NCBI RefSeq assembly: GCF_000428045.1
Contig: NZ_ATZE01000003.1
Location: 219,046-265,346 of the forward strand
Source of the DNA: Sedimenticola selenatireducens DSM 17993
GTDB taxonomy: Bacteria > Pseudomonadota > Gammaproteobacteria > Chromatiales > Chromatiaceae
DNA: 46,301 nt
Direction: 5' to 3'
Part shown: positions 1 to 46,301 of the stretch, in pieces
Layout: every line of letters starts with the position of its first letter
Position numbering within the stretch: the stretch's first letter is position 1
Notes under the pieces: model-generated
Told to the model about the DNA's origin: nothing
Seen by the model: only the letters and a program-made list of their open reading frames with translations
Database searches by the model: none
Position numbers and translations under genes: made by a program

Positions 1-1001
1 AGCAGACCCATTAATCGCGCCGGGTTGTGCCGGGCCAGGTGCCCCGCCTGGCTCAACACCATGGCGACGATGCCCATGAAGGTGAAGCCGAAGCAGAGTC
101 CCCCGGCCAGAGTGGTGATGCCGCTCCCCAGCAGGGGCAACAGCAGGCCGAGGGTCTGGATCAGATAGGCCGCCAGCAGGCTTGGTAGGTTGCCGAGGCG
201 CGCCGCCCAGCGCACCCAGAGGTAGCAGGAGGGGGCGGCGGCCAGGCCCAGCAGTAGCCAGGCCGACTGGTCGAGCCCGGCCAGTTCCGGGTTGGCCTGG
301 ATGACGGCAATGATGAAAGTAGTGCCGACGGCGAAACTGGCCCCGGCGAAGAAGTAACTGCCGGTCAGGTAGAGAAAGGGGCGCCCCAGTTCATGCCAGG
401 CCACGGATTGGCTGGCCTGCGGTTGTCCCGTCTCTCCGCCACCCCTGACCCAGAGCCAGGCGGGCAGGATGAACAACACGCCCAGCAGGGCGCTGGTCCA
501 CCAGGTCAGCCGCCAGTCCAGCGGGCTGTCGGCACCACCCAGCGCCAGGGCGGTGAGCACGATACCGACCCCCACCCCGCCAAAGTGGACCCCGATCAGC
601 TGCCGCACCCCCTGTCGGGTCAGGTGTTCCAGCACCAGACTGGTGCCCAGCACCATGCCGGCGGCGCTGCTGAGCCCGGAGAGGTAGCGCAGCAGGGACC
701 AGACCGGCATGGATTCGGTTAAAGGCAGCAGGGCGTTGCAGAGCACCGCCAGGATCAGCCCGGCACGGAACAGCCGCTCCTTCACCCGGAGATTCCCCAG
801 GCTGCTGGCCAGCAGCGCGCCGCTGAGATAGCCGGCGAAATTCATCGCCGCCAGCAGGCCGGCCGCCGCGTCACCCAGACCCAGGGCATCCTGCATGCGC
901 GGCAAGGCCGGGGTATAGGTGAAACGGGCGATTCCCATGGTGAGAATCAGGCTGCTGATCCCGCCCGCGAGGATCTGCAGGTTGTGTCGCTGGCTGTTCA
1001 A
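1..1001 (-). CDS. YbfB/YjiJ-family MFS transporter (3' end cut by window edge)
   Basis: My reverse-strand translation is a continuous, very hydrophobic protein of more than 330 residues that runs off the left edge. It begins LNSQRHNLQILAGG and continues with SSLILTMGIARFTYTPALP, the N-terminal signature of the YbfB/YjiJ branch of the major facilitator superfamily. About ten membrane segments are visible, with a hydrophilic central loop near residues 190-210. The substrate of this family is not known; members are inner-membrane permeases, often with a divergent LysR regulator, as here. I chose the TTG at 1001 because GGGAG lies six bases upstream on the minus strand and the protein aligns with the family from there; the frame stays open upstream, so the start is not certain. 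The C-terminal segments are missing only because the window ends. Confidence 0.85.
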   Translation of the reverse strand, partial: MNSQRHNLQILAGGISSLILTMGIARFTYTPALPRMQDALGLGDAAAGLLAAMNFAGYLSGALLASSLGNLRVKERLFRAGLILAVLCNALLPLTESMPVWSLLRYLSGLSSAAGMVLGTSLVLEHLTRQGVRQLIGVHFGGVGVGIVLTALALGGADSPLDWRLTWWTSALLGVLFILPAWLWVRGGGETGQPQASQSVAWHELGRPFLYLTGSYFFAGASFAVGTTFIIAVIQANPELAGLDQSAWLLLGLAAAPSCYLWVRWAARLGNLPSLLAAYLIQTLGLLLPLLGSGITTLAGGLCFGFTFMGIVAMVLSQAGHLARHNPARLMGL

Positions 1002-1052
1002 GTGATGCTCCCGGTGGCTGTTGTCTGCAGCAGAGCATGCGGCGGCTTGCCT

Positions 1053-1086
1053 ATCATTACAAACGATTTATAATGATCAAATCGTT
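1053..1086. promoter_or_regulatory. Overlapping inverted repeats in the MFS/LysR divergent promoter
   Basis: Two interleaved palindromes lie between the divergent MFS and LysR genes. AACGATTT (1062-1069) pairs with AAATCGTT (1079-1086) across 9 bases, and ATCATTA (1053-1059) pairs with TAATGAT (1071-1077) across 11 bases. LysR-type regulators typically bind interrupted dyads in the spacer between their own gene and a divergent target, so this is the probable operator. Binding is inferred, not shown. Confidence 0.6.
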
Positions 1087-1114
1087 CTGTATTAGTGATG
1101 CTTGGAGGTGTCGG

Positions 1115-1957
1115 GTGGAAGTGAGCAGCCTGCGTATCTTTCTCAGCGTGGCGGAGACCGGCGGTATCTCTGCGGCTGCCGGGAAATTGCATTATGTCCA
1201 GTCCAATGTGACGGCCAGGATCAAGAAGCTGGAGGAGGAACTGGGTGCGGCGCTGTTCGTGCGCCAGAGCCGCGGTATGTCCCTGACCGCGGCCGGCCGG
1301 GTGCTGAAGGATTATGCGGAGCGGATTCTGCGTCTGGAACTGCAGGCCTCGGATGCGGTGCGTGGCACCATCAAGGATGGTGGCTCGGTCCGGCTCGGCT
1401 CCATGGAGACCACCATGGCGATCCGGCTGCCGGCAATCCTCAAGACGCTGCACAATGACCTGCCGGCGGCGCAGATCAGTGTCAGTACCGGGCGCACCGA
1501 GGGACTGATCCGGGATGTGCTGGAGCACCGGCTGGACTGTGCCTATGTGGGCGGGCCGGTGGAGCATCCGGACCTGGAGAGCGAGATCGCCTTTGAGGAG
1601 GAACTGGTGCTGGTCACTGCCCGCCAGGCGGTGACACCGAATGTCCTGCTGGTGTTCCGTACCGGCTGCGTCTATCGCGCGCGCGCGGAACAGTGGCTGC
1701 GGGAGGAGGGGCGGCTGCCCTATTCGATCATGGAGTACGGCACCCTGGAGGGGATCCTGGGCTGTGTCGATGCGGGATTGGGCTGTACCCTGATGCCGCG
1801 TGCCGTGGTGGAGCGTTCCGCCTTCAAGATCGATGTGGTGATCAGCCCGATCCCGGCCCATATCGCCCGCATCCAGACTCTGCTGGTCCGCCGCAAGGAT
1901 ACCCCGCTCAGTGGCGCCATGCAGAAGCTGATCGAACTGACAGCAAGCTACCGGTGA
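1115..1957 (+). CDS. LysR-family transcriptional regulator
   Basis: A 280-residue LysR-type regulator. The N-terminal winged helix-turn-helix occupies about residues 1-60 (SSLRIFLSVAETGGISAAAG, then VQSNVTARIKKLEEELG), followed by a linker helix and a periplasmic-binding-protein-like effector domain from about residue 85. The open frame extends upstream to an ATG at 1037, but those residues do not resemble the family; GTG 1115 has GGAGG at 1104-1108 at a good distance and gives the normal N-terminus. It is divergent from the MFS permease, and the dyads at 1053-1086 suggest it controls that permease and itself. The inducer cannot be read from sequence. Confidence 0.92.
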   Translation: MEVSSLRIFLSVAETGGISAAAGKLHYVQSNVTARIKKLEEELGAALFVRQSRGMSLTAAGRVLKDYAERILRLELQASDAVRGTIKDGGSVRLGSMETTMAIRLPAILKTLHNDLPAAQISVSTGRTEGLIRDVLEHRLDCAYVGGPVEHPDLESEIAFEEELVLVTARQAVTPNVLLVFRTGCVYRARAEQWLREEGRLPYSIMEYGTLEGILGCVDAGLGCTLMPRAVVERSAFKIDVVISPIPAHIARIQTLLVRRKDTPLSGAMQKLIELTASYR

Positions 1958-2046
1958 GCCATCGGCACTTGCCAGATAGTATCAGGTGAGACTATTCTGT
2001 CCGGCCGATCCGACTGAAGAATTTACCTGTGATTCATGTGGTTACC

Positions 2047-2061
2047 GGCCGCTCTGCGGCC
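2047..2061. other. Short perfect hairpin after the LysR gene
   Basis: GGCCGC (2047-2052), loop TCT, GCGGCC (2056-2061). It lies between the LysR stop and the thioesterase start. No T-run follows, so a rho-independent terminator is not well supported; it may simply be a small stem in the leader of the next gene. Confidence 0.3.
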
Positions 2062-2102
2062 TGGGTGTGACCGCACGATGGCAGCAACCGAGCTAATCCC
2101 CG

Positions 2103-2531
2103 ATGATCAACAATGAATGGCTGAAGCGCGACGATTACCGCTATTTCTACACCATCCCTACCCGCTGGAATGACAATGACCAGTTCGGACACCTGAACAA
2201 TGTCATCTATTATCGCCTGTATGAGGCGGTGATTATTCAGTATGTAACGGAAGCTGGAATTGACTGGATGCAGGACAGGGTTATCCCCTTTACGGCGGAA
2301 AGTCAGTGCCGTTTTCTCCGTGCGGTCAGTTTTCCCGATGTGCTCGATGTGGGGCTGCGCGTGACCAAGGTGGGACGCTCCAGCGTGAATTATGCACTGG
2401 CCCTGTTTCGTCAGGGTGAGGACGAGGCGGCGGCCATCGGCCATTGGGTCTATGTCTACGTCGACCGGGAAACTCAGCGGCCGCAGCCGATACCTGAGGC
2501 TATCCGCCAGGCAATGCAGCGGGATTTCTGA
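2103..2531 (+). CDS. Acyl-CoA thioesterase, hotdog fold (YbgC/4-hydroxybenzoyl-CoA thioesterase type)
   Basis: A 142-residue cytoplasmic protein with the single-hotdog signature RWNDNDQFGHLNNVIYYRLYE at about residues 20-40. In YbgC and 4-hydroxybenzoyl-CoA thioesterases the Asp of this loop is the catalytic residue, and the GH(L/V)NN stretch binds the CoA ester. It would hydrolyse short-chain or aromatic acyl-CoA esters. Similar thioesterases commonly sit beside 2-aminobenzoyl-CoA and salicylyl-CoA degradation genes, so it may belong with the acyl-CoA cluster that starts just downstream, although it has no copy of that cluster's operator. No clear Shine-Dalgarno precedes ATG 2103; the start is chosen because the family N-terminus fits. 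Confidence 0.85.
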   Translation: MINNEWLKRDDYRYFYTIPTRWNDNDQFGHLNNVIYYRLYEAVIIQYVTEAGIDWMQDRVIPFTAESQCRFLRAVSFPDVLDVGLRVTKVGRSSVNYALALFRQGEDEAAAIGHWVYVYVDRETQRPQPIPEAIRQAMQRDF

Positions 2532-2633
2532 CAACTCAGCGTATTCGCCGGCTGGCGCGCACCGGCACGGGGGTGAATGAAGATGACGCCCAAACGGATT
2601 TTCGCGCCAGGTCAGCGGTGAACCCGGCAGACC

Positions 2634-3392
2634 CTAGGGTGAGATTCCCTGCGCTCCATCGATATAAATGGTGGTTCCGGTCAGGTAGCTGTTGTTCTCG
2701 ACAAATATAGAGCCAACAAACCTGGCGATATCCCCGGGCTCCCCGGGATAACCTCTCGGAATTCTCCCTTTCAGGTGTTCTTGCATCGCCTGCTGGTCAA
2801 GGTGATCAGCGGTCATTTCCGTTCTCACGTAGCCGGGGGCCACATCCAGTACGCGGATGTTCTTTTTTGCCCATTCGACTGCCAGTGCACGGGAAATGGC
2901 CGCAACGGCCGCTTTTGATGCGCAGTAAGCGGCGTATCGCTTTCCGCCAATCCGGTCCCAGAAGGAACCGATGTTGACGATAATCCCGCCTCCATTGGCA
3001 GCCAAAAAGGGGTAGGCGGACTGGCAAACAGAAAATGTGCCGATCACGTTGGTGCGAAGAGTCTCTTCAAAATCCTTTAATGGATATGTATCGGAGGGGC
3101 CACCGCTGGCAATGCCTGCGTTATTGATAACACCAAACAGGCCACTACCCAGATTGTTGGCTTGCTGCAGCGCGCGCTGCACAGATTCTTCGCCGCGGAT
3201 GTCGCACTGTACACCTACCAGACGGGATGACACGTCCCCGGAAATTCCCTCCGGGCACGCTGTTGCCAGACCATTCCTGTTCAGACAGGCAACCATAAAG
3301 CCGCGCCGGGCCAGTTCGATCGCGGTGGCGGCCCCGATCCCCCGGCTGGCACCGGTAACGCCTATTGCTTTTGGCAGAGCTTGGTTTTTCAT
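2634..3392 (-). CDS. SDR-family NAD(P)-dependent oxidoreductase (FabG-like)
   Basis: A classical short-chain dehydrogenase of 252 residues. The cofactor motif TGASRGIG is near the N-terminus, NNAG follows mid-protein, and the catalytic set is Ser in NIGSF with Tyr and Lys in YCASK. PGYVRTEM lies behind the active site as is usual for FabG-like SDRs. I chose ATG 3392, the second of two adjacent ATGs, because TGAGG lies six bases upstream; the frame extends further to 3467 without family similarity. It probably oxidises a hydroxyacyl-CoA or reduces the ketone. It is transcribed divergently from the second SDR at 3796, and the operator-like palindrome at 3521-3538 lies about 130 bases upstream, linking it to the TetR regulon. 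Substrate unknown. Confidence 0.88.
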   Translation of the reverse strand: MKNQALPKAIGVTGASRGIGAATAIELARRGFMVACLNRNGLATACPEGISGDVSSRLVGVQCDIRGEESVQRALQQANNLGSGLFGVINNAGIASGGPSDTYPLKDFEETLRTNVIGTFSVCQSAYPFLAANGGGIIVNIGSFWDRIGGKRYAAYCASKAAVAAISRALAVEWAKKNIRVLDVAPGYVRTEMTADHLDQQAMQEHLKGRIPRGYPGEPGDIARFVGSIFVENNSYLTGTTIYIDGAQGISP

Positions 3393-3520
3393 CATTAGCC
3401 TCAGTATCTGGTTGCCCTGAACGGTGATCAAGCATCGCCGTTCAGGGCGGCGTAGGATGGCATGCATCCGGCCGGGATTTTCGGTGCCCCGGGAATGCGA
3501 GTGCTTAGTTAAACGATTAT

Positions 3521-3538
3521 TGAATGACTATTCACTCA
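3521..3538. promoter_or_regulatory. TetR-type operator 1 (TGAATGA CTAT TCACTCA)
   Basis: Seven-base arms separated by four bases, with one mismatch from the perfect TGAATGA/TCATTCA dyad. It lies on the side nearer the SDR gene at 2634-3392. It matches the known binding consensus of Bacillus subtilis FadR (TGAATGA-MTAN-TCATTCA) when read on the minus strand, where the core is ATAG. Confidence 0.65.
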
Positions 3539-3701
3539 TAAAAAATAAATGTCAAGCCACGTCGCTTCTCCGTGTATTTGAATAGATTCTAAGTTATTAA
3601 TAATAAAAGGTGTTTTTCGTCGCCTGCGGAGCGAAATTCCGTGCCGTCCAGGGATAATGCGGGCTGATTCCTGCGCATATTTTATGCTTGACCTTTTTGA
3701 T

Positions 3702-3719
3702 TGAATGAATGATCATTCA
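3702..3719. promoter_or_regulatory. TetR-type operator 2 (TGAATGA ATGA TCATTCA)
   Basis: Perfect seven-base arms with a four-base centre. It overlaps the suggested -10 element of the promoter for the SDR/crotonase operon that starts at 3796. Its centre is 29 bases from operator 3, close to three helical turns, so two dimers could bind the same DNA face. Confidence 0.75.
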
Positions 3720-3730
3720 GTTAACATTAT

Positions 3731-3748
3731 TAAATGATCGTTCATTCA
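3731..3748. promoter_or_regulatory. TetR-type operator 3 (TAAATGA TCGT TCATTCA)
   Basis: Same dyad with one mismatch in the left arm. It lies 47 bases upstream of the SDR start codon at 3796, probably in or just after the transcription start region. Confidence 0.7.
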
Positions 3749-3795
3749 TAATGAATGTGCAACCCGAAACCGCTCAATACCCAAAGGAAATTATT

Positions 3796-4542
3796 ATGCA
3801 TATAGACGGAAAAACCGCTGTAGTAACCGGCGCTGCCTCTGGAATTGGTTTTGCCACTGCACAGGCCCTCGCTAAAGCCGGCGCCCATGTATTTCTGGGA
3901 GACATCAATGAGGATGACGGGCTGACGGCCGCAGAGAAAATTCGTGCCGACGGGGGTAGCGCTGAATTTCTGCGTATGGATGTAACCGACCCCGATTCCA
4001 TCGAGTCGTTCAAGCAAGCCGCATACAAAAGTAAAGGCCATGTGGACATTGTTGTAAATGTTGCCGGATGGGGAAAAATCGAACCGTTCGTGAAAAACAC
4101 GCCCGATTTCTGGCGCAAGGTGGTAGACCTTAATTTTATGGCACCGATTATGGTGACCCGCGCGTTTCTGGATCAGATGATCGAGCGCAATGAGGGAAAA
4201 ATCGTGGTGATCGCCAGTGATGCGGGCCGTGTCGGCAGCATGGGGGAAACCGTGTACTCCGGGGCCAAGGGCGGGGCGATTGCTTTTGTTAAGTCGCTGG
4301 CGCGGGAAGTTGCACGCCACAATATCAATGTGAATGCCGTTTGTCCCGGTCCCACCGACACGCCCCTGTTACGTGCGGTACCGGAAAAGCATCAGGAGGC
4401 GTTTGTCCGCGCTACGCCGATGCGCCGCCTGGGTAAGCCTTCGGAACTGGCTGATGCCGTGCTGTTTTTCTCCAGTGACCGCGCCTCATTCGTTACCGGA
4501 CAGGTATTGAGTGTCAGTGGCGGACTGACCATGGCCGACTGA
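3796..4542 (+). CDS. BadH-like SDR (2-hydroxycyclohexanecarboxyl-CoA dehydrogenase type)
   Basis: A 248-residue short-chain dehydrogenase. TGAASGIG near residue 11 binds NAD(H), and catalytic Ser lies in VIASDAGRVGS with Tyr and Lys in YSGAKGG. The segments VAGWGKIEPF, ASDAGRVGS, VNAVCPGPTDTPLL and GQVLSVSGGLTM closely follow what I remember of BadH, which oxidises 2-hydroxycyclohexane-1-carboxyl-CoA to the 2-keto ester in Rhodopseudomonas palustris; the same subfamily also occurs in 2-aminobenzoyl-CoA clusters. ATG 3796 has AAAGGAA seven bases upstream; the longer frame from 3709 would read through operator 3 and is rejected. It is the first gene of a codirectional run ending at 11027 and is preceded by operators 2 and 3. 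Predicted role: NAD-dependent oxidation of a ring or chain 3-hydroxyacyl-CoA. Confidence 0.85.
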   Translation: MHIDGKTAVVTGAASGIGFATAQALAKAGAHVFLGDINEDDGLTAAEKIRADGGSAEFLRMDVTDPDSIESFKQAAYKSKGHVDIVVNVAGWGKIEPFVKNTPDFWRKVVDLNFMAPIMVTRAFLDQMIERNEGKIVVIASDAGRVGSMGETVYSGAKGGAIAFVKSLAREVARHNINVNAVCPGPTDTPLLRAVPEKHQEAFVRATPMRRLGKPSELADAVLFFSSDRASFVTGQVLSVSGGLTMAD

Positions 4543-4604
4543 ACTGTCGTGTAATCAACTCAATTGTCGATGCAAGAATAGCTTGTTAATCCGAGGAACA
4601 CATT

Positions 4605-5423
4605 ATGTACAAAGTAAAAGCCGCAAACTGGAAACCGGATCACTTTGGTTGGGAAGTGAAGGATGGTGTTGCCACCGTGACCATGGATATACCCGAACGG
4701 AAAAACCCGTTTACCTTTGAAAGTTATGCGGAGCTTCGCGATACCTTCCATAAGCTGCAGTATGCCGAGGACGTGCGGGCCGTGGTGATCACTGGTGCCG
4801 GTGGCAATTTCTGCTCCGGGGGCGATGTGCACGATATCATCGGACCGCTGACCCGCATGGGCATGGATGACCTGCTGCGCTTCACCCGCATGACCGGCGA
4901 TCTGGTCAAGGAGATGCGCCAGTGCCCGCAACCCATTATCGCCGCGATCGATGGCATCTGTGTGGGTGCCGGCGCCATTCTGGCGATGGCCAGTGATTTC
5001 CGTTATGCAACACCACGGGTCAAAACCGCTTTCCTGTTTGTAAAGGTAGGACTGGCAGGTTGCGACATGGGGGCGTGCGCCATCCTGCCGCGCATTATTG
5101 GTCATGGCCGCGCCTCGGAGCTGCTTTATACCGGGCGGGTCATGAGCACCGAAGAGGGTGCCAACTGGGGATTCTTTAACGAAGTGGTGTCGCAGGAAGA
5201 GCTGATGGAGAAGGCTTACAGTATGGCCCGGGTGATCACCGAAGGACCCTACTTCGCCCACACGGTCACCAAGAAATGCCTGCACCAGGAGTGGAGCCAG
5301 AGCATCGAGCAGGCACTGGAGACCGAGGCTGAGGCCCAGGCCATCTGCATGGCAACCAAGGACTTTGAGCGTGCCTACAACGCCTTTGTCAACAAGCAGA
5401 CGCCCCAGTTCGAGGGCAACTGA
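4605..5423 (+). CDS. Crotonase-family protein with a GLAGCDMG active-site loop (enoyl-CoA hydratase/isomerase/hydrolase)
   Basis: A 272-residue crotonase-fold protein. The oxyanion-hole segments are [10 protein letters not shown] (about residues 67-76) and [19 protein letters not shown]. The active-site loop differs from standard hydratases: the usual PE...GAGGTQRL is replaced by [19 protein letters not shown], so the first catalytic Glu is lost and an Asp appears, while the second Glu is kept in SELLYTG. An Asp in this loop is catalytic in dienoyl-CoA isomerase and, at a slightly different spacing, in the ring-cleaving BadI and ring-forming MenB, so the reaction may be isomerisation or C-C cleavage instead of hydration. 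I recognise this subtype from 2-aminobenzoyl-CoA/salicylyl-CoA type clusters. GAGGAA precedes the ATG. It lies between the BadH-like SDR and the acyl-CoA dehydrogenase, in one operon. Confidence 0.85.
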
Positions 5424-5481
5424 GATCCACCTGCCGTACAGGGAAACCTTGTGCGGCAGGGTCGAACAGGAGAAGTCTTCC

Positions 5482-6666
5482 ATGGTTGAAAAGGTACATT
5501 ATCGTGCTTCGGGCTTTGCGCAGTGGCCGTTTTTTGAAGATCGGCACCGCAACCTGGTTGCGGAACTGGACTCCTTTGCCAGGGAACAGCTGGTCGCAGT
5601 TGCCGAGGACGCTGGAGAGGATGACGACGCGCAGGATATCGCCTGCCGGGTGATCGTCCGCCGGTTGGGTGAAGCCGGGTTTCTGAACTGTAGCGCGGTG
5701 GTTGATGCCCAAGGCCAGTTTGATGTGCGCAGCCTATGCCTGAGCCGCGATACACTGGCCTGTCATGCGCCGCTGGCCGACTTCGCCTTTGCCATGCAGG
5801 GGTTGGGTACCGGGCCCATATCTATCGCCGGTAGCGCACAGCAGCGCGCCGACTATCTACCGCCGGTGATGCGGGGAGAGCGCCTGGCCGCCTTTGCACT
5901 GTCCGAGCCGGATGCCGGCAGCGATGTTTCGGCGATTTCCACCACCGCCCGTCGCGAGGGTGCCGATTTTGTTCTTGATGGTATTAAAACCTGGATATCG
6001 AACGGCGGCATTGCCGATCACTATGTAGTCTTTGCCCGCACGGGCGAGGCCCCCGGAGCCAGAGGTCTTTCCGCCTTTATTGTCGACGCCGATAATCCCG
6101 GGTTTAGCGTGGTAGAGCGGATCCGTGTGATCGCTCCCCATCCACTCGCCACCATCAAGCTGGAAAACTGCCGGGTGCCGGCTTCGGCCATGGTGGGCAA
6201 TCCGGGCGAAGGCTTTAAGGTGGCGATGGGCACACTGGATGTATTTCGTACCACCGTAGGGGCTGCCGCACTCGGCTTTGCCCGGCGGGGATTGAGCGAG
6301 GCTCTGGCCCGGGTTCAGGAGCGTTCCGTATTTGGCAAGCTGCTGTCCGAGTTTCAGCTCACCCAGGCGAAGATTGCCGAGATGGCGACAGAGATCGATG
6401 CGGCCTCCCTATTGGTATATCGCTCGGCATGGAGCAAAGACACCTTTGGCGGGCGCAATACCGCTCCCTCCTCGATGGCCAAGATGTACGCCACCGAGAA
6501 AGCACAAGAGGTGATAGACAAGGCGGTACAACTGTTTGGCGGTTTGGGTGTGGTGCACGGCGTGCCTGTCGAATCACTCTACCGGGACATCAGGGCATTG
6601 CGCATTTATGAAGGTACAACCGAGGTCCAGAAGCTGGTCATCGCGAATGCCGTACTTTCGGGATAA
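5482..6666 (+). CDS. Acyl-CoA dehydrogenase family protein
   Basis: A 394-residue flavoprotein of the acyl-CoA dehydrogenase family, somewhat longer than the 380-residue norm at its N-terminus. The FAD/substrate signature [17 protein letters not shown], the segment [10 protein letters not shown] and the C-terminal [10 protein letters not shown] are all present; the Glu of YEGT is the usual catalytic base of short-chain members. It would introduce the alpha-beta double bond into the CoA ester and pass electrons to ETF, which is not encoded here. ATG 5482 has AGGAGA eight bases upstream; the frame upstream overlaps the previous gene and is not family-like. The N-terminal [15 protein letters not shown] segment marks a subfamily found near aryl-CoA pathways. 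Same operon as its neighbours, 58 bases after the crotonase. Confidence 0.9.
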
Positions 6667-6744
6667 GTCGAATGCGGCCGCCGCCAGGCCGCAATTGTAG
6701 CGATCCTGTACCTGCCGAAACGAAATGTCGTTGAGAGGGTTAGT

Positions 6745-7503
6745 ATGATTTCACTAGAGATAGACGGTACCGTCGCCACCGCCACGCTGTCCCGTGCGCC
6801 GGTAAATGCGATCAGCGACGAATGGATCGAGCGACTTGAGTGGGTTCTGAATGAAACCAGTGCAAATCCGGACCTGTCTGCCTTGCGCATCCGTAGCGCC
6901 GAGAAGGTATTCTGTGCCGGCGCTGATCTGGCAGTGATGCGCAGTCGTTTTACCAGTGAGGCAGGTCGGCTGCAAATGGTGGAGTTGGCTGCAAAAATGC
7001 AGCGCGTATTCGCCCAGCTTGAGGCGATGCCTATGGTGACAGTGGCACAAATCGAAGGTGCAGCGCTGGGCGGAGGCTTTGAACTGGCGCTTGCCTGCGA
7101 TCTCAGGGTGGTCGCTGATACGGCCAGGATTGGCCTGCCGGAGGCGGGCCTTGGTCTGTTGCCGGGAGCGGGTGGTACCCAGCGCCTGACTCGATTGTGC
7201 GGTGATGCGGTTGCGCGTCGTATGATTCTTTCGGCCGAAGTGCTAAATGGTGTTCAGGCGGAAAAGCTGGGCGTGGTGCATTGGGTGGCAGACAAGGCGC
7301 AATTGCCCGGTCTGGTTGATGAGTTGCTGGTTAGAATAGGCAGAATTCCCCGGGACGCCATCACGGAATGCAAGCGCTGCATCCAGGCGGCGCTGGACCC
7401 CGACCAGGACGGTTACGCGATCGAACTTGAAGGCACGCAACGTCTGTATGAAAACCCGATTTCCCAGGAGATCGTCCGCCGGTTTTTAGATAAGGCGGGT
7501 TAA
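6745..7503 (+). CDS. Enoyl-CoA hydratase/isomerase (second crotonase)
   Basis: A 252-residue crotonase with FCAGADLAVM and GAALGGGFELALACDLRV forming the oxyanion hole, and LPEAGLGLLPGAGGTQRL carrying the first catalytic Glu. The second catalytic Glu of classical hydratases (AMEMVLTG in the mammalian enzyme) is replaced, reading VARRMILSAE, which is common in isomerases and divergent hydratases. The start ATG has GAGAGG six bases upstream. It follows the acyl-CoA dehydrogenase by 78 bases in the same orientation. Likely role: hydration or double-bond shift of an enoyl-CoA intermediate; which of the three crotonases does which step cannot be told from sequence. Confidence 0.87.
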   Translation: MISLEIDGTVATATLSRAPVNAISDEWIERLEWVLNETSANPDLSALRIRSAEKVFCAGADLAVMRSRFTSEAGRLQMVELAAKMQRVFAQLEAMPMVTVAQIEGAALGGGFELALACDLRVVADTARIGLPEAGLGLLPGAGGTQRLTRLCGDAVARRMILSAEVLNGVQAEKLGVVHWVADKAQLPGLVDELLVRIGRIPRDAITECKRCIQAALDPDQDGYAIELEGTQRLYENPISQEIVRRFLDKAG

Positions 7504-7644
7504 TCTGATCCGGCAGCGGCAGCCCGCTCTTGCCGCCAGCAACCCAGCGCAGCAGAAAGTTTTGCCCTTCTTGTGGTGGTCGTTCCGGGGATGATCGTTG
7601 CCGGCTCGACGCGGGATAAATTTGCGAAAATAACGGTGCTGAAC

Positions 7645-8415
7645 ATGAACGAAGTTATTCTCAAAAAGCACACGACCGAAGTGGCCATCATCCAAATTAA
7701 CCGTCCTGAGTGCAAGAACGCTCTCAATATGGCGGTACGTGAACGGTTGGCTGCCTGCTTTTCCTTGTTGAGTGATGATGATCAGGTGCGCGCCATTGTT
7801 GTCACGGGTAATCAGGAGGCGTTTGCCGCCGGCGCCGATCTCGTCGACCTGGCGCAACGCAGTGCCCTCGATATGATGCTGCGCAAGACGCACCTGATGT
7901 GGCAGGCGATAGCCGACTGTCCCAAGCCGGTGATTGCCGCCGTTGCCGGCTACGCCTTCGGCGGCGGCTGTGAACTGGCCATGCATGCCGACATCATCAT
8001 TGCCGGTGAGAACGCCCGTTTTTCCCAGCCTGAAATCAAGGTGGGAATTATGCCCGGGGCGGGCGGAACCCAGCGATTGCTTCGAGCGGTCGGTAAATAC
8101 AACGCAATGCGGCTGCTCCTGACGGGTGATGCAATCTCCGCCGGTGAAGCGCGGGAGATGGGGCTGGTATCGATGGTCGTGCCTGATGAGCAGGTGCTGG
8201 ACAGCGCGTTGGCCATGGCCCGGCGTATCGCCAGTATGCCTCCGCTTGCCGTTGCACAGATTAAAGAGGTGGTATTGGCGGGCCAGGATGCGTCGCTGGA
8301 TCAGGCGCTCGCGCTGGAGCGCAAGGCGTTCCAGCTACTATTTGCCACCAACGATCAAAAAGAGGGTATGCAGGCCTTTATCGAGAAGCGTATGCCGGCT
8401 TACCAGGGGAATTAA
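7645..8415 (+). CDS. paaF: PaaF-type enoyl-CoA hydratase (2,3-dehydroadipyl-CoA hydratase-like)
   Basis: A 256-residue crotonase. NRPECKNALN, FAAGADLVDLA, GYAFGGGCELAMHADIIIAGE and FSQPEIKVGIMPGAGGTQRL follow the PaaF pattern closely as I remember it, including the length and the RxPxYQGN-type C-terminus. In the phenylacetate pathway PaaF hydrates 2,3-dehydroadipyl-CoA, so here it suggests that a dicarboxylyl-CoA is formed after ring opening; a monocarboxylic enoyl-CoA substrate is also possible. The ATG at 7645 is preferred over 7573 because the protein aligns from there, although its Shine-Dalgarno is weak. It ends three bases before the next gene, implying translational coupling. The paa symbol is assigned by family resemblance only. 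Confidence 0.82.
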   Translation: MNEVILKKHTTEVAIIQINRPECKNALNMAVRERLAACFSLLSDDDQVRAIVVTGNQEAFAAGADLVDLAQRSALDMMLRKTHLMWQAIADCPKPVIAAVAGYAFGGGCELAMHADIIIAGENARFSQPEIKVGIMPGAGGTQRLLRAVGKYNAMRLLLTGDAISAGEAREMGLVSMVVPDEQVLDSALAMARRIASMPPLAVAQIKEVVLAGQDASLDQALALERKAFQLLFATNDQKEGMQAFIEKRMPAYQGN

Positions 8416-8418
8416 TAA

Positions 8419-9996
8419 ATGTCGCAACAACAGCCAAATTGCACCAAGGCTTGGGTGCCTGGGGAGACCCTGGGGGTCGTGGGCGCCGGAGTCATGGGCC
8501 GTGGTATTGTGCAGGTGGCCGCGCAGGCGGGTATTGATGTGGTCCTGTACGACGCCAACAGCGAGGCGGTGAGTGTCGCCATAGAGGAAATTGCCCACAT
8601 ATTTGACCGCCTGCAAAACAAGAAAAAGCTCACGCCGGAACAGGTGGTACAGGCACTTTCACGTATTTCATGCGCAAGTGATCTCGACGCGTTCAGCTCT
8701 TGTGCAGTTGTCATTGAGGCTATTGTCGAACGCCTCGATGCCAAGCAGGGACTGCTGGGTTCGCTGGAGCGGGTGGTCGCGGACGACTGCATCCTGGCCA
8801 CCAACACCTCTTCCCTGTCGGTAACTTCAATTGCCGCCGGTTGCACGCGCCCGGAGCGGGTTGGCGGCTTCCACTGTTTCAATCCGGTTCCGTTGATGAA
8901 ACTGGTCGAGGTAATTGAAGGCGTGCAAACCGAGCCCCGGGTGACCGATAAACTGACAGCGTTGGCGCAACAGGTGGGACATACGGCGGTACGGGCGCAG
9001 GACACCCCGGGATTCGTGGTCAATCACGCGGGACGTGGAATGATCACCGAGTCCCTGCGGCTTCATAGTGAGGGCGTTGCCGATTTCCGTGCAGTCGACG
9101 ATATTTTGCGCGATGGGGTGGGTTTTCGTTTGGGGCCGTTTGAATTGATGGATCTTACCGGCCTGGATGTCTCACAACCGGTAATGGAGTCCATCTATCA
9201 GCAGTATTATCAGGAGCCGCGCTACCGTCCCACACCGCTGGCGCTTCAGCGGTTGCAGGCCGGCCTCCTCGGACGCAAGAGCGGCAAGGGTTTTTACACC
9301 TACGAACAGAATCAGAAGTTGCTTGCGCCACGGGATGAACCCCTGCCGGTGCCCTTGCCGACCATCTGGGTCAGCCCGGGGAATGAGCAGACTTTCAAGC
9401 AGCTGAGCGGCTTAGTGGAAAAGCTGGGTGGAACGGTCGATCGGGGGGCAAAACCGGCGGAAGATTCCCTCTGCCTGTTGGCTCCATTGGGGCAGGATGC
9501 GACCACAGCGGCACTGGAGTTGGGGGTTGATCCCGCTCGTGCTATCGCAATAGACGTGATACCGGATCTCGACAGGCTTCGCACGCTGATGGCGACACCG
9601 GCTACCGGGGAAGCGATCAAGCGGGCGGCATATTGCCTGTTTTCAAGTGATAAGGTACCGGTGGTTATGATCCGCGAAAGCGCCGGCTTCGTCGCACAAC
9701 GGGTATTGGCGACCATTATCAATATCGGATGTGATATGGCGCAGCAACGCATAGCATCACCGGCCGATATTGACCGGGCGGTAACCCTGGGGTTGGGCTA
9801 TCCGCATGGCCCACTTGCCTGGGGCGATATCCTGGGCGCGAATAAGGTGGTTAAAATCCTGACCAACATGCATCAGGCGTCGCAGGATCCCCGATATCGG
9901 GTCAGCCCCTGGTTGTCCCGGCGGGCGCGACTCGGATTATCGTTATTGTCAGACGAACATATTTTTTCAGAAGGCTGGACGGGAGCGACGGTGTGA
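8419..9996 (+). CDS. paaH: 3-hydroxyacyl-CoA dehydrogenase, PaaH/PaaC type
   Basis: A 525-residue NAD-dependent dehydrogenase. The N-terminal Rossmann fold carries GAGVMG (22-27); TNTSSLSVTSIAA and FHCFNPVPLMKLVEV hold the catalytic Ser and His (His152). A first C-terminal domain runs to GRKSGKGFYTYE (about 290), then a linker and a second C-terminal-like domain containing SAGFVAQRVLA and GLGYPHGPLAW. This two-repeat build and the length fit PaaH/PaaC, which oxidise 3-hydroxyadipyl-CoA to 3-oxoadipyl-CoA. AGGGGA precedes the ATG and the gene starts three bases after the PaaF-like gene. No thiolase (PaaJ/FadA) follows, so the last cleavage step must be encoded elsewhere. Confidence 0.88.
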   Translation: MSQQQPNCTKAWVPGETLGVVGAGVMGRGIVQVAAQAGIDVVLYDANSEAVSVAIEEIAHIFDRLQNKKKLTPEQVVQALSRISCASDLDAFSSCAVVIEAIVERLDAKQGLLGSLERVVADDCILATNTSSLSVTSIAAGCTRPERVGGFHCFNPVPLMKLVEVIEGVQTEPRVTDKLTALAQQVGHTAVRAQDTPGFVVNHAGRGMITESLRLHSEGVADFRAVDDILRDGVGFRLGPFELMDLTGLDVSQPVMESIYQQYYQEPRYRPTPLALQRLQAGLLGRKSGKGFYTYEQNQKLLAPRDEPLPVPLPTIWVSPGNEQTFKQLSGLVEKLGGTVDRGAKPAEDSLCLLAPLGQDATTAALELGVDPARAIAIDVIPDLDRLRTLMATPATGEAIKRAAYCLFSSDKVPVVMIRESAGFVAQRVLATIINIGCDMAQQRIASPADIDRAVTLGLGYPHGPLAWGDILGANKVVKILTNMHQASQDPRYRVSPWLSRRARLGLSLLSDEHIFSEGWTGATV

Positions 9997-10046
9997 TGGA
10001 ATTGTGGCGCAAGCGGCGCCCTTCTCTTTAATGAGGATGCACGAGT

Positions 10047-11027
10047 ATGCACCCGGATACAGAAACGCAGGCCCTTTTAGACTGGGTGGCCGCGGCCAAC
10101 CTGCCACCACTGACTGCATACACGCCGGCTGAAGCGCGCCGCCAGTTCAGGCTGCGATCGGAAAAAGCCGATATTCCACCGCCTGCTGTTAATGTCTGCA
10201 AAGAAATCCGGATTCCGGGTCCTGGAGGCGAGGTGCCCCTGCGATTATATGGGCCGCCGGCCGGAGGCGATGTGCTGCTGCCGGTCCTGGTCTTTTTTCA
10301 CGGTGGTGGTTTTGTGCTGGGAGACCTGGATAGTCATGACACGCTCTGCCGCACGCTTTGCCTCGGTGCACAATGTCTGGTGGTCTCAGTGGATTATCGC
10401 CTGGCCCCCGAGCATCGCTATCCCGCCGCGGTTGAAGATGCAATGGCAGCCGTATCCTGGGTCATGAGTGAGATTGAACGCCATGGGGGGGATCGCGAAC
10501 GGGTCGCCGTCGCCGGCGATAGTGCGGGCGGCACGCTGGCCGCGGTAGTGGCGCAGCAGTGTAATACATTTCGCCTGATATGCCAGGTATTGATCTACCC
10601 TTGCCTGGATCAGGGAGGCGAAGAGCTTGCGAAACGCTATCCATCCCGAGAGCGGTACCGGGAGGTATTTCCTGTTACGTCCGATACCATGAGGTGGTTT
10701 TCACACCACTATTTCGGACATGAGAATATGCTTCTCGACCCCCTTGCCTCCCCTATCCAAAAACGCGACCTCAGTGGCTTGCCTCCCGCCCTGATCCTGA
10801 CGGCAGGACTTGATCCCCTGGTTGATGAGGGAAGGTGTTATGCCGAACGATTGCAACAGGCCGGCATTCCGGTTCAGTACCGCTGTTTCGAGGGCACTAT
10901 TCACGGATTTCTAAGTATGGGTGGGGTAATCTCGGCAGCGCATGTGGCGCTGCGGGAGATATCGGCGGTGCTGCTCAGGGCATTTGATACCGTTCGGGAT
11001 TCGGAAGCGCCATCCGCGCAAACCTGA
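10047..11027 (+). CDS. Alpha/beta hydrolase, hormone-sensitive-lipase type (family IV esterase)
   Basis: A 326-residue cytoplasmic hydrolase without signal peptide. The oxyanion motif HGGG is at 85-88, the nucleophile Ser159 in GDSAGG, the acid in the GLDPLVDEG segment and the catalytic His in TIHGF, so the whole triad is intact. Family IV esterases cleave short acyl esters and lactones. In this operon it could hydrolyse an ester form of the substrate, a lactone that forms spontaneously from an intermediate, or a dead-end CoA ester. GAGGA precedes the ATG. It is the last gene of the codirectional run, 50 bases after the dehydrogenase, and faces the convergent acyl-CoA synthetase. Confidence 0.87.
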   Translation: MHPDTETQALLDWVAAANLPPLTAYTPAEARRQFRLRSEKADIPPPAVNVCKEIRIPGPGGEVPLRLYGPPAGGDVLLPVLVFFHGGGFVLGDLDSHDTLCRTLCLGAQCLVVSVDYRLAPEHRYPAAVEDAMAAVSWVMSEIERHGGDRERVAVAGDSAGGTLAAVVAQQCNTFRLICQVLIYPCLDQGGEELAKRYPSRERYREVFPVTSDTMRWFSHHYFGHENMLLDPLASPIQKRDLSGLPPALILTAGLDPLVDEGRCYAERLQQAGIPVQYRCFEGTIHGFLSMGGVISAAHVALREISAVLLRAFDTVRDSEAPSAQT

Positions 11028-11033
11028 TTTCGC

Positions 11034-11063
11034 CGAGGGATGGCTGCGGAGCCATCCTCCTCG
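11034..11063. terminator. Stem-loop between convergent genes
   Basis: CGAG-GGATGGCT (11034-11045), loop GCGG, AGCCATCC with a two-base bulge and CTCG (11050-11063). It sits between the ends of the esterase and the acyl-CoA synthetase genes and could stop transcription from either side. No strong T-run follows on either strand, so this is a tentative terminator. Confidence 0.4.
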
Positions 11064-11100
11064 ACGTTCAGCGGATGAGGAGGCTCCGGCTGTTTTCACT

Positions 11101-12738
11101 TTACTCCAGCAGACGAAAACGCTGAATTTTTCCAGTGGGGGTGCGGGGTAGTTCGTCGAAGAAAACAATATCACGCGGATATTTATAGGGTGCAATATTC
11201 TCCTTGACGAAATCCTGAATCGAGGCGGCGGTTTGTGTACCTTCCAGTGCCGGATTTTTCAGCACGACACAGGCGCGTACAAGTTTGCCTCGTTCACTAT
11301 CCGGCACACCTACCACCGCGCACTCGGCTACCAGCGGATGCTCCAGAATGCAGCGTTCCACTTCCAGGGGAGAAATGTTGTAGCCAGATGAAACAATAAT
11401 GTCGTCGGCGCGGTCGAGGTACCAAAAATAACCATCTTCATCCTGCATGAACAGATCGCTGGGCACGTTCCAGCCATCCCGAACAAATCCGCGCTGGCGG
11501 TCTTCATCATCAAGATATCGACAACCGGTGGGTCCTTTTATCGCGATTAGTCCGCTGGTTCCGCGGGGTACTTCATTACCCAGTTGATCGATGATCCTCA
11601 CCGTAAAACCGGGCACTGCACGTCCAGCGGTACCGGGGCGATTGACAGCCACATCATCGGACAGAAAGTGCGACATGAACTCGGTTGCCCCGACGCCGTT
11701 GATAATCCTGACGCCGGTCTTTTCCAGCCACTTTTCCCAAAGAGGCAGTTGCAGATGCTCCCCGGCTGAACTGCACTGCTTCAGGCTGCTGGTGTCGTAG
11801 TTGTCGATAATATTCAGCATGGCGTTAAAGGAGGTAGGTACCGCAAGCAAATTGGTTACCCGATGTTGCTCAATGGCCTGCAATATCAATTCCGGTTTGG
11901 GTGGGGTCAAAACTGCGCAGGCACGGTAACGCAGAGGGTAGAGAATGAAGGCCGCCAGTCCGTAGGTGAAGGCGAAGGTTGGCGATCCGCAAATTATATC
12001 ATCGGCTTGAATACGATAAGTCAGTGGCACGCTGTCGCTGACAGCCAGAATATCCCGGTGAAACTGCGCGGCCGCCTTGGGTTGTCCAGTTGAGCCGGAT
12101 GTAAATACGATCAATGCAACATCGTCGGCGGCCGTCTTGACGTTTTCAAAGGACGGCTGCTTTTCCGCTGTGCGGCGGTCCAGGTCGGCTTTTTCATCAT
12201 TGTTCTGGCCGAGGGGGGAGAAGTAGCTCACCCGCTCAAGGCAGGGCGACAGGTCTTTGGCCTTTTCCATCTCGGAATCCAGGGAATACTCGCACAAAGC
12301 CAGGCGGATTTTGACCCGCTCGACTATGTAGGAAAGCTCCTTGGCGCGCAGCAGCGGCATGGTGGAGACGCAGATTCCGCCCGCCTTGAGTATCCCAAGC
12401 CAACAGGCTATGACCATGGGATTATTGGCCGAACGGAGTAACACCCTATTGCCCGGTTCCAGGCCATAATCTTCCACCAGGACGCGGGCAATACGCTCGG
12501 CCTGCTCCTTGAGCATGCTATAGGTCCAGGTCTCGCCCTGATGGATATAGGCAGGCTTGTCCCCGGCTCCTTCCCTGATGGCATTGTCAAGTAGAACTTC
12601 AACAGCATTAATCTGATCGGGGTAATGGCTGAGATGGTCGGCAGAATAGTCGAATTCAGGCCAATACTTCCTGGCAGGCAAAAGTGTACGTGCGAATGTG
12701 TCTGTATGCGCCGACGGGATACCACCGGGTAGATTCAT
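11101..12738 (-). CDS. Acyl-CoA synthetase (2-aminobenzoate/benzoate-CoA ligase-like)
   Basis: A 545-residue AMP-forming ligase. The ATP loop TSGSTGQPKA, a GVGATEF-type motif, the hinge DDIIVSSGYNISPLEVE and the catalytic Lys in PTGKIQRF are all present. The N-terminal block (TFARTLLPARKYWPEF, later ARVLVEDYGLEPGNRVLLR and AGGICVSTMPLLRAKEL) resembles 2-aminobenzoate-CoA ligases and other benzoate-CoA ligase family members as I recall them. It would activate the imported carboxylate to its CoA thioester, the entry step. GGAGG lies just before the ATG on the minus strand. Two perfect TetR-type operators lie 156-210 bases upstream. Being converted on its own transcript, it is separate from the enzyme operon but in the same predicted regulon. 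Confidence 0.87.
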   Translation of the reverse strand: MNLPGGIPSAHTDTFARTLLPARKYWPEFDYSADHLSHYPDQINAVEVLLDNAIREGAGDKPAYIHQGETWTYSMLKEQAERIARVLVEDYGLEPGNRVLLRSANNPMVIACWLGILKAGGICVSTMPLLRAKELSYIVERVKIRLALCEYSLDSEMEKAKDLSPCLERVSYFSPLGQNNDEKADLDRRTAEKQPSFENVKTAADDVALIVFTSGSTGQPKAAAQFHRDILAVSDSVPLTYRIQADDIICGSPTFAFTYGLAAFILYPLRYRACAVLTPPKPELILQAIEQHRVTNLLAVPTSFNAMLNIIDNYDTSSLKQCSSAGEHLQLPLWEKWLEKTGVRIINGVGATEFMSHFLSDDVAVNRPGTAGRAVPGFTVRIIDQLGNEVPRGTSGLIAIKGPTGCRYLDDEDRQRGFVRDGWNVPSDLFMQDEDGYFWYLDRADDIIVSSGYNISPLEVERCILEHPLVAECAVVGVPDSERGKLVRACVVLKNPALEGTQTAASIQDFVKENIAPYKYPRDIVFFDELPRTPTGKIQRFRLLE

Positions 12739-12893
12739 AAATCCTCCATTCCTTTAGCCTGCTTAGGTGATTTGGGCTAGTCAAGCCATAGGGCCAGCGT
12801 GAGTTTTCCGTCACGCCCTGCCATCAGGGGGATAGATGGCGATGACGTACATGGGAGTTTTCCAGCTATGCCAGTCTGTATTCGATCAGATAC

Positions 12894-12911
12894 TGAATGA
12901 TTACTCATTCA
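12894..12911. promoter_or_regulatory. TetR-type operator 4 (TGAATGA TTAC TCATTCA)
   Basis: Perfect seven-base arms. It overlaps the probable -10 region of the promoter reading toward the acyl-CoA synthetase. Confidence 0.75.
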
Positions 12912-12930
12912 TATCACCGATGTCAATAAC

Positions 12931-12948
12931 TGAATGAACGATCATTCA
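12931..12948. promoter_or_regulatory. TetR-type operator 5 (TGAATGA ACGA TCATTCA)
   Basis: Perfect seven-base arms, 37 bases from operator 4 centre to centre, and just upstream of the TTGACA -35 element of the synthetase promoter. Confidence 0.75.
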
Positions 12949-13211
12949 GTTATTGATGCAGAATAATCAGTATCACATATGCTGTTTAGGTTACTGACGC
13001 ATCAGGCAGTGATGTTGGCCTGACTCACAGATAATGGTTAGGTGCGGTGTGAAGGATACTAGGCGGGTTTCAGGTGGCGGGTGCCGATGGGATCGCTTCC
13101 GCGCAGTGGCAATCGGTATGAGTCCCAATCCGGCAGTGAAATAACATGGGTTATAGATTTACCTGATTACCCCCTAGACTCAGTCACGATCAGATACGGA
13201 TCACCACCTAG

Positions 13212-13267
13212 GCAGCCGTTGTAGGGTGGATGCGCCTGCCGGCTTATCCACCCTACGGATTGGCTGC
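13212..13267. repeat. Hairpin repeat (nested inverted repeat, REP-like)
   Basis: GTAGGGTGGAT (13221-13231) and ATCCACCCTAC (13246-13256) form an 11-base-pair stem around a 14-base loop, flanked by an outer pair GCAGCC (13212-13217) and GGCTGC (13262-13267). The 'tagggtggat' hairpin type is a widespread dispersed intergenic repeat in Gammaproteobacteria. No mobility gene is attached. Confidence 0.6.
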
Positions 13268-13419
13268 ATAGACAACTCATGCAGAACTCCGCGAGTCCGC
13301 CGGTGAGGCATTTGCAATAACCTATCATTGGCTACCATGCTTTTTTCCACATACGGCTGAGTCACATGGATAATCAGGTAGATTTATGCACAACAGCGGT
13401 CTAATCACCGCTCAGCCAA

Positions 13420-14082
13420 TCACAGCGGTTCCTGCCTTTTGCGGAATGCTCCCCGCCCTTTGCGCGGCGTGAGATATGGCTCTACCAACAGCTTTAATCC
13501 CTCATCTACGTACTGCTTCAGCGTATATTTGTCCCTGAAAGCCCAGTATTTGAGTGCCCAGGTATGACAATACATGACAAACTGATAGACAAGCAGGTCA
13601 CTGTTGACTTCCCGGAAGTATCCTCCATCAATACATTCATTGATGCATCCGAGAATTATCTGATTTGAGCGCTGTTCGCCCGCCATGACGTGTTTCCGGC
13701 CTGCCGGAGAGAGTGATTTGGTTGAGCGGTAGGCCAGCAGGGTGGCGTCTCGCAGGTTATCGACAATGGTACAGTAGGCCTCTACTGACTGACACAGACG
13801 GTCTACCGGGTCCTTCGCCCCGGCAATCCGTGTTGGGATTTCACGTTCGTAGGTATCCACCACATGCAGTAGTGCAAAACAGAGTACATCTTCTTTTTCA
13901 CTGAAGTACTGGTATATCAAACCGCTGCTGATACCCGCAGTCTTGGCAATATCAAGAATAGTGGTGCGGTAGTAGCCCTTATCGGAAAACAGTTTTATAG
14001 CCGCTCCCAGAATCTGGGTTCTGCGCTCTTCAACCAGTTTGGGATCGGTGACAGTGCTGGCAAATTTTATGGGAGCTGACAT
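13420..14082 (-). CDS. TetR-family regulator, probable repressor of the acyl-CoA regulon
   Basis: A 220-residue TetR-family protein. The DNA-binding domain spans about residues 18-65: RRTQILGAAIKLFSDKGYYR leads into TTILDIAKTAGISSGLIYQYF, a standard TetR helix-turn-helix, ending in SEKEDVL. Its recognition region resembles Bacillus FadR (YsiA), which binds TGAATGA-N4-TCATTCA. The C-terminal ligand domain is divergent; ligands of such regulators are usually long- or short-chain acyl-CoA. ATG 14082 is chosen because the family N-terminus begins there, though the frame extends to 14193 and the Shine-Dalgarno is weak. It lies centrally in the island, divergent from the paaY-like gene, with an operator in the shared promoter region, consistent with autoregulation. 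Regulon control is inferred from the operators. Confidence 0.85.
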   Translation of the reverse strand: MSAPIKFASTVTDPKLVEERRTQILGAAIKLFSDKGYYRTTILDIAKTAGISSGLIYQYFSEKEDVLCFALLHVVDTYEREIPTRIAGAKDPVDRLCQSVEAYCTIVDNLRDATLLAYRSTKSLSPAGRKHVMAGEQRSNQIILGCINECIDGGYFREVNSDLLVYQFVMYCHTWALKYWAFRDKYTLKQYVDEGLKLLVEPYLTPRKGRGAFRKRQEPL

Positions 14083-14419
14083 GATATTTTTGCACTCGAA
14101 CGTTGATAAGGCGTCTTGATTATGCGATAGAGACTCGCATCGAACAAACCTTTTCTTCAGGCCGGCCGGTGCCATATGACTTCGGTCAGGCATTTCTCAT
14201 ATTCTGCCCGGTATGTCGTCGCGACACCACCCGATAAATTGACTATTCATTCATTAGGCGGTATAAAACCAGGGCTTGGGACGCCTGTCAATCATGCCTT
14301 AACCCGCCACGAATCCATGTGCCGGTATGAATCACTACTGGCGCAACACAAGATAAAAGTGCGGCCGCACAAAATGCGTCTTTTTGCCTTTCACAATTTC
14401 ACCGACCGGGACATTGAAC
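14083..14419. promoter_or_regulatory. Divergent promoter region of the TetR and paaY-like genes
   Basis: About 340 bases without a gene. The only structure I can name is the operator at 14236-14253. A TATAAA-like element (GTATAAAAC, 14261-14269) lies just downstream of it on the plus strand. Confidence 0.45.
14236..14253. promoter_or_regulatory. TetR-type operator 6 (AAATTGA CTAT TCATTCA, weaker)
   Basis: The right arm TCATTCA is perfect and the left arm keeps four of seven positions. Read on the minus strand the centre is ATAG, as in the Bacillus FadR consensus. A weak site in front of the regulator's own gene is typical of autoregulation at high repressor level. Confidence 0.5.
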
Positions 14420-15049
14420 GTGGCACGAGTTTATGAAATTGCCGGAATGATTCCGGTTATCGATCGCAGCGCTTTCGTACATCCGGATGCCGTAATAATT
14501 GGTGATGTTGTTATTGGTCCGGGTTGTTATATCGGTCCCTGCGCCTGTATCAGAGGTGATTTTGGACGCATCGAGATCGGAGCGGGTGTCAATATACAGG
14601 ACAATTGCGTGGTTCACTCATTCCCCGAAGTTACGGTGCGGATCGCGGATGACAGTCATATCGGGCATGGCGCGGTTATTCATGCCTGCGAAATCAAAAG
14701 GAACGCCCTGATCGGTATGAACTCGGTGATTATGGATAGGGCGGTGATCGGTGAAAATGCCTTTGTGGCCGCCATGGCGTTTGTCAAAGCGGGCATGCAG
14801 GTGGAGCCCAACACGCTGGTGGCGGGCGTGCCGGCCAGGGTGGTACGGACCCTTTCGGCACAGGAGCTGAAGTGGAAAATACAAGGCACCGACAGCTACA
14901 AGCAGTTGGCGGTAAGGTCCATCAACTCGCTGCGCCCTGTCGAACCACTGGAAGTGGAGGAGCCAGGCCGAAAGGCTACCGATGAGCTGTCCGCAGCCCC
15001 CATGCCTCTGACGGATATAAAAAACCGTACGCCAACCAAATCGGACTGA
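14420..15049 (+). CDS. paaY: PaaY-type hexapeptide-repeat thioesterase (gamma-carbonic-anhydrase fold)
   Basis: A 209-residue left-handed beta-helix protein with hexapeptide repeats from about residue 15 to 150. RGDFGRIEIGAGVNIQDNC, the His in CVVHSF and the pair in HIGHGAVIHAC match the metal-binding set of gamma-carbonic anhydrases; IGMNSVIMD, AFVKAG and the tail QELKWKIQGT...VEPL...EPGRK are characteristic of PaaY/CaiE. PaaY is a thioesterase that removes dead-end CoA thioesters in phenylacetate degradation. The GTG at 14420 gives ARVYEIAGMIPVI, parallel to the PaaY N-terminus, with GGGA upstream. The C-terminal 25 residues are extra and Pro/Thr-rich. It is divergent from the TetR gene and shares its operator region, so it is a likely rescue enzyme for this pathway. 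Confidence 0.87.
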   Translation: MARVYEIAGMIPVIDRSAFVHPDAVIIGDVVIGPGCYIGPCACIRGDFGRIEIGAGVNIQDNCVVHSFPEVTVRIADDSHIGHGAVIHACEIKRNALIGMNSVIMDRAVIGENAFVAAMAFVKAGMQVEPNTLVAGVPARVVRTLSAQELKWKIQGTDSYKQLAVRSINSLRPVEPLEVEEPGRKATDELSAAPMPLTDIKNRTPTKSD

Positions 15050-15171
15050 AATATTCATCGGTACGCCGCTTCTGTAGCATTACCTGGTGTTTGACAAAAC
15101 CGGCAGCGCAACCTAGAAAGGTTCAGACAGAAGGGTACAATGCCGTACCTGCGCCGATGATGAAAAATTGA

Positions 15172-17655
15172 ATGTCCCAGAAAAATCTCAATAAGCTGTT
15201 TCGTCCCCGCTCACTGGCTGTTATTGGTGCCAGCAACCGGGAGGGTACCGTTGGCAATCTGGTCATGAGGAATCTGCTTAAGGCCGGTTTTTCGGGTCCG
15301 ATTATGCCGGTAAATCCCAAATACCAGGCGGTTTACGGGGTCTACAGCTATGCCGATGTCGCAAGCCTGCCCATCGTCCCGGACCTCGCGGTGATCTGCA
15401 CACCACCTCAACCGGTTCCCGAACTGATCGCCGAGTTGGGCGCATGGGGGACCCGTGCCGCAATAGTGATGACCAAGGGTCTGAATCGGGAGAAAACAGC
15501 TGCCGGCGTTGATTTGCAGCAGGCAATGCTGGATGCGGCGGCTCCCTACGAATTAAGGCTGCTGGGCCAGAATTCACTGGGTGTATTGGTTCCCGCCGCC
15601 AGGCTGAATGCGAGTTTTTCACACCTGAGCGCCTTGCCTGGCAAGATAGCCTTTGTGTCGCAGTCAGGTGCCATGTGTATGGCGGTACTGGACTGGGCAT
15701 GCGCCCGTAATATCGGCTTTTCCCACTTTGTATCGCTGGGAAGCAGTGTCGATGTCGATTTTGCCGATGTGATTGATTACCTGGGGAGCGATCCGAAGAC
15801 CAGTTCGATTCTGCTGTATATGGAATCCGTTCACGATGGGCGACGTTTCATGTCGGCGGCGCGTGCCGCCGCGCGTAACAAGCCGGTTCTGGTCATCAAA
15901 TCCGGACGCACTCCGGAGGGCGCTTCTGTGGTTGCGTCCCATTCCGGGGTAATGACCGGATCTGACGAGGTCTATGACGCAGCTATTCGTCGGGCCGGCA
16001 TGCTCCGGGTGGACGATATCGACGAGCTTTTTGCCGGTGTCGAATCACTGGCCAAGGCTGGCCGAATGCGAGGGGATAATCTGGCTATTCTCTGCAACGG
16101 CAGCAGTCTGGGGGTCATGGCAGTTGATGCTTTGAGCGCCAGTGGCGGTCATCTGGCAGATCTGTCCGAGGCAACGCTTGAACAGCTGGATGCGATACTT
16201 CCCTCTCCCTGGTTTCGCAATAATCCGGTTGATATTTTTTCCAACGCCACGCGTGAACGCTACGAACGGGCCTATAAGGTGCTTGCCCAGGCGCCGGAAG
16301 TGGACATTATTCTGGTGATCCACGCTCCGGTGGCCACCTCGGACAGCATGGCGGCAGCCGAGGGCATTGTCAGTGCTTTCAAGGAAACGCCCTGCAGCCT
16401 GCTGACCTGCTGGGTTGGTGAGGCGACGGTTACGCAGCCGCGCGAGTTATTTTCCCGTGAGGGCATCGCCACCTACAATACGCCGACCACCGCCGTCCAG
16501 GCATTTATGCACGGCATCCGTTACCGGCAGAATCAGCGATTGCTGATGGAAACGCCGGAATCACTCACAAGTGCCTTTAAACCTGATGTCGAGGCGGCAA
16601 GGCAATTTGTTCGACAGGCCCTGGATGAGCAGGGTGGAACACAGCGGGATCATGACGCCAGTAGGCTGTTGGCCGCTTATGGGATCCGCTCTATGATTTC
16701 CGGTGGTGGACCCGAAGTCGGCACCTACGATCTGCTGATCAGCGTCAAGCACGATCCGGTTTTTGGCCCGGTCATTACGTTTGGTCAGGGTGGACATGGT
16801 GCGCAGCGGACTGGCGATAGCGCGGTTTCCCTGCCTCCGCTGAACATGAGCCTCGCGCGAGATCTGATCTATCGAACCCGAATCGCACAACTTCTCAGCC
16901 ACTCGTCCACACAGCCGGTCGATATCATAAACGCTATTTGTCAGACATTGATCCAGGTGGCTCAGCTGATTATCGATATTCCGGAATTGTTGGAATTGGA
17001 GATCAATCCGCTGGCAGTTAACGGCCATGAGGTGGTGGCACGAAAAGCCCGGGTGATGCTGAAAACAGTAGATGCTGATTTTGCCCCGCGGCTGGCCATC
17101 CGTCCCTATCCCAAACATCTGGAAGAGACCTTTAAATTGACGGATGGCCGGGAGCTGTTGCTGCGCCCCATTCGACCGGAGGATGAGCCGAACCACTATA
17201 AATTGCTGAAAAAATCCACGGAGGAGGACCTGCGCTACCGGTTTTTTGGCGAGCTGCAAAAACTGCGTCATTCACAGATGGCTCGCCTGACCCAGATCGA
17301 TTACGATCGCGAGATGGCTTTTGTGGCGGTCTATGAGAAGGACGGCGAAAGTGAGACATTGGGTGTTGTCCGGACCGTTACCGATCCCAATAATGAATCT
17401 GCGGAGTTTGCCATCCTGCTGGGCACGGGTCTGAAAGGAACGGGCTTGAGCATCAAGCTGATGAGCAAGATGATCGACTATTGCCGTTCCCGGGGCACTG
17501 CTGTCATGACGGGACAGATTCTCGCCGACAACTACCGCATGCTGGGATTGGCCAGGAAGATTGGATTTACCCTGACACCGGTTCCCGGAGAAGGGATTGT
17601 CGAGGTGTGTTTCCCGCTGAACCCGTCTTCCGAAAAACTGGTAAGTGATGTCTGA
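15172..17655 (+). CDS. PatZ-like acyl-CoA synthetase (NDP-forming)/GNAT acetyltransferase with shortened ATP-grasp domain
   Basis: An 827-residue fusion. Residues 10-135 form a CoA-binding domain (RPRSLAVIGASNREGTVG), 150-470 the succinyl-CoA-ligase-like domains with ASHSG (His257, the phospho-His position of ADP-forming acetyl-CoA synthetases), and 655-820 a GNAT domain (RPIRPEDEPNHY, LKGTGLSIKLM, ADNYRMLGLARKIGF). Between AAYGI (about 505) and YDLLISVKHDPVFGPVITFG (519-538) most of the first ATP-grasp lobe, normally including the VALKI...HKSD...G segment, is absent; the protein is about 60 residues shorter than E. coli PatZ. It thus probably cannot make acyl-CoA and is more likely a lysine acetyltransferase, which in other bacteria switches off AMP-forming acyl-CoA synthetases. 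It follows the paaY-like gene by 122 bases. Confidence 0.85.
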   Translation: MSQKNLNKLFRPRSLAVIGASNREGTVGNLVMRNLLKAGFSGPIMPVNPKYQAVYGVYSYADVASLPIVPDLAVICTPPQPVPELIAELGAWGTRAAIVMTKGLNREKTAAGVDLQQAMLDAAAPYELRLLGQNSLGVLVPAARLNASFSHLSALPGKIAFVSQSGAMCMAVLDWACARNIGFSHFVSLGSSVDVDFADVIDYLGSDPKTSSILLYMESVHDGRRFMSAARAAARNKPVLVIKSGRTPEGASVVASHSGVMTGSDEVYDAAIRRAGMLRVDDIDELFAGVESLAKAGRMRGDNLAILCNGSSLGVMAVDALSASGGHLADLSEATLEQLDAILPSPWFRNNPVDIFSNATRERYERAYKVLAQAPEVDIILVIHAPVATSDSMAAAEGIVSAFKETPCSLLTCWVGEATVTQPRELFSREGIATYNTPTTAVQAFMHGIRYRQNQRLLMETPESLTSAFKPDVEAARQFVRQALDEQGGTQRDHDASRLLAAYGIRSMISGGGPEVGTYDLLISVKHDPVFGPVITFGQGGHGAQRTGDSAVSLPPLNMSLARDLIYRTRIAQLLSHSSTQPVDIINAICQTLIQVAQLIIDIPELLELEINPLAVNGHEVVARKARVMLKTVDADFAPRLAIRPYPKHLEETFKLTDGRELLLRPIRPEDEPNHYKLLKKSTEEDLRYRFFGELQKLRHSQMARLTQIDYDREMAFVAVYEKDGESETLGVVRTVTDPNNESAEFAILLGTGLKGTGLSIKLMSKMIDYCRSRGTAVMTGQILADNYRMLGLARKIGFTLTPVPGEGIVEVCFPLNPSSEKLVSDV

Positions 17656-17748
17656 TCTGCAAGCCAGTCGCGTCGCTGCGGCGGTGTTTTGTATGAGCTG
17701 AACGCCGTTGCTTTGTCGGGCTTACTGGTAGCGGCGATTTCAGTGGCA

Positions 17749-18261
17749 TCAACCGTCACCCCCATCGGATTCGATATCGGTCATGGGGACAATCAATACC
17801 GGTCGTTCACTGCGAAACAGCACCTGGTGGGCGGTTGAGCCCAGGACGATCTGACTGAATGCTGAGTGGGTTCGCGAACCCATCACGATCAGATCTGCAT
17901 TGACATCTTTGGCGACCGCCAGAATACGGTCGACCGGCTTGCCCTCTTCTATACGACATTCCGGTCGGCCCTGGGAAAGTCCGTAGTCAGAAGATAACTC
18001 TTCCGCCGCAAATTTGTCGATCCGGCCGTTGATCACTTCGCAGATTTTAGCCACGCTTTTTGAACGCATTACGTCTAGCTGGTCGTCACTCACATAGCTG
18101 TTCAATATCATTTCCGCTGTCCGGCCCGGTGGCTCGATCACATGCAGGAAAATCAGCCGTGCCTGGTTGGTTTGTGCCAGACCTACGGCCATTTTAAATC
18201 CCTTGCGCATGTTTGGACCAAAATCGGAGGCGTAAACAATACAATTGATTTTTTTCAGCAT
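17749..18261 (-). CDS. Universal stress protein (UspA family), last gene of the TRAP operon
   Basis: A 170-residue Usp-domain protein: KINCIVYASDFGPNMRKGFKMAVGLA at the N-terminus and VNADLIVMGSRTHSAFSQIVLGSTAHQVL near the end. The ATP-binding pattern G-x2-G-x9-G-S is nearly complete, but the second Gly is Thr. AAGGAGA lies seven bases before the ATG. It follows the TRAP large permease gene by 55 bases on the same strand. A Usp gene at the end of a TRAP operon recalls TeaD of Halomonas, an ATP-binding protein that lowers activity of the TeaABC ectoine transporter, so a similar control of this importer is plausible but inferred. Confidence 0.87.
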   Translation of the reverse strand: MLKKINCIVYASDFGPNMRKGFKMAVGLAQTNQARLIFLHVIEPPGRTAEMILNSYVSDDQLDVMRSKSVAKICEVINGRIDKFAAEELSSDYGLSQGRPECRIEEGKPVDRILAVAKDVNADLIVMGSRTHSAFSQIVLGSTAHQVLFRSERPVLIVPMTDIESDGGDG

Positions 18262-18316
18262 ATTGGAGTCTCCTTTGCCGGTGGCACCCCGTCCACCGAT
18301 GGGTTTATTGGATATG

Positions 18317-19603
18317 TCAAATCAGTGCCAGTGCCAGCGCAGGGAACAGGATAAGCAGCGCAAGGCGTACCAGGTCCGATAGAACAAAGGGTAATACGCC
18401 TTTGAAAATCTGGCCGATGGGTATCTCAAGGGCCACGCTTTTGATTACGAATACATTCATCCCCACGGGTGGGGTAATCAGTCCCAGTTCCACCGTAATT
18501 ACCGCCACGATACCGAACCAGATTGGGTCAAATCCGGCGGTGACGATTAGTGGAAACACCACCGGTACGGTCAATAACAGCATCGCCAGGCTGTCCATTA
18601 CACATCCCAGCAGGATGAACAGCAAGAGAACGGCAGCCAGTACAGCGTAGGGAGGCAGGCCCATGCTGCCTACCAGCTCTGCCAGGTAGAAGGAGATCCG
18701 TGATACCGAAAGGAAATAGCCGAAGATTTCGGCACCGATAATCATGAAGAAAATCATGGCCGAAAGCTTCAGGGTTTCATCCACTGCCTCGATAAAACCG
18801 GTCAGTCGCATGCCGCGTAGCAATGCGATAACCATCGATACGAAGGCGCCGATCGCCGCAGCCTCGGTGGGGGTGAAAATTCCCAGGTAGATGCCGCCAA
18901 TAATAATTGCGAAGACCAGAAAAAATGGGCCGAAACCAACCAGGCCGGCAATCTTCTGTCGCCAGGTGGTGGGATCTCCGGGCCTGGCCAGAGCGGGGTT
19001 GCGGTGCACCAGGATTGCGATTGTGGCGCAATAGAGAAGGAGCCCCAACAGGCCGGGAATTACCCCCGCCATAAACATTTTACCCACGGACTGTTCGGTG
19101 ATCAGGGCATAAAGAAGCAGGGCGATGCTGGGAGGGATCATGATCCCCAGGGTGCCGCCGGCCGCCAGGGTTCCGGCCGCCAGCGAGTTGGCATAGCCGT
19201 GTTTCTTCATCTCCGGGAGTGCTACCCTGGACATGCTGGCCGCGGTGGCCACGGAGGAGCCGGAGATGGCGGAGAATATGCCACAGGCACTGACCGACGC
19301 CAGTGCCATACCGCCACGCCAACCGCCAAACAGCATTCGGGCCGCATGGAACAGTTCCGTGGACATGCGCGCCTTGGAAGCAAATACCCCCATTAGAATG
19401 AACATGGGGATTGGGCTGAAACCGTAGTTGCTCAGGGTTTCATAGGGTCCGGATTCCAGGATGGACAGGGCAGGATCAAAGGCGACGATCCAGGTAAAGC
19501 CGATCAGTCCGGTCGCCGCCATGGCCAGGGCGATAGGGCAGCGCAGGGCAATAAATACCAGCATACCCGCCATACAGAGCAATCCAATTACGGGCGGACT
19601 CAT
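18317..19603 (-). CDS. dctM: TRAP transporter large permease (DctM)
   Basis: A 428-residue integral membrane protein with about twelve membrane segments. RCPIALAMAATGLIGF, ASKARMSTELFHAARMLFGG and ISGSSVATAASMSRVALPEM are typical DctM sequences, as are GGTLGIMIPPSIALLLYA and the C-terminal TPPVGMNVFVIK. It forms the sodium-driven channel with the small subunit. AGGAGAG precedes the ATG, and its start overlaps the stop of the small permease gene by four bases (ATGA), so translation is coupled. Substrate specificity lies in the binding protein encoded upstream. Confidence 0.94.
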   Translation of the reverse strand: MSPPVIGLLCMAGMLVFIALRCPIALAMAATGLIGFTWIVAFDPALSILESGPYETLSNYGFSPIPMFILMGVFASKARMSTELFHAARMLFGGWRGGMALASVSACGIFSAISGSSVATAASMSRVALPEMKKHGYANSLAAGTLAAGGTLGIMIPPSIALLLYALITEQSVGKMFMAGVIPGLLGLLLYCATIAILVHRNPALARPGDPTTWRQKIAGLVGFGPFFLVFAIIIGGIYLGIFTPTEAAAIGAFVSMVIALLRGMRLTGFIEAVDETLKLSAMIFFMIIGAEIFGYFLSVSRISFYLAELVGSMGLPPYAVLAAVLLLFILLGCVMDSLAMLLLTVPVVFPLIVTAGFDPIWFGIVAVITVELGLITPPVGMNVFVIKSVALEIPIGQIFKGVLPFVLSDLVRLALLILFPALALALI

Positions 19604-20166
19604 CGGTGCTCTCCTTCTGCTGTCTGGTTATGTTCAGCCTTCGGGGAGGTGGGCTGGTCGGGTGGTGCCTTGCGGGTTGTCAGCCCGCGGATCCCAACCA
19701 ACAGGCTGCGCAATCCCAGAATGAAGGTGGCCGCAACCACCAGCAGATAGATGTCAGACAGCGGCAGCAACAGATCCTGAGAGGTTTCCATGGTCTCCAG
19801 TGCCGCCGTGTAGGCATGATAAAAGCGCCAGCTCATGGCCAGCCACAAGGCCGCAAAAGCCAGGGTGTAGAGACCATTCACCAGTCGCTCGGTGGACTTC
19901 GACATGTTCTGGGTAAACAGGTCCACAACCACTTGGCCCTTGTCGACACAATGTGGGAGTGAAAACAGGATACAGAGCAGAAGGCCAAAACTGACCAGCT
20001 CGATACCGCCGAGAAAAGTCAGATCCCAATGCCCGTCACTGACATCAAAGAGTGCACGGGTGGCCACATCAACCACCACTATCGCCATCATCGAGATGAG
20101 CAGCAAGCCGCTCATCCGATGCATCCATAGCGCCACCGAGTCGACTGCTTTATAAAGCATTCGCAT
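19600..20166 (-). CDS. dctQ: TRAP transporter small permease (DctQ)
   Basis: A 188-residue membrane protein with four hydrophobic segments (about 15-35, 50-75, 92-115, 135-158) and a charged C-terminal tail. VDVATRALFDVSDGHW and GIELVSFGLLLCILFSLPHCV fit the DctQ family. It pairs with the large permease, whose start overlaps its stop, and lies 11 bases after the binding-protein gene. AAGGG precedes the ATG. Confidence 0.9.
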   Translation of the reverse strand: MRMLYKAVDSVALWMHRMSGLLLISMMAIVVVDVATRALFDVSDGHWDLTFLGGIELVSFGLLLCILFSLPHCVDKGQVVVDLFTQNMSKSTERLVNGLYTLAFAALWLAMSWRFYHAYTAALETMETSQDLLLPLSDIYLLVVAATFILGLRSLLVGIRGLTTRKAPPDQPTSPKAEHNQTAEGEHR

Positions 20167-20177
20167 GGCGGACCCTT

Positions 20178-21191
20178 CTAGTTACGGCAGTTTTTTGACA
20201 GCGCTGGAATCTTTTCATAGATGCTGCGGGCAGTCGCGCCATTCTGGGACAGGTAGTTCTCGGTAGCCTGCTCCAGCACCCCTTTCCAGGCTGGATTCTC
20301 CACTCCGCCCTCAATGGTGGTGATGGTATGCCCCAGCTCTTTAGCCTGTGCCAGACCCACTTTATCCTGTTCATCCATCAGCTGGCCGGTTTTGACGGCC
20401 CAGGCGAGCCCGGAATTTTTATCGATTACCTGGCGCAGGTCTGCAGGCATGCTCTCATAGGTGCCCTTGTTCATGGTGACGACAAAGGCCAGTGTATAAA
20501 GGTTGATGTCCGTGTGATTGTCTGCCAATTCATTCAGGCGGAAGGATTTGACTCCTTCCCAGGGCAGGGTTGCGCCGTCGATCACGCCACGGGACATGGA
20601 CTGGTAGATCTGCGGTGCCGGCATTCCCACCGGCTGACTACCCAACCCGGTCAACAGATCGGCCACCACAGCAGTGGGGCGGCGAATACGCAGGCCTTTC
20701 AAATCTTCCGGGGTTTTTACCAGCGTGCCCTTGGTGTGAATCATGCCAGGGCCGTGGGTAAACACAAACAAGGGATGGGTCTCTGAGTACTCATCGGCGA
20801 TATCGCCCTGGTCCAGCAGGGTCTGGAATACACAGGAGCCCAGCGCGCCGCTTTCAGCAATACCGGGAAGTTCGATGACCTGGCTCAGGGGGAACCGGTT
20901 GGCGGTATAGCCCTGGACAGTGGCGCCCACGTCGGCAATGCTGCTGACTACGGCATCATAAATTTTAGGTGCCTTGGCCAGCGTCTGAGAGGGATACATC
21001 TCGACCTTGATGCGGCCGTTGGAATCTTTTTCAACGGCATCGCCCCAGGCCTGGAACTGTTGGGACATGCCGGCCTGCGGAGGCCAGAAGTGAGCAAAGC
21101 GCAGATTGAATTCAGCTGCTGCCTGAGCGTTTTGTATCGGTGCGACCAAGCCGATAGTTGCTGCTATAAGTACAGAAGTAATGCGTTTCAT
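20178..21191 (-). CDS. dctP: TRAP transporter substrate-binding protein (DctP)
   Basis: A 337-residue periplasmic binding protein. A signal peptide of about 25 residues ends at NAQAAAEF; the mature protein shows FAHFWPP, SQTLAKAPKIYDAV, the TRAP signature with the conserved Arg in LKGLRIRRPTAVVADLL, and DGATLPWEGVKSF. The Arg normally holds the carboxylate of the ligand, so the substrate is probably an organic acid, consistent with the acyl-CoA synthetase in the same predicted regulon. It is the first gene of the operon dctP-dctQ-dctM-usp, and two TetR-type operators lie 86-150 bases upstream. The exact acid is unknown. Confidence 0.93.
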   Translation of the reverse strand: MKRITSVLIAATIGLVAPIQNAQAAAEFNLRFAHFWPPQAGMSQQFQAWGDAVEKDSNGRIKVEMYPSQTLAKAPKIYDAVVSSIADVGATVQGYTANRFPLSQVIELPGIAESGALGSCVFQTLLDQGDIADEYSETHPLFVFTHGPGMIHTKGTLVKTPEDLKGLRIRRPTAVVADLLTGLGSQPVGMPAPQIYQSMSRGVIDGATLPWEGVKSFRLNELADNHTDINLYTLAFVVTMNKGTYESMPADLRQVIDKNSGLAWAVKTGQLMDEQDKVGLAQAKELGHTITTIEGGVENPAWKGVLEQATENYLSQNGATARSIYEKIPALSKNCRN

Positions 21192-21276
21192 AAATTCTCC
21201 TCATGTATTTTTGATTTGATTTACCCGCACAATATTCAGGTTGAGACAGCTTCCTGGATCGAGGTATTACAGCAAA

Positions 21277-21294
21277 TGAATGAATAGCCATTCA
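21277..21294. promoter_or_regulatory. TetR-type operator 7 (TGAATGA ATAG CCATTCA)
   Basis: One mismatch from the perfect dyad and a core, ATAG, that fits the MTAN core of the Bacillus FadR consensus. It lies about 86 bases upstream of the dctP start. Confidence 0.7.
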
Positions 21295-21322
21295 CTTTCA
21301 TGTGGCAAGGTATCACAGAAGT

Positions 21323-21340
21323 TGACTGAATAGCTATTCA
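21323..21340. promoter_or_regulatory. TetR-type operator 8 (TGACTGA ATAG CTATTCA)
   Basis: Three mismatches in the arms but the same ATAG core; it also contains the perfect 14-base palindrome TGAATAGCTATTCA (21327-21340). Centre-to-centre distance to operator 7 is 46 bases. Confidence 0.55.
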
Positions 21341-21625
21341 TTTTGCTTTGTGATTTATTCGAGAAATTCCTGCAATAGCTGTTGGTTGCTGCGTGTTACT
21401 GCTTTAAGCGAATCTGCTTGCGGCTGATCATCGGTGCACAGCAATCACTTAAATCACGGTCATGATTGCCCGAGGCGGCCCGCTCGGATGGTATTGATGT
21501 TGGCTACGCTTGCTGGATTGTCTGGGGCCTTGCAAAAAAAGCGGACTAACTATAGAGAGTCGATCAGTATTTTATTTGATTATGATAAAGCTGGGTTTGA
21601 TGGAATGACGCAGGGCCGACTGGTT

Positions 21626-22903
21626 TCACAAAAGTAGTCCTGCGGCGTTTTCAAGATGGTGTTCCGCATCTTCTACCCACTGTCGAATGGCCTCCTGATT
21701 TTCCGGCCCGGGATCGCTATTGTGCCGATGCATCTCCAGTAGCGTCTTGCGCAGTTGGTAGATGGACTCCAATAGCAGCTCTTCCAGCTCGATAAATGTT
21801 GCCGGGTCATTGTCGATCATCTGCAGAGTGGCTTCTGTATTGTGCAGATCGAACCCGGCGCGTCGCATGGTTTGCTGTATTTTTTCCATGGCCGGGCCCA
21901 GCAGGCAGGGGCTGGTTCTGCCCGAACCGGACCCCAGCGAGTCGGTGATTGTTTCCGCGCCGATGACCAGTTTGGACACCAGCCTAAACAGGCTAATGAT
22001 GTTTTCATCTCTGGCTTCGGCCTGTCTGGGCGGGTTCTGGCTCTGAAACAGATGGAGCGCATTAAGAAATATCCCCACCGGTTGCGGGTCCAGCGCATCC
22101 AGGTTGGTCTTGATAATGGTACTGAGCTGCCTGAGAGAGTATTTTTTCAATGCCCCCATGGCCAGTTCGGTGAACGAGAGCAGACGGCCGGCGCGACTTA
22201 TTGTGGTGGCGCTCAGTCGGTGCGGATAACCGCTGCCGTCGAGACGCTCATGGTGTTCCCGTACGCTACGGCTGACATGGGGTTTGTAGGCTGGAAACTG
22301 TTCGAGAATCATTGCGCCGATAACCGGATGGCTGCGCACCTGCTGCCAGTAGTCAAGATTCAGATTCTGCTCGAGGGGCAGGTTGCTGATACCCAGATGC
22401 AACTCACCCAGGTCGTGCAGCATGCCGGCGGTGGCCAACACCTCCAGTTCCTTTTCCGGCAAGCCCAGTTGTTCGCCAATTATGGTGATTGCCAATGCGA
22501 CGCGCAGGCTATGTTCCAACAGTTCAGGATGGAGTTTTTGTGCCACGGTCAGCTTGTTCTGTATCGGCGTCTCCAGATGGATTCTTGAACAACTTTGTCT
22601 GATGAAGTCCTCGCCACGCATCATTCGAAGGAGTGTACCCATCTCGGATTCGCGCGCCATCAGTTCGCACCCCAGGCGGGTCAGGGTGTGATGGTCCACC
22701 GCATCCTCGATGCGGGTGGTGAAGTCGATCGGTTTGAGCAGTTTATGGCTGAGCAGGCGTTTGATAACCTGCCGGTTAAGCGTGGCGCCTTTGGGAAGTA
22801 GTCTGGCGCCGTCCGCGGACTGGATATGTTCGGTGCAGACCACTGTCTGCATTTCACCCAGTTCGGCAACCTGTTGCAGATAATTGGATTCCGGGATGTT
22901 CAC
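21626..22903 (-). CDS. HD-GYP domain protein (probable c-di-GMP phosphodiesterase)
   Basis: A 425-residue cytoplasmic protein. After an N-terminal region of unknown fold (about 1-115) comes an HD-GYP domain: the HD pair His163-Asp164 in AGMLHDLGELHL and the GYP motif HHERLDGSGYP at 217-227. Downstream the family's usual VxDxxDA...RPY segment is altered to SFTELAMGALKKYS, so one metal ligand may be missing. The last 110 residues form a helical tail. HD-GYP proteins hydrolyse c-di-GMP to GMP or pGpG, and altered ones act as sensors. It is the last gene of a three-gene run with an EAL and another HD-GYP gene (36-base gap to the EAL gene). Confidence 0.85.
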   Translation of the reverse strand: MNIPESNYLQQVAELGEMQTVVCTEHIQSADGARLLPKGATLNRQVIKRLLSHKLLKPIDFTTRIEDAVDHHTLTRLGCELMARESEMGTLLRMMRGEDFIRQSCSRIHLETPIQNKLTVAQKLHPELLEHSLRVALAITIIGEQLGLPEKELEVLATAGMLHDLGELHLGISNLPLEQNLNLDYWQQVRSHPVIGAMILEQFPAYKPHVSRSVREHHERLDGSGYPHRLSATTISRAGRLLSFTELAMGALKKYSLRQLSTIIKTNLDALDPQPVGIFLNALHLFQSQNPPRQAEARDENIISLFRLVSKLVIGAETITDSLGSGSGRTSPCLLGPAMEKIQQTMRRAGFDLHNTEATLQMIDNDPATFIELEELLLESIYQLRKTLLEMHRHNSDPGPENQEAIRQWVEDAEHHLENAAGLLL

Positions 22904-22939
22904 CTGGTCAATCCCGATAGATCTATTGTTTTGGCCAGG

Positions 22940-24196
22940 TTAATCATGAGATTTGGACCATTTAATGAATTCCGCTTGCGGCATCGGTCTGGCGATATGG
23001 TAGCCCTGTATGATGTCACAGCCAAGCTCAATCAGCTGTTGCTGCGTCAGTGCTGTCTCCACACCCTCGGCAACGATATCCAGCCGCAGTTTTCTGGCCA
23101 TCTGGACAATGGTACTGACGATGTGCCGGTCCAGGTCATTGTCCAGGATATTTACAATGAAGGAGCGGTCAATCTTCAGCTCATCGGCCGGTAGCTGTTT
23201 GAAGTAGGCGAGAGAAGAGTAGCCGGTGCCGAAATCGTCAATGGAGATGCGTATGCCGTAGGACTGCAGCCTTTTCAGTATGTCCGCACTGAGGGCGATG
23301 TCCTTCATCAGTGACCCTTCCGTGATCTCCAGGGTCAATAGCTCAGGAGGCGTGTCCCAGATGCCGATGGCACCGAGTACCGATTTGATAAATCGCTCAT
23401 CGGTCAGATCCAGGGCCGAAATATTTACCGCGACAGAAAGGCTGCTGGCCGGTTGCCCCCACTCTATGCGTTCCCGCAGGGCGGTATTGATACACCACCA
23501 GGTCAGTTTCGGCATGATGCCCATGTTTTCCGCCACCGGGATAAACCGGTCTGGAGGGATCATGCCGTGAACCGGATGCCGCCAGCGCATCAGTGCTTCC
23601 GCACCCAGCAGACGACCATCGCGGGCTGATATCTTTGGCTGGTAGTGAAGGCTCAGCTGATTATTGGCGATGGCGTTGTCCAGATCACCTTCGATATCCC
23701 AGTCGGTGACAATCGACTCCAGGTCGTCATGGCTGTAAATCTGATAGGGTGTCTGGGTGATTTCCGACGCCAGGCTGGCAATCTCGGCATAACGTAACAG
23801 CTGTTCAGGGTCGCTAGTGTGTTCCGGTGACAGCGCCATGCCGATGGAAAAGGGGAATTTGCGGTCTTTTTTGCTGATCTCGATGGGTGTACCGAGAATG
23901 TCCGCCAGCTTGTTGGCGGCCAGCACGGCGTGACCGCGGTTCTGCAGTCCAGAAATCAGCACGGCCAGCTCAAACCGCCCGGGTCGCAGTATGCGGTCAT
24001 CAGGGCGAATCGCACATTCCAGTTGCTGGATCAGGTCATGCATGATCTGCTCTGAAAGCCGGGAGCCGAAGATGTTGCCAATGCGTCTCAGGCCATGCAG
24101 GCTGATCAGCATCAGTGCACTATTCGCCGTTGCCGATGTGGTCAGCTTGCCCAGCTGGTCAAGCAGTTGCAGGGGAGGTGAGATGGATGGTTCCAC
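22940..24196 (-). CDS. EAL-domain c-di-GMP phosphodiesterase with degenerate GGDEF domain
   Basis: A 418-residue protein without membrane segments. Residues about 20-155 look like a GGDEF fold, but the active-site motif reads GRFEL, so it cannot make c-di-GMP. The EAL domain from about 170 is complete: GAEALMRWRHP (Glu200), VNISALDL, EITEGSLM, DDFGTGYSSL, KIDRSF and EGVET, so it should be an active phosphodiesterase. It lies 11 bases after the degenerate HD-GYP gene and 36 before the other HD-GYP gene, all on the minus strand, so the three are probably cotranscribed. Confidence 0.92.
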   Translation of the reverse strand: MEPSISPPLQLLDQLGKLTTSATANSALMLISLHGLRRIGNIFGSRLSEQIMHDLIQQLECAIRPDDRILRPGRFELAVLISGLQNRGHAVLAANKLADILGTPIEISKKDRKFPFSIGMALSPEHTSDPEQLLRYAEIASLASEITQTPYQIYSHDDLESIVTDWDIEGDLDNAIANNQLSLHYQPKISARDGRLLGAEALMRWRHPVHGMIPPDRFIPVAENMGIMPKLTWWCINTALRERIEWGQPASSLSVAVNISALDLTDERFIKSVLGAIGIWDTPPELLTLEITEGSLMKDIALSADILKRLQSYGIRISIDDFGTGYSSLAYFKQLPADELKIDRSFIVNILDNDLDRHIVSTIVQMARKLRLDIVAEGVETALTQQQLIELGCDIIQGYHIARPMPQAEFIKWSKSHD

Positions 24197-24207
24197 GAAA
24201 CTCCGGC

Positions 24208-25455
24208 TTAAAAGTAGTAGAGGCTTTGATCCAGTGCATAGGCACCCGGTGGCAGTCCTCTGGCAATAGTGAGTGTGTCGGCATGGTCGTCCTCCAGGCC
24301 GGCGCGCAGATCGACTTCATAAAACTCGTCCAATAGCTGCTTGTCCCCGTCGAGCAGGATCATGACCTGTGGCCGCAGGCGGAAATGTTCGTTCTGGCTG
24401 ATCACCACGCCGACCGTGCCGTCACTCAGTTGCACCAGACTGCCGACCGGATAGATGCCCACCACCTGGATGAACTGTTCCACCAGTTCAGTCTGGAAAT
24501 CGATGCCGCGCCATTGGTACAGGTTCTCGATCGCCTCGTAGGCGGGTATCGGCTTGCAATAGGGGCGATAGGATGTGATGGCATCATAGGCATCCACGAT
24601 TCCGGCGATACGTCCGAACAGCGGTATCTGATTGCCTGTCAGACCCAGGGGATAGCCGCTGCCGTTGTGCCGTTCATGATGGGTGCGAATCATCTCAAGC
24701 ACCAGCTTCTCCACGCCGCTGGTCTGTTTTATCAGATCGAGTCCGAACAGCACATGCTGTTTCACCGTCTCGAACTCTTCACTGGTCAGGCGGCGCGTGG
24801 AGTTCAGCAGATCCCTGGGCAGTTTGGTCTTACAGATATCAAACAGAAAACAGCCGGTTGCCAATGAGTTGAGCTGGGATACCGGCAAACCCAGGTGACG
24901 ACCGAAGGCGACGGCCCAGACCGAACAACTGAGTGCATGGTGATAGCTGTAGCTGTCCAGGCTTTTCAGGTGGGTTAGCCAGATGTAGGCATCCGGGTTG
25001 CGCACGATGCTCTCCACCATGGGTTCGATGGCGCTTTTCAGCACCGGCAGACTGATCTGACGGTCGTGTTCGGCATCGTGCAGCAGGGTCTGGTAGGTGG
25101 TTTCCACCTCCGTATAGTGGGATTGGGCGCTGGCTATCTCCTCCTCCCGGGAGGCGGTTTTCTTGTAGGGTATTCGGCTGCGCCGGGTCAGTTCATAGAT
25201 CTGTGCCGCATCGGATGCCTGGTTGATGTGTTCGTTCTGGCTTAGGATCTGCTTGGAGATCGAGTTTATTTTGCTCTTGATGACATCCACATAGACCCAG
25301 TCGCAGAACTGTTGCAGCCCTAGCCGGTCTTCTGCGGATCTGATGTGGAATCCCTGGATGGGGTAAGGCGTTTCCAGCCAGGGGCGATCGAGACCGGATA
25401 CGAACATACCCGGTTGCAGGTCACTGACTCGGACTTTAAGAACGGTTATCGGCAT
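24208..25455 (-). CDS. DUF3391/HD-GYP protein with broken HD pair
   Basis: A 415-residue protein. The N-terminus (ITVLKVRVSDLQPGMFVSGLDRPW) is the DUF3391 domain usual in this HD-GYP subclass. The HD-GYP domain keeps YSYHHALSCSVW, HHERHNGSGYP (259-269) and VDAYDAITSYRPY, but the HD pair reads FLFDICKTKLP, with Phe205 in place of His. Loss of the His should weaken or abolish metal binding, so it may sense c-di-GMP or have another role. I chose ATG 25455; a TTG four codons earlier is possible. First gene of the three-gene c-di-GMP run. Confidence 0.88.
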   Translation of the reverse strand: MPITVLKVRVSDLQPGMFVSGLDRPWLETPYPIQGFHIRSAEDRLGLQQFCDWVYVDVIKSKINSISKQILSQNEHINQASDAAQIYELTRRSRIPYKKTASREEEIASAQSHYTEVETTYQTLLHDAEHDRQISLPVLKSAIEPMVESIVRNPDAYIWLTHLKSLDSYSYHHALSCSVWAVAFGRHLGLPVSQLNSLATGCFLFDICKTKLPRDLLNSTRRLTSEEFETVKQHVLFGLDLIKQTSGVEKLVLEMIRTHHERHNGSGYPLGLTGNQIPLFGRIAGIVDAYDAITSYRPYCKPIPAYEAIENLYQWRGIDFQTELVEQFIQVVGIYPVGSLVQLSDGTVGVVISQNEHFRLRPQVMILLDGDKQLLDEFYEVDLRAGLEDDHADTLTIARGLPPGAYALDQSLYYF

Positions 25456-25671
25456 TGAGCTGCACAAGCCTGATGGAGTTTACCTAAACAGTATCCAGGG
25501 CACATGCCCCGGGGGTTTCGTGTGACACGTCAGCGCATCGCTACGGTATCGGTCATCTTAACAACGAAGCCGGTTCCGCTCACGTATTTCAAGTCGGCTA
25601 TCTTGATCAGAACTTTATTCGCCATCCCTGTGCCGCGAATTTCATCCAGTATACAACATGCTCCAATTCAT

Positions 25672-26583
25672 TTATGACCAGAGGTCGGTGCTGAGGTATC
25701 GCTCACCAGTATCCGGCAGCATGGCCAGGATGATCTTGCCGCGAAATGCCTCTTCCCGGGCCGCTTTTATCATACCGGCCACCGCGGCGCCGGATGAGAT
25801 GCCAGCGAAGATGCCCTCATGTTGCGCCAGGCGGCGGGTGGTGTCATAGGCCTCGTCAGTGGTGATCTGAAATATCCGGTTGTAGATTTTTGTGTCCAGG
25901 ATATCCGGAATAAATCCGGGAGCGGTGCCCATTATCTTGTGTTTACAGGCAATACCTTGCGAGAGGATTGGTGAATCAGCCGGTTCGGTGGCGATAATCT
26001 GGATCTCCGGATTGTGCCGGCGCATATACTTGCCGATGCCGGAGATGGTGCCGCCGGTCCCGGTGGTGCAGACAATGGCGTCGAGCCGAGTGCCGAAGTC
26101 GGCCCAGATCTCGTCTGCCGTGCCCTTGTGGGCGTTGGGATTGTCTGGATTGAAGTGCTGTCCGACAAAAAACCAGCCATTTTTCGCGGCCAGTTTTTTG
26201 GCCTCTTCAATGGCCCCTTTGGTGCCTTTTTCCGCCGGTGTCAGCACCAGTTTTCCACCAAATGCACGCAGAATGGTTTTGCGTTCCTCGCTCATATCCT
26301 CGGCCATCACGAATACCGAAGGGTAACCTTTCTGGGCCGCAATCATCGCCAGGCCGATACCGGTGTTTCCGGAGGTGGGTTCGATAATGGTGTCGCCGGG
26401 CTTCAGTTCACCGCGCTGCTCCGCGCATTCGATCATGTTCAGGGCAGGCCGATCTTTGACCGAGCCGGCAGGGTTGAAGCTCTCCAGCTTGACCCAGAGT
26501 TCAGCGGCCAAGGTATCGGGGAACCTGTTCAGGCGAATCACGGGTGTGTTGCCAATAGTCTGCAGTATATTGTCGTATTTCAT
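25672..26583 (-). CDS. cysK: Cysteine synthase A (O-acetylserine sulfhydrylase)
   Basis: A 303-residue PLP enzyme that makes L-cysteine from O-acetylserine and sulfide. The PLP Lys is in NPAGSVKDRPA (about 38-48), the substrate loop is EPTSGNTGIGLAM, the phosphate-binding turn is TTGTGGTISG, and the C-terminus carries ISSGAAVAG and PDTGERYLST. Length and motifs fit CysK better than CysM. It stands alone between the c-di-GMP genes and the HDOD gene; no strong Shine-Dalgarno is seen. Confidence 0.95.
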   Translation of the reverse strand: MKYDNILQTIGNTPVIRLNRFPDTLAAELWVKLESFNPAGSVKDRPALNMIECAEQRGELKPGDTIIEPTSGNTGIGLAMIAAQKGYPSVFVMAEDMSEERKTILRAFGGKLVLTPAEKGTKGAIEEAKKLAAKNGWFFVGQHFNPDNPNAHKGTADEIWADFGTRLDAIVCTTGTGGTISGIGKYMRRHNPEIQIIATEPADSPILSQGIACKHKIMGTAPGFIPDILDTKIYNRIFQITTDEAYDTTRRLAQHEGIFAGISSGAAVAGMIKAAREEAFRGKIILAMLPDTGERYLSTDLWS

Positions 26584-26843
26584 CAGGGTTGCCGGCTGTT
26601 ATCGGGCCGGAGATGATAGCTTATTTCCTGTTTCTCTGCTCCTGGAGCCAGGCATGCGCCCAGAAATAGGCAGTTGTGCGGCAAGGCTGACAAGTAAGGT
26701 CGCGGGTTTCTACAGGGTAAGGGGTAGCATTGGCTGCTATATTTTCAGGCAGAATAAAAAAATGCGATCATCCGCACACCGGATATACCGCGGCTGGCCG
26801 ATACCTTTCGATAGGAACCCAGAAATAAGAACAGGAGAGAAAC

Positions 26844-27728
26844 ATGTCAATGAGTAGCGGCACGCATCCTCATGCGCTCCACACTGCCGAACAGTTGGTG
26901 CAGGATTCCCTGACCCTGATCTCCCTGCCGGCCGCCTACACCCGTCTGCAGGAGGTAATGGCCTCGGAGGACAGCAGCATGAAAGATGTAGCGGATGTCG
27001 TCTCCCTGGACCCGGCCCTGGCCGCCCGGCTGCTGCGGATTGCCAACAGCGCCTATTACGGTCTGCCCTCTCAGGTGGAGACCATCACCCGGGCAGTGAA
27101 TATTCTCGGTACCCAGCAGATTCACGATCTGGCCCTGGCTACCAGTGTGGCCCAGGCGTTTGAAGGGCTGCCCAATGATCTGATGGATATGAGCACATTC
27201 TGGTATCGCAGCGTGATGTGTGGATTCCTTGCCCGCGAGCTGGCCAGCTCATGTGACATGCGCGAAACCGAGAGCCTGTTTGTGCGCGGTCTGTTGCTGG
27301 ATATAGGCCACCTGATTCTCTACAGCCGATTCCCGGAAGCGTGCCGCCAGGCACTGGCGGAGTCTGGTGATGATCTGCTGGGGTTCTATCGTCTGGAGCG
27401 CCAGTTGATCGGTTGTGACGCCAATGAGCTAGGTACCCAGCTGATGAAGGCCTGGAAACTGCCCCAGAGCTTTGTTGACACATTCGCCTGCCTGCAGCAT
27501 CCGGAAGAGGGGCAGTCGATGGCAAAACAGGCCGCTATTCTGCATCTTGCCGCCTGGATTACTCACGGCCTGAACACCGATCTGCTGATGGAGCAGATAT
27601 TTGAAAAAATTGCCGCCCCTGCCTGGGATCTGACCGGTCTCAGCCAGCGCCAAGTGGTGGAGGTGACCGATACCGTCTCCGGCGAGATGATCGAGGCGAT
27701 GTACCGGATTTTCGCCGTGGCCGAGTAA
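26844..27728 (+). CDS. HDOD-domain signalling protein
   Basis: A 294-residue cytoplasmic HDOD protein. Residues about 22-225 hold the domain: LISLPAAYTRLQEVM, VSLDPALAARLLRIANSAYYG, ITRAVNILGTQQIHDLALATSVAQAF and FVRGLLLDIGHLILYSRFPE. HDOD domains resemble HD phosphohydrolases but lack the full metal-binding set and act as signalling or scaffold modules. AGGAGA precedes the ATG. It is monocistronic and convergent with trpD. Its closeness to the c-di-GMP genes may be functional, but that is a guess. Confidence 0.92.
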   Translation: MSMSSGTHPHALHTAEQLVQDSLTLISLPAAYTRLQEVMASEDSSMKDVADVVSLDPALAARLLRIANSAYYGLPSQVETITRAVNILGTQQIHDLALATSVAQAFEGLPNDLMDMSTFWYRSVMCGFLARELASSCDMRETESLFVRGLLLDIGHLILYSRFPEACRQALAESGDDLLGFYRLERQLIGCDANELGTQLMKAWKLPQSFVDTFACLQHPEEGQSMAKQAAILHLAAWITHGLNTDLLMEQIFEKIAAPAWDLTGLSQRQVVEVTDTVSGEMIEAMYRIFAVAE

Positions 27729-27749
27729 CGTCTCGTGTCGAAAATTGCC

Positions 27750-27859
27750 CTGCAGGAGCGGCCACTCCTGGCATCCTGCCTCCCGTGGCATTAGCACTTC
27801 CATGTGCGTCGCGCTTCGCCGCGATATCGGCCCGGGGGCGGGCCTCCTACAGGTGAAAC
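27750..27859. repeat. REP-like palindromic region between convergent genes
   Basis: The gap between the HDOD gene and trpD contains several G+C-rich stems, the clearest being GGCCCG (27829-27834), loop GGGG, CGGGCC (27839-27844), followed by CTCCTAC as in the 'gtaggag' class of intergenic palindromic repeats. It may end transcription from both sides, but no T-run is present. Confidence 0.45.
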
Positions 27860-28882
27860 TCAGTCGAAACTCTGGGTCAGGATCACCAGTCGGTCGAGGC
27901 GGTTTCTGGCCTCGCCGCTGGCGATTGCCTGTCCGGCCCGCTCCACCCCTGCCTGCAGGGTATTTGTCACACCGGCCGTGTAGATGGCGGCGCCGGCGTT
28001 GAGCTGCACGATATCCCGCGCCGGTCCGGCCTGGTTGTCCAGCACGTCGCGGATAATGCTCAGGCTGGCTGTCGCATCCGCTGCCTTCAGTTGGTCGATG
28101 GAAGTGCGCTTTAGACCGAAATCCTCCGGCTGGATGCTGAAGCGGCGTACCTGCCCCTGTTTCAGTTCCGCCACCTCGGTGCGATCACCGATACTGATTT
28201 CATCCAGGCCGTCCCGGGAATGGACCACCATCACGTGGCGGCTGCCCAGTTTCTGCAGCACCTCGGCCATCGGCTCCAGCAGTTCTTCACTGAACACCCC
28301 GAGCAACTGATTGGGTACGCCGGCAGGGTTGGTCAGGGGGCCCAGCACGTTAAAAATGGTGCGCGTGCCCATCTCCCGGCGCGGGCCGATGGCGTGTTTC
28401 ATGGCGCTGTGGTGACCCGGGGCGAACATGAAACCGACCCCTACCTGGCGCACGCACTGTTCCACCTGCTGCGGGGTCAGGTCGAGCCGGATGCCGGCGG
28501 CCTCCAGGGCATCGGCGGCGCCGGATTTGCTGGAGACCGAGCGGTTGCCGTGCTTGGCGACGTTGCAGCCTGCCGCGGCGGCGACGAACATGGAGGCGGT
28601 GGAGATGTTGAAAGTGCCGGAGCAGTCGCCGCCGGTGCCAACGATGTCCACGGTGTGGGGCAGATCGCCGATGTTGACACCGCTGGCCAGTTCCCGCATC
28701 ACCGCGGCAGCGGCGGCAATCTCGCTGACTGACTCCCCTTTCATGCGCAGCCCGATCAGAAAGCCGCCAATCTGTGCCGGGGTGGCGCCACCGGTCATGA
28801 TAGTGCGCATGACGCTGGTCATCTCTTCGGTCGAAAGGTCCTTGTGGGCCAGTACCTGATTGATCGCCTGTGGCATCTCCAT
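27860..28882 (-). CDS. trpD: Anthranilate phosphoribosyltransferase
   Basis: A 340-residue enzyme that joins anthranilate and PRPP in tryptophan synthesis. The PRPP-binding motif [17 protein letters not shown] (about 80-96) and the anthranilate loop [18 protein letters not shown] are intact, as is [20 protein letters not shown]. It is the last gene of rpe-gph-trpE-trpG-trpD on the minus strand. Unlike in many gammaproteobacteria, trpC does not follow; the HDOD gene and a REP-like region take that place. Confidence 0.97.
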
Positions 28883-28949
28883 AGCGTTTCCCCTCGATTT
28901 TAACTGTGCGTCCCGTTATCTGGGTGAGTTTGTCCTAAAGCCTCATTTC

Positions 28950-29062
28950 AACCGCTAAGTACGCAAAGAACGCGATGGAAAACAATGAGTTGTATTCCCT
29001 TGATCTTTCGCCCGCCGGGCAAGCCATTGCATTTCTTTGAGTTCTTTGTGCTCTTCGCGGTT
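28950..29062. repeat. Small MITE-like element with imperfect terminal inverted repeats
   Basis: The left end starts AACCGCTAAG and continues with TACGCAAAGAACGC; the right end read on the minus strand starts AACCGCGAAG and continues with AGCACAAAGAACTC. About 18 of 24 positions match. The 113-base unit sits between trpG and trpD and holds no gene. Sequences of this AACCGC...GCAAAGAACGC kind are common dispersed repeats in environmental proteobacteria. Confidence 0.6.
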
Positions 29063-29110
29063 CAATAGAGGCATTTAAGTTTATTGATCTCTCGCGAGAA
29101 TAATTCACGT

Positions 29111-29692
29111 TTATTTACCAGCCAAAAAATTGCGCAGCAGATCGTGCCCGTGTTCGGACAGGATGGATTCCGGGTGATACTGCACCCCCTGCACGTTCAT
29201 TTCACGATGTCGGACGCCCATGATCTCGTCCATCTCCCCGGCCGCATCCTGGGTCCAGGCGGTGATCTCCAGGCAGTCCGGCAGGCTCTTCCGGTCGATC
29301 ACCAGCGAGTGATAACGGGTGGCGGTGTAGGGGTCGTTCAGGCCATTGAAAATGCCGACATTGGCATGATAGATGAGCGAGGTCTTGCCGTGCATCACCT
29401 CGCGGGCGTGGACAATCCGGCCGCCGAATGCCTGGCCGATCGACTGGTGTCCCAGACAGACCCCGAGGATCGGGATCTGTCCGGCGAAGCGCTGAATGGC
29501 GGCCACCGAGACACCCGCCTCGTTAGGAGTGCAGGGGCCGGGTGAAATGACGATCTGCGCCGGTTTCAGTGCCGCAATCTCCTCCAGGGTGATACCGTCG
29601 TTGCGGTAGACCCGCACGTCCGCCCCCAGCTCGCCGAAATACTGCACCAGGTTATAAGTGAAGGAGTCATAGTTGTCGATCATCAGTAACAC
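29111..29692 (-). CDS. trpG: Anthranilate synthase, glutamine amidotransferase subunit
   Basis: A 193-residue class I glutamine amidotransferase that supplies ammonia to Trp[23 protein letters not shown] at the N-terminus, the nucleophile Cys in [16 protein letters not shown] and the His/Glu in QYHPESI make a complete triad. I chose GTG 29692 because GGGGAGA lies seven bases upstream, inside the end of trpE, and the usual [11 protein letters not shown]-terminus follows; ATG 29683 is the alternative. It starts two bases after the trpE stop. It may also serve as PabA. Confidence 0.95.
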
Positions 29693-29694
29693 GG

Positions 29695-31188
29695 TTATGT
29701 CTCCCCGCAACTGCTGTTTTCCAGGCCGGCCTCGGCCAGTGCGACGGCGCGAAATACTGCCCGCCCCTTGTTCATGGTCTCGTCCCACTCCAGCTGCGGC
29801 TGCGAGTCGGCGACCACTCCTGCGCCGGCCTGGATGTGCAGCTGTTTGTCCTTGATGACAGCGGTACGGATAGCAATGGCCGTGTCCATGTTGCCGTTCC
29901 AGGAGAGATAGCCGACAGCGCCGGAATAGATGCCGCGCTTGACCGGTTCCAGCTCGTCAATAATCTCCATGGCGCGGATCTTGGGCGCCCCGCTCACGGT
30001 GCCGGCCGGGAAGGTGGCGCGCAGCACATCGATGGCGTTCATCCCCTCCTTCAGTTGACCGGTGACATTGGAGACGATGTGCATGACATGGGAGTAGCGC
30101 TCGACGATCATCTTGTCGGTCAGTTTGACGCTGCCGGTTTTTGCCACCCGTCCGGCGTCATTGCGGCCGAGGTCGATCAGCATCAGATGTTCCGCCAGCT
30201 CTTTCGGGTCGGCCAGCAGCTCTTGCTCCAGGGCCAGATCCTCTGCCTCGGTTTTGCCCCGGGGCCGAGTGCCGGCGATCGGGCGTACCGTCACTTCGCC
30301 ATCCTCCAGCCGGGTCAGGATCTCCGGTGAGGAGCCGACGATGTGGAACTCATCCAGGTTGTAGAAATACATGTAGGGGCTGGGGTTGAGTCCGCGCAGC
30401 GCCCGGTAGAGATCCAGGGGCTGGGCGTGGTAAGGGATGGAGAGGCGCTGGGAGATCACGGTCTGCATGCAGTCACCGTCCAGGATGTATCCCTTGATCC
30501 GTTCCACCGCCTGCTTGAATCCCTGCTCGGTGAATCCGGAGATGAAATCGGCCTCATTGATACGGCGGCGTGGACTGGCTGGCTGATCCGGCAGGCACTC
30601 GCGCATCCGCTCGACCACTGTGCGTAGCCGTTTGCGGCCTGATTCAAAGGTGCCGCCGCTGGTCGGGTCCACGTGCACGATCACGTACAGGCGACCGCGC
30701 AGATTATCAAACACCACCACCTCGTCAGATACCAGCAGCAGGATGTCCGGGGTACCTATACCGTCCGGATTGGGGCAGTGCGCCAGTTTCGGTTCGATAT
30801 AACGAATGGTGTCATAACCAAAGTAGCCTACCAGGCCGCCGGTGAAGCGGGGCAGGTCGGGATGACTGGCGACCCGGTAACGCTGCTGGAAAGATTCGAT
30901 AAATGCCAGTGGGTCTTCGACCTCATGGGATTCCGCTATGGTGCCATCGGTCTCGATAGTGATGCCGTGTCCGGTCACCCGCAGCAGCGTGCGGCAGGGG
31001 AGTCCGATGATGGAGTAGCGGCCCCACTTCTCACCGCCCTGCACCGACTCCAGCAGATAGGAGTTGGGGGCATTGGCCAGTTTCAGATAGACGCTTAACG
31101 GTGTGTCCAGGTCGGCCAGCACCTCACACATGAGTGGGATGCGGTTGTGGCCCTGGGCGGCCAGCTGTTCAAATTGTTCTGGAGTCAT
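29695..31188 (-). CDS. trpE: Anthranilate synthase component I
   Basis: A 497-residue chorismate-using enzyme that makes anthranilate with TrpG. The N-terminal regulatory region keeps the tryptophan-binding LLES motif ([19 protein letters not shown]), so feedback inhibition by tryptophan is expected. The catalytic half has [43 protein letters not shown] and [24 protein letters not shown] 31188 is preferred to GTG 31200 because GGAG lies six bases upstream. About 200 bases separate it from gph; I searched that leader for Trp codons or an attenuator and saw none. Confidence 0.97.
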
Positions 31189-31394
31189 TTGCCTCTCCAC
31201 ACGAGCAAAACATAAAGACAGGGATAGGGGGGCGCGGTATCACCAACGCCATCGTGTTCCTGTCTTGTCTGTTTCGTGGTGGAGCATGCGGAAGGGTTTG
31301 TTGCCGTCTGATTTGTGGGGGCTAAGATAATCGATTACGGCACAAGTATCCAGTTTGATTGTAATCGGGGCGGATCACGCGCCTCTCGCTGTAA

Positions 31395-32075
31395 TCATTC
31401 AAACAGGCCTTCGAGCTGTTCCAGTGAATCAATAACCGCATCCGGAGCCGAGTCCCGGATGTCCAGGCCGTGATTGTAGCCATAGGGCACACAGACAATA
31501 TCAAATCCTGCCGCCCGTGCAGCCTTCACATCATTGGAGGAGTCGCCAACCATGAGGGACTCGGCCGGACTGAGGCCGAAATGTTCGGCGCTGTGCAGCA
31601 GCGGCAGCGGGTCGGGCTTTTTTCGTGGCAGGGTGTTGCCGCTGGTGATCAGGCTGAAATAGTCGTAAACACCCAGGGCCTGCAGCAGCGGGCGGGTGAA
31701 CTGATCGGCCTTGTTAGTGACGCAGGCCAGGGTGTAGCCGGCACTTTTCAGTTGCTCCAGTGCGGACTTTACCCCGGGATAGAGCTGTGAGCGCTGGCCG
31801 TTATGGCGGCTGTATAGATCCATGAACAGGGGCAGCGCCTGCGTGTAATCGGCCGTGTCGGGTTCCCCGTCCAGTTGCCCGATCAGCGCCCGCTTTACCA
31901 GGCGTTCCACGCCGTTGCCGACCCACTCCCTGACCCGGGATTCGCCCCAGGCCGGGCGACCGATCTGGGTCATCATGCCGTCAATGCAGTGCGCCAGGTC
32001 AGGCACGCTATCCACCAGGGTGCCGTCCAGATCAAACAGGATCAGCCGTGGCTTTTTCACCAGTCCCGCGCTCAT
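31395..32075 (-). CDS. gph: Phosphoglycolate phosphatase
   Basis: A 226-residue HAD-superfamily phosphatase. The nucleophile motif is [17 protein letters not shown] at about 11-27, motif II is [10 protein letters not shown], the Lys is in [11 protein letters not shown], and motif III is [17 protein letters not shown]. It removes phosphate from 2-phosphoglycolate, which arises from DNA repair or, in autotrophs, from Rubisco oxygenation. Its start overlaps the rpe stop by four bases (ATGA). Confidence 0.94.
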
Positions 32076-32758
32076 GCCTTGGCCAGCTCCTCGCGCATCT
32101 GACCAATAATGCTGTCGTAGCGGTGCGGATCGGATGCCTGAGCGTTACCAAAGATACCGGAGCCGGCTACAAAGGTGTCGGCGCCGGCGGCGGCAATCTC
32201 GCGGATGTTGTCGGCCTTCACGCCGCCATCGATCTCCAGTCGAATGTCCCGGCCCGATGCGTCGATCAGTTGGCGGCAGGCGCGCAGTTTATCCAGCGCA
32301 CCGGGTATGAAACTCTGCCCGCCAAAGCCGGGGTTGACCGACATGATCAGGATCATATCGATCTTGTCCAGCACATAGTCCAGGTGGCTTAGAGGGGTGG
32401 CCGGATTGAACACCAGTCCCGACTTGCAGCCATGATCGCGAATCAGCTGCAGTGAGCGGTCCACGTGCTCGCTCGCTTCCGGATGGAAGGTGATGTAAGT
32501 GGCGCCGGCCTTGGCGAAGTCAGGAATAATCCGGTCCACCGGCTTTACCATCATGTGGACATCGATATCAGCCGTCACCCCGTGTTTGCGCAGGGCTTCA
32601 CACACCAGCGGACCGATTGTAAGGTTGGGTACATAGTGGTTATCCATGACGTCAAAATGCACAATGTCTGCACCGGCTGCCAGAACACTGTCGACCTCTT
32701 CGCCCAGTCTGGCAAAGTCGGCGGAGAGGATAGATGGCGCTATTTTGTAATCGGTCAT
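32072..32758 (-). CDS. rpe: Ribulose-phosphate 3-epimerase
   Basis: A 228-residue TIM-barrel enzyme that interconverts ribulose 5-phosphate and xylulose 5-phosphate. [49 protein letters not shown] (reading IDVHMMV) and [20 protein letters not shown] carry the metal and catalytic residues, and EIDGGVK and FVAGSGIFG end the barrel. ATG 32758 has GGGAGAA upstream; the longer frame to 32830 is not family-like. First gene of the rpe-gph-trpEGD block. Confidence 0.96.
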
Positions 32759-32970
32759 GGAACTTCTCCCGTTTGGCCGTGGCGGCCTATGAAATTGTGA
32801 ATGGGGGCACTCTACCGCAAGCGCCGGCACTTTTCACCTGCAAATTTTGTAAGATATTGATTGAGAAGAGTTATTTATGGTGCCCATAAAATTATCTTAA
32901 GAATCCATTGGGGGTGTGGTCGACTACAGGTACGCTCTCCCTGGTACTGAGAAAAACAAACGGAGGTAAT

Positions 32971-33762
32971 ATGCGGATCAACTGCATCGCGATTGTTCTG
33001 CTGTTGTTCGTGAACCCGCTTTGGGCATCGGATCTGGCCCGGGAGGAGCGCCTTGCAGCGGAAATCCGGGAAGCGTTGCTGGTGGGTGAGCCGTTGATGC
33101 TGCAGGCGGACGGCAGGGATTTTTTTGCCATCTATGCGCAGCAGGATACCGACTACATTCAGGGAGTGGTGATTCTCCTGCATGGGCGGGGCGCGCATCC
33201 GGACTGGATGGATGTGGTCCACCCGTTGCGCACCCAATTGCCAGAATTTGGTTGGAAGACCTTGTCGATTCAGATGCCTGTTGCCGCTTCCGATGCCTCC
33301 GGCTGGGTTTACCAGGAGCTGATTCCCGAAGCCTTCCCACGCATCACTACTGCGGTTGAGTATCTGAAACAGCAAGGGGAGAGCAATATCGTGTTGATCG
33401 GACATAGCCTGGGTGCCCGCATGGGGGTTGAGTATCTGGCACAGGGCGTGCCGGAAGAGTTGCGGGCGTTTGTGGCGATTGGCCTGCCAGCAGATACCCG
33501 TGCGCCGGACGGCGGTACCCTGGGGGGGCTGAAAAAACTCGACCTGCCGGTGCTCGATATCTACGGCAGCCGGGATATTGACTCTGTCCTGCAGAGCGCG
33601 TCGGCCCGCTCCGCAGCCGCCAGACAGGCAAATAACCAGAGTTATCGACAAAACCGGATTGAGGGGGCGGACCACTTCTTCAATGGACTGAGTGGAACGT
33701 TGGTTGCCGAAGTGCGCGCCTGGCTGGGACGGATGGCGCCGGGAGTAGAGCAACAGCGCTGA
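32971..33762 (+). CDS. Exported alpha/beta hydrolase, DUF3530-like
   Basis: A 263-residue protein with a signal peptide (RINCIAIVLLLFVNPLWAS, cleavage likely after WAS). The hydrolase core shows ILLHGRGAHPDW, the nucleophile Ser in LIGHSLGARMGVEYL, the acid in IYGSRDID and the His in GADHFFNGL. I recognise it as a DUF3530-type hydrolase; the substrate is unknown and it acts outside the cytoplasm. ATG 32971 has GGAGGTAAT directly upstream, a very strong ribosome site; the frame from 32908 is rejected because it would add residues before the signal peptide. Confidence 0.82.
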   Translation: MRINCIAIVLLLFVNPLWASDLAREERLAAEIREALLVGEPLMLQADGRDFFAIYAQQDTDYIQGVVILLHGRGAHPDWMDVVHPLRTQLPEFGWKTLSIQMPVAASDASGWVYQELIPEAFPRITTAVEYLKQQGESNIVLIGHSLGARMGVEYLAQGVPEELRAFVAIGLPADTRAPDGGTLGGLKKLDLPVLDIYGSRDIDSVLQSASARSAAARQANNQSYRQNRIEGADHFFNGLSGTLVAEVRAWLGRMAPGVEQQR

Positions 33763-33823
33763 TTGTTTGACGTTAACGTAAACGTGAACTAAGGTTTACC
33801 CAGCATTGACTGGAGAAGGCCGA

Positions 33824-34306
33824 ATGAGACAGAGCCGCCATAGTGATTCACTGAAATTTGAACCGCGAGATCCTAATTTTGCCCGGCGGGTGCGGGAGGC
33901 GTTTGCGGGGCAGGCCATGTTGGCCTCGCTTGGCGTGGAGTTCTGCCGGATTGAGCCCGGTTTTTGCGAGCTGCAACTCCCCTATCGGGAGAATATCAGC
34001 CAGAACCACGGCTATTTTCATGGCGGGGCGATTGCCACTCTGGCCGATGTGTCTGGCGGCTTTGCCGGCTGGAGTCTGCTGCCGGAGGGGATGTGGATTG
34101 TTACGGTGGAATACAAAACCAATATCGTGGCACCGGGTCGGGGGGAGCGGTTGATCGGTCGTGGTCGCGTGGTACGTGCCGGTCGCTCATTAACCACAAC
34201 CGAAATTGAGATTATTGCCGTTGAAAATGGGCGTGAAACGCTCTGCGCCACAGCCTTGCAGACGTTGATGGCGGTCCAGGCGCAGCCGCTGAAAGGTACG
34301 CCCTAG
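33824..34306 (+). CDS. PaaI-like hotdog thioesterase
   Basis: A 160-residue hotdog-fold protein. NISQNHGYFHGGAIATLADVSGGFA is the PaaI-type active-site region, with the HGG turn and an acidic Asp in TLADV; TVEYKTNIVAPGRGERL follows as the central strand pair. PaaI-like enzymes hydrolyse acyl- or aryl-CoA esters. ATG 33824 is chosen because GGAGAAGG lies just upstream; the ATG at 33806 is less supported. It follows the DUF3530-like gene by about 60 bases, but a joint role is not evident. Confidence 0.85.
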   Translation: MRQSRHSDSLKFEPRDPNFARRVREAFAGQAMLASLGVEFCRIEPGFCELQLPYRENISQNHGYFHGGAIATLADVSGGFAGWSLLPEGMWIVTVEYKTNIVAPGRGERLIGRGRVVRAGRSLTTTEIEIIAVENGRETLCATALQTLMAVQAQPLKGTP

Positions 34307-34772
34307 TGAGTTGCAAGAGGGACAATCCTCCAAGTAAAACAACGCCAATATCTAACCGGGACAGGGCACCGGTGCCGGACCAAGATCCTGTCGATGGCCG
34401 ATTTTGCCGCATAAAAGACTAACAGGATGGCCATGGAGTATTCGTGGTTTTAACGGGAATCCGGGAGGCTGAGCGGATCTCTATACTATATAGAAGCCCT
34501 GCAAGGATTGTTGCGCAGCAGCAGTTTGCTGCAGCGTAAATTTGCGAATAGGCTTGCAGATCGTACTCGGGCGGGCTAGAGTTTATTTGACTTTACCATG
34601 TTGTGTATCAGTGCTTTAGCGTTTTTGGATAAACGTCTGATCTCGATATGGACGTTGGTGCGACGCCACCGGCTGAGGAGGATCAGCACGGGGCAGGCAG
34701 GAGAGTTGCCCGTACCGGGATACATCAAACCGATGTCAACAATATCTCTATATTTAAGGAGAAAACCGTACC
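34307..34772. promoter_or_regulatory. Intergenic region before aapJ, with a stem-loop; no gene
   Basis: About 470 bases. TTGCGCAGCAGCA (34511-34523) and TGCTGCAGCGTAA (34527-34539) form an 11-of-13 stem around a GTT loop. A short plus-strand frame starting at 34598 runs into aapJ in another frame and is not accepted. Possible AT-rich promoter stretches lie around 34575-34630. I cannot assign a regulator. Confidence 0.4.
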
Positions 34773-35792
34773 ATGAAGAAAATTCATGTAATAGCCTCCG
34801 CAGTCACTCTGACCGCGGTAATGTCAACCAGCGCCTTTGCCGGTGCAACTCTCGACGAGGTGAAAAAGAAGGGGTTCGTGCAGTGCGGTGTGAGTACCGG
34901 TCTGCCCGGTTTCTCCAGTGCCGATGAAAAAGGTAACTGGTCGGGGCTGGACGTGGATGTCTGTCGCGCTGTGGCAGCGGCCGTGTTTGGCGATGCCGCC
35001 AAGGTTAAATACACCCCGCTGACCGCCAAGGAGCGGTTCACCGCACTGCAGTCGGGCGAGATTGATATGCTGCCGCGGAACACGACCTGGACCTTGACCC
35101 GGGATACCTCGCTGGGTCTCAACTTCGCGGGCGTGAACTATTACGACGGCCAGGGCTTCATGGTCACCAAGAGCTTGGGTGTGAAGAGCGCACTCGAGTT
35201 GGATGGCGCCTCGTTCTGTATCCAGGCCGGCACCACAACCGAGCTCAATCTGGCCGACTATTTCCGCGCCAATAACATGAAGTACACCCCGGTCACCTTC
35301 GACTCATCCGACGAAACCGTCAAGGCGTTTGACGCCGGCCGTTGTGACGCGCTCACTTCAGACCAGTCCCAGCTCTACGCGCTGCGTATCAAGTTGGGCA
35401 ATCCCGACGGTGCCATCGTGTTACCGGAGATCATCTCCAAGGAGCCGCTTGGTCCCGTGGTGGCGCAGGGAGACGACGAGTGGTTTAACATCGTGCGCTG
35501 GTCGTTGTTCGCCATGGTCAATGCCGAAGAGCTGGGCATCTCCTCCGCCAACGTGGATGAGAAAAAGGCCAGCACCGACCCCAATATCCGGCGTCTGCTG
35601 GGCCTGGAGGGTATCAAGGGTAGCGGATTGGGGCTCTCCGACGACTGGGCGGTCAATATCGTCAAGCAGGTCGGCAACTACGGCGAATCGTTCGAGCGCA
35701 ATGTCGGAGCGGGCAGCTCGCTCAAGATCTCCCGCGGGCTGAATGCGCTATGGAATAAGGGTGGTCTGCAATACGCGCCGCCAATCCGCTAA
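34773..35792 (+). CDS. aapJ: General L-amino-acid ABC transporter, binding protein
   Basis: A 339-residue periplasmic binding protein of the AapJ/BztA type. A signal peptide (KKIHVIASAVTLTAVMSTSAFA) precedes TLDEVKKKGFVQCGVSTGLPGFSSADEKG, which is typical; GLDVDVCRAVAAAVFGD, EIDMLPRNTTWTLTRD and FDAGRCDALTSDQSQLYALR continue the family pattern. It binds a broad range of L-amino acids and delivers them to the AapQM permease. An AGGAG at 34758-34762 (about ten bases upstream) serves as ribosome site. First gene of aapJQMP. Confidence 0.96.
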   Translation: MKKIHVIASAVTLTAVMSTSAFAGATLDEVKKKGFVQCGVSTGLPGFSSADEKGNWSGLDVDVCRAVAAAVFGDAAKVKYTPLTAKERFTALQSGEIDMLPRNTTWTLTRDTSLGLNFAGVNYYDGQGFMVTKSLGVKSALELDGASFCIQAGTTTELNLADYFRANNMKYTPVTFDSSDETVKAFDAGRCDALTSDQSQLYALRIKLGNPDGAIVLPEIISKEPLGPVVAQGDDEWFNIVRWSLFAMVNAEELGISSANVDEKKASTDPNIRRLLGLEGIKGSGLGLSDDWAVNIVKQVGNYGESFERNVGAGSSLKISRGLNALWNKGGLQYAPPIR

Positions 35793-35881
35793 TTATCGTG
35801 CCACGGCACGCCTGAAGGAGCCACAGGGCGGTCTGCAGCCGCCCTGTGGCTTACTGTATTAACTGTCCTGAAGGGAAATTT

Positions 35882-37072
35882 ATGGCGGATGAACTACGGA
35901 ACGTGCCGGTACCCGCGAAGCCGGCACTCTGGAGACGGCCTGCAGTCCGGTCGCTCGTTTTCCAGATCCTGCTGGTCGCCGGTATCGGCTTCTTCGGTTA
36001 CACCATCTTTCAGAACACCCTCCACAACCTGGAGCAACGTGGGATCAGTACCGGTTTCGGCTTCCTGGAAAATGAAGCCGGTTTCGGCATCCTGATGACC
36101 CTGATACCCTTCGATGAGACCTACACTTACGGCCGCACGTTTCTGGTCGGGCTGCTCAACACCCTGTTGGTGGCGTCATTGGGCATATTCTTCGCTACCA
36201 TTATCGGTTTCATCATGGGGGTGGCGCGACTGTCGCGGAACTGGATTATCTCGCGCCTGGCCACGATCTATATTGAGGTGTTCCGCAACATTCCTCTGCT
36301 GCTGCAGATCATGTTCTGGTATTTTGCCGTGCTGCGGCCGCTTCCCGGTCCGCGTCAGAGCCTGATATTCAACGACACGCTGTTTCTCAGCAATCGCGGT
36401 CTCTATATGCCGAGCCCCGTCTACGAACAGGGTTTCTGGCTGGTGGTCGTGGCCCTGGCGGTAGCGATTGTCGCCAGTATCATGATAATCCGTTGGGCAC
36501 ACAAACGGCAGGAGGCCACGGGCGAGCAGTTCCACTCCGTGTATGCCTCTATCGGACTGATAGTTGGTCTGCCGCTGCTGGCATTTTTCATGATGGGCAT
36601 GCCGCTGAGCTGGGATTTCCCGGTGCTGCAACGTTTCAATATGGCCGGCGGAATGGTGGTGATCCCGGAATTGGCGGCACTACTGGTGGCCCTGAGTATA
36701 TATACCGGTGCGTTTATCGCCGAGGCGGTCCGTTCCGGCATCCTGGCGGTAAGTCATGGGCAGACCGAGGCGGCCCGCGCACTGGGCCTGCGTCCGGGCC
36801 CGACGCTGCGTCTGGTGATCATTCCCCAGGCGTTGCGGGTAATCATTCCGCAGCTGACCAGCCAGTACCTGAACCTGACCAAGAACTCCTCGCTGGCCAC
36901 CGCAATCGGTTATCCCGATCTGGTGGCGGTGTTTGCCGGCACCACCCTGAACCAGACCGGTCAGGCGGTGGAGGTGATCGCCATGACCATGGCGGTTTAT
37001 CTGGCGATCAGTCTCACCATTTCGCTATTCATGAACTGGTATAACAAACGTATCCAACTGGTGGAGAGGTAA
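35882..37072 (+). CDS. aapQ: General L-amino-acid ABC transporter, permease
   Basis: A 396-residue inner-membrane permease. Eight or so membrane segments are visible, with YTYGRTFLVGLLNTLLVASLGIFFATIIGF at about 90-118 and the ABC-permease coupling loop EAARALGLRPGPTLRLVIIPQALRVIIPQ near 305-335. FGFLENEAGFGI in the first periplasmic loop is typical of AapQ. ATG 35882 has AAGGGAAA upstream; the frame from 35846 is longer but without family similarity. Three bases separate its stop from aapM. Confidence 0.95.
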   Translation: MADELRNVPVPAKPALWRRPAVRSLVFQILLVAGIGFFGYTIFQNTLHNLEQRGISTGFGFLENEAGFGILMTLIPFDETYTYGRTFLVGLLNTLLVASLGIFFATIIGFIMGVARLSRNWIISRLATIYIEVFRNIPLLLQIMFWYFAVLRPLPGPRQSLIFNDTLFLSNRGLYMPSPVYEQGFWLVVVALAVAIVASIMIIRWAHKRQEATGEQFHSVYASIGLIVGLPLLAFFMMGMPLSWDFPVLQRFNMAGGMVVIPELAALLVALSIYTGAFIAEAVRSGILAVSHGQTEAARALGLRPGPTLRLVIIPQALRVIIPQLTSQYLNLTKNSSLATAIGYPDLVAVFAGTTLNQTGQAVEVIAMTMAVYLAISLTISLFMNWYNKRIQLVER

Positions 37073-37075
37073 ACC

Positions 37076-38176
37076 ATGACTGTGCATACCCCCCATCCCG
37101 ACCTGCCCCCCCCAACCCTGAGTGTGGGTGTGCTCGGCTGGTTGAGAAGCAACCTGTTCTCCTCGCCGCTGCATACGCTGTTAAGCCTGTTCGCCATCTA
37201 TCTGGTCTATCTGACGGTGCCACCGATCATCAGCTGGGTATTTCTGGATTCCACCTGGGTGGGAGATACCCGGGAAGCCTGCAGCGGGACAACGGGTGCC
37301 TGTTGGGTTTTCGTCAAGGTGCGCATGAATCAATTCATGTACGGCTTCTTTCCCGAGTCCGAGTACTGGCGCATCAATCTGGCCTTTGGGCTGCTGATTG
37401 TGTTGGCCATACCGCTGTTCATAAAGAAGTTTCAGCACAAGGGTAAGTTGGCGATCTTTATCCTGGTGTTCTATCCGATTATTACTTTTCAGCTCTTCTC
37501 CGGAGGCAATTTTGGCCTCACCCCGGTAGAGACCAGCAAATGGGGCGGCCTCAGCCTGACCCTGATCCTGGCTGGAGTTGGCATCGTGGCCTCGCTGCCT
37601 ATTGGTATTGTACTGGCGCTGGGACGGCGCTCAGAAATGCCAATCGTAAGGTCGGTCTGTGTAGTGTTTATCGAGTTCTGGCGCGGGGTGCCATTGATTA
37701 CGGTACTGTTCATGTCCTCAGTTATGTTGCCGCTGTTTCTACCCGAGGGAACCAATTTCGATAAGCTGTTGCGGGCCATGATCGGAATCGCCCTGTTTCA
37801 GTCGGCCTATATGGCCGAGGTGGTCAGGGGTGGTCTGGCGGCGATACCGAAGGGGCAATATGAGGCGGCGGAGGCGCTGGGACTCAGCTACTGGAAGAGC
37901 ATGGGGCTGATCATCCTGCCCCAGGCGCTGAAGCTGGTGATCCCCGGCATTGTGAATACCTTCATCGCCCTGTTCAAGGACACCACCCTGGTCTTGATTA
38001 TCGGCCTGTTCGATCTGCTGGCGATCATCCAGCAGGCATTCGCCGATCCGGACTGGTTGGGATTCTCCATTGAGGGGTATGTGTTCGCCGCCAGTATTTT
38101 CTGGATTTTCTGTTTCAGTATGTCGCGCTACAGCATGGCGCTGGAAAAGAAACTGCATACCGGCCACGCCCGGTAA
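37076..38176 (+). CDS. aapM: General L-amino-acid ABC transporter, permease
   Basis: A 366-residue permease with a long periplasmic insert (DTREACSGTTGACWVFVKVR) characteristic of AapM/BztC. The transmembrane domain shows KWGGLSLTLILAGVGIV, RGVPLITVLFMSSVMLPLF and the EAA loop QYEAAEALGLSYWKSMGLII. The ribosome site GAGAGG lies inside the end of aapQ. It forms the membrane channel with AapQ. Confidence 0.95.
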   Translation: MTVHTPHPDLPPPTLSVGVLGWLRSNLFSSPLHTLLSLFAIYLVYLTVPPIISWVFLDSTWVGDTREACSGTTGACWVFVKVRMNQFMYGFFPESEYWRINLAFGLLIVLAIPLFIKKFQHKGKLAIFILVFYPIITFQLFSGGNFGLTPVETSKWGGLSLTLILAGVGIVASLPIGIVLALGRRSEMPIVRSVCVVFIEFWRGVPLITVLFMSSVMLPLFLPEGTNFDKLLRAMIGIALFQSAYMAEVVRGGLAAIPKGQYEAAEALGLSYWKSMGLIILPQALKLVIPGIVNTFIALFKDTTLVLIIGLFDLLAIIQQAFADPDWLGFSIEGYVFAASIFWIFCFSMSRYSMALEKKLHTGHAR

Positions 38177-38209
38177 CCATAATAAATAGGCAAGAGTTGG
38201 AGACACGCT

Positions 38210-38989
38210 ATGTCTGAGACCGACAATGCACCCCGCCCGTCAGAGGATTCTGCTGACCTCACTATCGAGATGCGGAGCGTCCACAAGTGGTATGGCCAGT
38301 TCCATGTCCTGAAGGATATCAATCTGGCGGTAACCCGGGGCGAACGGATTGTAATCTGCGGGCCTTCCGGTTCCGGCAAATCCACCATGATCCGCTGTAT
38401 CAACCGCCTGGAAGAGCATCAGCAGGGACAGATTATTGTCGACGGCACCGAGCTCACCGACGACGTGAAGCATATCGACCAGGTGCGCAAGGAGGTGGGG
38501 ATGGTGTTTCAGCACTTCAATCTGTTCCCGCACCTGACCGTTCTGGAAAACTGCTGTCTGGCGCCGATCTGGGTGCGCAAAATGCCACGCCGGGAGGCTG
38601 AGGCAGTGGCGATGGAATATCTGGAAAAGGTGAAAATCCCGGAGCAGGCGAGGAAGTATCCGGGGCAGCTCTCCGGTGGACAGCAGCAGCGTGTGGCGAT
38701 CGCCCGCAGCCTCTGCATGAATCCCCACATCATGCTGTTCGATGAACCCACCTCGGCGCTGGACCCGGAGATGATCAAGGAGGTGCTGGATACCATGATC
38801 GAGTTGGCGGAGAGCGGTATGACCATGCTCTGCGTGACCCACGAGATGGGCTTTGCCAAGACCGTGGCCAACCGGGTGATCTTCATGGACGCCGGTGAGA
38901 TTATCGAGGAGAACGAGCCCCACGAGTTCTTCAACAATCCCCAGTCAGACCGCACCAAGCTGTTCCTCAGCCAGATCCTGCAGCACTGA
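38210..38989 (+). CDS. aapP: General L-amino-acid ABC transporter, ATPase
   Basis: A 259-residue ABC ATPase. Walker [11 protein letters not shown]-loop [16 protein letters not shown], signature [15 protein letters not shown], Walker [15 protein letters not shown] and the switch His in [10 protein letters not shown] are all intact, so it should be active. The N-terminal 20 residues are acidic and extra. It powers AapQM. Confidence 0.97.
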
Positions 38990-38996
38990 ACCCCCC

Positions 38997-39027
38997 CGCC
39001 CGTCAGCCAGACAATGACTGGCGGGCG
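38997..39027. terminator. Stem-loop at the end of the aap operon
   Basis: CGCCCGTCAG (38997-39006) pairs with CTGGCGGGCG (39018-39027) with one G-U pair, around an 11-base loop. It lies eight bases after the aapP stop and next to the convergent kinase gene. There is no long T-run, so termination is likely but not certain. Confidence 0.55.
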
Positions 39028-39028
39028 C

Positions 39029-39910
39029 TTACCCGCCCAACTCCGCAAGCAGTCGGTCAGTCATCGCAAGGGCCTGTTGTTCATAGTGGCCGCCGAATAG
39101 GTTGAGATGATTGAGGATATGGTACAAGTTGTAGAGGGTCTTGCGGATTTGATAGTCACTGTCCACGGGCCAGGCCTCGTTGTAAGCGCGGTAGAAGCGG
39201 CTGGAGAATCCGCCAAACAGTTCGGTCATGGCCAGGTCGGCCTCCCGGTCACCATAATAGACGGCCGGGTCATAGATGACGGGCTCTCCGTTCCCGTCGT
39301 ATCCGAGGTTGCCCGACCAGAGATCGCCATGCAGCAGTGAAGCGGCCGGACAGTGGTCCAGCAGCCCGGGCAGTTTTTCCTGCAATCGGGCGCCACGTTC
39401 CTGCAGTAGTCCCTGGTATCCCTGTTGTGCGGCCAGGGTCAGTTGAAATCCCAGCCGCCGCTCGCGCCAGAAATCGATCCAGCTGTCGCATGGTTCATTG
39501 GGCTGGGGGGTGGCGCCGATGGTGTTGTCGCGATTCCAACCGTAACGGCGATTGGTCGTGCGATGCAGTGCGGCAAGCTGGCGGCCGGCAAGTGCCTGGT
39601 CACCGGTATTTTTCAGCGGGAGATATTCCAGTACCAGATAGGTGTGAGTTTCTGTCATGCCGATGCAGATCACGCCTGGAGTGCGGATTACCCCGGCCGC
39701 TGCCAGCGCTTCCAACCCCGCCGCCTCACTTTCGAACATTTCCAGGTTTCCCGTTTGTGCGAGCTTGATAAAGTAGGTCTGGTCACCGAAGCAGAGCTTC
39801 AGTGCCTGGTTAATGCAGCCGCCGCCCAGGTTGGTGATACGGTATGTCGTGGTCGGTGTTCCGGTGATCCGCTGGATGATATGCGGCAGGATTTCGCTCT
39901 CTGCCGTCAT
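39029..39910 (-). CDS. Fructosamine kinase family protein
   Basis: A 293-residue small-molecule kinase of the fructosamine-3-kinase/YniA family. NLGGGCINQALKL is the Gly-rich region, FIKLAQ the ATP Lys, LLHGDLWSGNLGYDGNG the catalytic loop and YDPAVYYGDREADLAMTELFGGF the metal-binding segment. The family phosphorylates sugars linked to amines, helping to repair glycated proteins, or ribulosamines. Its start overlaps the HNH gene stop by four bases (ATGA), so the two are translated together. Confidence 0.93.
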   Translation of the reverse strand: MTAESEILPHIIQRITGTPTTTYRITNLGGGCINQALKLCFGDQTYFIKLAQTGNLEMFESEAAGLEALAAAGVIRTPGVICIGMTETHTYLVLEYLPLKNTGDQALAGRQLAALHRTTNRRYGWNRDNTIGATPQPNEPCDSWIDFWRERRLGFQLTLAAQQGYQGLLQERGARLQEKLPGLLDHCPAASLLHGDLWSGNLGYDGNGEPVIYDPAVYYGDREADLAMTELFGGFSSRFYRAYNEAWPVDSDYQIRKTLYNLYHILNHLNLFGGHYEQQALAMTDRLLAELGG

Positions 39911-40524
39911 ACCTGTGGATAGGCCGGCTGGGTCCTGCCCAGGCGTTGGTGCAGTGGGCTGGAACGGGGAAAGTGAGCGCGCAGGAACTCCATTTGGTCC
40001 GCCAGTACATTATGGCCCTGGAGATAGATGTACTCGGCATGGGTCGGAATGAAGGGGATGGCCAGCAGTTGCATGTCGGCATCCTCCGGCGTGCGCCCTG
40101 CCTTGTGATTGTTGCAGCGGATGCAGGCGGTGACCACGTTGTTCCAGTGATCTGGTCCTCCCAGACTCAGGGGGCGGACATGGTCCCGGGAGAGCAGTTT
40201 TTTCGGAAAATGCTGGCCACAGTAAAGGCAGATATGGCCATCCCGCTGAAACAGGGTCTGGTTGTTCAGCGGTGGCACATACCCGTTACGCATCTTCTCC
40301 AGAGCGCGGCTGTTGCCATGGGTTGCGATGATCGAGTTGACGTCGACATGACTCTGCCGTTGGGTTCTGGCGTTGATGCCGCCGTGTACCCGGTAGAGTA
40401 CGCGTCCACAGGTGTAGGCGATCTGGTCAAGAAAGTGCAGACGCACGGCATCGCGGTAGTCTACCCACTCAAGGGGCATGCCGGCCATATCGGTACGGAG
40501 TATCAGTTGGTGGAGCCCTGCCAT
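39907..40524 (-). CDS. HNH endonuclease family protein
   Basis: A 205-residue protein. The HNH domain is at about 100-145: CLYCGQHFPKKLLSRDHVRPLS, then NNVVTACIRCNNHKAGRTPE, giving two Cys pairs for zinc and the Asp-His plus Asn/His catalytic set. The N-terminal part (LILRTDMAGMPLEWVDYRDAVRLHFLDQIAY) is typical of a stand-alone housekeeping HNH family in Gammaproteobacteria. Role not known; it is coupled to the fructosamine kinase gene. Confidence 0.88.
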   Translation of the reverse strand: MAGLHQLILRTDMAGMPLEWVDYRDAVRLHFLDQIAYTCGRVLYRVHGGINARTQRQSHVDVNSIIATHGNSRALEKMRNGYVPPLNNQTLFQRDGHICLYCGQHFPKKLLSRDHVRPLSLGGPDHWNNVVTACIRCNNHKAGRTPEDADMQLLAIPFIPTHAEYIYLQGHNVLADQMEFLRAHFPRSSPLHQRLGRTQPAYPQV

Positions 40525-41100
40525 GTCGAAAACCCTGGTAACTGCTCATTTAGGTAGCATAGTTTGATATTGGTTGCAAATAGCTGGTCGCAGCGATTTA
40601 TTCTTGCGGAGAGAACTGTGCCGACAGGGAAATTTAAAGGATTTTTTTAGCCGCGCCGGGCGGTTTCGCCAGATACCCGGAAAGTGCTGATATGTAAAAA
40701 AAGTGGTTGACAAGAGAAAAAAATGCTCTGTTTCCTTGGTGTTATGCACAGCTGCAGTGCAGCAAGCCATAATGCCGGTCGAGCCAGGTAGGATTGTATA
40801 TTAGGTAATCATGAAATTATGCAAGTGGCTGTTTTCTAATAAGTTGTGTCCGGTGGTGATTTTTTTGTCAGATTAACAAAAAAGTAATGAATTACTGGTC
40901 TGGCAGCCAGTTCCAACGGGTTTTCAACAGAGTTATCCACAACTTCTGTGGATAAATCCAAATGTCTGTTATGGAATAGACAGTTAGCGGATTTTGTGAA
41001 GATTTTAGTTATCCGGAGACCTGCATTGACACCATGGCGTCAGTGACCGGTAGCACTCCGCGCTAGTGTTAAATTTCCTCGAGTCAGGTAGCATTCTGCC
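40525..41100. promoter_or_regulatory. AT-rich region upstream of priA with DnaA-box-like sites; no gene
   Basis: About 575 bases. It holds an inverted pair of perfect DnaA boxes (40933-40955), a further TTATGCACA (40742-40750, matching the TTATNCACA consensus) and T/A-rich stretches around 40640-40650, 40696-40724 and 40859-40895. A TTGACA is at 40707-40712 but without a good -10. No protein or RNA gene was recognised. Confidence 0.5.
40933..40955. promoter_or_regulatory. Inverted pair of DnaA boxes upstream of priA
   Basis: TTATCCACA (40933-40941) and TGTGGATAA (40947-40955), both perfect matches to the strong DnaA box, face each other across five bases. They lie about 150 bases before priA and could be an autorepression-like DnaA site, a titration site or part of a replication origin. 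Confidence 0.65.
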
Positions 41101-43302
41101 ATGCCTGAACAACGGATTCTGCGGGTGGCTGTGCCTGCCCCGCTTCACCACTGCTTTGACTATCTGCCCCCCGCCGATTTGTCCGCCGATCAACTGGTCC
41201 CCGGCGTGCGCGTGCGGGTGCCGTTTGGTCGGGGTGAGCGTTGTGGTGTGCTGCTGGAGCTGGTCACGGCTGAGGAGAGTAGCGGGCGTCGATTGAAGCC
41301 CGCCGGGGCCGTGCTGGATACGGTGCCCCTGTTTTCCGCCGCCGATCTGGCGCTGTTGCGTTGGGCGGCGGGATATTATCAGCATCCGATCGGTGAAGTG
41401 TTTGCCAACGCCCTGCCGGTACGTTTGCGCAGGGGGGAGCCACAGGTTTCGGTGCTGCAGAAGAGCTGGACGCTGACTGCGCTCGGCAGGCAACAAGACC
41501 CGGCCAGGCTCGGACGAGCCCGGAAACAGGCCGAAGTGCTGGCGTTGTTGCAGGAGTCTGGCGGCAGCATGGATCAGGCGCAGATACTGCAGGTCTGTGG
41601 AAACTGTCGGCCGGCTTTGCAGTCGCTGCGCCAGAAGGGCTGGATTGGCTCGGATGAGCAGCCGCCGGGTGAGCTCGGAAGAGCGCACGCACCAACGCCA
41701 TCCCGGCTCAATACGGATCAACAGCAGGCGGTCGATGCGGTCGAATCGGAGTGCTTTGGGGCCTATCTGCTCGACGGGGTGACCGGTAGCGGCAAGACAG
41801 AAGTCTATCTTGCGCTGGTGGAGCGGATGCTGGAAGCCGGTCGGCAAACCCTGGTGCTGGTGCCGGAGATCGGTCTGACCCCGCAATTGATCCGCCGCTT
41901 TGAACGTCGTCTGGGCACTGGTCTGGCGGTACTCCACTCCGGTTTGGCGGCAGGTGAGCGGGAGCGCGCCTGGCATCTGGCCCGGCTGGGACATGCGGCG
42001 GTGGTGCTGGGCACCCGCTCCGCCCTGTTGACCCCATTGCCGAGGCTCGGCCTGATCGTGGTGGATGAGGAGCATGATCTCTCGTTTAAACAGCAGGATG
42101 GGTTTCGCTACTCCGCCCGGGATCTGGCGGTAATCCGGGCTCAACGCACCGGCTGTCCGGTGCTCCTGGGCAGCGCCACGCCCTCGCTGGAGACGCTGCA
42201 GAATGCCCGCACCGGACGTTACCGGCATCTGCGGCTGCCCCGAAGGGCCGGTGATGCCAAGCCCGCCCGCATGGATCTGCTGGATATCCGCTCAGTGCGC
42301 ATGGAGGCGGGGTTGTCGCCGGTGCTGATGCAGAAGCTCCGGGAGACCCTGGACAAGGGTAACCAGGCATTGCTGTTCATCAACCGGCGTGGCTATGCCC
42401 CGATTGTCACCTGCCACGCCTGTGGCTGGGTTGCCCAGTGTCGCCGTTGTGATGCGCGCATGACCCTGCATGCCGACAGTCGGCTGCTCTGGTGCCACCA
42501 CTGCGGTTCACAGCGGCGCCAGGATACGAAATGCCCGGAGTGCGGTGATACGGATCTGCGTACCCTGGGCCAGGGTACAGAGCGGGTCGAGGAGGTGTTG
42601 GCGAGCTGTTTTCCCGAAGCGGGTATTGCCCGAATCGATCGCGACACCACGCGGCGCAAGGGGAGTCTTGATCAGCTATTGAACGGCATCCGAAAAGGTA
42701 AGTATTCACTATTGCTGGGAACCCAGATGCTGGCCAAGGGACACCACTTCCCGGATGTGACCCTGGTGGGTATTCTGGATGTGGATCAGGGATTGTTCGG
42801 GGCTGATTTCCGTGCCGCGGAGCGCATGGCACAGTTGATTATACAGGTGGCGGGCCGGGCCGGGCGCGCGGAAAAACCCGGGCGGGTGCTGATCCAGACC
42901 CGGCATCCCGATCATCCCATGATGCAACTGCTGGTGCGCCAGGGCTATGCGGCCTTTGCCTCGGAAATGCTGGCGGAGCGCGAAGCCGCTGTTTTCCCCC
43001 CGTTCAGTTACCAGGCGCTGCTGCGGGCGGAGGCCCCCCGGGAGTCCGCGCCCCGGGAGTTCCTGGAGGAGGCTTGCAGTCTAGCGGAGACGCTGGCTCG
43101 GGGACGGGTCGAGCTCTGGGGTCCGGTGCCGGCGCCGATGGAGCGTCGGGCGGGGCGTTTTCGCGCCCATCTGTTGCTGCAATCAGACCAGCGCGCCGAT
43201 TTGCAGCGGCTGTTGACACCCTGGGTGAGGCGGCTGGCAACACTCAAGTCAGCGCGACGCGTGCGCTGGTCGATCGATGTGGATCCACAGGAGATGTTCT
43301 GA
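41101..43302 (+). CDS. priA: Primosomal protein N' (replication restart helicase PriA)
   Basis: A 733-residue superfamily 2 helicase that reloads the replisome at stalled forks. The N-terminal 3'-DNA-binding domain (RVAVPAPLHHCFDYLPP) is followed by Walker A LLDGVTGSGKTEVYL, the DEEH box (IVVDEEHDLSFKQQ), GSATPSLETL and the zinc-binding Cys clusters CHACGWVAQCRRC, CHHCG and CPECGDTDL. The helicase end LGTQMLAKGHHFPDVTLVGILD and QVAGRAGR is intact. Length and order are normal. argS and the SPOR gene follow, a common gammaproteobacterial order. Confidence 0.97.
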   Translation: MPEQRILRVAVPAPLHHCFDYLPPADLSADQLVPGVRVRVPFGRGERCGVLLELVTAEESSGRRLKPAGAVLDTVPLFSAADLALLRWAAGYYQHPIGEVFANALPVRLRRGEPQVSVLQKSWTLTALGRQQDPARLGRARKQAEVLALLQESGGSMDQAQILQVCGNCRPALQSLRQKGWIGSDEQPPGELGRAHAPTPSRLNTDQQQAVDAVESECFGAYLLDGVTGSGKTEVYLALVERMLEAGRQTLVLVPEIGLTPQLIRRFERRLGTGLAVLHSGLAAGERERAWHLARLGHAAVVLGTRSALLTPLPRLGLIVVDEEHDLSFKQQDGFRYSARDLAVIRAQRTGCPVLLGSATPSLETLQNARTGRYRHLRLPRRAGDAKPARMDLLDIRSVRMEAGLSPVLMQKLRETLDKGNQALLFINRRGYAPIVTCHACGWVAQCRRCDARMTLHADSRLLWCHHCGSQRRQDTKCPECGDTDLRTLGQGTERVEEVLASCFPEAGIARIDRDTTRRKGSLDQLLNGIRKGKYSLLLGTQMLAKGHHFPDVTLVGILDVDQGLFGADFRAAERMAQLIIQVAGRAGRAEKPGRVLIQTRHPDHPMMQLLVRQGYAAFASEMLAEREAAVFPPFSYQALLRAEAPRESAPREFLEEACSLAETLARGRVELWGPVPAPMERRAGRFRAHLLLQSDQRADLQRLLTPWVRRLATLKSARRVRWSIDVDPQEMF

Positions 43303-43495
43303 TCCGATCCGGCTAAACACCCAGCTTGCAACGATGTGATTGAAACAGGCATTGTCGGAGCGGCGTCTATACGGAGGTGTTCGGGAGTTAAGTCCATAGC
43401 GCGCTCCTGGTATCGACCCCTCCCGCCACCGGCAGTTACCCTCCAACCGCCTTTGTTGTATCCTTACCCGTTTCCGTTTTTCCGTTAGGTAGAAG

Positions 43496-45256
43496 ATGAA
43501 GAACCTGATTCAGCAGTTGGTTTCCCAGGCCCTGGCCAAGATCGCCGAGGATGGCCGGATTGGCGATGCGCCGATTCTCCAGCCGATCATCGAGCGCACC
43601 CGGGATGCGCGGCATGGCGATTTCGCCTGTAACGTGGCGCTGGTGCTGGCCAAGGCGGCGCGCTGCAAGCCGCGTGATCTGGCCGACCAGCTGATCGCCG
43701 CCCTACCGGCCTCGCCGGCGGTGGCGAAAGTGGAGATCGCCGGTCCCGGCTTTATCAACTTCACCCTGGCGGCGGACGCCTATCGTGCCGTAATCGGTGA
43801 GGTGCTGACCCAGGCGCATAGCTTTGGTCGCAGCACACTGGGTAAGGGCAAGCGCATTCAGGTGGAGTTCGTCTCCGCCAATCCCACCGGGCCACTGCAC
43901 GTGGGGCATGGTCGCGGGGCCGCCTACGGCGCGGTGGTGGCCGATCTGCTGGAGGCGGTGGGCTACGATGTGCACCGGGAATACTATGTCAACGATGCCG
44001 GACGACAGATGGATATCCTGGCCGCCAGTGTCTGGCTACGCTACCTGGAGCTGTGCGACGAAACCGTCCCCTTTCCCGCCAACGGTTATCGTGGCGACTA
44101 TGTCTGGGATATCGCCGCCACCCTGCACCGGGAGCATGGCGACAGCTATCGGCATGCAGCAGATGAGGTGTTTGCGGGCGTGCCGGTGGACGAGCCGGCC
44201 GGCGGCGACAAGGAGAAGCATATCGACGGGGTGATCGAGCAGGCCAAAAATCTACTCGGTGATAACCGCTATCGCTATGTCTTCGAGCTGGCCCTGAACA
44301 CCATCCTGGATGATATCCGCGATGACCTGGGCCTGTTCGGCGTTAGCTATCAGGAGTGGTACTCGGAGCGCAGCCTGACCGATTCCGGTGCCGTGAACAA
44401 GGCGCTGCAGCGCCTGCGTGACTCCGGTCATGTGTATGAGAAGGGCGGCGCGCTCTGGTTCAAGTCTACTGATTTTGGCGACGAGAAGGACCGGGTGGTG
44501 GTGCGGGACAACGGCCAGACCACCTATTTCGCCTCCGATATCGCCTATCACATGGACAAACTGGAACGCGGGTTCGAGCGCGTGATTGATGTCTGGGGCG
44601 CCGATCACCACGGCTATGTGCCGCGGGTCAAGGCGGCCATGCAGGCGGTGGGTGATGATCCCTCCCGTCTCGATGTGCTGCTGGTTCAGTTCGCCATTCT
44701 CTATCGGGGCGGCGAGCGGGTGCAGATGTCCACTCGCTCCGGCTCCTTCGTCACCCTGCGGGAACTGCGCAAGGAGGTGGGCTCGGATGCGGCGCGCTTC
44801 TTTTACGTGATGCGCAAGTGCGAGCAGCATATGGATTTCGATCTGGATCTGGCCAAGTCCCAGTCCAGCGACAATCCGGTCTACTACGTGCAGTATGCCC
44901 ATGCCCGGGTCTGCAGCGTGCTGCGCCAGGCGGCGGAAAAAGGCATTCCGGTGGAGATCAGCGAGGGCGACCGGAATCTTGAGCGGCTGACCGAGGATCA
45001 TGAGCAGGCGCTGCTGAAGACTCTGGCCCGCTACCCGGAGGTGGTCGAGAGCTCCGCCCTGAATGAAGAGCCGCACCAGTTGACACATTATGTGCGTGAT
45101 CTGGCCAATGATTTCCACACCTACTACAACGCCCACCAGTTCCTGGTGGAGGATGAGGCGCTGCGGGATGCGCGGATCAAGCTGATCCTGGCGGTGCGAC
45201 AGGTATTGCGCAATGGACTCAATTTGCTGGGAGTCTCCGCGCCGGAGAAGATGTAA
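43496..45256 (+). CDS. argS: Arginyl-tRNA synthetase
   Basis: A 586-residue class I synthetase. The HIGH-type motif is [13 protein letters not shown] after [12 protein letters not shown] (about 120-140), the KMSKS site is the family's altered MSTRSGSF, and the N-terminal tRNA D-loop domain and C-terminal anticodon domain ([16 protein letters not shown]) are complete. It lies 193 bases after priA, and its stop codon overlaps the start of the SPOR gene by one base. Confidence 0.97.
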
Positions 45257-45882
45257 TGCCGCGGGATTACAAGAGTCGAGCGACGCCACAAAAAAAGGCC
45301 AAAAAACAACCCGTATCGGGTTGGGTCTGGTTTGCCGGTGGTCTGCTGATTGGCCTGTTTGTCACCCTGCTGGTCTGGCTCAAGCTGGTACCGGAGGGCC
45401 CGCGGAAGCCGACACCCGCGAGTGTTGACCGATCGTACAGCGCACCCCGTGAGGAGGTGGCAAGGCGCGAACCGGAGCCGCCCAAGGCACAATCCACGCC
45501 CAAGCCCCGTTTTGACTTCTATACCATCCTGCCGGAGATGGAGGTGGTAGTCCCGGACCCGGAACCGGAGAAAGAGCCGGCTGTCGCCCCAGCGAATAAC
45601 GGTGCGGCACCGGTGGTCAGCGCTGGTAGCAAGACCGGGACTGCGTCCGCCTACTACATGCTGCAGATGGGTTCGTTCAGGAAATTCACCGATGCGGACA
45701 AGTTGAAGGCGAGCCTGGCTCTGGTGGGTATCGAGGCCGAAATCCAGAAGTTTACCCTGGATGGCGGTGAGGTGTTCCACCGGGTGCGCAGTGGCCCCTA
45801 CACCAGTGGCCAGGTCAACACCCTGCGTACCCGGCTGGCCCAGAACAATATCAACAGCCTGGTGATCAAGCTGAAAAAATAG
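45256..45882 (+). CDS. SPOR-domain membrane protein (FtsN-like)
   Basis: A 208-residue inner-membrane protein: a short basic cytoplasmic start (RDYKSRATPQKKAKKQ), one membrane segment (about 24-42, WVWFAGGLLIGLFVTLLVWL), a long Pro/Glu-rich periplasmic linker, and a C-terminal SPOR domain (YYMLQMGSFRKFTDADKLKASLALVG...VFHRVRSGPYTS). SPOR domains bind denuded peptidoglycan at the division site, and proteins encoded after argS in this order are usually FtsN or FtsN-like. Its ATG overlaps the argS stop. Confidence 0.9.
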   Translation: MPRDYKSRATPQKKAKKQPVSGWVWFAGGLLIGLFVTLLVWLKLVPEGPRKPTPASVDRSYSAPREEVARREPEPPKAQSTPKPRFDFYTILPEMEVVVPDPEPEKEPAVAPANNGAAPVVSAGSKTGTASAYYMLQMGSFRKFTDADKLKASLALVGIEAEIQKFTLDGGEVFHRVRSGPYTSGQVNTLRTRLAQNNINSLVIKLKK

Positions 45883-45990
45883 CTATGTGACCTTACCGTG
45901 TCGGCACAAGGAGCAGTGGCGTGAAGCTCTTGGCGTGGTGTAGACCTTCCAACCCGTAGGTCGATGAGATGGCCCCTCCTCCCCCCGTAC

Positions 45991-46006
45991 TGGCGTCGAT
46001 GCGCCA
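45991..46006. other. Small palindrome in the presumed left end of the insertion sequence
   Basis: TGGCG (45991-45995) and CGCCA (46002-46006) form a short dyad about 40 bases before the transposase start. It may belong to the left end of the IS element, but the element's boundary cannot be fixed from one copy. Confidence 0.3.
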
Positions 46007-46047
46007 TGATGGAAGAGAATCAACCATCAAAGGTGGAGGAGAAGGCC

Positions 46048-46301
46048 ATGAAACAGCTTATGACAATCGGTTTGGATTTGGCAAAGCATACATTTTTTAT
46101 GGTAGCACTGAACAGTGCAGGTCAGCGGCAATGGCGCAAGAAGCTCCGTCGCAAGCAGCTGCTGAGCCACTTTGCCCAGCACCCCCCATGCCGTGTGGCG
46201 ATGGAGGCCTGCGCCGGCGCCCACTACTGGGCCAGAGGGTTACAGCCACTCGGTCACGAGGTGGTGCTGCTGCCCCCGCAGCACGTGAAGGCCTACCTGC
46301 G
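46048..46301 (+). CDS. IS110/IS1111-type transposase (N-terminal part)
   Basis: The first 84 codons of a DEDD transposase: MTIGLDLAKHTFFMVALNS with the first catalytic Asp, CRVAMEACAGAHYWARGL with the catalytic Glu, then GHEVVLLPPQHVKAYLR. The MEAC-GAHYWAR pattern fits the IS1111 group. GGAGGAGAAGG precedes the ATG. The rest, including the C-terminal Ser domain, lies outside the window, so intactness is unknown. In most gammaproteobacteria hslV would follow the SPOR gene here. Confidence 0.9.
   Translation, partial: MKQLMTIGLDLAKHTFFMVALNSAGQRQWRKKLRRKQLLSHFAQHPPCRVAMEACAGAHYWARGLQPLGHEVVLLPPQHVKAYL

What the first reader, a model, noticed from the sequence alone, without database searches (positions are those of the whole stretch)
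3521..21340. A TetR regulon marked by eight TGAATGA-N4-TCATTCA palindromes joins import, activation and breakdown genes
The palindrome occurs in five intergenic regions of the island: 3521-3748 (three copies), 12894-12948 (two), 14236-14253 (one weak) and 21277-21340 (two). Three copies are perfect and three have one mismatch. I noticed none in the intergenic regions of the housekeeping part. The same sequence is the known operator of Bacillus subtilis FadR (YsiA), a TetR-family acyl-CoA-responsive repressor, and the TetR protein at 13420-14082 has a similar recognition helix region. This ties about 14 genes on both strands into one regulatory unit and suggests the inducer is a pathway acyl-CoA.
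Basis: partly seen in the sequence, partly recalled or inferred. Interest (0 to 1): 0.82.

Follow-up and report, generated by a model that had tools for sequence, protein, structure and literature searches.

The report
TetR switch for cyclic-acid breakdown genes
A single repressor protein very probably shuts off about sixteen neighbouring genes for importing, activating and breaking down an organic (probably ring-shaped) acid by binding one repeated DNA palindrome in front of them, an ordinary kind of switch that here is unusually clean and traceable across distant bacteria.

Summary
All eight palindromes are at the stated places (3 perfect, 3 with one mismatch, 2 with three), in four intergenic regions rather than five. 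In the 4.59-Mb genome all six sites with at most one mismatch lie in this island; at up to three mismatches the genome is near chance. The best sigma-70-like promoters of four of six transcription units overlap an operator. The regulator link is supported by phylogenetic footprinting: TetR relatives (43-51% identical, seven loci) in gamma- and alphaproteobacterial genomes sit in syntenic acyl-CoA clusters, and the palindrome stands before the first gene in 5 of 5 clusters whose upstream DNA is held. Variants occur near plasmid relatives, one from Bacillota. The protein is not a FadR orthologue (59 bits against a cut-off of 200), but its fold neighbours include KstR2, AibR and FadRs, which bind acyl-CoA. 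A CoA-thioester inducer is likely but untested. An enoyl-CoA hydratase (4605-5423), the acyl-CoA dehydrogenase and the ligase resemble those of what I recall as the 2-aminobenzoate hybrid pathway, whose monooxygenase-reductase was not found in this genome. I read it as a local acyl-CoA-responsive TetR regulon for a cyclic carboxylic acid: a new member of a known kind.

The parts
3521..3538 (.). Operator O1, TGAATGACTATTCACTCA (18-mer, 1 mismatch; holds a perfect 14-mer TGAAT-N4-ATTCA); overlaps the -10 of the predicted promoter of 2634-3467
3702..3723 (.). Operator O2, perfect 18-mer at 3702-3719 plus perfect 14-mer at 3706-3719; overlaps the -10 of the predicted promoter of the 3796 operon
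3731..3748 (.). Operator O3, 1 mismatch
12894..12911 (.). Operator O4, perfect 18-mer; overlaps the -10 of the predicted promoter of the CoA ligase gene
12931..12948 (.). Operator O5, perfect 18-mer at the centre of a 34-base palindrome (17-base arms, one unpaired position next to the centre, then 15 consecutive pairs)
14236..14253 (.). Operator O6, 3 mismatches, between divergent TetR and PaaY-like genes; overlaps a TTGACT-17-TATAAA promoter-like site facing 14384
21277..21294 (.). Operator O7, 1 mismatch, perfect 14-mer at 21281, upstream of the TRAP transporter genes
21323..21340 (.). Operator O8, 3 mismatches as 18-mer, perfect 14-mer at 21327
13420..14082 (-). TetR-family repressor, 220 aa (TetR_N PF00440, TetR_C_24 PF17932); start taken at 14082 rather than 14193, from the alignment with relatives
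2634..3467 (-). SDR dehydrogenase (SDR1)
3796..4542 (+). SDR dehydrogenase (SDR2), best NCBIfam hit BadH (275.8 bits, below the 431.2 cut-off); likely start at 3796, after the operators (my reading; the ORF opens at 3709)
4605..5423 (+). Enoyl-CoA hydratase of the PRK08258 type (473 bits, cut-off 330)
5482..6666 (+). Acyl-CoA dehydrogenase (start by my reading; the ORF opens at 5365)
6745..7503 (+). Enoyl-CoA hydratase/isomerase (ECH1)
7573..8415 (+). Enoyl-CoA hydratase (ECH2, PRK08138 type, 420 bits, cut-off 355)
8419..9996 (+). 3-hydroxyacyl-CoA dehydrogenase (PRK08268 type, 683 bits, cut-off 508)
10047..11027 (+). Alpha/beta hydrolase (nearest a hormone-sensitive-lipase model, 339.7 bits, just below the cut-off of 350)
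11101..12738 (-). AMP-forming acyl-CoA ligase nearest the benzoate-CoA ligase family (310.9 bits, below the cut-off of 375)
14384..15049 (+). PaaY/CaiE-like hexapeptide protein (PaaY 270.5 bits, below the cut-off of 319.6)
15172..17655 (+). ADP-forming acyl-CoA synthetase-like protein with GNAT domain; ATP-grasp_5 matches only in its second half
17749..18261 (-). Universal stress protein, possibly last gene of the TRAP unit
18317..21191 (-). TRAP transporter DctM (18317-19603), DctQ (19600-20166), DctP (20178-21191)

Best explanation
The island is a local, autoregulated TetR regulon. Without substrate, the TetR dimer (13420-14082) sits on TGAATGA-N4-TCATTCA palindromes that cover the -10 or the start region of the promoters and represses import (TRAP), activation (CoA ligase) and breakdown (SDRs, acyl-CoA dehydrogenase, hydratases, 3-hydroxyacyl-CoA dehydrogenase) of one carboxylic acid. 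When the acid enters and is activated, a CoA thioester of the pathway binds the TetR ligand domain, the dimer leaves the DNA and all six units switch on together. Shown here: site positions, confinement to the island, overlap with predicted promoters, conservation of the site with the TetR across distant genomes. Inferred: binding by this TetR, repression, a CoA-thioester inducer, the operon limits, and a cyclic (alicyclic or hydroaromatic) acid as substrate. The site is best read as two TGA/TCA half-site pairs four bases apart (14-mer and 18-mer registers), which could take one dimer or two.
For: Six of six sites with at most one mismatch in 4.59 Mb lie in the island. Of 15 promoter-like sites in 19.2 kb, both that score 10 of 12 and one of the 13 that score 9 have their -10 inside an operator; a fourth, TTGACT-17-TATAAA, overlaps O6. 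TetR relatives: of 10 loci, 5 hold the cluster together with the DNA before its first gene, and 5 of 5 carry the site there (4 as 18-mers with at most one mismatch, 1 as two perfect 14-mers); 30 shuffles per locus give means of 0 for 18-mers with at most one mismatch and 0 to 0.07 for perfect 14-mers. In four of these genomes scanned whole sites with at most one mismatch number 3, 4, 1 and 2, of which 2, 1, 1 and 1 are in the cluster; in the second, two of the other three lie in another acyl-CoA cluster with a TetR paralogue (39% identical) and one stands before a molybdoenzyme/PaaK-like ligase gene pair. The helix S-x-G-L-I-Y-Q-Y is invariant in 11 aligned TetRs. The model (pLDDT 90.5) matches PfmR, KstR2, AibR and FadRs among the best.
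Against: No binding or expression data. Two of eight sites are weak as 18-mers. No promoter reached the threshold for the TRAP unit, and the promoter found for TetR lies about ten bases upstream of O6 without overlap. Foldseek also ranks non-CoA TetRs (RutR, DarR) close by, so the fold alone does not prove a CoA ligand. 2 of 10 relatives (L032, L034) show no site, but their contigs end before the first gene; 3 of 10 (L036-L038) have other neighbours and only one perfect 14-mer each. Near four of the five plasmid relatives the site is degenerate (2-3 mismatches, or only 14-mers with one mismatch). Of the 10 sites counted, one lies inside an ORF (G531) and one was not examined (G534).
Confidence: 0.8

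Rival explanations
1. The palindromes are operators of a TetR-family FadR-type regulator of ordinary fatty-acid beta-oxidation; the island is a fatty-acid cluster and the inducer is a long-chain acyl-CoA.
For: The TetR's second-best NCBIfam hit is Bacillus FadR (59.3 bits); FadRs are close fold neighbours; the enzymes are beta-oxidation types.
Against: Far below the FadR cut-off of 200 bits. The ligase is nearest the benzoate-CoA ligase family, and ligases in L031, L033 and L050 are nearest cyclohexanecarboxylate-CoA ligase (606, 620 and 721 bits, cut-off 792). Hydratase, dehydrogenase and ligase resemble those beside salicylyl-CoA 5-hydroxylase genes (65-70, 55-57 and 44-47%). Uptake by TRAP suits a small soluble acid (general knowledge).
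Confidence: 0.12
2. The inducer is the free acid or another small molecule, not a CoA thioester.
For: Foldseek neighbours include TetRs with other ligands (RutR-uracil, DarR-c-di-AMP). No ligand evidence exists.
Against: FadR and AibR were solved with CoA thioesters (titles) and KstR2's ligand is recalled to be one; these rank high by sequence profile or fold. Most target genes make or use CoA thioesters.
Confidence: 0.2
3. Another DNA-binding protein of the genome, not the island's TetR, uses the palindrome.
For: The genome has 15 TetR_N hits, 14 over the family cut-off.
Against: Only this TetR is found in the genome at E <= 1e-20; the site travels with its relatives across classes, and the six sites with at most one mismatch all lie in its own island.
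Confidence: 0.04
4. Chance or a repeat element: the palindromes are AT-rich repeats without a regulatory role.
For: The 2-kb blocks that hold the sites are somewhat AT-richer than most of the window.
Against: Shuffles keeping dinucleotides give none with at most one mismatch; the same site recurs at the homologous place in unrelated genomes.
Confidence: 0.01

Closest known systems
FadR (YsiA) of Bacillus subtilis and B. halodurans
   Same: TetR fold, full-length homology (1vi0 aligned over profile positions 14-208 of 212), controls acyl-CoA genes, and by recall an operator of the same sequence
   Different: Not orthologous by NCBI cut-off (59.3 against 200 bits); target genes here are of benzoate/alicyclic type; C-terminal domain matches TetR_C_24, and whether FadR's does was not tested
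FadRSa of Sulfolobus acidocaldarius (PMC6449355; abstract and other passages, and section 9, seen)
   Same: TetR repressor with four genomic sites governing one 30-kb cluster of 23 ORFs for lipases and beta-oxidation, released by acyl-CoA; one or two dimers per operator
   Different: Archaeal, fatty acids, other gene set
KstR2 of Mycobacterium tuberculosis
   Same: Among the best sequence-profile and fold hits; recalled to bind an alicyclic CoA thioester of cholesterol ring breakdown
   Different: Steroid pathway; about 20% identity
AibR (organism Myxococcus recalled)
   Same: Fold neighbour solved with isovaleryl-CoA and operator DNA
   Different: About 20% identity; other metabolism (recalled)
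bad-ali cluster for cyclohexane carboxylate (PMC9795900; abstract and passages seen)
   Same: BadH-like SDR, acyl-CoA dehydrogenase, hydratases, CoA ligase; repressor relieved by CHC-CoA; two relatives of this cluster (L031, L033) carry AliA-like ligases
   Different: That paper gives a MarR BadR, with CAAN4TTG sites in most, for Gram-negative bad-ali clusters, and TetR-like regulators for Gram-positive ones; SDR2 and the dehydrogenase are below the BadH and AliB cut-offs
Clusters with bifunctional salicylyl-CoA 5-hydroxylase/oxidoreductase on Paracoccus, Phyllobacterium and Leisingera plasmids, which I recall as the 2-aminobenzoate (anthranilate) hybrid pathway
   Same: Same hydratase type (65-70%, three clusters), acyl-CoA dehydrogenase (55-57%, two clusters), CoA ligase (44-47%, three clusters)
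   Different: No full-length homologue of the hydroxylase/oxidoreductase found in this genome; MarR instead of TetR there; their SDRs (two clusters) are only 28-35% alike

Membership tests
TetR family of repressors | TetR_N DNA-binding domain over the curated cut-off | tested here: met
   56 bits against 24
TetR family of repressors | all-helical ligand domain fold | tested here: met
   AlphaFold2 model, pLDDT 90.5, helices only apart from isolated residues; matches TetR structures
Bacillus FadR orthologous group (NF053878) | score above NCBIfam cut-off | tested here: not met
   59.3 against 200 bits
Bacillus FadR orthologous group (NF053878) | operator TGAATGA-N4-TCATTCA | tested here: inconclusive
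   Sites present here; that FadR uses the same sequence is recalled, and I found no held paper that prints it
Bacillus FadR orthologous group (NF053878) | long-chain acyl-CoA as inducer | not testable with these tools
   needs binding assays
Acyl-CoA-responsive catabolic TetR repressors (FadR, KstR2, AibR, FadRSa) | operators overlap promoters of acyl-CoA genes | tested here: met
   predicted promoters: four of six units; TetR unit adjacent; TRAP unit none found
Acyl-CoA-responsive catabolic TetR repressors (FadR, KstR2, AibR, FadRSa) | CoA thioester bound as effector | not testable with these tools
   inferred from relatives
Acyl-CoA-responsive catabolic TetR repressors (FadR, KstR2, AibR, FadRSa) | regulator and operator conserved together | tested here: met
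   5 of 5 informative clusters of 10 loci
bad-ali cyclohexane carboxylate pathway | AliB and BadH over NCBIfam cut-offs | tested here: not met
   TIGR03207 182.6 against 575.35; TIGR03206 275.8 against 431.2
bad-ali cyclohexane carboxylate pathway | MarR-type BadR in Gram-negative clusters | tested here: not met
   regulator is TetR; rule from PMC9795900 passages
2-aminobenzoate hybrid pathway (name recalled) | bifunctional salicylyl-CoA 5-hydroxylase/oxidoreductase | tested here: not met
   only two partial hits elsewhere in the genome at E <= 1e-10, 38% and 29% over residues 392-606 and 394-726 of 761; none in the window at E <= 1e-3
2-aminobenzoate hybrid pathway (name recalled) | PRK08258-type hydratase | tested here: met
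   473 bits, cut-off 330; 65-70% to three such clusters

The most novel reading that the evidence does not exclude
The palindrome marks an undescribed, broadly spread TetR clade (gamma-, alpha- and betaproteobacteria, with a distant relative in Bacillota) that governs an undescribed oxygen-independent version of the 2-aminobenzoate/alicyclic acid pathway: late ring-opening enzymes of the anthranilate hybrid route kept, the monooxygenase-reductase replaced by a BadH-like dehydrogenase and further hydratases. Its operators are built to take one or two TetR dimers, so the motif could serve as a genome-wide tag to find such pathways, as it did here for a molybdoenzyme/PaaK-like ligase gene pair in a Rhodospirillales genome.
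Probability: 0.3. Interest if true: 0.6.

Novelty: new member of a known kind. Interest (0 to 1): 0.42.

Why it matters
It gives a ready, falsifiable regulon: one protein, eight sites, six promoters. Because the operator is rare in the five genomes scanned at one mismatch (1 to 6 copies each) and travels with the TetR, it can be used to list the genes of a still unnamed acyl-CoA pathway in other bacteria, and to say which activation and transport genes belong to it. The pathway itself (hydratase and ligase of the anthranilate-hybrid type, no monooxygenase-reductase found) is not one that I could name.

Tried and rejected
Rejected: chance; a whole-genome regulon (and for the six two-mismatch places outside the island: four covered by stop-to-stop ORFs, two of them at an apparent start codon, and two between the ORFs printed, with no acyl-CoA gene that I recognised); FadR orthology; bad-ali membership; 2-aminobenzoate pathway as such. 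Fixed spacing between paired operators as a sign of looping: centres are 29, 37 and 46 bases apart in the window, no common phase, so not pursued (own arithmetic).

Led nowhere: the first scan of genome contigs with the single TetR found no relative, so an alignment of two TetRs was used for the second. Paper searches for the operator text, for cyclohexanecarboxylate with TetR and TRAP, for 2-aminobenzoate-CoA ligase clusters and for the pJP4 TetR gave listings in which I saw no paper on this regulator; this is no proof that none exists. PMC5343134 was searched for FadP, LiuQ, TetR, HmgQ and motif passages only; I saw no FadP or LiuQ motif in them and could not compare. A weaker TetR hit (G460, 25%; L018) and a site at C200:582 in G534 were not examined.


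Full report
What was claimed. Eight TGAATGA-N4-TCATTCA palindromes between 3521 and 21340, tied to a TetR gene at 13420-14082, with an acyl-CoA as likely inducer.

The sites. One search finds 14 places with up to three mismatches in the window (1.66 expected, largest shuffle 5). They lie in four intergenic regions, not five. Two further matches (3706, 12935) overlap perfect ones; the remaining four have three mismatches and lie inside ORFs. Across the genome (4,588,530 bases) every one of the six sites with at most one mismatch is in this island. At up to three mismatches the genome has 157 places, close to the window's shuffle rate scaled up (about 165, my arithmetic); the tool's control (pattern read backwards, which keeps base but not dinucleotide content) has 35. 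Six places with exactly two mismatches lie outside the island; four are covered by stop-to-stop ORFs, two of these at an apparent start codon, and two lie between the ORFs printed; I recognised no acyl-CoA gene beside them.

The shape of the site. Two registers coexist: the 18-mer and a 14-mer, TGAAT-N4-ATTCA. Perfect 14-mers number 9 in the genome (backward control 1), 4 of them in the island (3521, 3706, 21281, 21327). Pooling 16 sites (8 from the window, 8 from relatives L029, L030, L031, L033, L035) on both strands, A at position 3 and T at position 5 are invariant (32 of 32) and A at position 4 is the weakest of positions 1 to 7. The arm therefore reads as two TGA triplets four bases apart. 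That fits two overlapping dimer sites, a mode shown for FadRSa of Sulfolobus, which binds as one dimer or as two depending on the operator (PMC6449355, section 9 read). For the present protein this is inference. The pool is partly circular, since sites were picked by likeness to the motif, and the two L035 sites were placed by me in the 18-mer register although they match the 14-mer better.

Promoters. In 19.2 kb, the generic scan lists 15 promoter-like sites; both with 10 of 12 matches and one of the 13 with 9 have their second hexamer inside an operator: 3555-3527 facing SDR1, 12926-12897 facing the CoA ligase, 3688-3716 facing SDR2. The scan as a whole is near its shuffle mean (12.1), so only the coincidence with operators is informative. 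A search of the six upstream regions without that scan's -10 rule (no shuffle control) adds TTGACT-17-TATAAA overlapping O6 and facing 14384, and TTGACA-17-TTTTAT facing TetR, whose -10 lies about ten bases before O6. Nothing reached the threshold for the TRAP unit.

The regulator. TetR_N and TetR_C_24 domains. The nearest NCBIfam models are BetI (59.7 bits, cut-off 201.3) and Bacillus FadR (59.3, cut-off 200). The genome has 15 TetR_N hits, 14 over the cut-off; only this protein is found at E <= 1e-20. In a set of 190 relatives (this genome and eight others of the genus included) no other genome had a match at E <= 1e-20. The hydratase 4605-5423 has only 32-34% matches in 3 of the 8 other genomes of the genus, besides a 35% paralogue in its own. 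On these two genes the island looks private to this species among nine genomes of the genus, two of which are only 65 and 78% complete; horizontal gain is a fair guess.

Relatives and footprint. A class-wide sample of 369 genomes gave one relative at 47% (G445) and one at 25% (G460, not followed); relatives of G445 gave 3 of 235 including itself. Five hold the cluster with the DNA before its first gene: L029 (Rhodospirillales MAG), L030, L031 and L035 (Gammaproteobacteria MAGs), L033 (Afifella MAG). All five carry the site there: L029 557 perfect; L030 1954 perfect, between the divergent ligase and SDR2 operons; L031 2662 one mismatch; L033 4230 perfect, with 7331 perfect before ECH1 and 9907 two mismatches before TetR; L035 two perfect 14-mers. 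Shuffles give means of 0 for 18-mers with at most one mismatch and 0 to 0.07 for perfect 14-mers per locus (30 shuffles each). L032 and L034 are cut before the first gene and show no site. L036, L037 and L038 have other gene neighbours and one perfect 14-mer each; in L036 and L037 it lies just past the TetR gene in a stretch alike in both, in L038 before a match to the 3-hydroxyacyl-CoA dehydrogenase.

Whole genomes of four of these contain 3, 4, 1 and 2 sites with at most one mismatch, of which 2, 1, 1 and 1 are in the cluster; the backward control has none in any of the four. Of the three others in the Rhodospirillales genome, two lie in a second acyl-CoA cluster with its own TetR paralogue (39% to the window's) and an AliA-like ligase (721 bits, cut-off 792), and one stands immediately before a molybdopterin oxidoreductase-like gene followed by a PaaK-like phenylacetate-CoA ligase gene (599.6 bits, cut-off 646.3). 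The third site of the Afifella genome lies inside an ORF; the second of G534 was not examined.

Plasmid relatives (five records, all five examined): Azoarcus KH32C, a three-mismatch site 40 to 60 bases before TetR; Variovorax pDB1 and Cupriavidus pJP4, the perfect palindrome TGAGTGA-AGCT-TCACTCA (two mismatches) before an ABC transporter gene, and a three-mismatch site at the TetR start; Sphingomonas pJE1, only 14-mers with one mismatch (one also a three-mismatch 18-mer); Priestia megaterium (30% identity), a one-mismatch 18-mer about 90 to 105 bases before the first gene of the TetR gene string.

Ligand. The sequence profile of 11 TetRs ranks KstR2 and the FadRs of B. subtilis (1vi0) and B. 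halodurans (5gp9) among seven chains at E <= 1e-15, behind 3dcf, for which the listing gives no ligand. The model is matched best by PfmR, KstR2, AibR with isovaleryl-CoA, and FadRs. RutR and DarR follow closely, so the fold does not decide the ligand. A CoA thioester is the best guess.

Pathway. SDR2 is nearest BadH, below cut-off. The ligase is nearest the benzoate-CoA ligase family, below cut-off. The hydratase 4605-5423, the acyl-CoA dehydrogenase and the ligase are 65-70, 55-57 and 44-47% identical to those beside a bifunctional salicylyl-CoA 5-hydroxylase/oxidoreductase in Paracoccus, Phyllobacterium and Leisingera plasmids (three of 66 plasmid records with a hydratase match were opened; no dehydrogenase is annotated in the Leisingera stretch). 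That these are 2-aminobenzoate hybrid clusters is recalled. No full-length homologue of that enzyme was found in this genome, and two of those clusters carry an SDR only 28-35% alike. Relatives L031 and L033 carry a cyclohexanecarboxylate-CoA ligase-like enzyme (606 and 620 bits, cut-off 792). A cyclic acid is thus the likeliest substrate; its identity is open.

Verdict. The system is a clean new member of a known kind, the acyl-CoA-responsive TetR repressor of a local catabolic cluster.

Noticed in passing
window 15172-17655 +: The ADP-forming acyl-CoA synthetase-like protein with a C-terminal GNAT domain matches only positions 108-221 of 221 of ATP-grasp_5, so it may be a Pat-like protein acetyltransferase rather than a synthetase. 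The CoA ligase 11101-12738 ends in PRTPTGKIQRFRLLE, which resembles the acetylation motif recalled for Rhodopseudomonas Pat targets such as BadA and AliA. A second, post-translational control within the regulon is possible.
   Followed up: partly
window 12923-12956: Operator O5 sits at the centre of a 34-base palindrome with 15 consecutive paired positions per arm, longer than at the other 15 sites compared there.
   Followed up: no
L049 8165 (G532:C25:261164): A perfect copy of the operator stands directly before a molybdopterin oxidoreductase-like gene followed by a PaaK-like phenylacetate-CoA ligase gene in the Rhodospirillales genome; possibly anaerobic aryl-acid oxidation under the same regulator.
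   Followed up: partly
L050 5551-18834: A second acyl-CoA cluster of that genome with a TetR paralogue (39%), an AliA-like ligase and operator copies at 7209, 12681 and a two-mismatch variant at 14613.
   Followed up: partly
L043 12001-13544 (pJP4) and L042 (pDB1): These plasmids carry a 45% relative of this TetR near tfdA or a TfdA-family gene, with the perfect palindrome TGAGTGA-AGCT-TCACTCA before an ABC transporter substrate-binding gene.
   Followed up: no
window 21626-25467 -: Three neighbouring genes that look like cyclic-di-GMP proteins just outside the island: an HD-domain protein (21626-22903) and, by reading of the translations only, an EAL-type and an HD-GYP-type protein.
   Followed up: no
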